Position numbers and translations under genes: made by a program. From Ectocarpus siliculosus (lineage: Eukaryota > Sar > Phaeophyceae > Ectocarpales > Ectocarpaceae), in NCBI GenBank assembly GCA_000310025.1, contig FN649757.1:507005-571004 (forward strand): a stretch of 64,000 bases of DNA, written 5' to 3'. Shown here piece by piece: positions 1 to 64,000 of this stretch (positions within the stretch are counted from its first letter, which is position 1; every line of letters starts with the position of its first letter). The notes beneath the pieces are model-generated. The model made no database searches, had not been told where the DNA came from, and saw only the letters and a list, made by a program, of their open reading frames with translations.

Positions 1-2095
1 CACAAACTTGGCCAAAATAACCAACAGGCACCGGGCATCTACTCTGTTGTCTGCAATCAAACGAAAAGCACTGATAATCTACGCATTCTGCCCTCGCTTG
101 AGTAGCACGCTGCCTAGTAGTTGGGGAAGCCCTCACATGTGCCATTCAACGCGCGCTCTTCAGTACATTAGATGGGCTTATCCACGAGACTACTTAGTTA
201 GCTCACTGCCTAGAAGTTCATACACACAGCGATCATCCAGACTTAGCTCAACAAACCAAACACGTTGTACGGCATGCCTCCGTGGAATTAGGACCAAAAC
301 GTTCGCAAGAGTCCGACAACATCCAAAGAGTTCACCAACGCCCGTCGTCGTTAAATACCTGCTAGACCGAAATCGTTCCACCTCAAGCATGATGCTGCTC
401 AATCGTACGTTGCATTCTTGCATCAAGAATGAAGGACGATAAACCTGTCAAGGTGCAGAACATCTACAGACCGGGCCTAAACTCTCCAGCATAAAACTCT
501 CCAAAAGAAATACGCACGTCGTCACCCTCCCTGATTCTGCAACCACACAGGTACTCAAAAACAAGTGATGACTCCGTGAAACTCTAGCATGTGAATCATT
601 TGTTACAACTGAACCAATCAAACAAAACCGATTCTCCACAAAATTCTTTCTCAAAAAATAACAAACAGCATTAGCCTGCTCCAAACAAGGTCCTAACATC
701 TGCAAACAGTCAAAAGGCCCCCAATTGTCCTTCAACGAATGCACCAACCTGTCACTGAACCATCAGGCACAACTAATTATGCAATCACGAACGAGCTAAC
801 TGAAAGAAGAAGGATGGTGGCAAGTTCTACAATGCAAGGTGAACGTCCATGAAGAAAAGGTGTCAAATTCTACCAACGTGAACGTCGTTCCCCTCGTACT
901 TTGCCATATCACCGACACAGCTGTCCGATATGAACTCTCGACAGTAAACCAACGGCCAAGAAGCGTACAGCATGGGGCATAACGACGAACACACACTGAA
1001 AATACCACGCGGTGTGGCGGCAATCAAAATAAATTGCCGTCAAAGGAAACATCGGAAACAAAACAAGATCAAGAACGCTCGAACAACGAAGACTTCGCGT
1101 GATTCATCGCGACCCTAAACTGGTATCTTTCTACTCAACCAAAAACATATTCAAGCTCATTCCAGTCTACTCATCAAATCAATCGTGATGATGAAGCGCG
1201 CCCTTGGTGTTCACACGGCCATCCTGCCGCATCCGTTTTCTCCACTGCCCGTTTCCGGCTGAGGAATGCACGCGGCACCTCCCCACGCGACTTGTATTGA
1301 TGACACCGCCGTTCCGCTGTGCCCCGTTCCAACGCCCACCTCCGGCTGATGGTTGCGCGCCACCTCCGCGCGACTTAAAATGCTACCCCCCCGCTCCAAC
1401 GACGAGGCAGAACAGCCACGGCCCCCACGTCCGTGCTGTAGTTGACTAACATGACAAGAAAATGCTGCCCGCCCCCCGTCTAATCTCCCGATCCACCTAC
1501 CGAACACGATCCCTCTGCGGCATTCCCAGCGTGAACCCCAGCTGCTTTCCCAGCTTGACCATCTGCTGCCCTCCCAGCCTTTCACTTCTTCTCCAACGCC
1601 GCCATCCTATCGATCGCTGTTTTGAGCGTATCTCGAAGCTCTGTCGCAGCCCTTTCCGCAGCTGCTGCCGTTTCCGCAGCATCTTGTACATCCGCCATCT
1701 GGTCCGACCAACGTTTTTTTTTGTCACGGTATCGTGTTTGCTGCCTCCGTGCCTTCCCACGGAGGCTACTGCGCCCTCCCACTGTAATATGAGTTGAATC
1801 CGGGGGCTGTTTTAACCCAGGGCCGACCAGGGCCGATGTAGGTGACATCTAACCTTCGTTATTATACACCGTGCTCTTCCAGCACACAGAAGTATAGAGC
1901 ACGTGCAGTTCAGTCAGTGTTCAGGGCGCGCCTCCGTAAGTGATACACGTCTTGCGTCATTCATGAAAATGTTTCCCACCACCAGAATCCCACAAGTGTG
2001 CCCCACATGTATATAGAAAATTGACTGCCCGGAACTACATACACCGTTCCAGTAAAACGTTCGGCGGTGACCCCCCTCATGCATGCATTCCATAG
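1..2095. other. Left flank of gene A, no supported gene
   Basis: Gene A in this window starts at its exon 2, so its first exon should lie in this stretch or beyond the left edge. I searched the + strand for the conserved CGRKK.KC half of the zinc cluster and found none. The only open frame with protein-like composition is on the - strand at 1582-1848, listed separately. The rest is unrecognised. Confidence 0.5.
1582..1848 (-). CDS. Hypothetical coiled-coil-like open frame (88 aa)
   Basis: An open frame of 88 codons whose second half is rich in Ala, Glu, Arg and Lys with a heptad-like pattern (AAETAAAAERAATEL, then LKTAIDRMAALEKK), suggesting a coiled coil. The middle is basic (RRQQTRYRDKKKRW). 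No known domain is recognised and there is no second exon or homologous copy elsewhere in the window. It could be a fragment of a mobile element or a chance frame. It lies upstream of gene A on the opposite strand. Confidence 0.2.
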   Translation of the reverse strand: MSPTSALVGPGLKQPPDSTHITVGGRSSLRGKARRQQTRYRDKKKRWSDQMADVQDAAETAAAAERAATELRDTLKTAIDRMAALEKK

Positions 2096-5000
2096 CCGAT
2101 GCATCGGAGCCGGAGTTCAATGCATCTACATCAAGCGGAAGTCCACCCATCCTCAGTATCAGCGAAAACAGCAACTAAGGGGTCTGGCCGGCACGCAGTC
2201 AACGGAGTTGCAGCGCCACTCGTTGTCTGGCGCATTCCTGGCTCGCGACACCCTGCCTTTGAAGAGGTCAGTCGTCTCCATCCGCCGCTGTTCGTTGTTT
2301 AGACTACGCTCGAGATGCAAGTAGCCCTCTTCCGTTTGAGTCATAACACCAACCAGTGTGTGCGCCATCGAATTCAAGCTTCACACCAGTGGAGTCAAGA
2401 AATCGTGGGTGCAGGAAAGAGAAGAACGAAACCGTGTAGAAATAGCTGCTCGTTGGTGTATACCAGTAGTAGCACGCTAGAATCAGCTTCGCCGTCGACC
2501 AGCACCTTCACACACATCAAACTCATGATAGACTTGGATATATGAGCTCAAGGATGTTCTCGAAGATGAAAGGCCTCCATATCTTGCATGTCATATGAGG
2601 CGGTTGCTTTTTGCACGATTTCACCACTGTACCAGGTGCAGGTTGAGTGCGTCTCCGGCGACCGGACTTGTGGGCATGCAGGAGAACGCATTTCTCAGTG
2701 ACTTCTTCGGCTGCGTGGGCTTCCTGCCACTCACCACCCGGAGGTGCCCAGAACGCGTTGATGGTATACACTACAAGGGTAGTAGCTGCACCTCCGCCGA
2801 ACGTATCTCATTGCGTCCCTTTTCAACGCTTGCCGATGTATTTTCGAGGGGGGGCATCGATTCGTCGGGCTACCTCGTTCCCTTATAGCCTAGCGCCTGA
2901 TTCCAGATTCCTGTGCGGTTGACCGTTTTCGCCAGCCACGTTCGCGGAGCGATGGTGAGGATGATGGCTCACTCCGCTGCCCAACATCAGCTGCGCGCTC
3001 GGCACGACACCCCCGATCAAGGCCAGTTCGGCGCCATCTTCTCCGAGGACGGTATCACCACGGGAAATCAGCTATCGACGGGTCCCTCCGCTTGCACATT
3101 TTGGTGTGCAGTTGGTGTGGGGGCTCTTGTAAAGGGACGCCCTGCTGAGTCGGTGAGAAGAAGTGGAGTGCTTGCTTGGCCTGCCGTGTACGAGCAGAAG
3201 GACCGCTGTTGCACGTCGCATTGAGGAAGTCCATCCTTGTTTGGTACAACCGCTGATTGTTGCGTGTAGTTACCGACCGAAATCCTACTTTTCTTATTAC
3301 GCAGAAGCGCTTGTGACGCATACATCTTGATTTTTTTATGGTTTTGCCGTATGTTTGGCCAAAATTTGACTATTGTTTTCGTGTTATTTCACCCTAAATC
3401 ATCCAATACGGCTTGGCGGATGGAAACGCACATGCTGAGACCATTGCCCGTACAGCATAAAGCACATGCTTCCGTCGCGCGTGTTGGCGAGATGACACTG
3501 GGGCACGTCCGTAAAGACGCAAAAAACTTGGCATGTCCACCTCTCTCCCGTAGTCCCTGGTTTGTATATCGTCCCTCTTTGACCTCATACTGAAGAGGTA
3601 CGATCTCACACACGATCCACACACCACCCGCACAAGTCGCTACAAGTTGGGTGAGGGATCGGATGCCACCTCCTGTTGCGGGTTGCATGCCGTCCCCTGG
3701 TGCCAACAATAAATCAATCAACCACCATTGCGCGGCATCATTGGCTCTCGCGAAACGATCGTGGTTCCACCGCAAACCGTCCGATACTCGCCTATCATGA
3801 AACGACAACAGTTGCACCGCGTCACACAACTGCTGGCGCCTTTCCTCCTCTGATAAACTTGTCATGCTGTACGGCGTACCTTTCGGCGTGCTTCCCTACA
3901 AAGACGATTGATTCCCCATGAGTCAAAATCGACGGACGTTTAATGAACGAGTTACAGCGTAGATGACGCGCGGGAGGAATGCCACTAGGACCGCTCGGCG
4001 AAACGCGACGGGTTCCCGCGCCTACACGAAGATACAGCAGACAGGATTACCTTAGAACACGAACCGATCTACCGATACACCGAGACGTTATAGAGTGTGA
4101 TCCCGGTGGCCATCCCGCCCCAGGGGCGGGCGGCTGCCATACCCTAGTTACGAGCTACGACACAATTCGCCACTCGAACCAATGCCCGCGAATTGCAACA
4201 CCTCCCACGCATGTCCCTAAAGGTCACGATCTACTCCCGACTGGCGAGAGGTGCACTGGATGCCTACACTGGTCCTGTGGATGCCGAGGTGGCGAAGTGA
4301 GTTACACGGACAAATTTGCAACACGAGCACACGCTGTACCATGGCCCGTACAGAATTGTACCACATTCATCGCGTGTCATGTATCTGCGAGAATGATGGT
4401 TCGCGCTATGTTTGCTTTTGGCCAAGTTCATCATAACACAAACATGAAACGAGCAATAATATTTGCACGCACAGGTAATCGAGGCTTGCCGTTTGCCACA
4501 CACTATTCCACACAACCTCCCTGGTTTTGTAAGGCTCGGCATTTGCACACCAGTGAGGTTGACAATATTGACCGAAACGTGTTTGGAAATAGTGCAATCG
4601 TACCTTTCGAACGCCACCTTTTGGCATTGATAATGTCGATACCTCTTTACGTATCCAGGGTTCAACCTAAGCCCAGGGCGTGTGGAATGGTGCATCACAT
4701 GCTGTAATCCGGTAGCCTGTCCCACTCGACCCCTCACATCACCAGCCTGTCTCCTGTTCCGTCCTCGCGTCAACATCAATCCAGGGCGTGGGCAATCTTA
4801 GCATACCTCTATGGGTACATGGGAGACACGGTGAGCTCGACTCCTGTGCGAGGCAACACCCTTGGTCGGTGTGCTCGGGTATGCACACGAGGAGCAGCTT
4901 CTCTTGCCTGTCGATAGACCCGATCTCTTGCCAATATTTCTATCGTCAACGACACGAGAAAGTTTGGAAATGGTCTACTCCCATCAATATCATCAGTTGA

Positions 5001-8000
5001 CCCACCCGCTTTATATCTTCGCCATCTGCGAATGTATTTCTTTGTTTCAGGCGAAGTTTGAAGAGTATCTGGAGCTTTCAGACTCCTTTTTGATTGCTTC
5101 CATCGAGCAAGGGTCAACTGACATGCTGCCAGCGGTGAGTGAAACGCCATTGCCTTTTGTAGGAGTGTAGCTGATGCTAGAGCTCCTTTCCCTGCCTGGC
5201 GAAACTGGTTCTATCAAACCGACGACCGTGATCTCCCCGAAGAGGACAGATACATAAACACAGTTCCATTGGCTGTGTATACGCCAACACCACCAAAATA
5301 GCAACAGGGCCAAAACGCCTCTAGGGATAGCCAGGCCAAATGCCGTTGCACGAGTGTTATATCGCGGGACTGGTTCGCCCCTCCTGTGTGCAAGTGTATT
5401 CTGTAGGCGGGGCATGAGGGTAAACAGTGGCTACGCTTCCAGCTGCAGCGGGTTTCCGCCCTGATCAACGGATAGAATGGATGGGGCTCTCACCCACAGC
5501 GGCACCCAGACATACACACGTTTCGGGGTACCGTCGCGACCCAACAGAAATCGATGGTCCCATTCACCCATCGCTTGGGGCATTCCAACGGCCGGTATGG
5601 GTGGGGAGGTGTTGATCGAGTGTGTATGTTTGCTTGGCACGAGTAAGAACACAGGCACTCTTGTCGTGAAACAGTACCGGGGTGGCCGATGGTGTCATCT
5701 GTAGCCGCGCTGCTCGAGGTGGCCAGGGGTTGAGGTCGAAGCATGTGTGTGTGTGAGATGCCCGCGTGTTGGGGGACAAAATGCTTTTGAGGGCCGGAAA
5801 GTTTGTGTGCGTAGACTCAAACCATCACTGACGTTCCAATACGGTTTTGAAGTCGTTTCCGTCCTGCGTCTGATCAGAAGTTTCCCCTTCGCGCCAAGCC
5901 ACCTCCAACGTAAATGATTTGGATTGGTCGGTGAGGTACTCGACAGCCCGTCTCAGAACTTATGTACTGCTCGCATGGGTGGATTGGAGCGTTGTTGGAG
6001 TCGCTGGTTCGCTCAGACGTTTCATCCCGATCGGGACGCTAGCTTGGCGTGGTTGCTTCTTCTTGCTTCCCTCATGCCACGCGATCCAGCCGTCCGACGC
6101 GGCCAACATGTTCTTCTTATCCAGAATGAAGTTGTAATGACTTCCAGTGTAGTTTGACCAATCTGTACCGTTCAGCGTCAAAGATGTGGAGATTGCAGCA
6201 CTGCTTGGCGCGTTTCCGCCTGTGACCATGCTTGCGCTATTGCATGTATTATGGGTCACGCGTATCTGCTGAACTCTCGTATACACGCATGCATCTTCGC
6301 CAGGGATTCGCGGAGATGGTCAATCACAAGCAGACCGTCAAGGTGTACGCGGGAAATCCAGATGCTACGGATATCGACTCTTTGGCCGCCCGACGTCAAG
6401 ATCCTCCGAAGGTGTGTCCTGTGCCGAATAATTGAACTGATTGGCCCAGTTCCCCCAGACGGCGCTCCGTGCTCACAGTCTGGGGCAGCCCCCCAGCACG
6501 TCTCCGCGATGGGTGAGCGCGAGCTCCTTGGAGCGCCCGTACCCGAATGGCGTAGTCGACATCATCGAAACGTGACCCTGGAAAGCAGAGGAAGCTCCCA
6601 AAAGTTACGAAGTGAGATCGACACGCAACCCCGACGAAGGCCTAAGAGAACCGTTCTCGGATCTTCGCGAAGAAATCATTCACACACGTTTGGTTGCAGC
6701 AGCGACATGAGAAACGGTCGCTAGAGTCTCACAACATTCAATACCCTCGACGGCAATTATGTGTAGGCAACTAGGCAGCCAAAAAAAGACATGGGCGCGT
6801 ATTCAGGTCAAGACGTGCGTGAGCACCCCTGCAATAATAATTATGTCTGGAATCGGTCGTCATCCGAGTTTGAGTAATGGACTCTTCGTTCCTCGTGGGA
6901 TTATCTACTCTACAGAACGAGCCACCACAACACGAAAAAATGGGAATATATAACTTCACGCTCGAAAGCATCGAAACCTAAAGAACTTGACGATACGGAC
7001 ATGTGCTCAGGTGAGAACCTCGCACCACCACCTTTTGGTTGATGATGAGTTGCCGTACAGTAGAAAGGTGAAATAGGAGACGGAAGGGGTGGGTCCTTCT
7101 GTTCCGTTTTTGTTTTTTGTGGGGTTCGACTTGCTTGCAAATTTCCGTCGTCATTTTCCTGGACCTTTCTTGGGTTCCCTGTGTGTAAATCTATATTTGT
7201 GGATAAGCATTTGGAGAGTGCTGAAGACGGTGTACTGAGGAAAGGTCAGAATGACGCCGATGTGAAGACCATACCAACGTCAGCAGCAGAAAAAAAAACC
7301 GGCAGGAGCATTAGTTGTTGCGGGTACCCTTCGCGGTGCCTGCGACTCTGTGTGGCACCTCAAGGCGATTCGCGTTCGCGTTTAGCACAATTCTTGCCTC
7401 GGTACCGATACGTTGACGTATGTTACTCAGGCTTGACAGGGCGTCGTGCATGATTACGATCGTGCATGGTTAAGAGACCTACTCCTCCCATCCTGCCACT
7501 TGATATGATCCAGATCACCCCAGCTGCAAGCGAAAGGGACGTGTTTCGGTATGTTGTCCAGTCTCTTGCGGCGTTCGACCAAATGGCGTTCGAGAAAGCT
7601 TGCAAGAACAGGGCGCCCTGCGGACAGTCGAGCGATGATGAGCCTTACTTGGAGAACAGAGGCGATGGTAGCCCGCACGGTAACGCACCCCCAGTGGAAG
7701 AGGTGGCACATGCTATGGTGGCCGGGTTCAAAGATGACCTGGTCGAGTTCGAACATCTGCAAGAAACAGTCGATGGGTGAGCAAGGTTCAAACCTTGCTT
7801 GGCAGATGTGTTTGGAGTGTCATCCGACAACTGATTATCAATTACGATGTAGAATCTTTACGTCTACTCTGCTGATTGACCTTTCCTTCTGTGCTCGATC
7901 GTGTCAGCTGGAGTTCTTGCGAGCTTACTCGTACCCTTCTCGCGATGTTTCCCTTTTCTCCTCGTGGCCGGTTTTCACCTGGATGACGAGCAGACCCAAC

Positions 8001-10602
8001 ATTCGCACGGGCATTGGCGGCCTCCTCATCAACATGTAAGTCAACCTGGACAACGTGCTTCCGACTGCTAGAAACAGCAAGAGTGTTCTGTATTCTTTGC
8101 CTACGATGGCTCGCGCTCCGTTGACCTATGGGCACTACCTCTCTTTGTACTGCCATACGAACAACTCCGGGTAATAGTGGAAAAGGCTTACCAGCATCAT
8201 GATGACTCGCAACACGTTGCATTTTTGGCCATCTCTTTTCGGGTCGGACAGCACCCTGGCATTTAAAAAGGCAGCCAACGGGGAAGCGGGCTTTGCTCTG
8301 AAGAAGCTAGGGCATTGCGTCGAGGTATTCGAGCGGTACCCTGGATTGTGTGGCTGCACGATGCAATGGTGAGCCGATCGCATAAACATCACCAACGCTG
8401 ACATTGATACTCAGGCGGCCATCCGAACTACAGGACAAACTGCGCCGTGCGTATAGAGGACAAGAAGAGTAGTCCTAATGCCACTAGTGGTTGCTCAATA
8501 TGATTTGTGTGGCTTTTTTCTGCGTATGAGCTCGACCTCTGATTTGTTTCGGACTATCCAGAGATAGTTCTGGCGTTCTTCGTACAGGCGTGTCAATGGT
8601 GTGTGTATTGAGACCATATGTGTCGAACGTTGGCGTTTTCATCGATCGTACCTCCCACCATAAGAAGGTGTCGCCTTGCACGGTATCCTGGGGGCCCTAG
8701 CAGCGATTGACGATTCCTGAGCTCGAGGACTGTACAACCGGTTGCGGGAGGTCCGCATTCGTTGTTCACTGCGAAGATTTGTGAGGACATTTTCCTGGTG
8801 CGATCTCGACTGCTGGTTCGGTGGGACTAGCCGTGGATAATTTTGGCGGTCGTCATACAGGCGTGTCAAGGCATCATCATCTTATGTTTCTCCCACCCAT
8901 CGTATGCATACCTCCCACCATGTACAGGAGTCACCTTGCACACCGTATCCAGGGGGCCCTAGCAGCGATTGATGATTCCAGAGCTCGAGGACTGTACAAC
9001 CGGTTGCGGGATGTCTACAATCCGTTTCGCCCCCCTGCCTATCCGCCGGCGCCCCCGTTGGAGGAGTGGCGTGGGATATCTGCATTCTGCGATCGTTTCC
9101 AGTGCAGGTGCGTTGGGAGATTGGGGAGTGATATCCTGCTAGGCACATGCACAACGGTTTCTCTCTGACGTGTCCCCCCCCCAGTCTACACTTGTTCGAG
9201 ATAGGTAGTTTGTCCAATATTTAGAGAACAGAGATAAGACACCCTTGTCTACAAGCGCAGCATCGAACGGTGGCATTGTTAAGACCCTTCGTTCAATGCC
9301 GTTTGTGCTCGACACAAAGATACGGATTTTGGTTAACCTAGTCTTGGTGCGAAGGTCTCGACCACCTTTCGGGGTTCGCGGGGTGACTGATTTTTCAATG
9401 TTGCGAAGTATGAAAAATAGGTGGAGATGTTGACAAAGAGAACTGGATCGGGTGGTCATTGTGGTTCGTTTTTGTCAGGATAATCCATACGAATTTCGAT
9501 CGGCGCTAGGTACTGCGTTAGTGAGTATCAAAGCTCTTTGAGGTATGTGTCGAATCGCTTGTCCTCCAAACGACAAACCTGTCGGGCCACCACATGCCCA
9601 TGCAGTGATTAAGTGTACACCTCCATCTTCTATGTTAGGTCGAACACACAGAAACGCTCGGAGGGGGAGGCAACTTCACGCACATTGCTAATTCACCGGG
9701 CGGATTTCAAACCTTGTACTGTGTGGAATCCGAGATCTCCATGCAGTAACGACTCGCTACTCTTTTCTATCTCTTACTATGGAACGAAGCACGATTCCGC
9801 GGTCACAACTATATCCAAAAGTTAGGATGCAGAGGCCATCCCTCCACTCCGAAGAAAATCGCCACACAAAATTATCGAGGAGTAAAATTTTCGCGGTCGC
9901 GCTTTCGCTCAAAACTGCGGTGTATTATAGTGTTATCTCGAGCGCTGGACGAGGGCCTTGGCGTAGCACTCCGTGTCCAATCCTACCCGTGCTAAAGTAT
10001 ACTGCGGATATATATTCCAAACCTCGTGCGTGCTCTCCCCCACGGTTTCATATTGTCTTTCAAGGGTAACTGAGGGTGTCATCGCGAGTCAAGGCATGAG
10101 CGCTTTCTCCACGCCGCCCCTCTGCGCTAGCAACTGCACCGGCTCACAGACTGCGTGCAAGCAAAGAGATTTGCAGATGTTCGTTGAGGAACATCATGAC
10201 AGCATGGTGTCGGCGGGTGTCATTCCTGAGAGCGCGACCGGCGCGATGGTGGTTGCCCCTTGCAGCAACGGAGACAAACCAATGGCATCTACTAGCTCGG
10301 GGGAACTATACCAATACCCTGCACAACAAACTGGCCCACCTGCCGGACCGAGCTTCTCTACTTCACAAGTCAACTGTGAGCCGGCTAGGGGAGGCAGAAG
10401 TGATTCTGACGTGTCTAGTGGTGCGGTCGAGGGGTGTGATGGTGGTGTCGTTTCTGGCTGGGTAGCCCATGTTCCCGATATGTCCTTGAGATCGCCGGAG
10501 TTGAGAGAGGTGGATGGGGCCCCAGAGGAGACCGGAGGTGATACTGTTGCTGCGGCAGACTGGCTAGATGTTACTCATGCTATGTTGGGTGCAATTGATT
10601 AA
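2096..10602 (+). CDS. Gene A: Zn2Cys6-type transcription factor paralogue lacking exon 1
   Basis: Exons inferred from the four paralogues: 2096-2266, 2636-2743, 2936-3152, 4223-4296, 4785-4830, 5051-5134, 6304-6411, 6497-6571 (tentative), 7514-7776, 7994-8035, 8252-8368, 8928-9107, 10065-10602. All phases fit and the frame stays open to the TAA. The first exon seen starts in phase 2 with the last two zinc-cluster cysteines (RC then IGAGVQC) and a basic linker; the exon with Cys1-4 is not found. Then come the conserved PATGLVGMQENAFLSDFF block, a TFWCAV segment, TPR-like helical segments (AILGYLYGYMGDT, KFEEYLELSDSFL, VFERYPGLC), LEEWRGISAFCD, and an acidic Ser/Gly-rich tail ending near DWLDVTHAML. 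Family knowledge: binuclear zinc-cluster proteins are nuclear DNA-binding regulators. Inference: the helical middle is the regulatory domain and the acidic tail an activation region. Without exon 1 it is incomplete or starts outside the window. Introns 4 and 7 carry large insertions. Confidence 0.75.
3326..4185. other. Insertion in intron 4 of gene A
   Basis: Intron 4 of gene A is about 1070 bp, against about 190 bp in B. The intron sequence aligns with B up to about 3325 and again just before exon 5, so roughly 860 bp are extra. I see no clear terminal repeats. The extra DNA holds an antisense open frame, listed separately. Confidence 0.4.
3389..3865 (-). CDS. Hypothetical protein nested antisense in intron 4 of gene A (158 aa)
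   Basis: An open frame of 158 codons with ordinary protein composition: an acidic N-terminus (MTSLSEEERRQQ), a segment rich in aromatic and charged residues (LRWNHDRFARANDAAQWWLIDLL), and later cysteines. No family is recognised. It lies wholly within the extra DNA of intron 4 of gene A and on the opposite strand, so it came with that insertion. B, C and D have no equivalent. It may be a piece of an unknown mobile element. Confidence 0.35.
   Translation of the reverse strand: MTSLSEEERRQQLCDAVQLLSFHDRRVSDGLRWNHDRFARANDAAQWWLIDLLLAPGDGMQPATGGGIRSLTQLVATCAGGVWIVCEIVPLQYEVKEGRYTNQGLRERGGHAKFFASLRTCPSVISPTRATEACALCCTGNGLSMCVSIRQAVLDDLG
5400..5800. repeat. Insert in intron 7 of gene A, shared with gene C
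   Basis: Intron 7 of A is about 1170 bp and that of C about 1230 bp, while that of B is about 380 bp. The extra DNA aligns between A (5400-5800) and C (about 35480-35900, inverted, as expected from gene orientation). It contains a CA-rich stretch and, antisense to both genes, a shared reading frame around DGTPKRVYVWVPLWVR. It was present before A and C separated. Confidence 0.5.
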
Positions 10603-12839
10603 TTGAATCCGGCGCTGTAATGTGTACGATTTTTGGTCAGGTTTTCGCTATTGAATCTGTGTGCGAAGAGGCGTCGTGGACGTTAACAATTGGCCCCTTT
10701 ACATCAGTTTTTTGTTCTGTATCTGACACCCAATTAGTCCTCCCTGGACGGTGACTTTATCCGAAAAAGTATTGCAATGCAGCTCTTAGCAAGACACGGC
10801 CAGTCGGAATTGGGACCAAAGACTGTTGGGCAGTGTGCCGGAGGCACGGGTATGCGTTGGTCTGCGTTTCATTGTTGTTTGAAGATCTCAGGAAGAAGCA
10901 ACGACCGGGAATGTTTCAGCGATAGATGTCGTTTCGACCATCCAGTGCAGCCCATGAACCATGCCACGTTTCAGCGGTTATTGCTCCTCGCTTCGAACCC
11001 TCTTCGCATATTCACTCAGAACTAAGGGTGTCTGCGGTGGCAGGTAGTACGTCATTGTGTAGCGGCATCTTTCAAACAGGCCTTGTTATTTCTCAGGCTC
11101 AAAAAGGCGTGGGTGCGCAGACCGATTAGGTCATCGTGGACCAGAACAAACGGTCAACAGTTGCTGGTCCATGTCCGTAGAAAACACACTCCTTATCATA
11201 ACAAAGCGGTTGCAGAGCTCCTCCTTCGGTATATTGCTGCATCGGCACTTCTGTCTACTTAGCTCTACTCAACGTTCGCCGGATGGCTGTGTAACAAGGA
11301 CTGCAGCGACCAGACGTGCAGCAACATCTGGCGTATTTGTAGTGTGTAATAGACGCACCACAGCAAACTGAAGTACAGCAACGTAGGACATCCATGCGTA
11401 ACGTTGTGGCAAGCATCACAGCGAGCAGACGAATAGCAATGGTGGATTGGCGTAGGTTGGCGCAAAACACCAACATTAGAATAACTGACTAGCCTTACTC
11501 CTCCTGCGGCAAGTTCCGGAAAGCCACTCGTGTATCGTAGCATGAATATTGTACACCATGGCGAACATACGCGGCAAGTACCGCAACAACAATGAAGTGT
11601 GAAACAATATGCTCTGATGTGATTGTGGAGAATGCGGCAACCACTGCCGTAAGTAGCGACGACCAGGTGTGTACAGCAGCAACATCTACCTTGCTTGGTG
11701 AAAACTCTAGATTGATACCCGGCCAGCACCTCCAACACAATGTACAGCGACGTACGACAAAAAGTGTAACGTTCTCTCATATGGCAGCCTCGTATCGAGA
11801 AACGCGCGTGTCTCACCTCGCAGCCTCAACGTGCGCGTAGATTCTGTCCGGTGTACATCGATGTGTAAGGAACGTGTCATGCCGTACACACCACCGAGCG
11901 CACCATGACGGGCCCCGCGCCTAGTCTGCGCATCAGAGACAGCTACGATGCCGAATGCGTTGCGCTAAGCCAACGTTACCAGTGGTTCCCAGTCCGTCAC
12001 CTGAAGACGTCAGTGTCCGATGCCATGCAATCATAGCCCGGAGTACCGAAAGAGCCTCTTGGATCGTATCGTCGGTGCGCGGAACAAAGGGTGACAAGAC
12101 GGATTTGCCTGTTCAGAAATTATTGGTGCTTCTCCGGAAAGGGTCGGTCCAGTGGTGGGTATGCGTAGCTATGCAATACCCGCTGAACGCCGGATACAGT
12201 GCCGCGACCCGATTGGTGGTGTGTCACGTGCGTGGCGTACGTACGCAGATCCAGCATGCATGACACGCATCAAACGTCATGAAGAATGCAACTAAAATGA
12301 CACCACACACCCACAGAAACTCGGAATTTTGTCAAAATTCGAAGAAGCAAACAATCCCAATCGCGAGGCAGCGCGGCATGTGCCTCAAGCAGCATAAAGT
12401 TGGAAGCATCAAAGGGGCAACTCCGCGTTTCCAGGTGGCGTGTCCAGCAGTTTCAAGAACTCCGCACCTCGCGTTGCCGCGAGCTGTCACAGCCGTTGCG
12501 ACACTGCTCGCGCTCGCGTCGCCTGCACCGGCTCCTCTCTTACGGTCCACTGGCTACTGGCCTCCTGATTCCACTGATCCCCCGGCTCCAGCTGCTGGAC
12601 GGTTGACCTGCACCTCCTTGGCTCCCTGCCGCGAAATATCGTCTCACGGCGCGAGAAGGACGTCCTGGAAGTTAACGTTAACGATCGCCACGATGTGGCC
12701 GACGACGATCTTGATCGCGCCCTCCCGGCGGAAGGAAGGAAGGAGTTCCGCCGCCGATCGAAGAATTGAGTTTTTCCACGTCCCTCAGAGGATCCTCCCC
12801 GGAGTTCTTCGAACCGGGCACCGGGGAAAGTGTGGAGAC
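10603..12839. other. Gene A 3' flank and unassigned DNA
   Basis: The first few hundred bases align weakly with the 3' flank of gene B (shared TCGTGGACGT near 10672 and 30250), consistent with a duplicated 3' UTR. From about 11100 to 12839 I recognise no gene. A GC-rich piece at 12610-12775 contains a charged peptide frame (DVLEVNVNDRHDVADDDL) that I cannot assign. Confidence 0.4.
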
Positions 12840-13137
12840 TGTTAGTGCACTGCCGCCCTCAGCGGTCTGTGGTGTTGAGACTGGGGACTATGTTATCCCA
12901 GGAACAGCTGATAAAAAAGGACCATGTATTGTATATATTCGTCACGCAAGCCCCTCAGGCAAGCGGGTATTCGACACGCAAGCCCCTCAGGCAAGTGCCG
13001 GGAGCACACCGCCGTGTGCTCCCGGGGGCCCCGCACTTGGACCACAACCGCACACATACCCTCACACCCATACTTCCAATACGCGTATCCCCCACAGAGG
13101 ATGCATAGATCGGACTCATATCCAAGTACCACAAACA
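12840..13137 (-). repeat. 3' LTR of the Gag-only element
   Basis: 298 bp, left copy. It is the 3' LTR because the Gag frame reads leftwards. It contains a short internal direct repeat (ACGCAAGCCCCTCAGGCAAG, twice) and a hairpin-forming GGGAGCACACCGCCGTGTGC segment. Confidence 0.88.
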
Positions 13138-14056
13138 GCCCCCCTACTTGATACGATGTACGATCTTGCAACCAATGCAAAAACGCAATCAGAAAAACAT
13201 AGAAAAACACCCCTTGAGAAAACTTATTCAACAAAACTGGCTACGCATCCAATACAAAGCGTCTCCATCAGTTTATTCACGAATCCAAAGCGTTCGTCTC
13301 TGGAAATAATCTCAAACCGTTGACACAAAAGAATCATCCTCAGAAAAGTACCCAACAATTATTTGTGCTACATCAGAAAGGCGTCGGAACGAAAACGGAC
13401 ATTTCTGGAAAAAACAACTTCCAAAAGAGTTGACACCAAATCCTCAAACAAAACAAAAACTCAACTTCTTGACCAATCAAAACGATAATTCGGAAAGCAC
13501 AATGGCCCCAACCATTAATCGTCAAAACATGTCAAACCCTTCCTCCAATACCAAATCCTAAACAGCGCGCACCCGCTAATCGGTACCGTCGCTGTTGTCC
13601 AAGAAACGATAGAAAATATAAGCAAGCATCCACGCAAACAGCCCCCCTGCTGTCAGCTCCTAAAATTCACCCCGAGCTAATATCTCGATGTCAACAGGCC
13701 CCCCTGCCTCGCCGTTCACCTAAAACACAAATAGACAAGGCCAGAAAACGAACCAATTCGATTGCTGCTCACGCCCTCTAGAATCATGGTCATACATGAC
13801 ATCCCCCCCCATGATTTTCGATGCAAGAAGCCCATCGCCATCGCGGGAGTGAACTGCTGGGGCTGCTGCTGCTGCTGGGGCTGCTGCTGCTGAAACGACT
13901 GCTGCGGCAAATGCTGAGGGAATCTCCGTTGATGCTGCGGTGCCTGCTGATGAAACGACTGTTGCGGCTGCTGCTGCTGCGGGCGATAGCCCCCGTTGTA
14001 CTCTCCCTGAGTTCCCCCTCCCCACCCCCCGGCTGCTGCTGCCCATCTCTACCCTG

Positions 14057-15061
14057 TTATCTGCCTTGGGAAAACCCACCGGTCCTCCGCTGCGGACCAC
14101 CACCGCCGCCGCCGCCACCGCAGCAGCCGCCGCCGCCGCCGTTACCGTTGGACCGTGAATTTCCGCCGAAACGGAGAGCGTGCGGGTCGCCAGCCGGCGC
14201 GGCCGTCCGCTGCGCACGATCACCGAGATTTTTCTCAACGTGGTGGCTACGCACAAGAATCTCCAAGCTTCTGCGTGTGAGCGTGTGATCATGCATGAGC
14301 ACGGTCTTGACCTGTTCGTAGTCTGCCGAGAGGCTTCTACGTAAAGTCGCAAGGACCTCACTTTCCGGGATTTCATAACCGTTGACAGCGCGAAGCGTAT
14401 TCAGCACTTTGTTAAACCTCAGAAAGTAGTCTTGCGGGTCCTCTCCGAGCTGCATCTTCATGTTAGCGAGAGACAACTTCAGGGCCTCCTTCTCAGAGCT
14501 ACTCATCGGAAGACAAAACTCCTGGGCAGCCTCCCATGCCCCCGACACATTCCCTACAGCAAGAATTGTCGATTGGAATTTCGCCCCCTTCGTGGCTCGC
14601 CTCAAGTAATCGAAAGCACCCTCGTGATCACGCACACGCTTCTCACTGTGGAATCTGATGTTCTCGCTCCTGGAGGTGTGGATGAGCCAGATGCGTTGAT
14701 CAGGACTCGCCGGCGGAGTGAGTGTGTGCCCAAGATCTTCGCCGGCGAGGAAGACCTCGAATATCGTCTTGAAGAGCGGGAAGTTGCCGTCGTACACTGG
14801 TGGCTTGCGGTCCCTGTACTGCTGTTGCACTGGACCATCTCGGAAAGAAGTAGCCGCTCCCCCGGCTCCAAAGGTGTCCGCCCCCCCGGCTGCTCCACCC
14901 CTGTAATACCCCGACGCGTACCCAGCGCCATCCACCCTATCTCTAGTAGCGTCCCCCGCTGAACTGCGCTCCTCTGCCTCCTCAAGTTTCCTCCGTAACT
15001 CCGCATTCTCGGCTTCCGCTTTCTTCATTCCTTCTTCCAACTCTCTCTCTCTTTCCGTCAT
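14057..15061 (-). CDS. Copia-type Gag protein (334 aa) of the LTR element
   Basis: The frame begins with a charged coiled coil (about residues 1-32), then a Gly/Ala-rich linker, then a helical capsid-like domain of the Copia Gag type (UBN2-like) with recognisable features: DNFPLFK-like start, WEAAQEF, LSLANMKMQLGEDPQDYFLRF, and a Leu-rich C-terminal helix. The tail is Gly/Asn-rich. No CCHC zinc knuckle is seen in this frame. Gag of this family packs the element RNA. It is the only recognisable gene of the element. Confidence 0.8.
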   Translation of the reverse strand: MTERERELEEGMKKAEAENAELRRKLEEAEERSSAGDATRDRVDGAGYASGYYRGGAAGGADTFGAGGAATSFRDGPVQQQYRDRKPPVYDGNFPLFKTIFEVFLAGEDLGHTLTPPASPDQRIWLIHTSRSENIRFHSEKRVRDHEGAFDYLRRATKGAKFQSTILAVGNVSGAWEAAQEFCLPMSSSEKEALKLSLANMKMQLGEDPQDYFLRFNKVLNTLRAVNGYEIPESEVLATLRRSLSADYEQVKTVLMHDHTLTRRSLEILVRSHHVEKNLGDRAQRTAAPAGDPHALRFGGNSRSNGNGGGGGCCGGGGGGGGPQRRTGGFSQGR

Positions 15062-15102
15062 CGCTGTACCAACACCTGGCCTAGCTAGGCTCCACGATAT
15101 CG

Positions 15103-15400
15103 TGTTAGTGCACTGCCGCCCTCAGCGGTCTGTGGTGTTGAGACTGGGGACTATGTTATCCCAGGAACAGCTGATAAAAAAGGACCATGTATTGTATATA
15201 TTCGTCACGCAAGCCCCTCAGGCAAGCTGGTATTCGACACGCAAGCCCCTCAGGCAAGTGCCGGGAGCACACCGCCGTGTGCTCCCGGGGGGGCCGCACT
15301 TGGACCACAACCGCACACATACCCTCACCCCCATACTTCCAATACGCGTATCCCCCACAGAGGATGCACAGATCGGACTCATATCCAAGTACCACAAACA
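15103..15400 (-). repeat. 5' LTR of the Gag-only element
   Basis: 298 bp, right copy, nearly identical to the left LTR and directly upstream of the Gag frame on the - strand. It is followed by the GAGAC target repeat at 15401-15405. Confidence 0.88.
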
Positions 15401-16307
15401 GAGACAACCGCCGCGCTTTGAACGACAGGAATGCTTCAGTCCCCTAGGAGCCGTCAGGCTGAAAAAATAATCGAGCATGGGCGCCGTGCTCAGGGAGCCC
15501 GCCGTGGTTTTGCACGGGGCACGCACGTGTGCGGTGTAATGACCGCAAAAAGCGGGTCGACGCCCGCAGCGGTTCGCCCGATACACCCGAGCCGGACGGT
15601 GCCGCAGTCGGCGCTGGTGCAGGTGGCGCTGGAGCTGCGGCTGACGATTGAGCTGTGGCTGGTGCGGTGTCGCGGTCGGCGTAGGTGGTAGCGTCGGGTT
15701 GGCACGAGTTCCGGGTATTTCTCGAGAATACTGCTCTCGCCGCTTTTGTCGCGTTTTTTACGGTAGGGAGAAAACACAATGCAGTTTTACGCCGATCAAG
15801 AACGCTATGGGGGCAGGCGCCTGTATCCTTAGTCGTGCGGAATTTGGATTCGTTTGCGGGCCCGATTTTTCTTTGGGAAAATGGCAGCCATAGGGATGCT
15901 GGCGGGATTTGGTGACACGAAACGGCACGTAAGGAATTGACACAGGAGTTGACTTTGAGGTCTCACCAAATCCCACCATGCATCTACACTTCGGCGGCTC
16001 AAGTGCGATACTGGCCACCCGGCTTCACCACCACAAAGAAGACTTCGTTCCTATGCATACGGTACCATTCCTAAGACATGACGAGTACAGCAAGCATACC
16101 AGATCGATTGCTATGTACTACTGTAGGACTGTTGAGGTGGTGTATTGCTATGTAGGAATTGTGAGTTTTGCTCTTTGATCTCGAGAGACAGTGCCAGTTG
16201 TATCGGCGGAAACAGAAAAGGCCGGCCACACTTCATCTCGAAAGGGCAACCATAAAGACCTCTATGCTCATGCTATCTGCTTGTCTAGCTTCACTCACGT
16301 GCACCAA

Positions 16308-16379
<72 letters not shown>

Positions 16380-16529
16380 GTGTGTCTCTCTCTCTCTTTC
16401 TACTCTTTCTCCCCTCTTTCCCTGTCCCCCTATCAATACAGCAGCTGCTGGTGTTGCCCCTCGTCTCGGCAAGCTACCCACAATCGTTGCTACCCACCCT
16501 TTACCAGTACAGCCAACATCAGCACACAC
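15401..16529. other. Unassigned flank of the LTR element
   Basis: No supported gene. A - strand frame at 15444-15779 has an Ala/Pro-rich low-complexity stretch and may be chance. A long CT microsatellite is annotated separately. Confidence 0.4.
16310..16377. repeat. (CT)n microsatellite
   Basis: An uninterrupted CT dinucleotide run of about 68 bp, followed by further imperfect CT-rich sequence. It gives artificial Ser-Leu (or Glu-Arg antisense) open frames. Confidence 0.97.
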
Positions 16530-16625
16530 CTGTAGGGTACCATGGCCTTGAACTTCTTGTCTCTCGTCCACATTCATAGCAGCTCTCGTATCTCGAGCAT
16601 ACGCATATTTGCAGCTGAAAAGATG
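16530..16625 (-). pseudogene. Decayed orphan copy of the zinc-cluster first exon
   Basis: On the - strand this aligns along its length with exon 1 of gene C: matching GAGCTGCTATGAATGTGG and CAAG.AGT blocks, and an ACAG|GTGTGTG donor at the same place. Relative to C it has a 2-bp deletion in the CGAAAGAGC stretch, and the third and fourth zinc-ligand cysteines are no longer encoded. No exon 2 follows on this strand. It is a dead copy of the half-module carried by exon 1 of genes B and C. Confidence 0.6.
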
Positions 16626-17832
16626 TGCCGGGTGCCGGGTGGCCGGAAAAGAGAACCTTGGTTTGGTTCCCCGACTGAACCTCGATGCTCCGTCGTCATG
16701 ACGTCACGATGGGCCGCGCATATTTCCCCGCAAAACCGCCGCAACTTCATGGAGTGCCGAAGTGTACTGCTGTAGCACCCTCCACTGCGGAGTGCTTTCC
16801 TGCGTACTGAGGAGAAACTCGGCATACGACGATACAGACACCGGACGGGTGCTTTCGCAGTGCACCTCGCGAAGTCTTGCGGGCGGGGAGTCCTGTGCGT
16901 ACGGACTTGGACAATTGTTTTTGACCTGGTCAACGCCGCAGGGTGCTGGACCTCCACTTCTGTGTTGGACTTTGGCCTCCATCACGTTCCCGCAGCTGCT
17001 CAGGCCCCGCATTTGGCTACCCTCACTGCACCTTCACCAAAAGACCCACCACGTTGCCTCCAGCTCTAAGTCAGGTCCGTCCATGCGTCTGCTTCTTGAT
17101 ACTTTTATTCTGTACGTAGACTATGTAGACAACATGAGCTATTCTTATGCGCGTCTACATACAGTACATATCCGGTTACCCTACAGTAGGGCAGAGAATA
17201 CCTCCTTCATCCGTTGTTGGCGCCCATCTTTCCTCTCATTTCGTCATAGATCTATAGGTAAATTTCCTAAGGGCTGAGGGCGCACGCGCTTGCAGGAATG
17301 GCAATCCTGATGCTCTCACGGCTCTAGAGCTATTGTGGGGTTTCTCCAAGTTTTCTCCGCCCTGGACCTCGACTCGCGGCGAGACTTCTACCGATAGCCC
17401 TGAGTTGCCAGGGCCCTCCCGCTGTGCCGGGCGCCCTCGGGGCGGATATCTCGCAGCGCTAGCGAGGGCAGAAAGTCGCCTCGCCCAGGTCATACATCGC
17501 TGAGGGGTCAGAGGCTGACGTGGTGTGTTTTCTTAGGTATGTTTCCGGTCTGTCCGTGACTCTTTTAGGTCTAGCCGATGTTGAACCTAGGAAGGCTAGG
17601 TCCTCACAACATCGCAGCCCTAACCCTCACCCTAGCCCTAGCCCCCACCCACGGCCAAAGCACGGACTAGCGGCCGTGAGCTGGGCGAGAACGCGGGTGC
17701 GCCACGTTCGCTGGAGAGGGTGAAGGCTAGGAACCAACGCCCGACCAATCAGACGGCGTGAAACCGAAGATTGGAAGAGTCACTACAGACCGCAAACGTT
17801 ACTGTTATTGCGCTGGCTACACGTTACCAGTC
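16626..17832. other. No supported gene
   Basis: GC-rich DNA with open frames in several registers but no recognisable domain or splice-consistent pair. An interstitial run of CCCTAACC-like motifs lies near 17610-17650. Confidence 0.4.
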
Positions 17833-18235
17833 GCCCCGGTGGTCTAGTGGAAAGCTCGAATCGTGTCGTGAGTTCGAATCCCCCCATGGGGTGAAGAAAT
17901 TTACAAATTTGCGGGTGAAAGCGAAAAAATCTGAAAGCTCTTGCGAGTACAGTACAAAACTTCGACGGTAGCACCGTTAACGAGGGAAAGGGAAGGCTGG
18001 ACCCTTGTCGCGATAAAAAATAAAATCAGCACGCACCGCAGGAGGAAGGTGGGGCGCGAAAATATATTAAAATAAAGAGCAAAAAAGCCCCGGTGTTTAC
18101 CCCCCTCCTGTGTGTGACCCTGGATGGTTGTAATTGTAAGAAAAATTCACTGGAAAATGCAGTACTCTACACACACGTCTCACCACGAAAAATGGGGGGA
18201 CTGTCCCCATAATTAATAAGACGAAAATATACACA
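17833..18235 (+). mobile_element. tRNA-headed SINE, family 2, copy 1
   Basis: Begins with a tRNA-like head: box A-like TGGTCTAGTGG and box B-like GAGTTCGAATCC, 41 bp apart by start. The acceptor arms do not pair as in a real tRNA, so it is not a tRNA gene. The body shares CGCAGGAGG and TGTGTGACC blocks with the copy at 38402, and its 3' part (18090-18235) recurs at 19918-20105. A box-A/box-B head on a short non-coding body is the hallmark of tRNA-derived SINEs. Confidence 0.6.
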
Positions 18236-19599
18236 CACACGCAGACACACACAACCGCACTGACACTAACGTATTTTCATTGGTCAGCCGGTTAGCGCGG
18301 TCGATGCTAATAATACTAGATAAGGCGGGGTAATGAGCCACGGGGTAGCGACTCAATACCTTGCAGTAGCCTTTTCTGCGATGCTGATGGTGCACGAAGG
18401 AATCTCGACACACAGCAGCATTTGTGGTTCAGCTTCGTGCACCAGAGGAGCAGGGGTGCGACGGGCGCGACGATGGTTGAATGTGCGGCCCCCGTTTAAT
18501 ATCTTGCACTTTACATGCGGTTGTTTGTTTTACGTTGATGCACATGCACACACCCACGAAGAACCAAAATATGAAGTCTTCCCGCTGTGCGGACGCAAAC
18601 ACGCACATCTGGAAGAGGCACGCATGCGGCATACCTGTCGGCGAGCGTATCCGCACCACAGCGCCCGAGGAGCACGACCAGCAGCGTAGACATAGGATTG
18701 TGACAGGCAGATGTGTGACAGACAGATGGCACATATTGCGTCAGGCTCACAACTTGCCCGCGACAGTCTCCTTAAGCCTTCCGATTTTCCCGCCAAGTGA
18801 AGGCAAGCAGTCTAGATCACGGGACAATACTACAGCACATGCGCCAAAAACAACAAAGCCGTTGATGATCATGACTTTGATGCGAGAGACCCAGCAGCAG
18901 CAAGAGCAGGCTGGGCTCGGCTTTCGCGAAGACAGTCAGTAGCGCCGCGCAAGCTCGCAACCTGAACCGATCCCGGGAAACCATCCTGATAATGTAGACC
19001 CTCACGCCCTCGATGGTTTCTCTCGATGGTAGATGTGATCTGGACTTGGGAAGTTGTGTATGTTGTGTGTTTGTGATCATCGGTCTGCTGTTCTTTGTGC
19101 AGTCGGTTGGACCCACTCAACATCAATGAGCACCCGCCAGGTTACACATGGCGCTTGACTATACCCACGGCGCGCACGTCGTATAGACTCGGCCCCTGGT
19201 TTTCATAGCTGGTCTCGGATCAGCCTCCAAGCGGTGATACGTTTTTGGTGGTGTTGTTGCGTCTCTGTCTCTGTATCTTCTCCTGGTTGGAATCGCGCGC
19301 GCGCGCGATCTCCGTTTTCGTGTTCCCCTTTTCGCGGACAAATCTAGGGGTTAGGGAGCACGATCTCCTACGAATTAGGGCACAAACGCTTGTGTACCTC
19401 GGCCGTCTGCTATCAGAGCACGACCAAACCGGTGTGACGAAGAGCTCTCTATTTTTCTTCTTCCTCAGAGGCGAACAGATCATCAACCGGTGCCCTATAC
19501 ATCTCGTTCTGGTCCCAAAGGTGGGTTATTTCGGCTTCCCGGAAACCAAGTTTGGGGCCCCTGTAACACGCGACGGAATAGTAGGCCGATAAATAGGGG
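18236..19599. other. No supported gene
   Basis: Begins with CA-rich simple sequence. Scattered open frames occur on both strands without domains. A (GC)n run lies near 19297. Confidence 0.4.
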
Positions 19600-19860
19600 T
19601 GGCCCTATTTGCAGGATGGTCCTGCAACGGAATGTTGCAGGATGGAAAACGCCTCCAGAACCAACCCACCACAAACCCAGAATCAAGCAGCGAACCAAGA
19701 CACACAGAAACACAGTAAAACACAGACACTTGCTCCACAGACCACACGAAACCAGCACGAAACACACAGCCCACAACCGGGCAGACTACACACAGCCCAC
19801 ACAGCAGACATACAAGGTTGAACCAGGGGTTGTACCTCTCTCTGTCTCCGCCCAGTGATG
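19600..19860 (+). repeat. Repeat arm, probably a LINE 5' fragment
   Basis: About 145-180 bp (GGCCCTATTTGCAGGATGGTCC and on, then an ACACAGAAACACAG-rich stretch) recurs in opposite orientation at 21113-21293. The second copy sits on the 5' side of the LINE ORF on the - strand, so I read this motif as the 5' end of that LINE family and this copy as a separate 5' fragment on +. An inverted-repeat element is the alternative. Confidence 0.45.
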
Positions 19861-19917
19861 CTGACTCCCAGTTCCAGTTCTTACCTCACATAGCGTGTAG
19901 AGAGACACATTATCAGC

Positions 19918-20105
19918 GTGTCGGTGTTTACCCCCCTCCAGTGTGACCCTGGATGGTTGTAGCGTTGTAATTGTACGCAAAAATACGCTGAAAAAGTGTA
20001 CTGCTCTACACACACTGAAAAGTGTAGACTAGTGCACGTCTCACCACGAGAAATGGAGGGACTGTCGTCATAACAAAAAGTAGGACGAAATCACACACAC
20101 GCGCA
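19918..20105 (+). repeat. 5'-truncated copy of SINE family 2
   Basis: Aligns with 18075-18250 (GGTGTTTACCCCCCTCC, GTGTGACCCTGGATGG, CGTCTCACCACGA blocks) but lacks the tRNA-like head. It is likely a 5'-truncated copy. Confidence 0.5.
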
Positions 20106-20159
20106 CAGAGAGAGGGAGCAGCAGAGGGCTCCAGACTACAGCAGTACCTGTGGTTGATA

Positions 20160-20335
20160 TAAATTGGCTTGCGGACCCCTCGAGTCCATTTTATATGAGT
20201 GTACCTTTCTAGCGTAAGTTAGCCTGCGACCACGGGAATCGACCGCGTCAAGTATTGGATCAGTACGGACAGTCATGAAGGCTAGGTAGAGAGATCGAAA
20301 CGGTTTTTTTATGTGACAACAATTTTTTTGAGGCC
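20160..20335 (+). repeat. Dispersed repeat R2, copy 1
   Basis: Aligns with 60350-60530 in the same orientation (TTGCGGACCC, TAAGTTAGCCTG, GACCACGGGAATCGA, GATCAGTACGGACAG, GAGAGATCGAAACGG blocks). Both copies sit within about 300 bp of a poly(C)/poly(G) LINE or SINE tail. I do not recognise the family. Confidence 0.5.
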
Positions 20336-21012
20336 ACTGCTGTGTAAAGTACGGGGGGGGGGCGTACTCATTTGTTGCTTGCCGTAGTCATTTGACCATT
20401 GACCACGCGTCCCTTTCGAGACGGAGCACCGTTCCTACACCTACTAGAGACACCACCAACATTTGGGAGCTCTTTACGTTTCTGCCACAAACTCCATAAA
20501 AATTTCTTGCACATCTTATCCCCGTCCTCTAGGGCCTCTTGTGCCCACCATCTATCCCCAATTATCGCGATCGTTTTTTCGCTGTTGTCTAATTTACCAA
20601 ACTTGTCCATGTCACACCCTCTCTGTCTCATTTCCTCCTCGAGATCCTCTCTTTCCTTCCTGTACAACTCACACTCCCCAACTATGTGGGGTCTACTCTC
20701 CTCCGATTTGCCACATGGACATGTGTGTCTATCCTCCTCTTCCTCTCTCCTACGGCTGGTATACCTCTTCCTCCGTTCTGGCAAGTCCAGATCGCCTACT
20801 CGAAATTGCAATTTCAGCTTTTTCGCATAGTCCATGGGGCCGTCCAAGTACTTCTTCATCCCTATCCCTTCTTTCAACTTCCCGTATATCTCCAAGTGGT
20901 CTTCGCTTCGTACCTTCTTGCGAAGGGTTGTCTCCTCCCTACTCTCTAGCATCTCCTTGACTTTCGTCTTGAACCCCCCGAACCCTTCCGTGTCCAACGT
21001 CTCCTCCTCGTC

Positions 21013-21112
21013 NNNNNNNNNNNNNNNNNNNNNNNNNNNNNNNNNNNNNNNNNNNNNNNNNNNNNNNNNNNNNNNNNNNNNNNNNNNNNNNNNNNNNNNN
21101 NNNNNNNNNNNN
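21013..21112. other. Assembly gap (100 N)
   Basis: Exactly 100 N, a conventional gap of unknown length, inside the LINE region. Confidence 1.
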
Positions 21113-21293
21113 TGATGTATGTGGTCTGTCTGTGGTGGTGGTCTGTGGAGCAGGTGTCTGTGTTTCACTGTGTTTCTGTGTGTCTTGGTTCGCTGCTTGG
21201 TTCTGGGTTTGTGGTTGGTTGGTTCTGGAGGCGTTTTCCATCCTGCAGCATTTCGGTTGCAGGACCATCCTGCAAATAGGGTCACCCAAGAGC
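21113..21293 (-). repeat. Repeat arm, inverted copy of 19600-19790
   Basis: Reverse-complement match to 19600-19790. It lies upstream of the LINE frame on the - strand, just across the assembly gap. Confidence 0.6.
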
Positions 21294-22643
21294 CTTTGTT
21301 TACCTCCTGGGCATGAAGGAAAAAGAGGTCGCGCTTCGCGTTCCGCGGCTCATTAACAATAATGCATGAACATGTACATGTACACGCCCTCGCCACACAC
21401 GGCGACTAAGCAACCAAGTCTCCACGTGCCACTAGACAAACAGCCATATTGCCTAAGTGCGTCTTCCTTTCGATCCCGACGAAAAGCGGGGGAGGTTGCG
21501 TCCGATGTCGTGCGCACAGCAGTCTGCACACTACACCCCAAGCAGCAAGTCGTTGTGCGTATTGCAACTGGATGACTGGGTGACTGGGTCGTACCGAGTA
21601 AGGGGCTGTTTGTGTGTGTACTAGGCAGGATACAAGTCGCCGAGATCTCCGAGGGGGGTACGCAGATGAGATAGATATTGGTATGATAGACAGACTTGGT
21701 GCAGCAAGCTTTGCCTATTCTTGCTCACGCCTGTCACTCTCAAAGAATCAAGGAACATGAGTCACTGAACATGAGTCACTCCTTTGAGCAAGACGCTCTC
21801 GACAAGAGCCCGCAAGCGTGATAACATAGTACACGCGCCGACACCCCAAACAGAACTTCGTGGCGTCCATGTCGGAACGTCATTTATCGGAACATTCCTT
21901 GGGCAGGTGCAGGCTGTCAACAGCAACCTAGCACTACAGTACTGTTGAAACCACAGTGCAAAGCAACCGAGCCCTTTGGGTCGGCTTGGGGATAGGGCTA
22001 TATCCTACAACAGGTTTTCGGACCGATGCAAAATAATGTATACAGCAGTAGGTGTAGGGTTCGAAACCAGCAAGCGTTGCATCCGTCGGGGTATCCTCCT
22101 CCGACGCCACATCGGGATATATTCATAGTCTATGTGCTGTGGGACGAGTACTGCGGTTGGTTTTTGCCCTGATGATACGGCACATAACTTACTACACTTC
22201 GAAGTAGGCACACATACAATAACATGCTGGATGTGGTAGTTGCGTCTTGGTTCCTCTCCTTTCAAAACTCCACCCGCACGCACTTGCCATCGCCATGCAA
22301 CCTACGGGAGCAGCTGCGACTGCCGGTAGCGGTCATCCACGCAGGGCCCTTGTATCTCAGTAGTATACTGCTGTATCAAGAACCTGTGCGTCTACCGGGC
22401 ATGCCCTGCAGCGTCGTCCGAAGATACGGTACGTAAGAGTGGGTTGATCTCTTGATGGCACCGATAGCCCGCCGTTTGTCCGGCCTCTTACACGTACCGT
22501 CCGTTGCAACGTCTCGAAGAGCCACACCTTACCCTCTGGAGCGAAACGCCTATGATTGTATGTGAATGTTTTCTTAAAAGAACAACCCACGACGTTCGAA
22601 CCATACACCCAGGAACACGGGACATGAGGAAGAGACTTCCACC
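21294..22643. other. Upstream region of gene B, no supported gene
   Basis: About 1.35 kb before the start codon of gene B. No domain-bearing frame, no clear TATA or other named promoter element that I can defend. Confidence 0.4.
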
Positions 22644-25600
22644 ATGAATGCCAGTGGCAGAAAAGACGGAAAGGTGGCTACGAACAATCTTGGGATGCGA
22701 AAGAGCTGCAGAGAATGTGGGCGAAAGAAAAGGAAGTGCGATGGCCAGACCCCTTGCAGGTGGGTGATGTATTGACCGTTGGCCATTTTTTGCTGCTGAA
22801 ACTCGTGACGCTCCTGTTAAAGTTTGCGGGATTCGAGTATATAGATCTTGAATTCGACTAACTCGAACACGACCTTCGACGACCTAACAATCGTGCGCGT
22901 GAGATACAACACACACGGTTGGAATGCACGAACACAATCCTATAGTTGTCGGATGACGAATCGGTTGGGGCGTGTCTCCACGCCTACCACGCAGTCCATC
23001 CCCCCCCCCACACAAAACCTCTAACACCACGTCAGCATTCCAGTATTCCACGTCTCAAATAAAAAAAACACTCAATACAGTAGGCGCTGAAGGTTGTTTT
23101 CGATATGTGGCCCCTTACTTCACGCAGCCGGTGCTTAGGAGCTGGTCTTCAGTGCACGTACAGCAAGCGGAAGCCGCACCAGTGTCAACCTCAGCCTCAG
23201 CATCGGAGCAATCCACGTGGTCCTGCTGGCATGAAGTCGACGGAGTTGCTGCACCACTCGTCATCCGGGGCGCTTCATGCCAGCGGCATGCTGCCATTGA
23301 AGAGGTCAGTCTTATTTTTTGCTCTTGCGGGTTGTTTCGACTCCATTCGAAATACAACAAATTATCTTCGGCTCGAGTCACAGAGCCTATATGTGCACCA
23401 TCGCATTCCCTGTCTGGTATCCGGTTTTCATTCCACGCTTCACAGTAGCAGTGTCCCGAAGCCGTGGGTGAAGGGAAGACAAGAATTGATCCATGTGGAA
23501 TTGCTGCCCACCGGTGTATGCACACTACAGTAGTGTAAGCTGCCCCGCTCAGCAGCACCTCCAAACACCCGATAGACGAGGGTGCATCGAAGACGCATGT
23601 ATGAGCTGAAGGAAGACAAACGGTGCTCTGGACGTTACAGAGGCCGTCAAGTCTCGCGTATGATATCGGTGGAGAGATTTTTGCACGATTTATCCACGTC
23701 CAAAAGAATGTTCTGCTGTACCAGGTTCCGGTTGAGTGCATCTCCGGCGACTGGACTTGTGGGAATGCAGGAGAACGCATTCCTCAGTGACTTCTTCGGA
23801 TGCGTTGGCTTCCTGCCGCTCACGACTCAAAGGTGCAAAATAGCTTTGATGGCGTACACAATAGGGCGCCCCGCCACCTAGAATATCCCATGTTGCATCG
23901 GAGTTTTATCGAGCGGGGCCATCGATTCGTCCGAGAGATGGTATTTATCTCTTATGTGCCCTTTCAGTCAATAGCGCCCAAATCGAGATTCCTGTGCGAT
24001 TTACTGTTACCGCCAGTCACATCCGCGAAACTATGGTGAGGATCATGGCCCCGTCAACTGCCGAACCTGAGCTATGCGTGTCGCACCATTCCTTCGAGCA
24101 AGATCACTTCGACGCCATCCCCACAGAGGACGGTATTACCATGGGAATCAGCTTTCGACCGGCCTCTCCGGTTGCACCTTTTGGTGTGCAGTTGGCCTGG
24201 GGGCTCTTGTGAAGGGCAGCCCTGTTGTGTCGGTGAGAATATGTGGAGTGACATTCTTTACCTACCCTGAACGAGTAGAGGCACCGTTGTTCCCCGTCGC
24301 AGTGCGGGAGCCAGTATTCGCTTGGTACAACTTCTGATAGTGGCGTGCCGCTGTCGACCAATTTGATTTCGAGGTACAGCGCTAGTCAAAATACCGCCCG
24401 CGAACCCAACGTGTCACGAAAGGTCGCGAACTACCTTCAACTGGCGAGAGATGCACTGGACGCCTACACGGGTCCCGTAAATGCTGAGGTGGCAAAGTGA
24501 GTTGCGCAGACAATTTGTATTGCGAGGGCACGCTGTCCCGCTACCTGTGCCAAACGTGTCAGATGGATCATGTTGCCCGTGTTTTCGGGGATGTTGGTTC
24601 ACCCTTTGTTTGCTTCTTGGCCAACGTCATCAGTGCACATAGCAATCTTGTTTGCACGGCCAGGTGATGAAGGCTTAGTACCGTATGCCACACACGATCC
24701 CACAAACCTACTCTGGTTTTGTAAGGCTCGGCATCTGCACGTCAGTGAGGTTGACAATACCGACCGATATATATGCCTTGGGAAATGCTGAAATCGCAAC
24801 TTTCGAACGACACTTTTTTGTCATTGAAAATCTTGATCTGAATATATCCAGGGTTCAACCTCAGTCCAGGGTGTGTGGAATCGTGCATGGCAGGCGGTAT
24901 AGCCCTTCCCGCTCGACCCCTTACACCGCCCGCCCATCTCCTGTCCCGTCCTCGCGTCAACATCAATTCAGGGCATGGGCGATCCTGGGATACTTGTACA
25001 GTTACATGGGAGACACGGTGAGCACTACTCCGGTGGGAGGTACGGCCCCTAGGTCGTTACTCCCGCGTCGTGCACAAGTTGGGCAGCTTCTCTTGCCTGT
25101 CGATACACCCGCTCGCGTAGCCAACCCGCCGTTTCCGTTGCAAGAACGCCTTAACGTTTTAGAAATGATCTGCTTCCACTGGGTATCATCACTTCTCACA
25201 CCCATATATTTATGCCGCGATGTATAATCGTATGTCTTTCTATTCTCCAGGAGAAGTACGAAGAGTACCTCAAGCTTTCAGCCTCCTTTTTGATTGATTC
25301 CATCGAGCAAGGGTCGACTGACATGCTTCCAGCGGTGAGTGTGACGCCATTCCCTTCTGTTGGACTGTAGCAAATTCTCGAAAACTTTGGTCCTTTCCAT
25401 GCCTGGCGATCTGGTTCCAAGACACGGACGAAGGCTATCTCCACGAAGAACACTGACACAGGAACGGTCGAAATCCCAATTCCATTTTCTGGGCGTGCGC
25501 TAACACCAATAACGTAGCATCAGCATTGAGGATCCTTTGTGGTAAGCCGCTACGGCACCAGTGAACTCTACCGAAGTATTACTGCATATAAGGTGGAGAG

Positions 25601-28600
25601 GAGCGCACGTGTTTGGCACTCTTTCCGCTTCACACCACACTTGTGCTGCCGCTTGTACTTTTGAAGTTTTGTGTATCTCCTGAACCCTTGATAACACGCA
25701 CGCGTCTTAGTCAGGGATTCGCCGAGATGGTCCATCACAAGGAAACCGCCAAGGCGTACTCGGGAAACGTAGACGCTACGGACAACGGCTCTTTGGGCGC
25801 CCATCATCAGCATCCTCTGCAGGTGTGCCCTGTACCACACGTCGGAAACGGATTGGCCGACGGCAGTCTATTCTCGCAGTCGGGGACAGCACTCAGATCG
25901 TCTCCGCTATGGAAGAGCTCGAGCTCCTTGGACCACTCGTACCCGAATGGCGTAGAAGACACCATTGAAATGATACCGAGAAAGAGCCGAGGAAGCTCGC
26001 AAAAATCACCCAAGCAAGGTCGATACGCTATTCCAACGAAGACGTCAAGAGAACCAATCTAGGGCCTATGCAAAAAAGCTTAAAATAAACGTTTGGTTAC
26101 AGCAGCGACATGGAAAGCCGTCGCTAAATCCTCCCAATATCCAATACCTCCACGGCAATGTTTTCTCTGAGACTAGACAGTCGACAAAGCAAAATACATC
26201 AGCGCGTATTCAGGTAATCGTGTGAGCGCGACCGCACCGGTATGCACATCGAGCAACACAATAGTGTTGGTATAGATGTGTGGAGGCACCCCTACTGTGT
26301 ATGTTTGGAATCCGTTGTCATCTGAGTTTGAGCGATGGATTCTTCGTTCGTTGAGGGATTTTCTGCGCTACAGAACGTGCCACCACTTTACAAACTTGGG
26401 AGATGAGGCATTCAGGCTCGAAAGCGTCGAAACCTAACACCCATCTTTTTTGGGAACAGAATGTTGGGTCAAAAACGTTGGGTTTTCTCCCCAATATTTT
26501 TTCTCACAGGATTTCTTCGCTGAGATATTTTGTCACCGCTCGTTTCGGGAAAATAATGTTGCATGTTGAAAGGCGGTGTTTTGTTCGTGTCGTCCTTGAA
26601 GTTGAGAAGAGTCGCAGCGGCCACTTGATCCCACAAGAAATGCCCCGGCGTGATGAGATGGAAACTGAGCATGACGGGGTGGTAGGAGCCTCCGCCCCCC
26701 CGCGCAGCTGTAGGGCCTCCACACCATGGGTGGGCACTATTAGCGGTGGGTGCCCACCTGGAGCGCACAGATAGAAGACTTTGGCAACGATCTCGTGCAG
26801 GCAGAGAAACGAAACCTTTCCGTTGTCGTCCCGTCGCTAACAATGTATGTCAACCAGGCAGCCGATGACAGATGACAATCGTGCACGCCTCGCACTACGT
26901 AGTAAGCACACCGCGGTCAACCCTTCAGCGCTGTCATCTTCACACACGGATCTATTTCGGGTGCAAATGGATTGGGTGTGGGGTGATTCGAAAACATTCC
27001 CTCCTGTAATGTATTGTGTTCTTGAAAATGAAGAGGTTTTTGAACTTCGTATCACCAGCAATGAATGCTGTATTTCTGGAGAATGAAGTTGATGTGAAGA
27101 CAAGGACATTAGCAGCAGCAACAACGACGAGCGAAAGCAGCATTGATAACTGCGGGTACCCTGGACGATTCGTGTGACTGTGGGCCCTCGAAGCAATTTG
27201 GGCTCGTCACATTGCCTGCCTCGTTTGCAATATATCAAGGTAGATTATTCCAGCTCTACACGGGATGGAAGGGTACGGTAGTGAAGTACGATTGTGCATG
27301 GCTACGAGACCTCCCCCTCGTCCCTCTTCTCTTCTGCTGCTCGATGTGATCCAGATCAACCCAGCTGCAAGCGAAGGGGACGTGTTTCGGTATGTTGCCC
27401 AGTCGCTGATCGCGTTCGAGCAAGTTGTCTTCGAGAAATCTTGCGAGAACAGTGCGGCCCGCCGACACTCGAGCGATGACAAGCTTTGCGATGAGACAAC
27501 AGGCGGTGCTACACCGCTCGGTCACACACCCCAGGTGGAAGAGGTGTCAGATGCAATGGTGGCTGGGTTCAAAGATGGCCTGATCGAGTTCGAATACCTA
27601 CAAGACACAGTCGATCGGTGAGCAATTTTTTTACCTTGCTTAATGAATGGTTTGGATTGTCAACCCACATCTCCTCATCAATTATGACGCAGAACTTTTG
27701 TGCTCCTCTGTTGGCTGACCCCTCTTTCTGGACTCGATTGTGTCAGCTTGGAGTTCCTGCAAGCTTGCACATACCATTCTCACGATAATTTCCTCTTCCG
27801 TCATTACCCGCCGTCACCTACATCGCGAGCAGACCAAACGTTGGCACGGGCATTGTCGGCCTCCTCATCAACATGTAAGTAATACTTACCGAGGTGTTCC
27901 CGACTGTCGAAAGCAACACTTAAACCTCATGCTGTGTAAATTGGGTGCGATACCTCAGGCTCCGTTGTCCTATGAGCATTGCCACATATTTGTACTGCAA
28001 CACGAACAACTTCGGGTAGTGGAGAATTTGTACTACCCTAGCACCCAATGATGGCTCGCGATACGCTGCATATGTTTTCGCCACCTCTACATTGGAACGC
28101 TCCGTATGTGACAGGACCCTGGCATACCAAAAAGCAGCGAACGGGGACGCTGGTGGTGCGCTGGAGAGGTTCGGCCAATGCGTCGACGTATTCGAGCGGT
28201 ACCCAGGCGTTTGTCGCTGTATGTTTTGGTGAGACGATCGCATGGACATCACCAGAAGCTGACAGAGATACTCTGGCTGCAATCCGTGGTGGTTCCGAGT
28301 TTTGGACAAGCTAACTTGGTAGAAAGGGAGTAAGTAGCCCTGAAGCAGTCAGCATTTATTGTTCAATGTATGGCTCTTTCCTGCGTATCGGTTCGACTGC
28401 TGATTATGTGGGACTACCAATAGACACGTTCGCCGATCGTGATGCCGACGTGTCTATGGTGTATTGTGCTGAAACCATGTGGCATGTGTCCTCTTGTTTT
28501 TCTGCCTCCCTCGTACCTCCCGCGAATTGGAGGTGTCACATTGCGCACGGTATCCTCGGGTCGCTAGCAGCGATTGACGATTCCAGAGCTGGAGGACTGT

Positions 28601-30162
28601 ACAACCGGTTGCGGGATGTCTACAATCCGTCTCGCCCTTCTTCCTCTTTGCCAGCGCCACCTTTGGAGGAGTGGCGTGGGATATCTGCATTCTGCGATGA
28701 TTTTCAGTGCCGGTGCGTGGGGGTTGGTATTCACAACGGCTTTCCCTCAAAGTTTCCCCTCTAACGTAGGCAAACTTGCTTGGGTTTGGTACAGGGGCTG
28801 GTTGCCCGAAATTTCGGGATTAAAGTCAGAGAGAGACCCGTCCGCAGGTGTTTCGGTCTCCTAATAATGCCCGGTGTCTCGACCGACAAATCTTTGTTAC
28901 ATTGTTGTAGGGTCCTTGGTTTGTTCTGCGAGAGAACAACCATACGAGTTGCGATATGCAAACGATTCCCGTAGTGAATGTCTAGAAATAGTTTTTTCGT
29001 AGGGATTAGCCAGCTCCGAGAGGTATGTACTTTTGGGGTGCCCTCCAGGACAAATCTATCCGGTCACCGCATGCCAATACTCATTAGCGTTTTTTGGTCC
29101 ACCTTCTAGGTGCTGTACGTTCTCGAAAGCCAGCGGGGGATAAACTATTTAACAGATATTGAACATTGTATTTTTTGTGAATATCCAAGCCGTGGTGCAG
29201 GGCGACGTTGTTGTTGATGTTGCCACTACAATAAAGACGTTTGATATCCTCCTCTCTCCTACTCATCGAATGGAACGAAATAAGTTCGTGGTCACCACCT
29301 ATATCCCGAAGGGAGGTAAGAACGACAACTGTAGGAGAGTTCCCTACCTTGTGCGACAAGCCCATTATATCTTGAGACAAGCAGAGTAGGGCAAAGGAGC
29401 TTTCAGTACTCACAAAGGACCCACAAGTCACCTCTCCACTCGGAAGTTGGCCAAAATACTGTTTTTTCTGTAGGGCTATCTGTTTCGGCGGTCATGTTTT
29501 CCCTCAAATCGCGGCGACATGTTTGCTCGAGCGCTGGTACCTTGGCGTGGCACCCCATGTCAGATACGAATTCAACCCTCGCCCGTCCCGCGCTTGACCG
29601 GATCATCAACACTCTTTGCAGGTTAACCGAGGGCATGATCGCGAGTCAAGCCTTCAGCGTTTTCTCCGCCCCAACCCACTGCACTAGCAACTGCACCGGC
29701 TCACAGAATGAATGCGAAGAAGCGAGTTTGCAGTTTGTCGATGAGGAACAGAATAGCAGCATGGTGTCGGTGGGTGCCACTCCCGAGGTCGCGACCGGCT
29801 CGATCATGGATGCCCCTCGCACCAACGGAGACAAGCCAATGGCATCTAATTACTCGTGGGAATTGAACCTAGAGCCTACGCCGCAAACGAGCCCAACTGT
29901 CGGACCGAGTTTGTCTCCTTCACACCTCCACTGTAAGCCAGTCAGGGGAGGCGAAAGTGACACTGACGTTCTCAACAGTGCGGTCGTGGAGTGTGGTGGT
30001 GGCGTCTTATCTGGCTTGGTAGGCCAAGTTCCCGATGTGTCCTTGACATCGCCGTTGTTGGGAGACATAGACGGGGCCCGTGAGGAGATCTGGGATGATA
30101 CAATTGCCGCAGCAGACTGGCTGGATGTTACTCATGCTATGTTGGATGCAACTGACGAATGA
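22644..30162 (+). CDS. Gene B: Zn2Cys6-type transcription factor, frameshifted in exon 4
   Basis: Exons: 22644-22759, 23128-23304, 23725-23832, 24017-24232, 24423-24496, 24972-25017, 25251-25334, 25715-25822, 25897-25971 (doubtful), 27355-27617, 27833-27874, 28115-28228, 28533-28712, 29622-30162. The start ATG sits in a good context (TTCCACCATGA). Exon 1 ends TGCAG|GTGGGT in phase 2; spliced to exon 2 it gives C-X2-C-X6-C-X5-C-X2-C-X6-C at residues 22-48 followed by TYSKRKP, a canonical fungal-type binuclear zinc cluster. Then PATGLVGMQENAFLSDFF, TFWCAVGLGALVKG, TPR-like helices and an acidic tail ending DWLDVTHAMLDATDE. Exon 4 is 216 nt, not 217 as in A and C: one A is missing in GGAATCAG (A has GGAAATCAG), so the frame meets TGA at 24210. 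Either B is a recent pseudogene, encodes a truncated DNA-binding protein, or the base is an assembly error. A repeat (R1) lies in its intron before exon 10. Confidence 0.8.
26440..27040. repeat. Repeat R1, copy 1, in an intron of gene B
   Basis: The intron before exon 10 of B is longer than in A; the extra DNA aligns with 47215-47645 (TGAAGTTGA..AG, CGGCCACTTG, CAGCTGTA.GG, GTGGGTG blocks, GGGTGCAAA.GGATT.GGTGTGGGGTGATTCGA). No terminal repeats are clear. Family unknown. Confidence 0.5.
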
Positions 30163-31115
30163 ATCGGGTGCTTTCATGTTGGTGAGGTTTGGTTACTCGG
30201 GCTAAACCGTGATGCGGGTTTGGCTGTTCAACGTGTTTGCAAGAACGACATCGTGGACGTGAACAAATACCACGGGGTGGTAGCACAACTTGCTTGTCTC
30301 TGTTTGCACTTCTGCCGAGCTTAAGGCTGCGGAATGTAGATATGTATGGGTCGAGATACCTCAACCACCCCGCTTGGGCCTTGCGTTCAGCAGACGATGT
30401 GCCCAGCTTGACCCATCAACAGCGAGAGCAACATTTTTTGTGATGATACCATTGTTGACCCCCATCGCTCTCATGTACCTCGCTGTAACCGAGAAGCTCT
30501 CCCTCCCGTTGTTGTCTTTTGTCACGGCTGCTGTGCTCGTGTCGTTGCTCTTGCCACTGCTAAGAGACGCCCAAAGCACAACGGGACGCTCTTGTCGTGT
30601 CCACACACAGAGCCAGCTATTACGCTTACCGCAGCACCTGCCGTAGGACTATGCACGCTTGCACCGATGCTTCCCTCTGCGGTTCGGTTAACATGTCAAC
30701 TGCTACGGGTGTCATGGGACAGCGGGGCAACCTCCGTGGAACTTTTCAATGGATCCCCGGAGACTCGCGCCGCTTACTTTCGCAAGCAATCTTTCGTAGT
30801 TTGCGGACGAACTGCAGAGTGCGATCAACGGAACACATTCTGCTGGATGTTATTCCCAGAGACGGATACTGAAGCTTTCAACTCAAATCCTTCCCCATAG
30901 TGGCCAATACCGGACGAGACGTTCGTACAATTGCAAGGCACAATCGCCGGCAGAGAGGTATACCTTGATATTAGATATTCAACAAGACAAAACTGCTGTA
31001 CAGCTTGTGCTCCCAACCCGGCTATTTATTCACGATGAAACTGTTGCTTTTGCAAGCACGTTTACCAGCCAAACCTGCATCACGGTTTGGCCCGAGCGAC
31101 CAAGTCTCATCAACG
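30163..31115. other. Convergent intergenic region between genes B and C
   Basis: The 3' ends of B and C face each other across about 950 bp. The left part resembles the 3' flank of gene A. No gene is supported. Confidence 0.5.
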
Positions 31116-34100
31116 CTAAGGAACCGGATTCTTCATGTCAGTTGCATCCAGCATGGCATGAGTAACCTCCAGCCAGTCTGCTGCGGCAATCGTATCATCC
31201 CCGATCTCCTCTGTGCCCCCATCTACGTCTCTCAACAACGGCAATGTCAAGGACATATCGGGAACTCGGCCTGCCAAGCCAGAAACGACACCACCACCAC
31301 ACCCCTCGACCGCACCGCCGTAAACGTCAGTATCGCTTGCGCCTCCCCGGACTAATTCACCGGGGAGATCTGCAGAAAACAAGCTCGGTCCGGCAGGTGG
31401 GCTCGTTTGTGGTGCAGGCTCTCGGTTCAATTCCCACCAGCTCGTACATGCCATTGGTTTGTCTCCGTTGCTGTTAGGAGCAGCCATTATCGCGCCGGTC
31501 GCGTTCTCGGGAATCACACCCGCCGACACCATGATGTCATCATGTTCCTCAACGACAATTTGTGAATCCTCTTGCTTGCACGTAGTCTGGGGGCCGATGC
31601 AGTTGCTACGGCAGTGGGGCGGGGTGGAGAAAACGCCCACGGCTTTACTCGCGATAACACCCTCAGTTAACCTTGAAAAGCAAAATGGTACAGCGGGAGC
31701 AAGCACGGGCGAGGTTTGGATTACATATCCGCAGTGGCAAGCCTTGGTGTGGGCAGGGAGTGCCACACCAACGTCTTCGTGCAGCGCTCGAAACAACATT
31801 TGGCCACGGTTTGAGCGAAAACACAACCGCGACGAAATTTCGTCCTCGATAATTATTTCTGGCCTTGTGACGTTGTGGCCACGGGAACTCGTGTGTTCCA
31901 TTTTGAACGTAGAGTAGGTACTGAACAGAGACCTTGAATTTCACATCATTCCACCCGTGATCTAGCAAAATGCGCGAATTTACCTCTCTCCCTCGCTTTC
32001 GAAAGCACCCAGAAGGCTGTGTGGGTTTGAAATAGGGCTGTGTGTGTTTGATCTAGAAGCGAAAGGCGAATGGTGCATTGGCATGCGGTCGCCCAACAAG
32101 GTGCGCATTTTCTTGGCGGTTCAATGGTGCACATGTAGACAAGGGTGTCTTATCTCTGTTCTCAAACTTCGGACAAGCCAGATACCTTTCCCAATCCAAC
32201 TGCGCTTGGTGCTGGGGGGAAATGGTGTAGAAACACCGCTGTCCATGTGCGATAGCAGGATATCAACCCCCCAACGCACCTGCACTGGAAATGATCGCAG
32301 ATTGCAGATATTCCACGCCACTCCTCCAAAGGTGGCGCTGGCAGAGAGGAAGGGTGGCGAGATGAATTGTAGACATCCCGCAACCGGTTGTACAGTCCTC
32401 GAGCTCTGGAGTCGTCAATCGCTGCTAGAGCCCCCAGGGTACCGTGTGCAAGGTGACACCTTTACATGGTGGGAGGTATGCATTCGATGGGGGGCCGAAA
32501 CACAAGATGGGTTCAAATACCAATGTTGTACCGCATACGGTCTCAGTACTTAAAACACCATTGACACGCCTGTTAACACGAACGCCAGAATTGTCAATGA
32601 CTACTTGTAACCCTTCAGAACCACAGGTCAAGTTCATAGGTAGGAAACAGGCACACAAATCCTACTGAACGACCAACGCCAGCTGTGTCAGGAGTAATGT
32701 TCTTGTCGTCCGGACTCGTGGCTTCGCTTTTCCCAGTACTCGCCACGACCACGGGACGCAGCCAGCCAGAGTACCAATCCCAGTATTGGGGATGTTCATG
32801 CGATCGGCTCACCAATTCATCATGCAGCGACACACTCCAGGGTACCGCTCGAATACCTCGACGCAATGCCCAAACCTCTCCAGCGTCCCACTAGCGTCCC
32901 CATTCGCTGCTTTGGAAAATGCCAGAGGGCTGTCAGACCCAGCACGTGTCAATGTAGGGGTGGCGACAACATATGGAGCATGTCGCGAGTCATCATAGGA
33001 TGCTAACAAAACTTCTCTACACAAAGTTGTTCATATGGCAGTGCAAGTATGTTGTAATGCTCACAGGTCAACGGAGCCCAAGGTGTCGCACGCAAATCAC
33101 ACAGCAACATTCTTGCTGTTTCCAACGGTTGGGAGCACGTTGGTCAGGTTTACTTACATGTTAATGAGGAGGCCTCCAACGCCCGAACAAACGTTTGGTC
33201 TGCTCGCCATACAGGTGAGACCGGCCACGAGGAGAAAAACAAAACATCGCGAAAAGGGTACGTGTGAGCTTGCAGGAACTCAGCACGATCGGGTCTAGAA
33301 AGAGGGGTCAACCAGCAGAGTAGGTAGCACAAGGTTATCAATATGTGACCACGGGCATACAGTTGTCGTTTGACATTCGAAACCATTCGTCGAGAAAGGT
33401 TGAACCTTGCTCACCGATCGACGGTTTCTTGCAGGTGTTCGAACTCGATCAGGCCATCCTTGAGCCCGGCCACCATTGCATCCGACACCTCTTCCGCCTG
33501 GATGACGTTACCGTGTGCGCTAGAACCGGCTCTGTTCTCCAAGCAAGGTTCATTATCGGTCCATTGTCCACGGGTTGAACGTTTTTCGCAAACCTTCGCG
33601 AAAACCACTTGCTCGAACGCGACAAGCGACTGAGAAACATACTGAAATACATCCTCTTCGCTTGCAACTGGGTTGACCTGGATCATATCGAGCAGAAGGA
33701 GAGGACGGGCTGGACTATAAACCATTCAAGGATCGTACAGCACCACATTAACGCTCGACTCCCTGTTGAGCCGGGGTAATTTTCGCGACTAAACGACAAC
33801 GAGGCAGCCAATGTGCCGAGGGAAAATCGCCTTGAGGTGCCCACAGAGTCGCACGCAGCGTCAAGGGTATCAGCAACAACCACTGTTCCTCTCGGTGTTC
33901 TTCGTTGCTGTTGCTAATGGTCTTGTCTTCACATCAGCGTCATTCTGACCTTTGTCCAATACGTCGTCTAAAGCACCGTCAATATCGTAATCTACAAATA
34001 TCCGATATTCAACCACGGAACCCCAGCAAAGGTCCGAGAAATGAACGACAGAAATCTGCAAACGATTTAAACCCCACAAAGGCAACAGGGTGCAGACAGA

Positions 34101-37100
34101 GCGTCCTATTTAGCCTGGGGCTCGTTCTTCTTTCCACTGCAGGGTAACCCAACATCAACCACTACTTGTTTGAGTAGTATTTCTCACGCTAGCACATGCC
34201 CTTATCGCCAATTCCTTAGGTTTAGATGCTTTCGAGCGTGACGGTCTTAACTCCCAGTTTGTAAAAGTAGTGGTGCGTTCCGAGGTGCAGAAGTCCGAAC
34301 AGGAACGAAGAGTCTATCACTCAAACTCGGATGACGACCGATTCCAAACATATTACCATATTAAACAGTGCTACCGCACATCTTTCCTTAGCAGTACGTT
34401 GTGTTGCTCAATGTGGAAACTGCAGCGATCGCGCGCACATGTTGACCTCAATACGCGTTGATGTCTTTCACGGACTCTATTCTCCTAAGCATGTCTGCAC
34501 ATGTTTGCCGTCGCGGGTATTACATATTGGGATAAAATTTGTGACGGCTGCCCATGTTGCTGCCGCAATCAAACACATGTATGCATTCTTTGCACAGAGC
34601 CTGAAGTGGCTCTTCTTTACGTGTTGGTGGTGGCGTACCGATCTTGCTTGGTGACGCTTGCCAGCCTGCCTCGGATCATTCGACGTAACGTTTCGGTGGT
34701 GTCTACTACGCCATTCGGGTACGGGCACTCTAAAAAGCTCGCGCTCTTCCATCGCGGAGATGTCTTGGGCGATGGCACAGAGTGCGAGCAAAGAGAGCGC
34801 CGTCGGTGGGCCAATCACGTTCAGTTATTCGGTGCAGGACACACCTGCGGAGGATGTTGACGCCGTGCGCCCAACGGCTCGATATCCGTAGGGCCTGCAT
34901 TCCCCGAGTACACCTTGACAGTCTGCTTGTGGTTCACGATCTCGGCGAATCCCTGACCACATGCATGCGTGTATACGAGAGTTCAGCAGGTAACTACTGG
35001 AACACAATGCAGGGCAAAGCACAAGCGTGGTCGGAGGCGGAAACAATGCAAAACAGTGTTGCTCGTCTCCAATTCATGGAAGCTTCATGGAAACTGAACG
35101 GTACAGATTGGTCACACACACCGGAAGTCACCACGGGTCATTCTGAGGTGACCAAAAGTTTGGCGGCGTCGGACGGCTGAACCACGTGGCATGAGGAAGT
35201 AAGAAGAAGCAAACAGCTCGTGCCTTGATAGGGAGACAAACATCTGGATGAATTGGTGTCCACAACGCTCACAATTCTGCAGATACCAAGCGCATCAATC
35301 CACTCCTGTGAGTGCAATGAGAGTTCTGAGACGACCTGTCGAGATGATCTCGAACAATGGTCTTGAAGAATTCCACCAACCAATGGTATTCACGTTAGAG
35401 GTGGTGCGCTGACCGGACGTAGGACGGAAACGGTCTCAACACAGTGTTGGGATGTCGTTCATGTTTTACGTCTACGCACACAAACTTTCCTGCCCTCAAT
35501 AACATTTTGTCCCCCAATACGCGGGCAGCTCACACACACACACACACACACACATGTTTCGACCTCAACCCCTGGTCACCTCCAGCAGCGCGGCTACAGC
35601 TCACGCCTTCGGCAACCCCGGTACTCTTTCACGCCGGCGTGCCTGAGTTCTTACTCGTGCCGAATACACACACACAAACACACACAAACACGATCGACAC
35701 CTCCCCACCCATACCGGCCGTAGGCAAGCCCTAAGCGATGGGTGGATGGGACCATCGATTCCTGTTGGATCGCGACGGTACCCCGAAACGTGTGTATGTC
35801 TGGGTGCCGCTGTGGGTGAGAACCCCATCCATTCTGTCCGCTGATCACGACGGAAACCCGCTGCAACTTGAAGCGTAGCCAATGCTTACCCTCGCGCCCC
35901 GCCTACAGAATACAACGCATACGCATACAGGAACGGCAAACCAGTCCTGCGATACTCATTGGTGCAGTGGCGCATTGTACTTGGCAAACCCCAGAGGCAT
36001 CATGGTGGTGCTGCTGGTGTGTATGGGTGGTGTTGGCGAAGATAGCTAACGGATCTGCAATCCTGTATCTGTCCTCTTCGGGGAGATAGCGGTCGTGGGT
36101 TTGATAGAACCAGTTTCGCCAGGCAGGGAAAGGAGCTCTAGCATCAGCTACACTCCAACCGAAGGCAATGGCGTCACACTCACCGCTGGCAGCATGTCGG
36201 TTGACCCTTGCTCGATGGCAGCAGTCAAAAAGGAGTCTGAAAGCTCCAGGTACTCTTCAAACTTCCCCTGCACCACAGAAATACATTCGTAGACGGCGAA
36301 GATATGATGCGGGTGGGTCAATGGATGATATCCGGTGTGAGTATACCGTTTCCACACTTTAACGTATCGTTGACGATAGAAACTTTGTCAAGAGATTGGG
36401 TCTATCGACAGGCAAGAGACGCTGCTCCTCGTGTGCATACCCGAGCACACCGAGCAAGGATGCCGTAACTCCCACCCGAGTCGTGCTCACCGTGTCTCCC
36501 ATGAAACCGTACAAGTATCCCAGGATCGCCCACGCCCTAATTTGATGTTGACGCGAGGACAGGACACGAGATGGGTGAATGATGTGAGGGGTCGAGCGGG
36601 AAGCACCACCGTAGGCCGTGTAGGAGCCCATACACTCTGGCGTGAGGTTGAACTCTGGATGCGCTAAGAGGCATCAAGACTATCAACGACACAAGGGTGC
36701 CATCCGAGCGGTACGATTTCAGCATTTCCGAACTCGTATCTGTCGGCATTGTTCACGTCACTGATGTGCAGATGCCGAGCTTACAAAACCAGCGTGTGTG
36801 TGTGGAATTAATCGTGTATGGCAAACGGCACTAAGCCTTCATCACCTGGCCGAACAACTAAGATTGATATGGTCATGTTTGTGCAATGATGCACTTGGCC
36901 GAAGAGCAAACATGCAGTAGCGTGCACCAACATCTGTGACAGATTCGGCCACCTGATGCAATCGACAAGATTAGGCATGGGTCACGGTACAGCGTGTGCT
37001 CGTGTTGCAGTTTTTCGTTGAAACTCACTTTGCCACCTCAGCATCCACAGGACCAGTGTAGGCGTCCAGCGCATCTCTCGCCAGTCGGGAGTAGTTCACG

Positions 37101-40100
37101 ACCTTTTGTGACACGTTGGGGACGTGTTAATGTGCGGGCGATGTGTTGACTGGCGAACTCTTCTGTACCAGTAGTACAGGAGGTGGCCCGATATAGCGGC
37201 ATGTGGGGGCAAGCCAACATATGCCACTGTTCAGGGCAGTGCTGCTGTTACCACCACTGAGGGGGGTCAACGGCGGCAATTCGCAATATTGCCGCATAGC
37301 GGAGCAAAGGTTTTGATGTGCACACCAATGACGGGAGAGGAGTAAGGTCTACTCGCTAAACACGTTGCAGCGTGTGTCAGAGATGTATCTGTACACAGCA
37401 GTTGTGTATCCACATGAAACACGCTCCGATCTTCGCACATCACGTTAATATAATACCAGCTCGGAGTGACCCGACCTTCCCTTGCCACAGCCTACTTCAG
37501 TGTGTAGGGAGACTCGAAGAAAAATCCCATAGAGAACCGCACACCAGTAAACTCACCGCAAGATGCAAAGACGTTGACAGCAGTGCACTGTAAACGCCGA
37601 ACACGACCCCCCACGACACATGAACACCTACCGCCAAGCTGCTTCCAACCATGATTGAGTAATCAGCTCTGATTATCCCCCAGTTGTGGGAGGTCTGGAA
37701 GTTTACACCGTTTTACACGCCGGCATCATATATACGTGCGGAGCCAACGGTGGTGTGCGGTGTGCGTGTGCGCTTTAGTGGTGAGTTATAGGGGATCCGA
37801 CGGTTGGAGTTGACGCTTCTGGGGTGGTAGATAACCCAAAGAACCGCTATAACGGGCTTTGTCCTCAACGGCAAAATGCCGCCATACCGAGTTGAGATTG
37901 TGACAAACGAGATATTAATGCCGCCATATCGGCAATTCCGCTTTTGAGGTTGCCGCTATATCGGGCCTCCTACTGTAGTTCGAAATTGCGTCGGTTGGTA
38001 GCTGCAATTCGACGTGGAACAACGGTTCTTTTCCTCATATCGGGTGAGCGAGAAACACGCGATCTTCTCCTCACCGATTCAACAGGGCTGCCCTTCACAA
38101 GAGCCCCCAGACCAACGGCACACCAAAATGTGCAAGCGGAGGGTCCCGTCGAAAGCTGATTTCCAGGGGTGATGCCATCCTCGGTGAAGATGGAGCCGAA
38201 GTGTCCTTGCGCGGGGGAGTCGTGCGGAGCGCCCGGCTGATGATGGGGAGTGGAGCTGGTCATCATCCTCACCATCGCTCCGCGGATGTGGCTGGCAGCA
38301 ACAGTCAATAGCACAAGAATCTTGAATTGGTCGATCCACTCAAGGGTCCCTATTGTCCGAGCGCCCATCGCTCGGACGAATCCATGCCTTCCATAGCCGG
38401 TCGCCCCGGTGGTCTAGTTGGTATCCTCGAAACCTTCTAGAGGTCAGGTCAGGGGTTCGAACCCCGGCGCAAGCGAGCTTTTCTTGCAAAGTGAGTTTTT
38501 CTCTCGCTTCCGCTCCTGGCCTAGTGGATAGCGTTAGTTCGTGTATACACAGAGGGAAGAGAGTGCTGAGCTCTTCTCGCATTAAAAATCGAAGGCAAAG
38601 TACCGCAGGAGGGGAGGGTAGAGAGGGGCTCTTCTGTGTGACCACGGGTTGGAGTAAACGGCACTAGTGCTGTGAGCGCCGATTTGAAGTGAAGACAAAA
38701 AAAAAAATATATATATATATTGGTCTGATGACTCACGCTACATAACGTGATCATCTTGGCGGAGGTGCGCCGTGTTGAGTACACCGCCACAGTTTAACTG
38801 CACCTTCGGGTGGTGAGCGGCATAAATCCTATGCAGCCGAAGAAGTCACTGAGGCATGCGTTCTCCTGCATGCCCACAAGTCCGGTCGCCGGAGATGCAC
38901 TCCACCTGAACCTGGTACAGTAAACGCGCGTTTCGACGTGATGAGATCGTTCAAACAGCTCTCTCCCGATACGACACGCAAGACTTGGAGGTTATCTTCA
39001 AATTCTAGAGCGCCCTTCGTCGTCTTTTAGCTCATACCTGCGGCTCCGGTACACTTCCCACGTCTTTCACGCAGTGCTTGGAGGTGCTGCTCGAGGGTGA
39101 AGCTCGCTCTAGTGTGGCATACACCAATGGGTAGCATTTTTCAGCTAGGCGTCGTTCTCCTCTTTCCTGTACCAACCATTTCGGCACAATACTAATGTGA
39201 AGCTTCGCATGAAAACCGGTCGAACGGGAGAGGGAATGGGATCCTGTGACTCAAGCCGAAGATGGCCTTCGAAAAAAATCGATTGGAATCGAAACAACCT
39301 ACAGGAGCGCAGACGACGGCTGACCTCTTGAAAGGCAGCATGCCGCAGGCCAGGAGTGCGCCTGATGAAGAGTGGCGCAGCAACTCCGTTGACTGCATGC
39401 CAGCAGGACCACGTGGACGGCGCTGGTGCTGGTGCCCAGGCTGACCCTGGTGCGGCTTCCGCTTGCTGTACGTGCATTGGACCCCAGCTCCTCGGCATCG
39501 ACTGCATGAAGTAAGGGGCCAACGTATCGAGAACGACCTTCCAGCACCTACCGTTTGGACCTTTCGTCTTCAATGTTGGATTGCGGCATTTTGGCCGTGC
39601 TTTGAGAAGGTGTGTGCAGAGATGGACTGCGTGATACGGATGGAGGCAAGCCCCACCCGCTGCTCAGCCCGACTGCAAATGGAATTAGTCATGCCCGAAG
39701 ATTGAGCTGCCCAACGGTAGTGATGTATCTCTTCGTGATTGCTATGGAGGCGATCTTTCGGTTGTATTTAATACCGGGGTGCTTACTACTTGGTCTAAAG
39801 CAACGGCTGAAGGAACTGGATACAACTGGTAGAGCGCCAGTATATACAGTGTCTCGAGGAAACTCTAAGGAGGCCAGGTGGGGCGGCGGTGGCGGACATT
39901 TGCCCCGACGGAAATAACGCATCATTTCGAAACTAAAACATTCTGGTTCGAACCTGGGATGTTGTAGATTTTGCTTGAACCGTTCAAAACCTATAGCCCT
40001 AGCCCTATCCCTAACCCCAAACAAACCCGACCCAAACCCTTCATATTGGTAAGAGCTAGGTCACCTGCACGTGTAAGCGTAGCCGCGGCGCAAGAAGGGG

Positions 40101-40775
40101 TTTAGGTCGCAAAACGCGAGCCTCTGTGGCGGCGCAAAAATGGCGAAGACCTAGTTTGCTGTACAGGTACAGTTAGCTTAAGCCACGGCGTGGGACAGAT
40201 AGGTGAGACACTAAGTTGCTGTGCGTGCTAGCCTTATACTGCGGAGCGAGAGGGGTAAGTGCTAGGCTCCACGAGCTGCACCTACCCCGGGACGAATGTT
40301 CCGAGAAATCGTGTTCCGACATGGAGACCACCACGTTCAGCCGAGTCGTGAGGTCACGGTTGCGTCAAAGTCGATTAGATCGTCTTTCTTGAATCTGTTG
40401 CTCTCCTTGATACTCGTTGATACAGTAGAACGAGCACAAACGGTGGGGCGGCGCCACCTCTAGCGAGAGCATCATTGCTATAGAATCCTTCAATAGGGGA
40501 TTACTTGTGCCATTCTTGCGATTGGTATCTAGCAAACCCGAGATACGTGTCGACACTTCCACCAAACATGCAAATCCCAATCAGACGAAAAGGAGCATCA
40601 TCACTTCCAACAGTAACATCATGGCGAAGGTTCATGTCGACATATCACATATTCCGTACCTGCAAGGTATCAGGCCATCGCACTTCCTTTTCTTTCGCCC
40701 ACATTCACAGCAGCTCTTTCGCATCCCAAGGTTGTTTGTAACAATGCTCCCCTCTTTCGCGTAAATGGAATTCAT
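31116..40775 (-). CDS. Gene C: complete Zn2Cys6-type transcription factor (about 720 aa)
   Basis: Exons in coding order: 40775-40660, 39501-39325, 38911-38804, 38291-38075, 37102-37029, 36536-36491, 36267-36184, 34952-34845, 34764-34690 (tentative; its acceptor AG is shifted), 33677-33415, 33199-33158, 32929-32813, 32459-32280, 31671-31116. Lengths sum to 721 codons with stop. Residues 22-48 form C-X2-C-X6-C-X5-C-X2-C-X6-C with RKKRK between Cys2 and Cys3, the basic helix that contacts DNA in GAL4 relatives. Residues about 98-134 carry PATGLVGMQENACLSDFF; about 180-206 TFWCAVGLGALVKGSP; 207-274 and 437-536 TPR-like helices (AILGYLYGFMGDT, VFERYPGVC); the tail (536-720) is acidic, Ser/Gly/Pro-rich and ends near DWLEVTHAMLDATD. 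Closest to A, including introns. Intron 1 holds repeat R3, intron 3 a SINE, intron 4 a TIR element. Most likely the functional member. Confidence 0.85.
35480..35900. repeat. Insert in intron 7 of gene C, shared with gene A
   Basis: Inverted match to 5400-5800. It has two CA microsatellites (35531-35553 and 35672-35690). The + strand frame around RDGTPKRVYVWVPLWVR is kept in both copies. Confidence 0.5.
37177..37975. mobile_element. TIR element in intron 4 of gene C (Tc1/mariner-like, non-autonomous)
   Basis: 799 bp with terminal inverted repeats (left CAGGAGGTGGCCCGATATAG; right end reads CAGTAGGAGGCCCGATATAG on the other strand) and TA on both outer sides (37175-37176 and 37976-37977). Subterminal motifs (GCCGCTATA, GCGGCAAT) repeat inside. 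It encodes no transposase. A TA duplication with ends beginning CAGT fits the Tc1/mariner/pogo superfamily. Confidence 0.75.
38402..38710 (+). mobile_element. tRNA-headed SINE, family 2, copy 2 (intron 3 of gene C)
   Basis: Box A-like TGGTCTAGTTGG and box B-like GGGGTTCGAACCCC. The acceptor ends (GCCCCGG and GGCGCAA) do not pair, which argues against a functional tRNA. The body shares CCGCAGGAGG and CTGTGTGACC with copy 1 and ends in A-rich plus (AT)n sequence. It lies antisense in intron 3 of gene C. Confidence 0.65.
39779..40400. repeat. Repeat R3, copy 1, in intron 1 of gene C
   Basis: Patchy match in the same orientation to 41098-41570 (GGTGCTTAC.ACTTGGTC, CCCTATCCCTAACCCCAA, GAGCTGCACCTACC). 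The two copies sit on either side of exon 1 of gene C. Family unknown. Confidence 0.45.
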
Positions 40776-41097
40776 GGTCACAGTCTTTACTCCGTGTCCC
40801 GTATTCCTGCGGGTGTGGGTAAAGGGTTGTGGTTTGCTCTTGGTAAGGGTAAGGTAGGGCTCTCGCACGACTTTGCAAGGACGGTACATGCAAGTAGTAT
40901 AACTGTCCTCGCGCAAGTGGCGGGTGTAACGGTTGTCTGTGCCAAGACAAGGTTACCACACGTACCTACCGCATTTCCGGTTGATACTGCTTGGACGCAC
41001 AGGTCCCTACACCGTACAGCAATGTCCTCCAACACTAGTCTACATGAGGAGATGAGGAAACGAGAGGAAGATGGGCATCGCCAACGGATCCACGAAG

Positions 41098-41570
41098 GGT
41101 GCTTACGACTTGGTCGAACGCAATGGTTGACGGGGAACTCCTGTGTTCAACCTGTACACAGCAGTATCAGCATGTAGTCTACAGCAGTATCCCGAGGCAC
41201 CTCCAAGGTGTGGGGCGGAGGAGGAAGTACATTTGTTTTGGACCGTTCCACCAAGGATACAGCCCTATCCCTAACCCCAACCCAAACAACCCCACCCCAA
41301 GCTAACTCCTACTTCTACATTGGGCAGCCTAGGCCGCGGCACGCCGCAGCGCAAGAGCCGTAAAAAGCTGGTACAATTACGTTGTTGTGCAAGGCTAAAG
41401 CTTGAATGGTAAAAAGCGAGGTTGCTGTTGCACGACCTGCACCTACCAAGGCATTTTCTGCGAATGGCATTCCGACATGTCAACCACTGCGTTCCGATCT
41501 TACTGGAGCTGGATGGAGGAGGTCCTGCTCTGCAATGGTGTGAAGAGGTATGCAAGCAACCATGTGTGGC
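41098..41570. repeat. Repeat R3, copy 2, upstream of gene C
   Basis: See the copy at 39779-40400. Both contain a telomere-like CCCTATCCCTAACCCCAA stretch. Confidence 0.45.
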
Positions 41571-42195
41571 AGCTGCAACCAACCTTGGGAAAAGGTCAGC
41601 CTGTCTCTACACGAAAAACACACCATCACATCTCACCGTATGTCTTATCAAAGAAGCAGACACCGTTGGACGACCCGATGAGGTGGAACTCGAACACAAT
41701 GTGGTGAAGTCCTTTGGTGAAGGTGTGGTAAAGACGGCAAAGACGGGACTTGGGGGAACGTGTTGAAGCCCAACGGCAGCAGTGGAGGTTCAGCGGCGTC
41801 GCGACCCAGAACAAAATGACATGATCCCCACAGCTTTGCTAGCCTGCAAGGCTCCCCGCTGCAGATGAACTGCGAAACTTCGGGAGAGAAGTAAGTCGTC
41901 CAGTTCCGGCGTGTATGGGCCTTTTTCTCAGTACGCTCGAAAAGCACCTCGAGTGTTGCGTGCTGAGCGTGCTGTACTGACACTGACGGTGCGCCAAAAA
42001 ATGCGGGTTTTTTGCGGAGAAATATTGAGCACCGAGCCGAGCACCGAGCGCCGAGGGGATTCGGAACCAAATGAGCGAACCGAGGTGACGTGTGCCTCAT
42101 TGAGCCATTTGCACATGGGACCACAGGGGCAATGACCACATGACCGCACAACGGAAAGTACCAGTTGGCCCAGACCCCAGAGAGGGGTGGAAAAC

Positions 42196-42272
42196 ATGCT
42201 TGGGGAAATGCGCAGGAGCTGTTGTGAATGCGGGCGAAAGAAAAAGAAGTGCGATGGCCTGGCTCCTTGCAG
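42196..42272 (+). CDS. Orphan zinc-cluster first exon on + strand
   Basis: Encodes MLGEMRRSC then CECGRKKKKCDG and APCR, with Cys spacing C-X2-C-X6-C-X5-C identical to exon 1 of B and C, and ends TTGCAG|GTGTGT in the same phase 2. An in-frame GTG at 42187 extends it slightly. No Cys5-Cys6 exon follows on the + strand in the window. It lies head-to-head with gene C, about 1.4 kb from its exon 1. Either a leftover of another copy or the first exon of an unrecognised gene. Confidence 0.55.
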
Positions 42273-42530
42273 GTGTGTGTACCAATTAATTGTGGTGAGC
42301 CTACCTTTTGGTGGTCGCATGATCAACATTGCGGTATGGACTGCTACTTACAGTAGCGAGATCGAACGCGACAGAGACATAGAAGAGAGAAAGAGAGGGT
42401 GTGTGTGAGAGAGAGATAGAGGCTTGTCGAACATAGACGTGACCGAAGCTGTGGACAGAGAGATGGTGACGTTATTGTCCCTCGATAAGGTCCTGGATCT
42501 TCAGGGTTGATGGTTGATGTGACATTTTTA

Positions 42531-43343
42531 GGGTTGGGTCCTGGATCAGTATCTACTGGCAGTATTCCTGTACTGGCAGTACTCCTAGTACTGGATTTGA
42601 GACCGCCAGTACAGCCAGTACTTGGCCCACTTACGTACGTCCTACACTATGCCTCCTAAACCACATGGAAACCCACCGAATTGCGCCGCATCAGAGGGGA
42701 GAGGCTGTGAGACGAAGGCACGCACACACAGAGGGAGTTGGGTACAAACGATGGAACAATATATCAGTAGCAGCAACACGCCCTCTGCATGAGATTGTAC
42801 GGGTTTGCTCTGCCTTTTTACTTGCGCATTTTCTAGCATTACGATTTCCAACTGAAATATTTGTCCATCGCTTCAAGTAACTTGTCAAGTAAGGATGGGT
42901 TCAAATGAAAAATGCAGTCTACTAGGTTTTCAACTTGGTTCAACATGTTTCGGAAGCAGCTTGTTCATGAATATGTTCAATACGCTAGCTGTCATGCTGT
43001 CATGTGATGAATATCACCGACCAACTTCAAGATATCAGCCAAAAATCAATAATCAGATCTGATTATTGTACCTGTAATCTCTTCAGTTTTAGTGGTTCAC
43101 ACACGAGTCCGGCACCATCCGAGTGGCCCAAAATCACCCAAAAAATATGCTCTAGTGAAGCCAAATCGCGTAAAAACACGCCTCCGGCGGGGCCCCCTCA
43201 CCAGCCGGGGGGGGCCGGTGGTCGCGGCTGCGCCGCGACCACGCGGCTTCGCCGCGACACCAGTGTACTGTTTGGACCCAGTGTACTGGCTGCCGACGCA
43301 GCCAGTACACCTGGTACTGGCGCGCAGCGCCAGTACCCAACCC
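42531..43343. mobile_element. TIR element with CCAGTAC subterminal repeats
   Basis: GGGTTGGGT at 42531-42539 is mirrored by ACCCAACCC at 43335-43343, with TA outside both. Inside the ends are many CAGTACTGG-like repeats, and the right part has strong GC hairpins (GTCGCGGCTGCGCCGCGAC at about 43221). No transposase frame. Layout resembles the other TIR elements here. Confidence 0.6.
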
Positions 43344-43662
43344 TAGACATTCTTTTTACTGCTCGCTGTAGGTGGGCCCAGTATCGCTCGTTAACTCTAT
43401 TTGTGCAGGGGATACTGTGTGTGCCTGCCTGCTGCTGCTTGTTGTTTGCACGTCAGACATAGGCAAAGGCTACACACATCGTCACATGATTATACGCAAA
43501 CAAAGAGTGTAGAGACGCCGGTAGAGGGAACGCCCAAGCTTATGCCATGACGCGGTTGCTATGCCATGCTCGTATCGGCCTCCCTTGGACCCATCATCAA
43601 TCATCAATCATCAGTCGTGGGCACAATACGTACGTATCGGTATGTTTTGCCTTGTCATCCGC

Positions 43663-43737
<75 letters not shown>
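43663..43737. repeat. (GATA)n-(GA)n microsatellite
   Basis: Five GATA units followed by about 55 bp of pure AG repeat. Confidence 0.97.
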
Positions 43738-43740
<3 letters not shown>

Positions 43741-43903
43741 TATCTTTCCATGCACGTACGGTTATCTTGTACTGTATGTAAACAGTCTACACACACAGCA
43801 GTCGTCGAAAAGCACGCATGACTCTGGAGATTTCCATCCACAGCAGCAGTCACGATGTTGTCCATATATATGTAGCTGACTACAAGCACCACCATATGCA
43901 TAC

Positions 43904-43977
43904 CTGCAAGGAGTTGCACCGTAGCACTTCCTTTTTAGCAAGCTGCACCTTTCGCAGCTCTTTCGTAGATCGTACAT
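43904..43977 (-). CDS. Orphan or alternative zinc-cluster first exon upstream of gene C
   Basis: ATG at 43977 (reading leftwards) encodes MYDLRKSCERCSLLKRKC then YGATPCR, with C-X2-C-X6-C-X5-C spacing and a CTTGCAG|GTATGC donor in phase 2. It is on the same strand as gene C, about 3.1 kb upstream of its exon 1, and would splice in frame to exon 2 of C (39325-39501). The residues between Cys2 and Cys3 differ (SLLKRK instead of GRKKRK), so such a protein could prefer other DNA sites. No transcript evidence is available; it may also be a remnant of a lost paralogue. Confidence 0.5.
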
Positions 43978-44240
43978 GGCGGGATAACGTGTTGAGCGAG
44001 ACCGGAGAGAGGAGGGAGGGGAGACTGCCAGACCGCACGTGGTGGTACGTATGCATGTGGAAGGTTGTGTTGTACAACCTGGTGTTTTGGCAGAACGGTT
44101 AGAAAGATCAAAGGGGGCACCGTAGGTAAGAGATAATTGATAGATAGGTAGGCATGTGTACCGGAAAGAAAAGAAAAGAAAGAGATGCACCTTGCCCACA
44201 ACAGAAGAAACATCTGAACGAAAGAGCAAGACAATAAACA

Positions 44241-44474
44241 ACAAGAGGAGGAGGAGTAGAAGAGAGACAGAGGAGGAAGAAGAAGGAAGCGAGCGTACGG
44301 AAGGGAGGAGACAGACAGAGAAAGAGAGCAAGAGCATCGTCGGTTCATTTTTTTTACACAAGCAAACAAGAGGAGGAGGAGTAGAAGAGAGACAGAGGAG
44401 GAAGAGGAAGGAAGCGAGCGTACGGAAGGGAGGAGACAGACAGAGAAAGAGAGCAAGAGCATCGTCGGTTCATT
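44241..44474. repeat. Direct duplication of a 110-bp purine-rich unit
   Basis: 44241-44350 and 44366-44474 are nearly identical (about one difference plus a one-base length difference), purine-rich, and lie just upstream of the recombinase frame and assembly gap. Confidence 0.85.
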
Positions 44475-44492
44475 TGTCGGCCGACCCGGCGA

Positions 44493-45503
44493 TTGAGCGC
44501 GGGGGCCGGGATCCTGCTGCCGAGCGCGGGGTCCCATGCCGAATACGGTAAGGCTTGGGANNNNNNNNNNNNNNNNNNNNNNNNNNNNNNNNNNNNNNNN
44601 NNNNNNNNNNNNNNNNNNNNNNNNNNNNNNNNNNNNNNNNNNNNNNNNNNNNNNNNNNNNGGTATCAAGAGAGGGCACGTGGAGAAAGGCACACAAGCTA
44701 GAGTGAGGAGACCTTTGACATGGGGAATGTTGAGTGCAATGCAGCAGAGTGTTGGCGGTGAGGGTGCAGGGGGAAGAGTGCTATGGATCGGATTGGCCTT
44801 GACATATCTGCTGATGTTGAGGGCGTCAGAGTTGTTTGCGGAAAAGGATGGAAAAATCCACGAAGTGTACTGCCTGTGCAGGGGGGATGTGGCATTCTTC
44901 GAGGGCGATAAGCAGCTGGAAGGACCGGAGAGGTTAAGGGCAGATAAGATAGAAGTGCAGATGAGAGGCTCGAAGGGAGATCAAGGGAGGAAAGGAGCGG
45001 TGCTGGTCAGGGAGAGGGGGAGGGCGAATGGAGCGGTGGAATTGATGTTGGAACTATTCGGGATTTATGGAAGTGAAGGACTGAGTGCAACGGCACCATT
45101 GATGGTACACAGAAGGGAAGGGAAGTGGGAGGTATGGCAGAGAAGGAAGGCGACAGAGCAGATGAGGAAGGGGATAAGAGCGGTGTCAAAGATGTGGTCG
45201 AAGGAAGGAAAAGGGGCAGGGGCGAAGCTGAAACCGGAAGAGTTCGCGTTACATTCGGGAAGGATAGGTGGGGCGACGAGGCTGGCCGCGAAAGGGGTAC
45301 CGGAGGCTGTGATAAAGAAGGAAGGGAGGTGGTCGTCGAACGCATTCATGGCATACGTAAGGGCGAATATGCAAGACCCAGCATGGGTGTCGGCGGTGTT
45401 GGAAGAAGGGGAAGGGGTATTGGAGAGACAGCCGGGGCAAGGGACGGAATGGGGAAGAAATAAAGAAGAGGGATCCAGAAGTAAGAAGAACAAGACTTCG
45501 TGA
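44493..45503 (+). CDS. Tyrosine recombinase, Crypton/DIRS-type (interrupted by assembly gap)
   Basis: Downstream of the gap (44661-45503) the frame encodes the C-terminal catalytic domain of a tyrosine recombinase. Visible motifs are the box I arginine in YLLMLRASELF, the H-x-x-R of LHSGRIGGATRLAAKG, a tryptophan in GRWSS at the usual His/Trp position, and the nucleophile candidate in FMAYVR. So the R-H-R-W-Y set is present. Such enzymes cut and join DNA during transposition of Cryptons and DIRS elements. No reverse transcriptase is seen nearby, which favours a Crypton-like DNA element, but the N-terminal half lies in or beyond the gap. The 44493-44560 part may not belong to the same protein. 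The tail is Gly/Glu/Lys-rich. Confidence 0.7.
   Translation: MSAGAGILLPSAGSHAEYGKAWXXXXXXXXXXXXXXXXXXXXXXXXXXXXXXXXXXGIKRGHVEKGTQARVRRPLTWGMLSAMQQSVGGEGAGGRVLWIGLALTYLLMLRASELFAEKDGKIHEVYCLCRGDVAFFEGDKQLEGPERLRADKIEVQMRGSKGDQGRKGAVLVRERGRANGAVELMLELFGIYGSEGLSATAPLMVHRREGKWEVWQRRKATEQMRKGIRAVSKMWSKEGKGAGAKLKPEEFALHSGRIGGATRLAAKGVPEAVIKKEGRWSSNAFMAYVRANMQDPAWVSAVLEEGEGVLERQPGQGTEWGRNKEEGSRSKKNKTS
44561..44660. other. Assembly gap (100 N)
   Basis: Exactly 100 N, directly 5' of the recombinase catalytic domain. Confidence 1.
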
Positions 45504-45841
45504 TGGGAGGTTTGTGTCCAAGCTGGGCGACCAGCGGAATGTCGTCAGCCTGGTTCTTATTACTTAAGGAAGCGTGTGGATTCCTTAGTAGGCTAAGGGC
45601 CGGGAAGGAGGGAGAGAGTTCTACCTCCAAGACCCGGCCTTTGCGCGGCGACACAATAATAAAAATGGCATTTTTCGGGAAGTGAGAGACAAAATCCACA
45701 TTTCGTACCACACAGAGGCCGGAAGTGATGAGCCTGCGGTGGAATAAAAATATTGAAGACTTCTTTATGGAAACATAATCTTGAGACCACGCCCGTGTGT
45801 CGGCACATACTCCGAAATGTATCCGCACATACATATACATG

Positions 45842-46801
45842 CAGTAGTGGTCCCGCTATAGTTCCGGTTGAATAGTTCCGGGGTCCCGCTATATTTCCGG
45901 TGAAATCGGCCGCCCCGGAACAAACCCGCTATAGTTCCGAACCGGAACTCTAGAGGGCAGTCCCTATATATGGGGGTCTCCGGCTCCGTCAATAGTCCCG
46001 GGTCTTTTCAGAAACATGCTGCACAGAGAGTCAACCACATCCGACACACACGACGCAGACAAGGAGGCCGAGTACCTCTACCAGCCATACCCCTACTGCG
46101 TCACCGGTAGGGGCACGCCATGCCTTGCGCTGCGGGAAACGATAGCAAGTTGCCAGAGTCTACGCCAGAACCCTTGACCTGTCATGGGTGCCAGGGGGGG
46201 TGTGGTGGTCGACTGCACGGCACGTGCGGGACGGCGGACGCAGGCGGCAATGAGATGCACCGCACAAGTCTTGTTGTTTGTGTGTGTGTGTGAGGGGAGT
46301 ATTTTTTGTGTGTTTGGTTGTTTCTTTCTATTTCATTTTTGCAAGGACACGATTTGAGGCAAGAGAGGGCAGAAGAATGCTCAGGACGACGTTTTAATGT
46401 GAACATTGCTAACGACGGATGAGTTTGTCCGTGAATGAATACCGCCTGCTGTACACAACGCACGAGAGGTGGTACGGCGGTAGGACAAAACAAACTTGTG
46501 TGATTTGTATGATGCCCCACGGCATGATGCTACCTCCCCGCTACGGCGCCCACTTCATTTCTCATCGTATGGTACTAGTCACGAGCGTCCACCTCTAAGT
46601 ACACGTGTCTGTGCACTGCATATCTCGAATGTACCTCTATAGTTCCGGTACCGGAACTATGGCGGGTTTCTGAAACCCTCTATAGTTAGTTCCGGTACCG
46701 GAACTATAGAGGGTGAATTCTATATTACTTCCGGGTCCCGCTATAGTTAGTTCCGGGATTATCGGCAATTCAAGACCGGAACTATAGCGGGACCACTACT
46801 G
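45842..46801. mobile_element. TIR element with TATAGTTCCGG repeats (non-autonomous)
   Basis: 960 bp. Left end CAGTAGTGGTCCCGCTATAG and right end are exact inverted repeats over about 26 bp. Many subterminal copies of CTATAGTTCCGG in both orientations lie within 150 bp of each end. TA follows the right end; the left flank has TG instead, so the target duplication is imperfect. A short open frame (46017-46180) is not recognisable. The ends match those of the elements at 37177 and 55053 in pattern. Confidence 0.75.
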
Positions 46802-48160
46802 TACCCAAATACCCGGTACATACGCGTACCACATTGAAAATACGTTTGAAAACTGAGGGAGATTGCATGCCCTACGACTAAAAGGGTGCCACACACAAAA
46901 CGCCCGACCAGTACCTAATAACACACATACATCCTCTACACCTCCCCAACATAACATATATGAGACACACAAGACAGCTACCAAACTGTCTTGTTGAGCC
47001 TGTTACCCGCAGGGGAGATGTCCCTATATGCTGTCTGGGAAATCGTAGACATACAGGTACTTTCTGACGATATGAATCCATTGCTAAATCTGTCTCAGAC
47101 TCTTTTCTATGATAGAGATGGTTTCGTTGTGTCATATTGTCATATTAAGAAAAATAAAAAAATAAAAAATTACATCTTGGCATTTTGACCCAAGATTTGC
47201 TCACAATATATCTCCACCAAGATTTGCAGTATCGCGATTTATGGGGAGAGTATGTTAAATGTTGAAAAAGCGGCGAGTTGTTCCTCTCTTCTGCTTGAAG
47301 TTGATAAAGGCACAACGGCCACTTGGTCCACAGAAAATGCCAAGGTGGGCGAAAAGTGACCACGACGCAGTAAAAGGAGCGTCCCCCCGCCAGCTGTATT
47401 GCTCCAACACTATGGGTGGATACTAGCGATGGGCGCCTACCTGGGGTGCAAAATAGAAGCCGTTGCCCACGAGCTCATATCAAGCGGAGAAATAAAATTG
47501 TTCCATTGCTGTCCAACTGACAAGAAAGTGCACGTATCTCACTATATAGCAGGCGTACCGAGGTCAAGCCTCCGGCGCTGTCATCTGCACTCACGGATCT
47601 GGCTCGGGTGCAAAGGGATTAGGTGTGGGGTGATTCGATGAAGAGCTAGAAGCGTCGCACACGACAGAGCTGTGTTGGCAAAACGTTTCTCCTCCTCTAC
47701 TTTTCTACTTCAAAATAAAGTACTCTTTGAACGGCCCCTCGACAGACTGGTGATGACGCACGTGGAACGAGCCAGGGCAAATACGCATTTTTTTCGCGCG
47801 CCTTGGTCGTTTTCGTTCGCTGTCGGCGCCCGTGGCGCCGACACAGTGACGCCAGGGTGCGCTTGAGACCCTTGCGAGTGTGCCACGTGCAGATTTCATG
47901 GCGTTATGGACGATTAGGTTGACTGACCTTCGGTGATCGCGCCGCACCCAGGCAAGATTTGTTTCGCCGCCTCAAGATTTGTCGGAAGGCTCGTTTCGAC
48001 AGATCTTGGGTCAAGATTTGTTCGAAAGGGCAGATTCCGGGCCTCGAGAAATCTTGGCCAAGATATATCGGAAGATTTCGCTCCCATAAATCGTGAAACT
48101 GGCAGATTTTGGCCAAGATCAAGATTTATCGACAAGATTTTGTTCCCATAAATCAGGGTC
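46802..48160. other. Repeat-rich DNA without a supported gene
   Basis: Contains repeat R1 copy 2 (47215-47645) and, on both sides of it, clusters of the word CAAGATTTG: 47175-47250 and, more densely, 47955-48150. A CCCATAAATCG..ACTG..CA.AT.TTGG block occurs in inverted orientation in the two clusters, suggesting the ends of a larger element that contains R1. Confidence 0.4.
47215..47645. repeat. Repeat R1, copy 2
   Basis: Aligns with 26540-27000 in the same orientation. Flanked by CAAGATTT-rich clusters. Confidence 0.5.
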
Positions 48161-48979
48161 TATGACGGTCTAACTTTTATGGTCTAACTTTTACCGCGGT
48201 ACACAATCCCGTGTGGCTTGCCAAGAAAAAAAACGAGGCGTTTCGACTCCAACTACAGCAGTGAAGACTTTGCACATGGAATCAGAGCAACTCTGAGCAC
48301 CTTGGCACCTTGGCGCCTTGGCATGCGTTACAGCGACCGGGTACCTACCCCGCGCACAATAGGGGCACTAAGGCGGAATAGATTTTCTCAGATACAGGAC
48401 AGCTCTCTGCTGAAAAGGGGGCTCGCAACTGTTCATGTACGACAGCAGTGCACTGTGTATACAAGTAACAGTTAGATGCCGAAGGGGGACGGGGCCAACA
48501 ATGCAGCAGCACCACCACCAAGCGGTCACCGTGACAGCAGCAGCAGTGCTGAGCACAGGGATAGTCACATCGATCGTTGTTCATGGCTTCCCTCCCAAGA
48601 CTCGGCAGAGGCTATTTGCGAGCCGCGGCCTGGATTACGAGGGGGCATGCACTGCGTACTGCGGACACCCACACCCACACGCGGGCGGAGATTTGGGTAT
48701 GTTGGATGTACTCACAGCGTTGACAGATTATTGCAACCGTGATGGAGTGGGGAATTTTGGGGGTTCTGCAGTTGCGATAGATAAGGGGAAATAGTGTGGT
48801 ACCATCTTTGCCACATATTGTTTTCGGTTTTTTTTCTTAGTATGACACAACGAAGCCATCTCTATCATAGAAAAGAGTCTGAGACAGATTAGCAATGCAT
48901 TCATTGTTGTTTTCTGGGTATGCGTGTCTACAACGGTGTTGGCCACGTGCCCATGGATAGTTCATCTTCTTTTTTCCCG

Positions 48980-49150
48980 GCTATCACGCCCTGGGCTATC
49001 ACGCCCGTGTCTATACTACATATCCACCAGCTAACACGCTGCCAGGCTGTCACGCCTCCAGGCTATCACGCCATTACCAAGCTATCACACACCCAGCGTC
49101 AACAGATCAGAGCTATCACGCTCCGGAACATCACAGATGCGGGTTACCAC
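48980..49150. repeat. GCTATCACGCC minisatellite-like cluster
   Basis: At least seven copies of GGCTATCACGCC or one-to-two-base variants within 170 bp, at irregular 14-36 bp spacing. Confidence 0.75.
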
Positions 49151-49289
49151 ACCCGTGGGCAGTTTTCTGTATTTTATCGTTGCCGGCAAACTCGCCGCAC
49201 GGTTCTTTTCTTTTTGCCGTCTACAACTGCGCCGGGCGCACCAAGCTATCCGACAGGAGGGTAGATGCACCAAATCCTCCATCATGAAC

Positions 49290-49950
49290 GCTGCTGACAA
49301 GCTCCAACCTCCAACCCCCCATTATCACATCGGCGTCCACTCATATCGAACGGGCTGACACCAATGTTATTGTAGGTTCGCGGACGCACACATCTCGGAA
49401 GCTTGTTGCAGCCGAGGTACTTGTGGCGAGCTAGTATAGGTAGAGGTACTACCATAACATAACCGTCAACGTTGACAGATAGCTCTAACATCCAACCTCC
49501 AGCTCTCTCCAAGCATCAGCGTACACGCACATCTAACGGGCAACACAACATCAAAATTACACATTGTAAGTTCGCGCACGCACACATCTCAGAAGCTCGT
49601 TTCAGTCGAGATGTATCTACAGGGCGAACCTCTATGAAAGTAGAGGCGCCAAATCTTCAACCAATCAATAACGCTGTCACGCGCTCGACCTCAACCTCCA
49701 ACTCTCCATAATCAAGCATCGGGATGAACGCTTATCGAACAAGTGGACATCAGCACTATTCTTGCAAGTTCGCACACGCACACATCTCTGAAGGTTGCTC
49801 CGAAGCCGAGGACAATTTTTGTTTTCGGTGGAAGCACCAAATCTCCAATCACAAACACGGGCACAGCTTCAAACTTCCAATCTCCAAATCTCGCCGAGCA
49901 TCGGCGTTCACGCACATCGAATGCACTTGTATGCCGATCAGGGGGTTATC
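49290..49950. repeat. Satellite-like tandem array, period 194-198 bp
   Basis: About 3.3 units. The anchor GTTCGC.CACGCACACATCTC starts at 49376, 49570 and 49768. Each unit also has a CCAACCTCCAACTCTCC-like part and a CATCGGCGT-like part. Divergence is appreciable, so it is not a fresh duplication. It directly precedes the 3' end of gene D. Confidence 0.75.
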
Positions 49951-50154
49951 GTCGAGTACAAATATTTTTAGCCGTCGGGTTTGCATATGCTGGGATCACC
50001 ACTATTTACGTCTCCCACTTGTATGATTTGCTTGAAAACATCACGCCCTTGATTTGTAGGAACGAGACGCACGAGACGCTGTTGATCACGGTTGATGGTT
50101 GGCGATAGATACCCAGGCAGGTCGACAGGGCGTCACTAACCGGTCTTCTCCATA

Positions 50155-53100
50155 TCAGGGCGATTCTAGTATGGCGTGTGCTACGTCCATCCAGTCTTCC
50201 GCAGCAATGAACTCGTCCTGTGCACCTGCATCTGCCGGATGGGCATGACAAGGCGTTGAAACCAACACGTGTGCATCTTGAGCCGCCGTGTGTGCGACAA
50301 CTTCCTCGTGCTGTTGGCGTGCATCGTTGCGCGTGCGGTCATCACAACCGCCGACTGGCTCAGCTCCAGACGTACCCGCGCCGCCTTCCGAGGACACCAT
50401 AGACGAGAAGTCCAAGTTCCGTCCAGAGCAAAGTCTTTCCGTTGTCCTGACCAATGAAATGGTGCGTGTGGGGACGTACGTGTCACCAGGTGAAAGGTAA
50501 AACGTACAGAGTTGCCCCTTCTTGAAGGATGCTACTGCAATTGCCATCGGTGGGTAAGTCCTGATGCAACACAGGCGAGCAGTTGACTATGCGTAGAACG
50601 CTTTCACGGCTATCTCAAAAATACTTCATAATGCACTCATGACAGGTGGGAAGAAAGCTTCGGGCACCCATGCGGCTTAAGAAACCAATCCACTGATGAA
50701 CTTTCCTCAACAGGAGTAGGGATGAAGCACGCACACCACAGTCCCAAGCTGAACAAACCTGCACAGGCCGTTGTCACAAATCCCAGATAAGCCGTCCCAC
50801 TCCTCAAACGGCGGAATGGCCAACGAGCCTGCGGGCCGCGTGCTATTGCAAGCGTTCCGGAGCTTGCCGTACAGCCCATAAGCACTGGGGTGATCCATGC
50901 TTGCTACCATCGATAGCGATAGGTGCGCTATGTGTTCTCTTCACCACAACGAAAAATCGAACAAGCGATCATATCAAGCATCGGGCAAACGAGAGAGGTC
51001 AGAAAGCCCATAGAACCCCTGGGGGCGACCAAGACAGAAAAAACTTGTTCGTCCGTCAGCGAAATGACCCTCAGCCGAGAACACAAGGCGAACGAGTGAA
51101 GAGAAAAGGTTCACATCGGTTTCGACATTTCTCGCTGGTCTCTATCCTGCCCAACGCTGCCCAGAAAAACACACGCATACCTACCATACTGAACGTGGTG
51201 CCATAGAAGCTGCTGGAAGGGTACCCAGTTGCGGCGCCATTTTGAGCAATACCAGCTAACGATTTGGGGAACATGTTTCTTGCTTCTTCTGCAGAGTAGC
51301 CCAACAGCAACATGTACAATCAAGTACTTGGGAATACCAGTATGTGTAGGATTCTTGGCATCTATTCCAATGTTCATTTTCTGAAACTTGTGTTTTGGGG
51401 TTCCGTAGCCCAGGCTCGTAATGGGAGCGTGTTCCGCATGTCACTCACCCCATGAAGAAGCGGGTAAGTCCAGGGTATCGGTCGCAGATCTCGACGCAGC
51501 GTCGTAGCTTCTCCAGCGCTGCATTGGAATCCCCCTGTACGGCCTTAGCAAATACTAGGGCCCTGTGTGATGCGACACGGTTCATTTCAGACAAAGAAGG
51601 AGCTCCAATTTTCACTTGGACATGCTTCAATAGCGTGAGCTGGTTATATCCTCAGTTTTCCTCTCTATTCTTTTCGTACACGCAAGCCGAAATACCAGTT
51701 TGAACCCGAACACACCATAGCGCCCAATGGAGTTGCAGGAGTCCGTTGTTGCAGAACGATATTGTCATTGTCGACATGCTGACAGGCAAACGAATACCGT
51801 CTCACCCGTTGATGATCAGGCTGCCAATACCCGCGCGAACGTTGGGTCTTCCATCCCCAGTTGAATTCCGTCATTCAATACCCGTCGTGACGGCAAGCAG
51901 CGAATGAACAAGCCGTTGCGAGAGGCGAGGGCAGATAGTAAGAGGAGGTTACACGCTGTTGCGGGTGGGTCAGATAGAGGCCGACGCCAGCGGTGTCGCA
52001 CAACGACAAATTACGTCCTAGCTGCGAGCTACAGATGGTATGTTAATTAGCTAAACGTCGTCATGTCGAGCTAGCCTAGACGCAATCTTCACCTCTCCGC
52101 CGCGTCTTCACAGGCTCCAAAGTCAGGCATAATTCCCATCATTGTTGATTGCATCACGCTGGCGCAATCAGAGGCAGCGGAGCGGGAACGAGCGCTGCCG
52201 AAACCACCGCCGACGCCTCGTATGTTCGACGCATCGTCGTCGCTGGGTTCACCGTCATCCCCGCCTGCCCACGCTACCCCTGCCCCTTGCTTGCGCAGGG
52301 CTCGGTTCATGGTTACTACGGAGGATTGCAGGACAAACTGAGATACTTGCGCTTCGGTTGCAATTTGGGATATCTGTATTGGGCGAGTAGCAGAAAAGAC
52401 ACAAACGCACACGGAATGCACCGGGGGGGCGCGGGGGGGGGTACTCATTGTCGTGCATGTCGCAGTCGTTACACCATTTACCTCGCATCCCTACAAAGCC
52501 GGGACGGAGCACATTGGGTTCTCACCGGACCAGGCTCTCACATCACCAAGCGAGAAGCACCGTGAGGTATTCGGCGAGTCGCATGAAGGGTGCACTGCAT
52601 CCTGCTCAGGGTGTTCGGCATCTCGTGCTTACTCCCTTGCGTACGAATGACAGCTGCGTATGACACAATTAATATTCTGGTGCTTTCACTTCCAGAGACA
52701 GTTGTAAACACTGTATAACTGCCTCGAGGATGCTTGACCATTTTAACACAACGTGGTGCGATCATCCCCCGTTGCGCGGAGTGAGGGTTCTCGACCCCGC
52801 ACAACATGATCTACTCGACCACCATTATGGTTACCGCCAAAAAAGAAAAAGAGACGCAAAAAGAAAAGCGTTGACCTGGTCGCCGAGCGCACGAAGTGAT
52901 CGGCTTGTTTTACAACTTCGTTGCCAAGCGAAGAAAACACATCCCCGACGGCAAACACCGGAAGAGGGGGGTGGGGTGGGGGTGGGGGGGTGTACTCATA
53001 GTCGTGCATGCCGTAGTCGTTAGACCATTGACCTCGCATCCCTACAAAGCCGGGACGGAGCACATTGGGTTCTCACCGGACCAGGCTCTCACATCACCAA

Positions 53101-56100
53101 GCGCGAAGCGCCGTGAGGTATTTGGCGAGTCGCATGAAGGGTGAGCTGCATCCTGCTAAGGGTGTTCGGCATCTTGTGCTTACTTCCTTGCGTGCGGATG
53201 ACAGCTACGTATGACGTAATTTATTTTCTGGTGCTTTCACTTCCAGAGACAGTTGTAAACACTGTGTAACTGCCTCGAGGATGCTTGACCATTTTAACAC
53301 AACATGGTGCGATCATCCCCCGTTGCGCGGAGTGAGGGTTCTCCACCCCGCACAACATGATCTACTCGACCACCATTATGGTTACCGCCAAAAAAAAAAA
53401 CCGGTGGGGGTGGGGGGGGGATTGTTGGTAGGAGGCGAAGTTGGTGACAACTCTTGCCTTTATACGTCAAGCACAGAAACGACCACCACCAGACGATAAC
53501 AGCCAACGGCGAGAAAATCGGTCCCAAAAGGGCGACGAGATTTCTCAGGAGTTGGCGTCCCTGATTGAGCCCTATCTATGTTGCGGTCGAATCAGCTGGA
53601 AACGATAACTCAATAGAAAGGCGCAACCTTGAACTCACTGTTGGAAATGAAATTTCTTGAGCGAGGAAGGACTCGATCTCTTCGGAGTTGGCTCGCCCAG
53701 TGAATAGCTTGGTCGCTTCTCCGTGCTCGACGATCTCGGCATAACCCTGACGAGAACAAGAAAAATGACGGCCAACAACAGCTGTTTCAGCGTCGCGTGC
53801 ACTATTCGAGTCCTTCACGATATGCAGCCGGCTGCAAGTGTTGGGAAGATCGCCTGGTCTGACGACCGACCAATCGTTAAGATTCTTTGCGAAGGCCACC
53901 CCCAAAAAAACAATATCGATACGGAAAACGTTGGGAATGCACGAGGGTTATCGGTATCGGTTGTTTTCGGTTAGTAATATTCTTGCTCCCATCTTTGAGA
54001 CTGCCACCGATCTTCGTTTTCGTCTGATCTTGTCGCCAACGGGCATTCACGGGAATCGCCAAAGTTAGTCTTCCTGCCATTTGTTTTGGCTGTTCTGTTG
54101 TCGTTTTCATCACTACCGTTGTTTTTTTGCATTTATTAGCGTTCCATCGACTTCAACAGCGCCCGCCCCTGTCCTCCTGCTAACAAACAGCCCGGGAATA
54201 GTGTAGAACAAAAGGCCAACACCCATGGGTTCTTTTCACAACGGGGCGATATTTTCTACGGTTTTTCGCCCTTCTGTCGTGCGAGTTCTGTGTTCGCGAG
54301 AACGACTTTGTGCGCTCCTTTGCGTTCTCGAAATATTCTACGGAAAACATCTCCGTTACGTATCCCCGGGTGGTCAGGATAGCCTCGAGAACTATCTAGC
54401 GGCGAAGGTGTGAGTTCAAATACCGACGAGGTGTGATTATTTTCGCATTTTCATACCTTCTACTGGAACCACTTCTTCGTAAATGTGCATGAGGGATGGA
54501 CGGCTGAAGTATCCTCGCGAAAAACGTTCAAGTCACACGCATACATCACGGGATATCTCTAATTGTTCGAAACTGTTCGTTGGCGAGGCAAGGCCATACA
54601 GAGGGTACAAACTACGGCAAGAATGTTATATATATTGATGGCCAACTCCCCGACACGCCTTCGCCACAAAATGATTCTTACCACTGGGAGCGAATCTCGT
54701 GACCCTCTCTCTGCGGAGTCGCGGATAAAGCTGTCCGAGAGTGCCAGATAGTCGCAAAACTTCTCCTGGGAGGTGTAGGCAGAGGAACGATTGACACATT
54801 AGTTCGGCTGGTAACGACTGATTCCCTCGCCATCCATTGCTGTCGCATGACTCACATGCCCCCCCGTCAGAGAAGTCAATGATGTACGATTTTCACCGTT
54901 CGGCCAAACGATTCCAACGGCTGGTCTGAAGAAGCAGTGCTCACCACATCTCCCGAGAAGGCGTAGAGGTACCCCAGTATCGTCCACGCCCTTAAAACAA
55001 AAAAAACAGGGGCGGGAAAAGATAGCAATGGTGACGTATTGTGAGCGACGTACAGTAGGTGTCTCGATATAGTGCCGGTTGAATAGTGCCAAAGTCCGGT
55101 AAATTTTCTTGACACAGACACGGGCCTGAATAGTGCCAAACCGGCACTATTGAGGGCTGTTCGCTATAGTGGCGGTTCAGGCACTATCGAACCCCTCAAT
55201 AGTGCCGGTTCACACCCCACACACAGCCTTTTTTCGCCTCAAGCCTTCCATGCCAACAGGATTCGGAGACGGTTTCCCTTCGAGCTACAAGTACGCTCGG
55301 TTTCTCTCGGTACGCGTTACGTCTTCAAATGTCGCCGTTTACTGATCGACGCAGGTTCCACCAATAGGCTGGGATTTCAGTAGTGAGGCGAGCGAAAAGG
55401 AAGATGGTGGTAGTGACAAAGGATATGGAAAGTATAGCGAAGGATAGCAGTGATGATGCAGGAGGAAAATATGGCGTTGAGGGGAACAACAAGAGTTTCG
55501 AGCGAGATGATCTTCCTCACAACAAACGCCGCAGGGGCGGAGCATCTAGAGATGAAAGCCCGAAAAATAGTGGAATAATAGTGAAGAGTGTAGTAGTGGT
55601 GGTAAATAAAATTCTTCTAAGGAAGGATGAAAACACTCCGAACCGAATGCGTGTTCAAGTAGTAAGCCTTGGCAGTCGCGTAGTTCTCCTCTCTCTGTTG
55701 CTACCATTTCTTCTGTCTTTTATCCAGAGAATAGCTCGGCCTCCTCCATGACACCGTCTCACGGCCTTGAGAAACAAATATTTTCTGTTTTTGATCGCAC
55801 TGAGACTGGCGTCTTTCGGTTGGCCAGTCTTTTTTCTTGCTGCTGAAGGCTTGGTCTTGTCTCCAGCTTTTTATCGAAGGAACAGGGGAGTTCGTTATCT
55901 TCTTCGCCCCCTTTTTAGGTTGCATCTGCTTTTGTGTGCTCATGTAAGGAGCACTACATCCATCCATGATTTACCTCCAAATGTACATCGGGTGCGTTCA
56001 TGAGCGTCTTTCTTTGGCTGTCGAGGGGTGCCTTTGAGGTTGCCTGAATAGTGCTACGGCCTTCTTGCAATACAACACATAATAATTTGATAGCGAGGTA

Positions 56101-58549
56101 AACTTTTATCGGGCAGCACGGTCTACGGCTAAAAGGCAGCAGCAACGTTTCACCAGCGAGTGCTTGCGCTGAGGTGGGAAGAGAACAACTGCTGTGCAAC
56201 AAATCGATTTGGTCAATCACGTTAATATTAATGTGACCAATGCCGTGTTTTCGACAGTCCCAGAATCTCACGAAGCTAAATAATGAAGCCCGCCCACGTC
56301 GCCCACCTCACGATTGATCCAAATACCGTTCCGTTGGTACTCTGTCATCCCCGCAAAGCGCAAGGGCTGCACTCTGAAGTCGAAAAGTCCTGAATAGTGC
56401 CAAGCCGGCACTATAGAGGGATTTTCAGGCCCTGAATAGTGCCGATTGAATAGTGTCAGTGCCCGGTATAGTGCCGGTCAAATCGCCTGGACACATACCG
56501 GCATATATCGGGACACCTACTGTAGTCCGTACTCGACCTAACGAGGCTGGCGAGAGGGCAACGCGCTACTTCCTGCAACTTGGTCACAACCCAGGCGCGG
56601 ACGGTCGTGCACCCTTGGGCCAGTACGAACCTATCCAAATGATGCACCTGCTCGCGGGATATCAGCTCCGGATGCCATTCAACTCACTTTGCAACCTCCA
56701 TGTTGGTCGGGCCTGTGAAACTTGCTAATGCCGCCTTCGCTCGTCGGAAGTAGTGCGCTACCTGTGTTCATGCGTTGAGGGCAAGCGTTGAGTCGAAAAC
56801 ATCGAAAACATAATATCCGTGCATGACGTGTCCCGGACGTTCATCCGTGGCAAAGATAAGTACCAGGTATAGACAAACCTGCAAGTGTTTACAATTCTAT
56901 CTGATACTGACAACGTTTTTCAAGACCCCTCCACGGAATTTTCCGGGATTGTGCATGCGCAGGGTAATGCAAGACGAGGAAACACATAGACCTAGCGCGC
57001 TGTATGGCACGTAGCTTTGAAACAAACAATAAAAAAGACAACAACCACCAGGGAGAGGGCAGTGTGGGTGCTTGGGGAACGAAATAAACTTTCGATGTGA
57101 CCCTTACAGTGACATATACCACGAACAAAGCCCGCGTGGATGCATCGTAGGCTGGTGTCCAGCGAAGCACGACAGGGTTATTTTTTCGGGGGAAGGAGCG
57201 CGAACTACCATCAGGGCAATTCAGCTTCGCGTGGCCAAAAAAATAACTAGACAGTTGTGCCAAATACTGTTGTCCGCGACGAGCATTTCGTTTCGAGTTT
57301 TGTCTCCGCGAACGATTGGTTGTCGGAGTGTTCGAACCCTCGACTCTTCCCTCCTTCGTGGCGAAGTGGGGCCAATTGACGCAGTGTTGGACATGGGCAT
57401 GGCCGCACTATTGTAGCTGTGGCGAAACCAACACTGTGATGCAGCTGTTCGGATGACCGTTGGGCCTTCAGAATGAGCAAGAAAAAAGGCTTCATTCCCA
57501 GTTCTTCTTACACTGCAGAATGCGCTGGAATCCGAACTGCGGGTCGTGCCTACACAATCACCCCCAGCGATTCAGATTCATTTGACATAATTGTCAGCAC
57601 GCCGTCACTTACCGACTCGATAGGATGGCCCTCCGCGAGTGCCCCGATAGCAACGGCACACCAAAACGTGCAAGTTGAAGGGTCTGCGGGAAGGTCATCT
57701 CGTTTCCAGGTATTGCCGACATTGTCTTCCGATACGATCGTGACAAACTTGTTTTCGACGTCGCAGTCTCTCGTGGCGATTGACTGCTGCCGGGTAGGCG
57801 ACATCATGAGTGTCACCATCACTTCGCGCACATCCCTGCCGTAAAGCACGATGACCGTGTTGCCATGACGGAGGCGACACGAACCGGGGGACGCGGCGAG
57901 AAATGAGTGCATGAACCACCGCAGCACATTCACATTCCACCGCAGGGCGGTAGACAGGGGGTTGCACCCCATGTTATCGTACGGGGGAGACATCCTCACC
58001 GATACTGAGCCTTGTGCAATCGCTCGGAAATCCCCGACTTTCTGTATGGGGCGGGTCAGTGGCATCGACAACGATGGAGGGCGGTGCCCTCTGGGGCGAT
58101 TACAAGAGAAGTGATGGGCAAACGGATATCACGTCCTGCGGAACATTGAGCACACCTGTTCTCTTGCTCAACGTTCACTCCTCAGCGCGTGTACTCCGCT
58201 ACATCCCGCGGCTGGTCCCGAAACAACTGCCCCAGGAGTTTTCTCCATTGGCAGGCCATCCGATCGGTCGTTGTGTCGTTTGTACAATATTCATAGACTA
58301 CAACCATTGTCCCAGGCGCATAACCGGATCAAACCCTAAATGCCGTTCGCATCCAAACACCACAACTGATTGCATGAAGTTCGGCACACGGCAGAGAAGT
58401 GGACGTTCCTCAATATATGGATGAAGGAGCCGGTCGAATACCTTCGGGTTGCGAGCGGAAGAAAACCAACCGAGTCGAAGAAGTTGCTCAGAAACACGTT
58501 CTCCTGCATGCCCACCAAGCCGGTCGCCGGAGAAGCGCTGAACCTGTAC
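50155..58549 (-). CDS. Gene D: divergent paralogue lacking the zinc-cluster exons
   Basis: Exons in coding order: 58549-58442, 57835-57613, 56761-56688, 54990-54945, 54765-54682, 53746-53639, (exon 9 uncertain, near 53550-53480), 52373-52093, 51847-51806, 51562-51449, 50899-50759, 50446-50155. Lengths differ from A-C only by multiples of three (223 vs 217, 281 vs 263, 141 vs 180), and phases match, so the frame appears kept. It encodes PATGLVGMQENVFLSNFF, TFWCAVAIGALAEGHP, ILGYLYAFSGD, EKFCDYLALSDSF, EICDRYPGL, FEEWDGLSGICD and a tail ending DWMDVAHAILESP. No Cys1-Cys6 exons are found upstream; a LINE fragment begins about 140 bp past exon 3. Either a 5'-truncated copy or a protein made without a DNA-binding domain. 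Introns carry a TIR element and SINEs. Confidence 0.7.
52430..52967 (-). mobile_element. SINE-like repeat, family 1, copy 1 (in gene D)
   Basis: On the - strand the unit starts near GGTGTTTGCC, has a T-rich middle, then GGCGGTAACCATAATGGTGGTCGAGTAG and GGGGTCGAGAACCC (box A-like and box B-like), and ends GTCAATGGT.AACGACTACGGCATGCACGACTATGAGTAC followed by a C run. The last 60-80 bp match the 3' end of the LINE at 20355. About 535 bp. Confidence 0.65.
52975..53402 (-). mobile_element. SINE-like repeat, family 1, copy 2 (5'-truncated, in gene D)
   Basis: Tandem to copy 1 in the same orientation. It begins at the T run before GGCGGTAACC, so it lacks the first 120 bp or so, and ends in the C-rich run. 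The two copies are about 95 percent alike by eye. Confidence 0.65.
55053..56522. mobile_element. TIR element in intron 5 of gene D (TATAGTGCCGG repeats)
   Basis: 1470 bp. Ends CAGTAGGTGTCTCGATATAG and the mirrored right end, with TA on both sides (55051-55052 and 56523-56524). Subterminal GAATAGTGCC/GGCACTAT motifs repeat several times at each end. Interior frames (for example 55383-55751, + strand, Lys/Asp-rich start) are not recognisable as a transposase. Confidence 0.8.
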
Positions 58550-58689
58550 CTGGTTCCAAGAGACAACGACAGGATGATTCGTTCTCCGTTAGGAGGCTCT
58601 CCTTGGGCCGGAGCAGAAGGGCATGGGATGAAGCTTCTCCGTTATGTACGTGGTCAGCACTCTGACTCCCAGCAATGGCAAGAGGCCAA

Positions 58690-59561
58690 CACCCTTGAGA
58701 AACTACCAAGAATCTTCGCCCAATCGGCATGGAAAGCTGTCTGCCAACACAGCAGTGGCCTCACCCGGGAGATCAACTAAACACAGGAGCAGAGCAGCAT
58801 GGGCGTGCGTCGGGAAATATGGTCGGCAGCTCTACGACAGACCGAAAGCACCGTTTCGACTTAACACCCGCCTGCTCCTGGCGGGGAAGATGGAGGCGCT
58901 GTTTGCTGTACGGTTGCATGACATGGGCCTCACGTCAAGAACACTACCGGGTGTTGTTGCGGTCGATACACCACCGGTTTTACTGGGAGTTATTGGGTAC
59001 CAGCGTAAGAAGGGCACCAACCGGCAACTCTCCTACGCCCAGACTCTGAAGAGGGTCGGGTGCCAGAGCGTGGAAGACATAGTTCGACAACCGCGCCTAC
59101 TGTTTGCGGAAGCATTGGCAAGGCAGCCGGACGGGCGACCTGAACTGGTGGGGGGGGAGAACCCAGGCAAGAGATGCGCGGAGCAGAGCTGGCTGACGTG
59201 CCCGAAGGACGATTTCAAGGCGTTCAGGGCTAAACACGGACTCACTGACGAAGAGCCATGTGTGTTAGGAGCCCCAAAATTTGTTTAGACGGAAGCAGCG
59301 AATGTGGAGCGGGGTGTACCATGCCATGCGGGGGTACGGCATGGAGCTGAGAGGTTTATGACCGCCTGCCACAAGGATGAAGAGGAGGATGGCCGACGAC
59401 GAGCGCTGAAACGAGGCAAGGAAACCAGCAACAGCACAGACACGGCAAACACAAGGGAGCGAGAGGGGGCCAGCAGACCGACGAGACGGCGAGGGGACAA
59501 AGTGAACGAGAAGAGGCAGGCCGGGCGACTCGATATAGGCCGAACTGAACTCCTTCGCTGA
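58690..59561 (+). mobile_element. LINE 3' fragment beside gene D
   Basis: Encodes the region after the reverse transcriptase of an RTE-like LINE: LLYGCMTWASRQEHYRVLL and IHHRFYWELLG in one frame, then VIGYQRKKGTNRQLSYAQTL and CQSVEDIVRQPRLLFAEALA in another, so a frameshift falls near 58985. After a stop at 59286-59288 the terminal GAERFMTACHKDEEE part follows. The typical QLSYAQ/RRLLFAGALARQPDGR signature supports the assignment. It is 5'-truncated and inactive, and a SINE-like repeat starts right after it. Confidence 0.7.
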
Positions 59562-59567
59562 TCCCCC

Positions 59568-60112
59568 CCCCGGTGTTTGCCATCGGGATTGGGTTTTCGT
59601 CGCTTGGCAACGACGTTGTAAAACAAGCCAACTCACTTCGTGAACTCGGCAACCAGGTTACCGTTTTTTTTTTTTTACCTCGTTTTTTTTTTTTGGCGGT
59701 AACCATAATGGTGGTCGAGTAGATCATGTTGTGCGGGGTCGAGAACCCTCACTCCGCGCAACGGGGGATGATCGCACCACGTTGTGTTAAAATGGTCAAG
59801 CTTCCTCGAGGCAGTTACACAGTGCTTTCAACTGTCTCTGGAAGTGAAAGCACCAGAAAATAAATTAAGTCATACGTAGCTGTCATCCGTACGCAAGGAA
59901 GTAAGCACAAGATGCCGAACACCCTTAGCAGGATGCAGCTCACCCTTCATGCGACTCGCCAAATACCTCACGGCGCTTCGCGCTTGGTGATGTGAGAGCC
60001 TGGTCCGGTGAGAACCCGGCGTGCTCCGTCCCGGCTTTGTAGGGATGCGAGGTCAATGGTCAAACGACTACGGCATGCACGACTATGAGTACACCCCCCC
60101 CCCCCCCCTCCC
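59568..60112 (+). mobile_element. SINE-like repeat, family 1, copy 3 (inverted relative to copies 1-2)
   Basis: Same layout as copy 1 but on +: GGTGTTTGCC start, two T runs at about 59665-59694, GGCGGTAACC with box A-like and box B-like motifs, and a 3' end ATGAGTACACCCCCCC. A C run also precedes it. Confidence 0.65.
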
Positions 60113-60349
60113 CCGTCATTACACAATTGCATCAACCCCCCACAAGTGATGGCATACCTTCGCTGTTACTGGTGGCCCTTATTGTATTTGTTTGCTTGTG
60201 GTTGCGGCGTGTGTCTTGTATTTTCTTGTGTGTCTTTATATGTCATTTCGTTTTTTTCTTGCCGCTTTGTTCTTTTTCTCATTCGTTTTTTTTCTCCTTT
60301 GTCCTTCTCAACTTCTTCCCCGAATGGCCTTCTCTCTTTCTCTGTGAAG

Positions 60350-60530
60350 TTGGTTTGCGGACCCTTCGGGCCCATTTTCTTCAAGTATGCCTATTTTGGG
60401 TAAGTTAGCCTGTGACCACGGGAATCGATCGGTCAAGTGTTTGATCAGTACGGACAGATTAAGGTAATGGGTACAATAGAGAGATCGAAACGGTTTTAAT
60501 ACGGAGACAACACACACACATGTACATAGC
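60350..60530 (+). repeat. Dispersed repeat R2, copy 2
   Basis: Matches 20160-20335. Upstream of it (60120-60350) is pyrimidine-rich, Phe/Leu-coding low-complexity DNA. Confidence 0.5.
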
Positions 60531-63500
60531 ACAACTGGCAGATCTACGTTCATGACCGCTGAATAAGAGAAGTAACCAAAAATTGTGGAGGACTTTCGCG
60601 GACTTCGGCCGCGCCCCCTTGTCTCACCCAAACTTCTTGCGGAAGGCCGCTCTGGGTGTCGTGCCCTATCCTGGAGTGTGGCTGCGGTAGGGGGTCACCT
60701 CGTCTTACATTTTCGGGTATGCAGAGATATCTACACGGTTTACCACGTCCTATTTCGCCATGAGATCGCCGACAACGGACTACACATTTTCTCCCATAAG
60801 TGCAAGATCTCACCCCAAAAGTGCACCCCTACCGTAGCATCAGTCGCTGGTTGTTTCTCACAAAAGAACATTCTGCTCAAGTGACATATATCCGGTCCGG
60901 CCAATCACTTCCGGGGGATGGGTACATGGGCACTAAATTAACCCCGGATAACGGTGATGAGGCGGCTCCGTCGATGTTTTCGTCATTTGGGGCATACGGG
61001 CACAGACACGTGCACGCGCTGGTGTTGCTGCTGCCACACCCTAAGTCCATACCCAAAGTCGAGGGTCAAGGGAATCGCGCTCTTCTACTACGGGATGCTG
61101 CGACAACGACCACAGCAGGAAAGGTAGCAGAGCGAAAGGGGAGGATTCATGAAACCGTAGGGTCGTTAGCTGTATTCCATTACCTCAGTCACCACTGCAG
61201 ATTTCATGCCGTACTCCAACCTCTGGCTGACAGAACTCGATGATTGTTCGCCCCAAATCGAAAACGCTCGCGATCAACATGTTGTAATTCAAGGGTGCCT
61301 TCAAGTCTTGGTATCAATATGGTATGGTACGTGCACCACAAGAAGATCTGAGAGAAGAGCAAAGTTACAATAATCGCGGTGCCGCTCATTTGTCAAGAAC
61401 CACATGAAGGGAAAAACGAAAGAACAACATCCTCCTGCCGTTCTTTACCCTTCCTCTTTATCCGGACCAAGTGTACTCATGGACACCTCCGTTGGGCCAC
61501 AACAGCGAGCGGCCGCCGCCCGTCAGCCGGCGGTCGCCACAAGCGGTTAAGAACCTATGACACACCCTGCTGTATATCTGCAACCGTCTGCAACCGCATG
61601 CCCTGTAAGACGTTCGGACGATTTCTCTGTTGTAGTCAACGGCTTTACGTGCTCCAAAATATCTCGCCGGGCTGACCACAAGACTTTCTGGTTCCTGGTC
61701 CCAGCCCAGATCCGTAGTCTACAACCCTCACGACGAAATTGCGAGCATTCGGTGGTAACTCGACTGGTTTCTTGACGAAAATCTGTGCTTGCAACCATGC
61801 CAGGCGTCGCCCACCACCCACGTGCGGGCTAGCAGGCTTATCGAGAGTATCAACAGCTTCATAGGCCCACATTCTTGAATACGTCGGCCACCTCCGGTGC
61901 TTCCATCTTGTTGCAGCATGGCATGGGAGATTTCTTAATGGTTTGGATGATCGCGAAGATTATAGCTCACGGTACCCTCGTGAAGGCAAACAATTGCTCT
62001 GATTGTATTGAGCTTCACCTCTTGATAGCCATGTCTTTGGATCCACCATGTCTGATGCCAAGCTTCGTTGCTCCTGCTGCCTCCACAGACGTCCTTGCCT
62101 CGATATACGTCCCGCTTTTTTTTCTGTATGGCGTACAGATACGCACTTTTCGCTTTCTGTAGGTGCATCCACCTTCCACGCCCATGTCCACGCAGCGGCT
62201 GTAAACGGAGGGCATCGATTTGGGGTGTTAAGAGCAGTTTCGGCGTCTTGTTGAACGAGACAAAAACCTGTCAGTGTTAGCGTGTGTGTCTACATTGCTA
62301 GCATATATCGCGCTAAATGGCGGACCAATGAGATACATCAGTGTGGCCAACGGAACACGCGTGCATGTGCGTGGGTGTGTGTTTGCATTGCACTACAAGG
62401 GCATCGCAGTTTTGATCCGCTCGTCGTTGAAGAGACATCTCTGTGGCGACGAGAAAAACGTTTTGGCTGCGGGGTCTCCCGACAAATGTCCAAATTGGGT
62501 GGCTGGCCTGCTCGCTCGCCAAGGTCGTACAGGAAACGGGTCATCACGTGCCCCCGCAACCTGTCGACAGCGACTAACTCCTGTGAGACGGACTGCCGTT
62601 GCTTGTGTCAGGCCCGTACGGCTGGGTTTTGGGCAATGTTGTCGGCCACCGAGGTGAACAGTGGTCACAAACATGTATGTGTGGTCAGAGTCAGGTCTGG
62701 CAAGAATTAACTGTTGAGGTTGTTGCCGATCTATGTAGCGCACTCTGCCTCGGTGTCCGTTCGGCGTAAGCATAGTCTGTACGTTTGAAGTCGCTCGCCC
62801 GCGTCCCCGCGATGCGGTTGTATGTTTGTGTGTGAAACTCCACCTATGTAAAGGCTTTGCTACCCCTATTGACGCAGGAGTTCGTGTGGTAGCTGTTGTC
62901 TGTTGCGAACGGCGGCGGCGGTGGGGTACCGTCATCATCGTTTGCGCTGAAAGAATAAAGGCCAATCAATCCGTTTGACAATTATAGTCACAGCCAGCCA
63001 ACAATCAATGGATATGCCTCGGGCTTTTCGGCCCTCCCAACTACGGCAGTAATCTCCGGGCCTGGCCCCTCGCCATGCGCTGCTCGAGAAAGAGTGTTGA
63101 TGAAGCCTAAAAGGTGCCGAAAGTGGGAGGCGAATCAATGACCGATGCAGGCTAGACTGTCCATTGACAAAACAAAGTAGATTTTGCCGAGGCTGGGGTT
63201 CCTCTTGTGGGCTACAAACGGCCGCTGCATAGAGGGGTTGTAGGGGTTTGATCGGGTTCAGGAACGGCGCTCAAGTTCTTGTGTTTGATCAACGTTGAGC
63301 ATCTATCTGTCTCTATAGCCTCTAAACTACAGAAGGATATTACATAGTCTAAATGCGGGCGCTATGGACACAGAACGCATCATGATTCAACATTCAATAA
63401 CACTACGTACATTAAAGAGATACCCTATTTTTCGTGTCCTCGTCTTTGGAAAATTCGATTGTCTTGTTCGTAATGTGGATATATATATTTTTCTCTAGCA

Positions 63501-64000
63501 TTCGAGTTTTACGAGGAACAGGCTCTCCCTTCCACAAGGGCGAAACCGCTCCCTTCGACGACGAATCATCCAAACCCGGGATAGTCACCACATCAGTCAC
63601 GGCAGGCCGTAAAGTCGCGCATGTGTGTGTGTGTTTGATAACTCGTTCTGAAAAAAGAAAAAAACGCGATAGCACCAAACATGTTGCACCAGAAAAATGC
63701 ACACGAGACACACTAGACCGGCCCGAACGCTTCCGGAAAAACAGACATAATCGTTGGTTCTCGAACAGGGCGGCAGGCGGTAAGGTAGAGGCTTCTCAAA
63801 ATATTCATTGTACAAGTATCATGAGTCTGCCGCCACCCGCCCCCTTTGAAATCAAGATAAAAATCACACGAGTCAACCTTCAAGTTTAGGAGACAGTACC
63901 GCCAGAAAAGTACCGCCACATTGAAGTACCGCCCCGCCTGAATCCGCCTAAAAAACTAGTACCGAGGTGTACCCTGTTTTTTACGCCCAGGCAGCCGCGC
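60531..64000. other. Right edge, no supported gene
   Basis: Several open frames occur on both strands. The most protein-like are short - strand ones at 61645-61872 and 61935-62168, which could be exons of an unrecognised gene but show no domain and no paralogue here. No repeat from the rest of the window recurs. The last 100 bp hold a run of GTACCGCC motifs (63898-63930). Confidence 0.35.

Follow-up and report, generated by a model that had tools for sequence, protein, structure and literature searches.

Proteins of the Zn2Cys6 class usually bind DNA as dimers at CGG half-sites, and GAL4, which recognises half-sites of this type, carries a pair of lysines in its recognition loop. Another group of DNA-binding regulators, the vertebrate KRAB-ZNF proteins, is encoded by tandem clusters of paralogues in which diversifying selection acts at the DNA contacts. 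For the brown alga Ectocarpus siliculosus, the accessible text of one survey lists 24 canonical Zn_clus proteins, a count that it terms hard to account for, alongside 71 zinc-cluster proteins in Naegleria gruberi (Scazzocchio 2014; PMC5611559). Two of the Ectocarpus Zn_clus genes, Esi0071_0075 and Esi0071_0081, which judging from their names lie close together on one supercontig, are induced by copper and oxidative stress (Table 1 in the available part of PMC4108028). Whether the Zn2Cys6 domain arose in fungi and spread by gene transfer, or is an old eukaryotic domain that was mostly lost, is presented as an open question in the portion of PMC5415576 at hand. Here, we describe a family of Zn2Cys6 genes in a 64,000-nucleotide stretch of E. 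siliculosus DNA (the window) and on the contig that carries it (C32; positions written C32:kb are whole-contig coordinates). The original prediction of a cluster of such regulators at this locus was unaware that Zn2Cys6 proteins had been counted in Ectocarpus before.

Gene models and exon structure

Four paralogues, two on each strand, were recovered with a home-made spliced-profile aligner at the places and in the A> B> <C <D arrangement originally predicted (Table 1). With a control profile, genes A, B, C and D score 1504, 1678, 1812 and 1133, respectively, against 73-122 on 20 dinucleotide shuffles and 82-175 on the four antisense strands. The scores of this profile were drawn only from eight paralogues of C32:1-200000, and its column grid, not its scores, is partly window-derived, as those eight rows had been pre-aligned using a previous profile of which the window genes were part. 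At the level of sequence, the four are thus confirmed as real many-exon genes. Their common structure comprises 13 exons, not the roughly 14 first proposed, with 12 introns alike in position and phase (in order, 2,2,2,0,2,0,0,0,2,2,2,2). Introns and phases are identical in A, B and C and, as far as their exons were recovered, in the eight C32:1-200000 paralogues. Introns within the window measure 179-1697 bp, and the gene spans total ~34 kb, or about half of the window, where most of it had been claimed.

Table 1. Coordinates of the genes and related features in and around the window
Feature	Position	Strand	Details
Gene A	2096..10602	+	Exons 2-13 in window: 2096-2266, 2636-2743, 2936-3152, 4223-4296, 4785-4830, 5051-5134, 6304-6411, 7514-7776, 7994-8035, 8252-8368, 8928-9107, 10065-10602 (last-exon end from ORF list)
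Gene A exon 1	C32:502.4 kb, before window	+	First zinc half MRRSCCECARHKKKCDGLTPC
Broken second exon 12 copy	8583..8753	+	Within gene A intron 11; in-frame stop
Gene B	22644..30162	+	All 13 exons in window: 22644-22759, 23128-23304, 23725-23832, 24017-24232 (frameshift near 24141), 24423-24496, 24972-25017, 25251-25334, 25715-25822, 27355-27617, 27833-27874, 28115-28228, 28533-28712, 29622-30162
Gene C	31116..40775	-	13 exons, no break seen: 40775-40660, 39501-39325, 38911-38804, 38291-38075, 37102-37029, 36536-36491, 36267-36184, 34952-34845, 33677-33415, 33199-33158, 32929-32813, 32459-32280, 31671-31116
Zn2Cys6 cluster of gene C	39474..40712	-	CCECGRKKRKCDGLIPC (exon 1, from 40712) + SRCRGAGVQC (exon 2, to ~39474)
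C-terminal tail of gene C	31143..31199	-	DDTIAAADWLEVTHAMLDA; acidic-hydrophobic, proposed activation motif
Gene D	50155..58549	-	Exons 3-13 in window: 58549-58442, 57835-57613, 56761-56688, 54990-54945, 54765-54682, 53746-53639, 52373-52093, 51847-51806, 51562-51449, 50938-about 50755, last exon to 50155 (exon 12/13 junction uncertain)
Gene D exon 1 candidate	C32:577.1 kb, outside window	-	Exon 2 of D not found
Orphan first zinc half-exon	42202..42276	+	MRRSCCECGRKKKKCDGLAPC; phase-2 GT donor
Orphan D-type first zinc half-exon	43897..43977	-	MYDLRKSCERCSLLKRKCYGATPC; phase-2 GT donor

A zinc cluster divided between two exons

A canonical Zn2Cys6 cluster is encoded jointly by exons 1 and 2, with intron 1 falling between cysteines 4 and 5; in gene C, the dividing intron occupies 40659-39502. 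When these two exons are joined and residues are counted from the start MNSIYAK, the gene C cysteines span residues 22-48 as C-x2-C-x6-C-x5-C-x2-C-x6-C. This spacing fits the motif CX2CX6CX5-16CX2CX6-8C given in the accessible text of PMC10141177. Pfam Zn_clus (PF00172) matches residues 21-55 of gene C at 28.4 bits (cut-off 21), and so covers residues 22-48, the stretch on which the zinc-cluster assignment had been staked beforehand. The paralogue c158 scores 30.8 bits against the same cut-off, and in a Pfam scan of six family members the domain matches four. No Zn_clus match was obtained for A (exons 2-13) or D (exons 3-12), stretches from which the first zinc half is lacking, and within the window only B and C hold both halves. 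The notion that A and D are devoid of a first half was dropped once exon 1 of A, and a candidate for that of D, were located outside the window. As the first exon of A sits before the window, its intron 1 is predicted to be ~6.6 kb long; exon 2 of D was not found by exon modelling.

The cluster is well preserved across the family. Among 49 places located by similarity, 18 first zinc halves were readable, and all 18 retain the four cysteines and nearly invariant zinc-loop lysines. Both cysteines of the second half are kept in 25 of 25 readable genes, this half being unreadable in five of the 30 genes (D, L017, L025, L026 and L027). When the family profile was searched against the PDB at E<=10, all 19 matched sequences were zinc-cluster DNA-binding proteins, aligned at or around the zinc cluster and including the DNA-binding domains of PUT3, Pho7, HAP1, LEU3 and GAL4. 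An exon-wise Pfam scan of the genome for Zn_clus yielded 12 hits but missed the window entirely, as the cluster is interrupted by intron 1. Such a scan is misleading as a census, and since it overlooks this family, published Zn2Cys6 counts may be too low.

Middle region and C-terminal tail

Exons 3-12 encode a middle region that is common to A-D, as had been predicted. In the proteins scanned, no Pfam domain reaches its threshold there, and a search of the family profile against the PDB gave this region no match by sequence to a solved structure. The Pfam search for fungal_trans that had been suggested as a check returned none of the six members at E<=1 or at E<=10, the latter null being limited by HMMER filters that discard most matches above ~0.1. 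As for the TPR-like helices also proposed for this region, TPR_8 appears in five of six members, with its best E in gene C, at 15 bits against a cut-off of 25.7, so that the likeness stays below the Pfam threshold throughout. Exon 12 alone models as a two-helix hairpin (H2-14/H17-33; mean pLDDT 87), which lends the proposed helices weak support; exon 4 alone models poorly (pLDDT 54). A fold search of the exon 12 hairpin against the PDB gave 34 matches at E<=10 and none at E<=0.001. The middle region is family-specific and probably helical.

The acidic-hydrophobic tail of gene C has counterparts that end A and B, and that of D lies near 50161-50217. Its core averages 61% pairwise identity (10 genes, ungapped) versus 22% in the preceding 40 residues, and it is proposed here as a putative activation motif.

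Extent of the array

Exon 4 has 49 matches genome-wide, distributed over seven contigs, some of them several Mb long. C32 carries 31 of these, spread over ~660 kb, along with 27 of the 48 exon-12 matches. The cluster of four originally perceived is therefore an undercount, and A-D make up a small part of a tandem array that counts about 30 copies on this contig. A tree built from 30 copies has as its closest pairs C/C32:587, 445/460, A/478, 159/176 and C34:140/162, the members of each lying within ~45 kb. Not all copies follow this pattern: more than 100 kb separates B, D and C32:405 from their nearest relatives, and the copy closest to C32:357 is on C11. Kinship of the divergent Zn_clus loci L001-L008 is not supported, their scores of 75-148 with the family profile lying near the shuffle range of 73-122, which came from a different profile length and stretch length. 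On viral contigs, 44 stretches fit a pattern, and tblastn returned no relatives among them.

Proposed function and alternative explanations

The family probably comprises brown-algal sequence-specific transcription regulators that have multiplied through tandem duplication. The sequence shows a canonical binuclear zinc cluster at the N-terminus, built from exons 1 and 2, then a variable linker and the conserved middle (exons 3-12); the last exon evolves fast and closes with the conserved acidic-hydrophobic motif. Because its recognition loop holds a lysine pair, as in GAL4, the cluster may bind CGG-type half-sites, and would probably do so as a dimer. Dimerisation, or control by a ligand or partner, could be the role of the helical middle region, and the DWLDVTHAML tail could recruit the transcription machinery. 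Differences among the paralogues would lie in the linker and last exon to a greater extent than in the zinc loop. At its most speculative, the array might serve inducible environmental responses, given the rise of Esi0071_0075 and Esi0071_0081, whose gene numbers are close, under copper and oxidative stress, although the array is tied to those genes by domain name only.

By analogy with KRAB zinc-finger genes, the array could instead serve genome defence, its DNA-binding proteins multiplying to follow and silence transposons or proviruses. This is unlikely. Duplication is indeed tandem and ongoing, with recent duplicates sharing 93-97% (C/C') and 91-97% (D/D') identity at the DNA level, and the copies are embedded in repeats. 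However, the first zinc half gives no sign of diversifying selection, with exon 1 dN/dS values of 0.04, 0.05 and 0.46 in the three of 10 pairs that were computable (23 codons). In addition, the zinc-loop lysines are near-constant across the 18 halves, and the conserved tail would seem more activator-like than repressor-like.

It is similarly improbable that the array consists mostly of decaying duplicates, with few working genes among relics as a by-product of local duplication. Decay would account for the exon 4 frameshifts in B and, as modelled, in c32; for C', which apparently lacks exons 9-13 and has no exon-12 match nearby; for the orphan zinc halves and the broken second copy of exon 12; and for the few copies with in-frame stops (C30:543 kb, C32:202 kb, C16:2.37 Mb and C32:233 kb). 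Against this, all 10 pairs compared have dN/dS values of 0.27-0.44 for exons 3-12, which shows purifying selection on these exons, the cysteines are intact in all zinc halves read, and C, c74 and c158 run unbroken across the modelled 13 exons.

The spare first zinc halves invite a further reading, here considered distinctly unlikely, in which the array is a combinatorial system that joins first exons, whether nearby or far off, to different gene bodies by splicing. If true, one regulator could be provided with several DNA-recognition loops. Both spare halves in the window have open frames and donors, and a GT donor in the common phase follows every first half inspected (11, plus A and D). The forward-strand half is followed on its strand by no exon-2 or exon-4 match up to C32:602 kb. 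The other shares the strand of gene C, lies ~3.1 kb upstream of that gene's exon 1 and reads CYG in place of the usual CDG, a loss of the aspartate that counts against such use. Cassette logic of this kind is familiar from cell-surface genes; we know of no DNA-binding domain that employs it.

A structural chromatin role, like that of Cep3/CBF3B at the budding-yeast centromere, in place of transcription control is very unlikely. CBF3B is the top PDB match of gene C as a single sequence (E 0.011), but both this match and that of the family profile are confined to the zinc cluster, PUT3 and Pho7 outrank it with the family profile, and dozens of diverging copies are unlike a core kinetochore part. 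That the genes are a fungal contaminant, or reached the alga from a fungus only very recently, is extremely improbable: the domain is usually termed fungal-specific (accessible text of PMC5415576), but the genes have many long introns, their copies are spread across seven contigs, some of several Mb, fungal_trans matches none of the six members scanned, and the same assembly abounds in EsV-1-7 (880 candidates, with 150 of 150 scored above cut-off), a brown-algal repertoire that bears out the original view of the genome as non-fungal.

An ancient transfer may have taken place. The large family, its own middle region, the many introns and the tandem array speak for long residence of this Zn2Cys6 family in the brown-algal lineage. 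The regulators described here form a concrete gene set for placement in a tree, and bear on why a seaweed carries many Zn2Cys6 proteins.

Comparison with described systems

No zinc-cluster array in brown algae was found by title or opening of the abstract in the literature searched, which mostly excludes subscription journals and supplements, nor is one mentioned in the available portions of PMC2937223, PMC4222949, PMC12629598 and PMC11378527. Within that literature, neither the array nor the split zinc exon nor the family architecture was found; the presence of Zn2Cys6 proteins in Ectocarpus was already known. The published Ectocarpus proteins resemble the present family in organism and domain, a comparison by description only, as the accessible accounts give them without architecture, exon structure or tandem array.

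Fungal CeGAL proteins are similarly built, with an N-terminal Zn2Cys6 domain, a long middle region and an acidic C-terminus (available part of PMC10141177). Unlike their Zn2C6 plus middle homology domain plan, the genes described here show no fungal_trans match, and they stand in a tandem array in a non-fungal genome, with 13 exons and long introns. With KRAB-ZNF arrays they share the tandem, ongoing expansion of DNA-binding regulators, but the zinc domain is another one and diversifying selection leaves no sign in the first zinc half (three pairs). The zinc-cluster proteins of Naegleria gruberi, as far as the accessible text of PMC5611559 describes them, offer a further parallel, as there too Zn2Cys6 proteins have undergone a large expansion outside the fungi, with architectures of their own.

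Zinc cluster

The zinc cluster of this family is divided by intron 1, with exon 1 ending in C-x2-C-x6-C-x5-C (the first zinc half) and exon 2 beginning with xRC-x6-C. At the level of sequence, the two joined are a canonical Zn2Cys6 cluster. Pfam Zn_clus matches residues 21-55 of gene C with 28.4 bits and the paralogue c158 with 30.8 bits, against a cut-off of 21. A six-member family profile searched against the PDB returned 19 sequences at E<=10 (best E 0.00026), all 19 of which are zinc-cluster proteins, including PUT3, Pho7, CYP1/HAP1, LEU3, LAC9, GAL4, CBF3B and PPR1. Cysteines two and three enclose a lysine pair that resembles the CGG-contacting loop of GAL4.

Similarity search with first zinc halves gave 49 matches at E<=1, 31 of them on the array-bearing contig C32, and a few of those elsewhere are other Zn_clus genes. 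Among these 49 places, the four cysteines are kept in 18 of 18 readable halves, some of which were read by a cysteine-requiring regular expression, all 18 being also in the similarity list. The window contains two more first zinc halves without a body of their own. Two pairs of halves on C32 lie head to head, 1-2 kb apart, and could have shared two-way promoters. Eight other, divergent Zn_clus loci (L001-L008), at best tentatively related to this family, carry the whole cluster in one frame in seven cases, and in L005 it is followed by SSATGLGGLQESSFL, reminiscent of family exon 3.

Coordinates of zinc halves, gene copies, repeats and mobile-element-like frames
Feature	Position	Strand	Context
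Gene A first zinc half	C32:502.4 kb		
Gene D candidate first zinc half	C32:577.1 kb		
Head-to-head halves, first pair	C32:577127/578930	-/+	
Head-to-head halves, second pair	C32:649682/650733	-/+	
Zn_clus locus L008	C32:149917-153003		
Gene C copy	C32:580.1-590.3 kb		
Gene D copy	C32:634.7-642.8 kb		
Frame with copia-type gag match	window 14057-15121	-	between A and B
0.31-kb repeat	window 38396-38708		gene C intron 3
372-aa open frame	window 44385-45503	+	
~0.97-kb repeat	window 52430-53400		
~1.47-kb dispersed repeat	window 55050-56525		gene D intron between exons 5 and 6
Partial inverted copy of ~0.97-kb repeat	window 59684-60107		

Gene models

Self-comparison of open reading frames revealed collinear blocks common to genes A, B and C and, in part, D. 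Exons were modelled with a purpose-written spliced-profile aligner, giving 13 exons each for B, C, c74 and c158 (the latter two among eight paralogues in C32:1-200000), with phases 2,2,2,0,2,0,0,0,2,2,2,2. The same phase pattern is seen in the recovered exons of A and the other C32:1-200000 genes, a region with ~25.7 kb of N bases in its 200 kb. Six of the eight genes there (c18, c32, c54, c86, c115 and c175) have a missed or poorly modelled first or last exon; for c115 and c175 a likely last exon was located separately. Intron positions agree to 1-2 profile columns, except for the uncertain last junction of D. Exons 3-12 of D fit the family profile, and its exon 2 was not found. A control profile took its scores from the eight C32:1-200000 genes alone, its eight rows having been pre-aligned on the column grid of a profile to which the window genes had contributed. 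It gave 1504 for A, 1678 for B, 1812 for C and 1133 for D; 20 shuffles scored 73-122 and four antisense strands 82-175. The antisense maximum of 175 is that of gene C, from a stretch that includes a plus-strand orphan zinc half.

Middle region and tail

Pfam fungal_trans gave no match at E<=10 in six members, and TPR_8 matched under its cut-off in five of the six. Exon 12 modelled alone forms a helical hairpin (pLDDT 87), for which a fold search returned no significant PDB match; the model of exon 4 is poor (pLDDT 54).

Pairwise dN/dS values were obtained by simple Nei-Gojobori counting, with no likelihood test. Over exons 3-12 they are 0.39 (A-C), 0.41 (A-B), 0.36 (B-C), 0.31 (C-D), 0.32 (A-D), 0.42 (c158-c175), 0.44 (c32-c54), 0.38 (c18-c54), 0.34 (c74-c86) and 0.27 (C-c158), pairs with D and C-c158 being near saturation. 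For exon 1, the three computable pairs gave 0.46 (B-C), 0.05 (c158-c175) and 0.04 (c74-c86). The last exon evolves fast, at 0.58-0.95 in five of six computable pairs and 0.27 in c74/c86, the last exons of c18, c32 and c86 being badly modelled. Its final 20 residues nevertheless average 61% identity across ten genes versus 22% over the preceding 40, both stretches counted ungapped from an anchoring tryptophan, and this conserved tail is a putative activation motif.

Array and duplication

The genome searched was a 492-contig assembly of 189.5 Mb, in which the window is C32:507005-571004. All exon match counts, those of the first zinc halves included, are lower bounds: exon 4 of c158 found 49 matches at E<=0.01, 31 on C32 (18,968-678,158) and the others on C34 (6), C11 (6), C16 (2), C30 (2), C3 (1) and C116 (1), while exon 4 of A found 43 (E<=0.001), exon 12 found 48 (27 on C32) and exon 2 found 39 (E<=1). 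A 30-copy tree built from exons 3-5 has two clades, with strong support for 9 of 27 inner branches. Its closest pairs are near neighbours, namely C with C32:587 kb (99%), C32:445/460 kb (98%), C34:140/162 kb (95%), gene A with C32:478 kb (92%) and C32:159/176 kb (86%). The nearest relatives of B, D and C32:405 lie >100 kb away, and the copy closest to C32:357 is on C11.

At the DNA level, D has a copy of 91-97% identity and C one of 93-97%, the latter spanning window 34.5-40.9 kb, or exons 1-8, among the matches listed; the genome exon-12 search found no match near it. Duplication is therefore recent, with some copies partial.

Repeats are found in and around the genes as well. The frame between A and B matches Retrotran_gag_2 (E 1.5e-6), and the 372-aa frame (SGRIGGATRLAAKG...), which has a 100-N gap inside and no Pfam match at 0.01, looks like a tyrosine recombinase C-terminus. 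The ~1.47-kb repeat has at least ~20 copies elsewhere at 83-92% identity, from 40 of 3129 candidates scored. Many genome-wide copies of the ~0.97-kb repeat exist, mostly at 84-91%, and some on C85 overlap in ~545-base steps. The 0.31-kb repeat, with >30 genome-wide copies at 94-97% among the matches listed, is perhaps a young element.

Host lineage, proposed function and relation to known systems

EsV-1-7 domains are a hallmark of brown algae. All 150 candidates scored (of 880) exceeded the cut-off for this domain (PF19114), and owing to its abundance in the assembly the organism was taken as a brown alga. Ectocarpus species 7 has been credited with 90 EsV-1-7 proteins (PMC12629598).

The family is conserved, shares one architecture and forms an array. 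Its zinc cluster would bind DNA, the regulator may dimerise, and family proteins would probably act in activation. A stress role for the array genes is at most suggested, and only by two Zn_clus genes of Ectocarpus that are possible orthologues; their log2 values are 3.1 at 4 h (Esi0071_0075) and 1.4 (Esi0071_0081), and each is listed in a copper-and-oxidative group (PMC4108028).

In the count of Scazzocchio (2014), Ectocarpus has 24 canonical proteins and Naegleria 71, which were judged difficult to explain (PMC5611559); Shelest (2017) treated an origin outside fungi as an open question (PMC5415576). No report of a tandem Zn2Cys6 array or of the family middle region was found in the literature searched, coverage of which was incomplete. 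The defining pair in fungi is Zn2C6 with a middle homology domain (PMC10141177), the combination that characterizes CeGAL. Judged by its sequence, the present family, at most tentatively assignable to CeGAL, is a true Zn2Cys6 family of unusual genomic arrangement.
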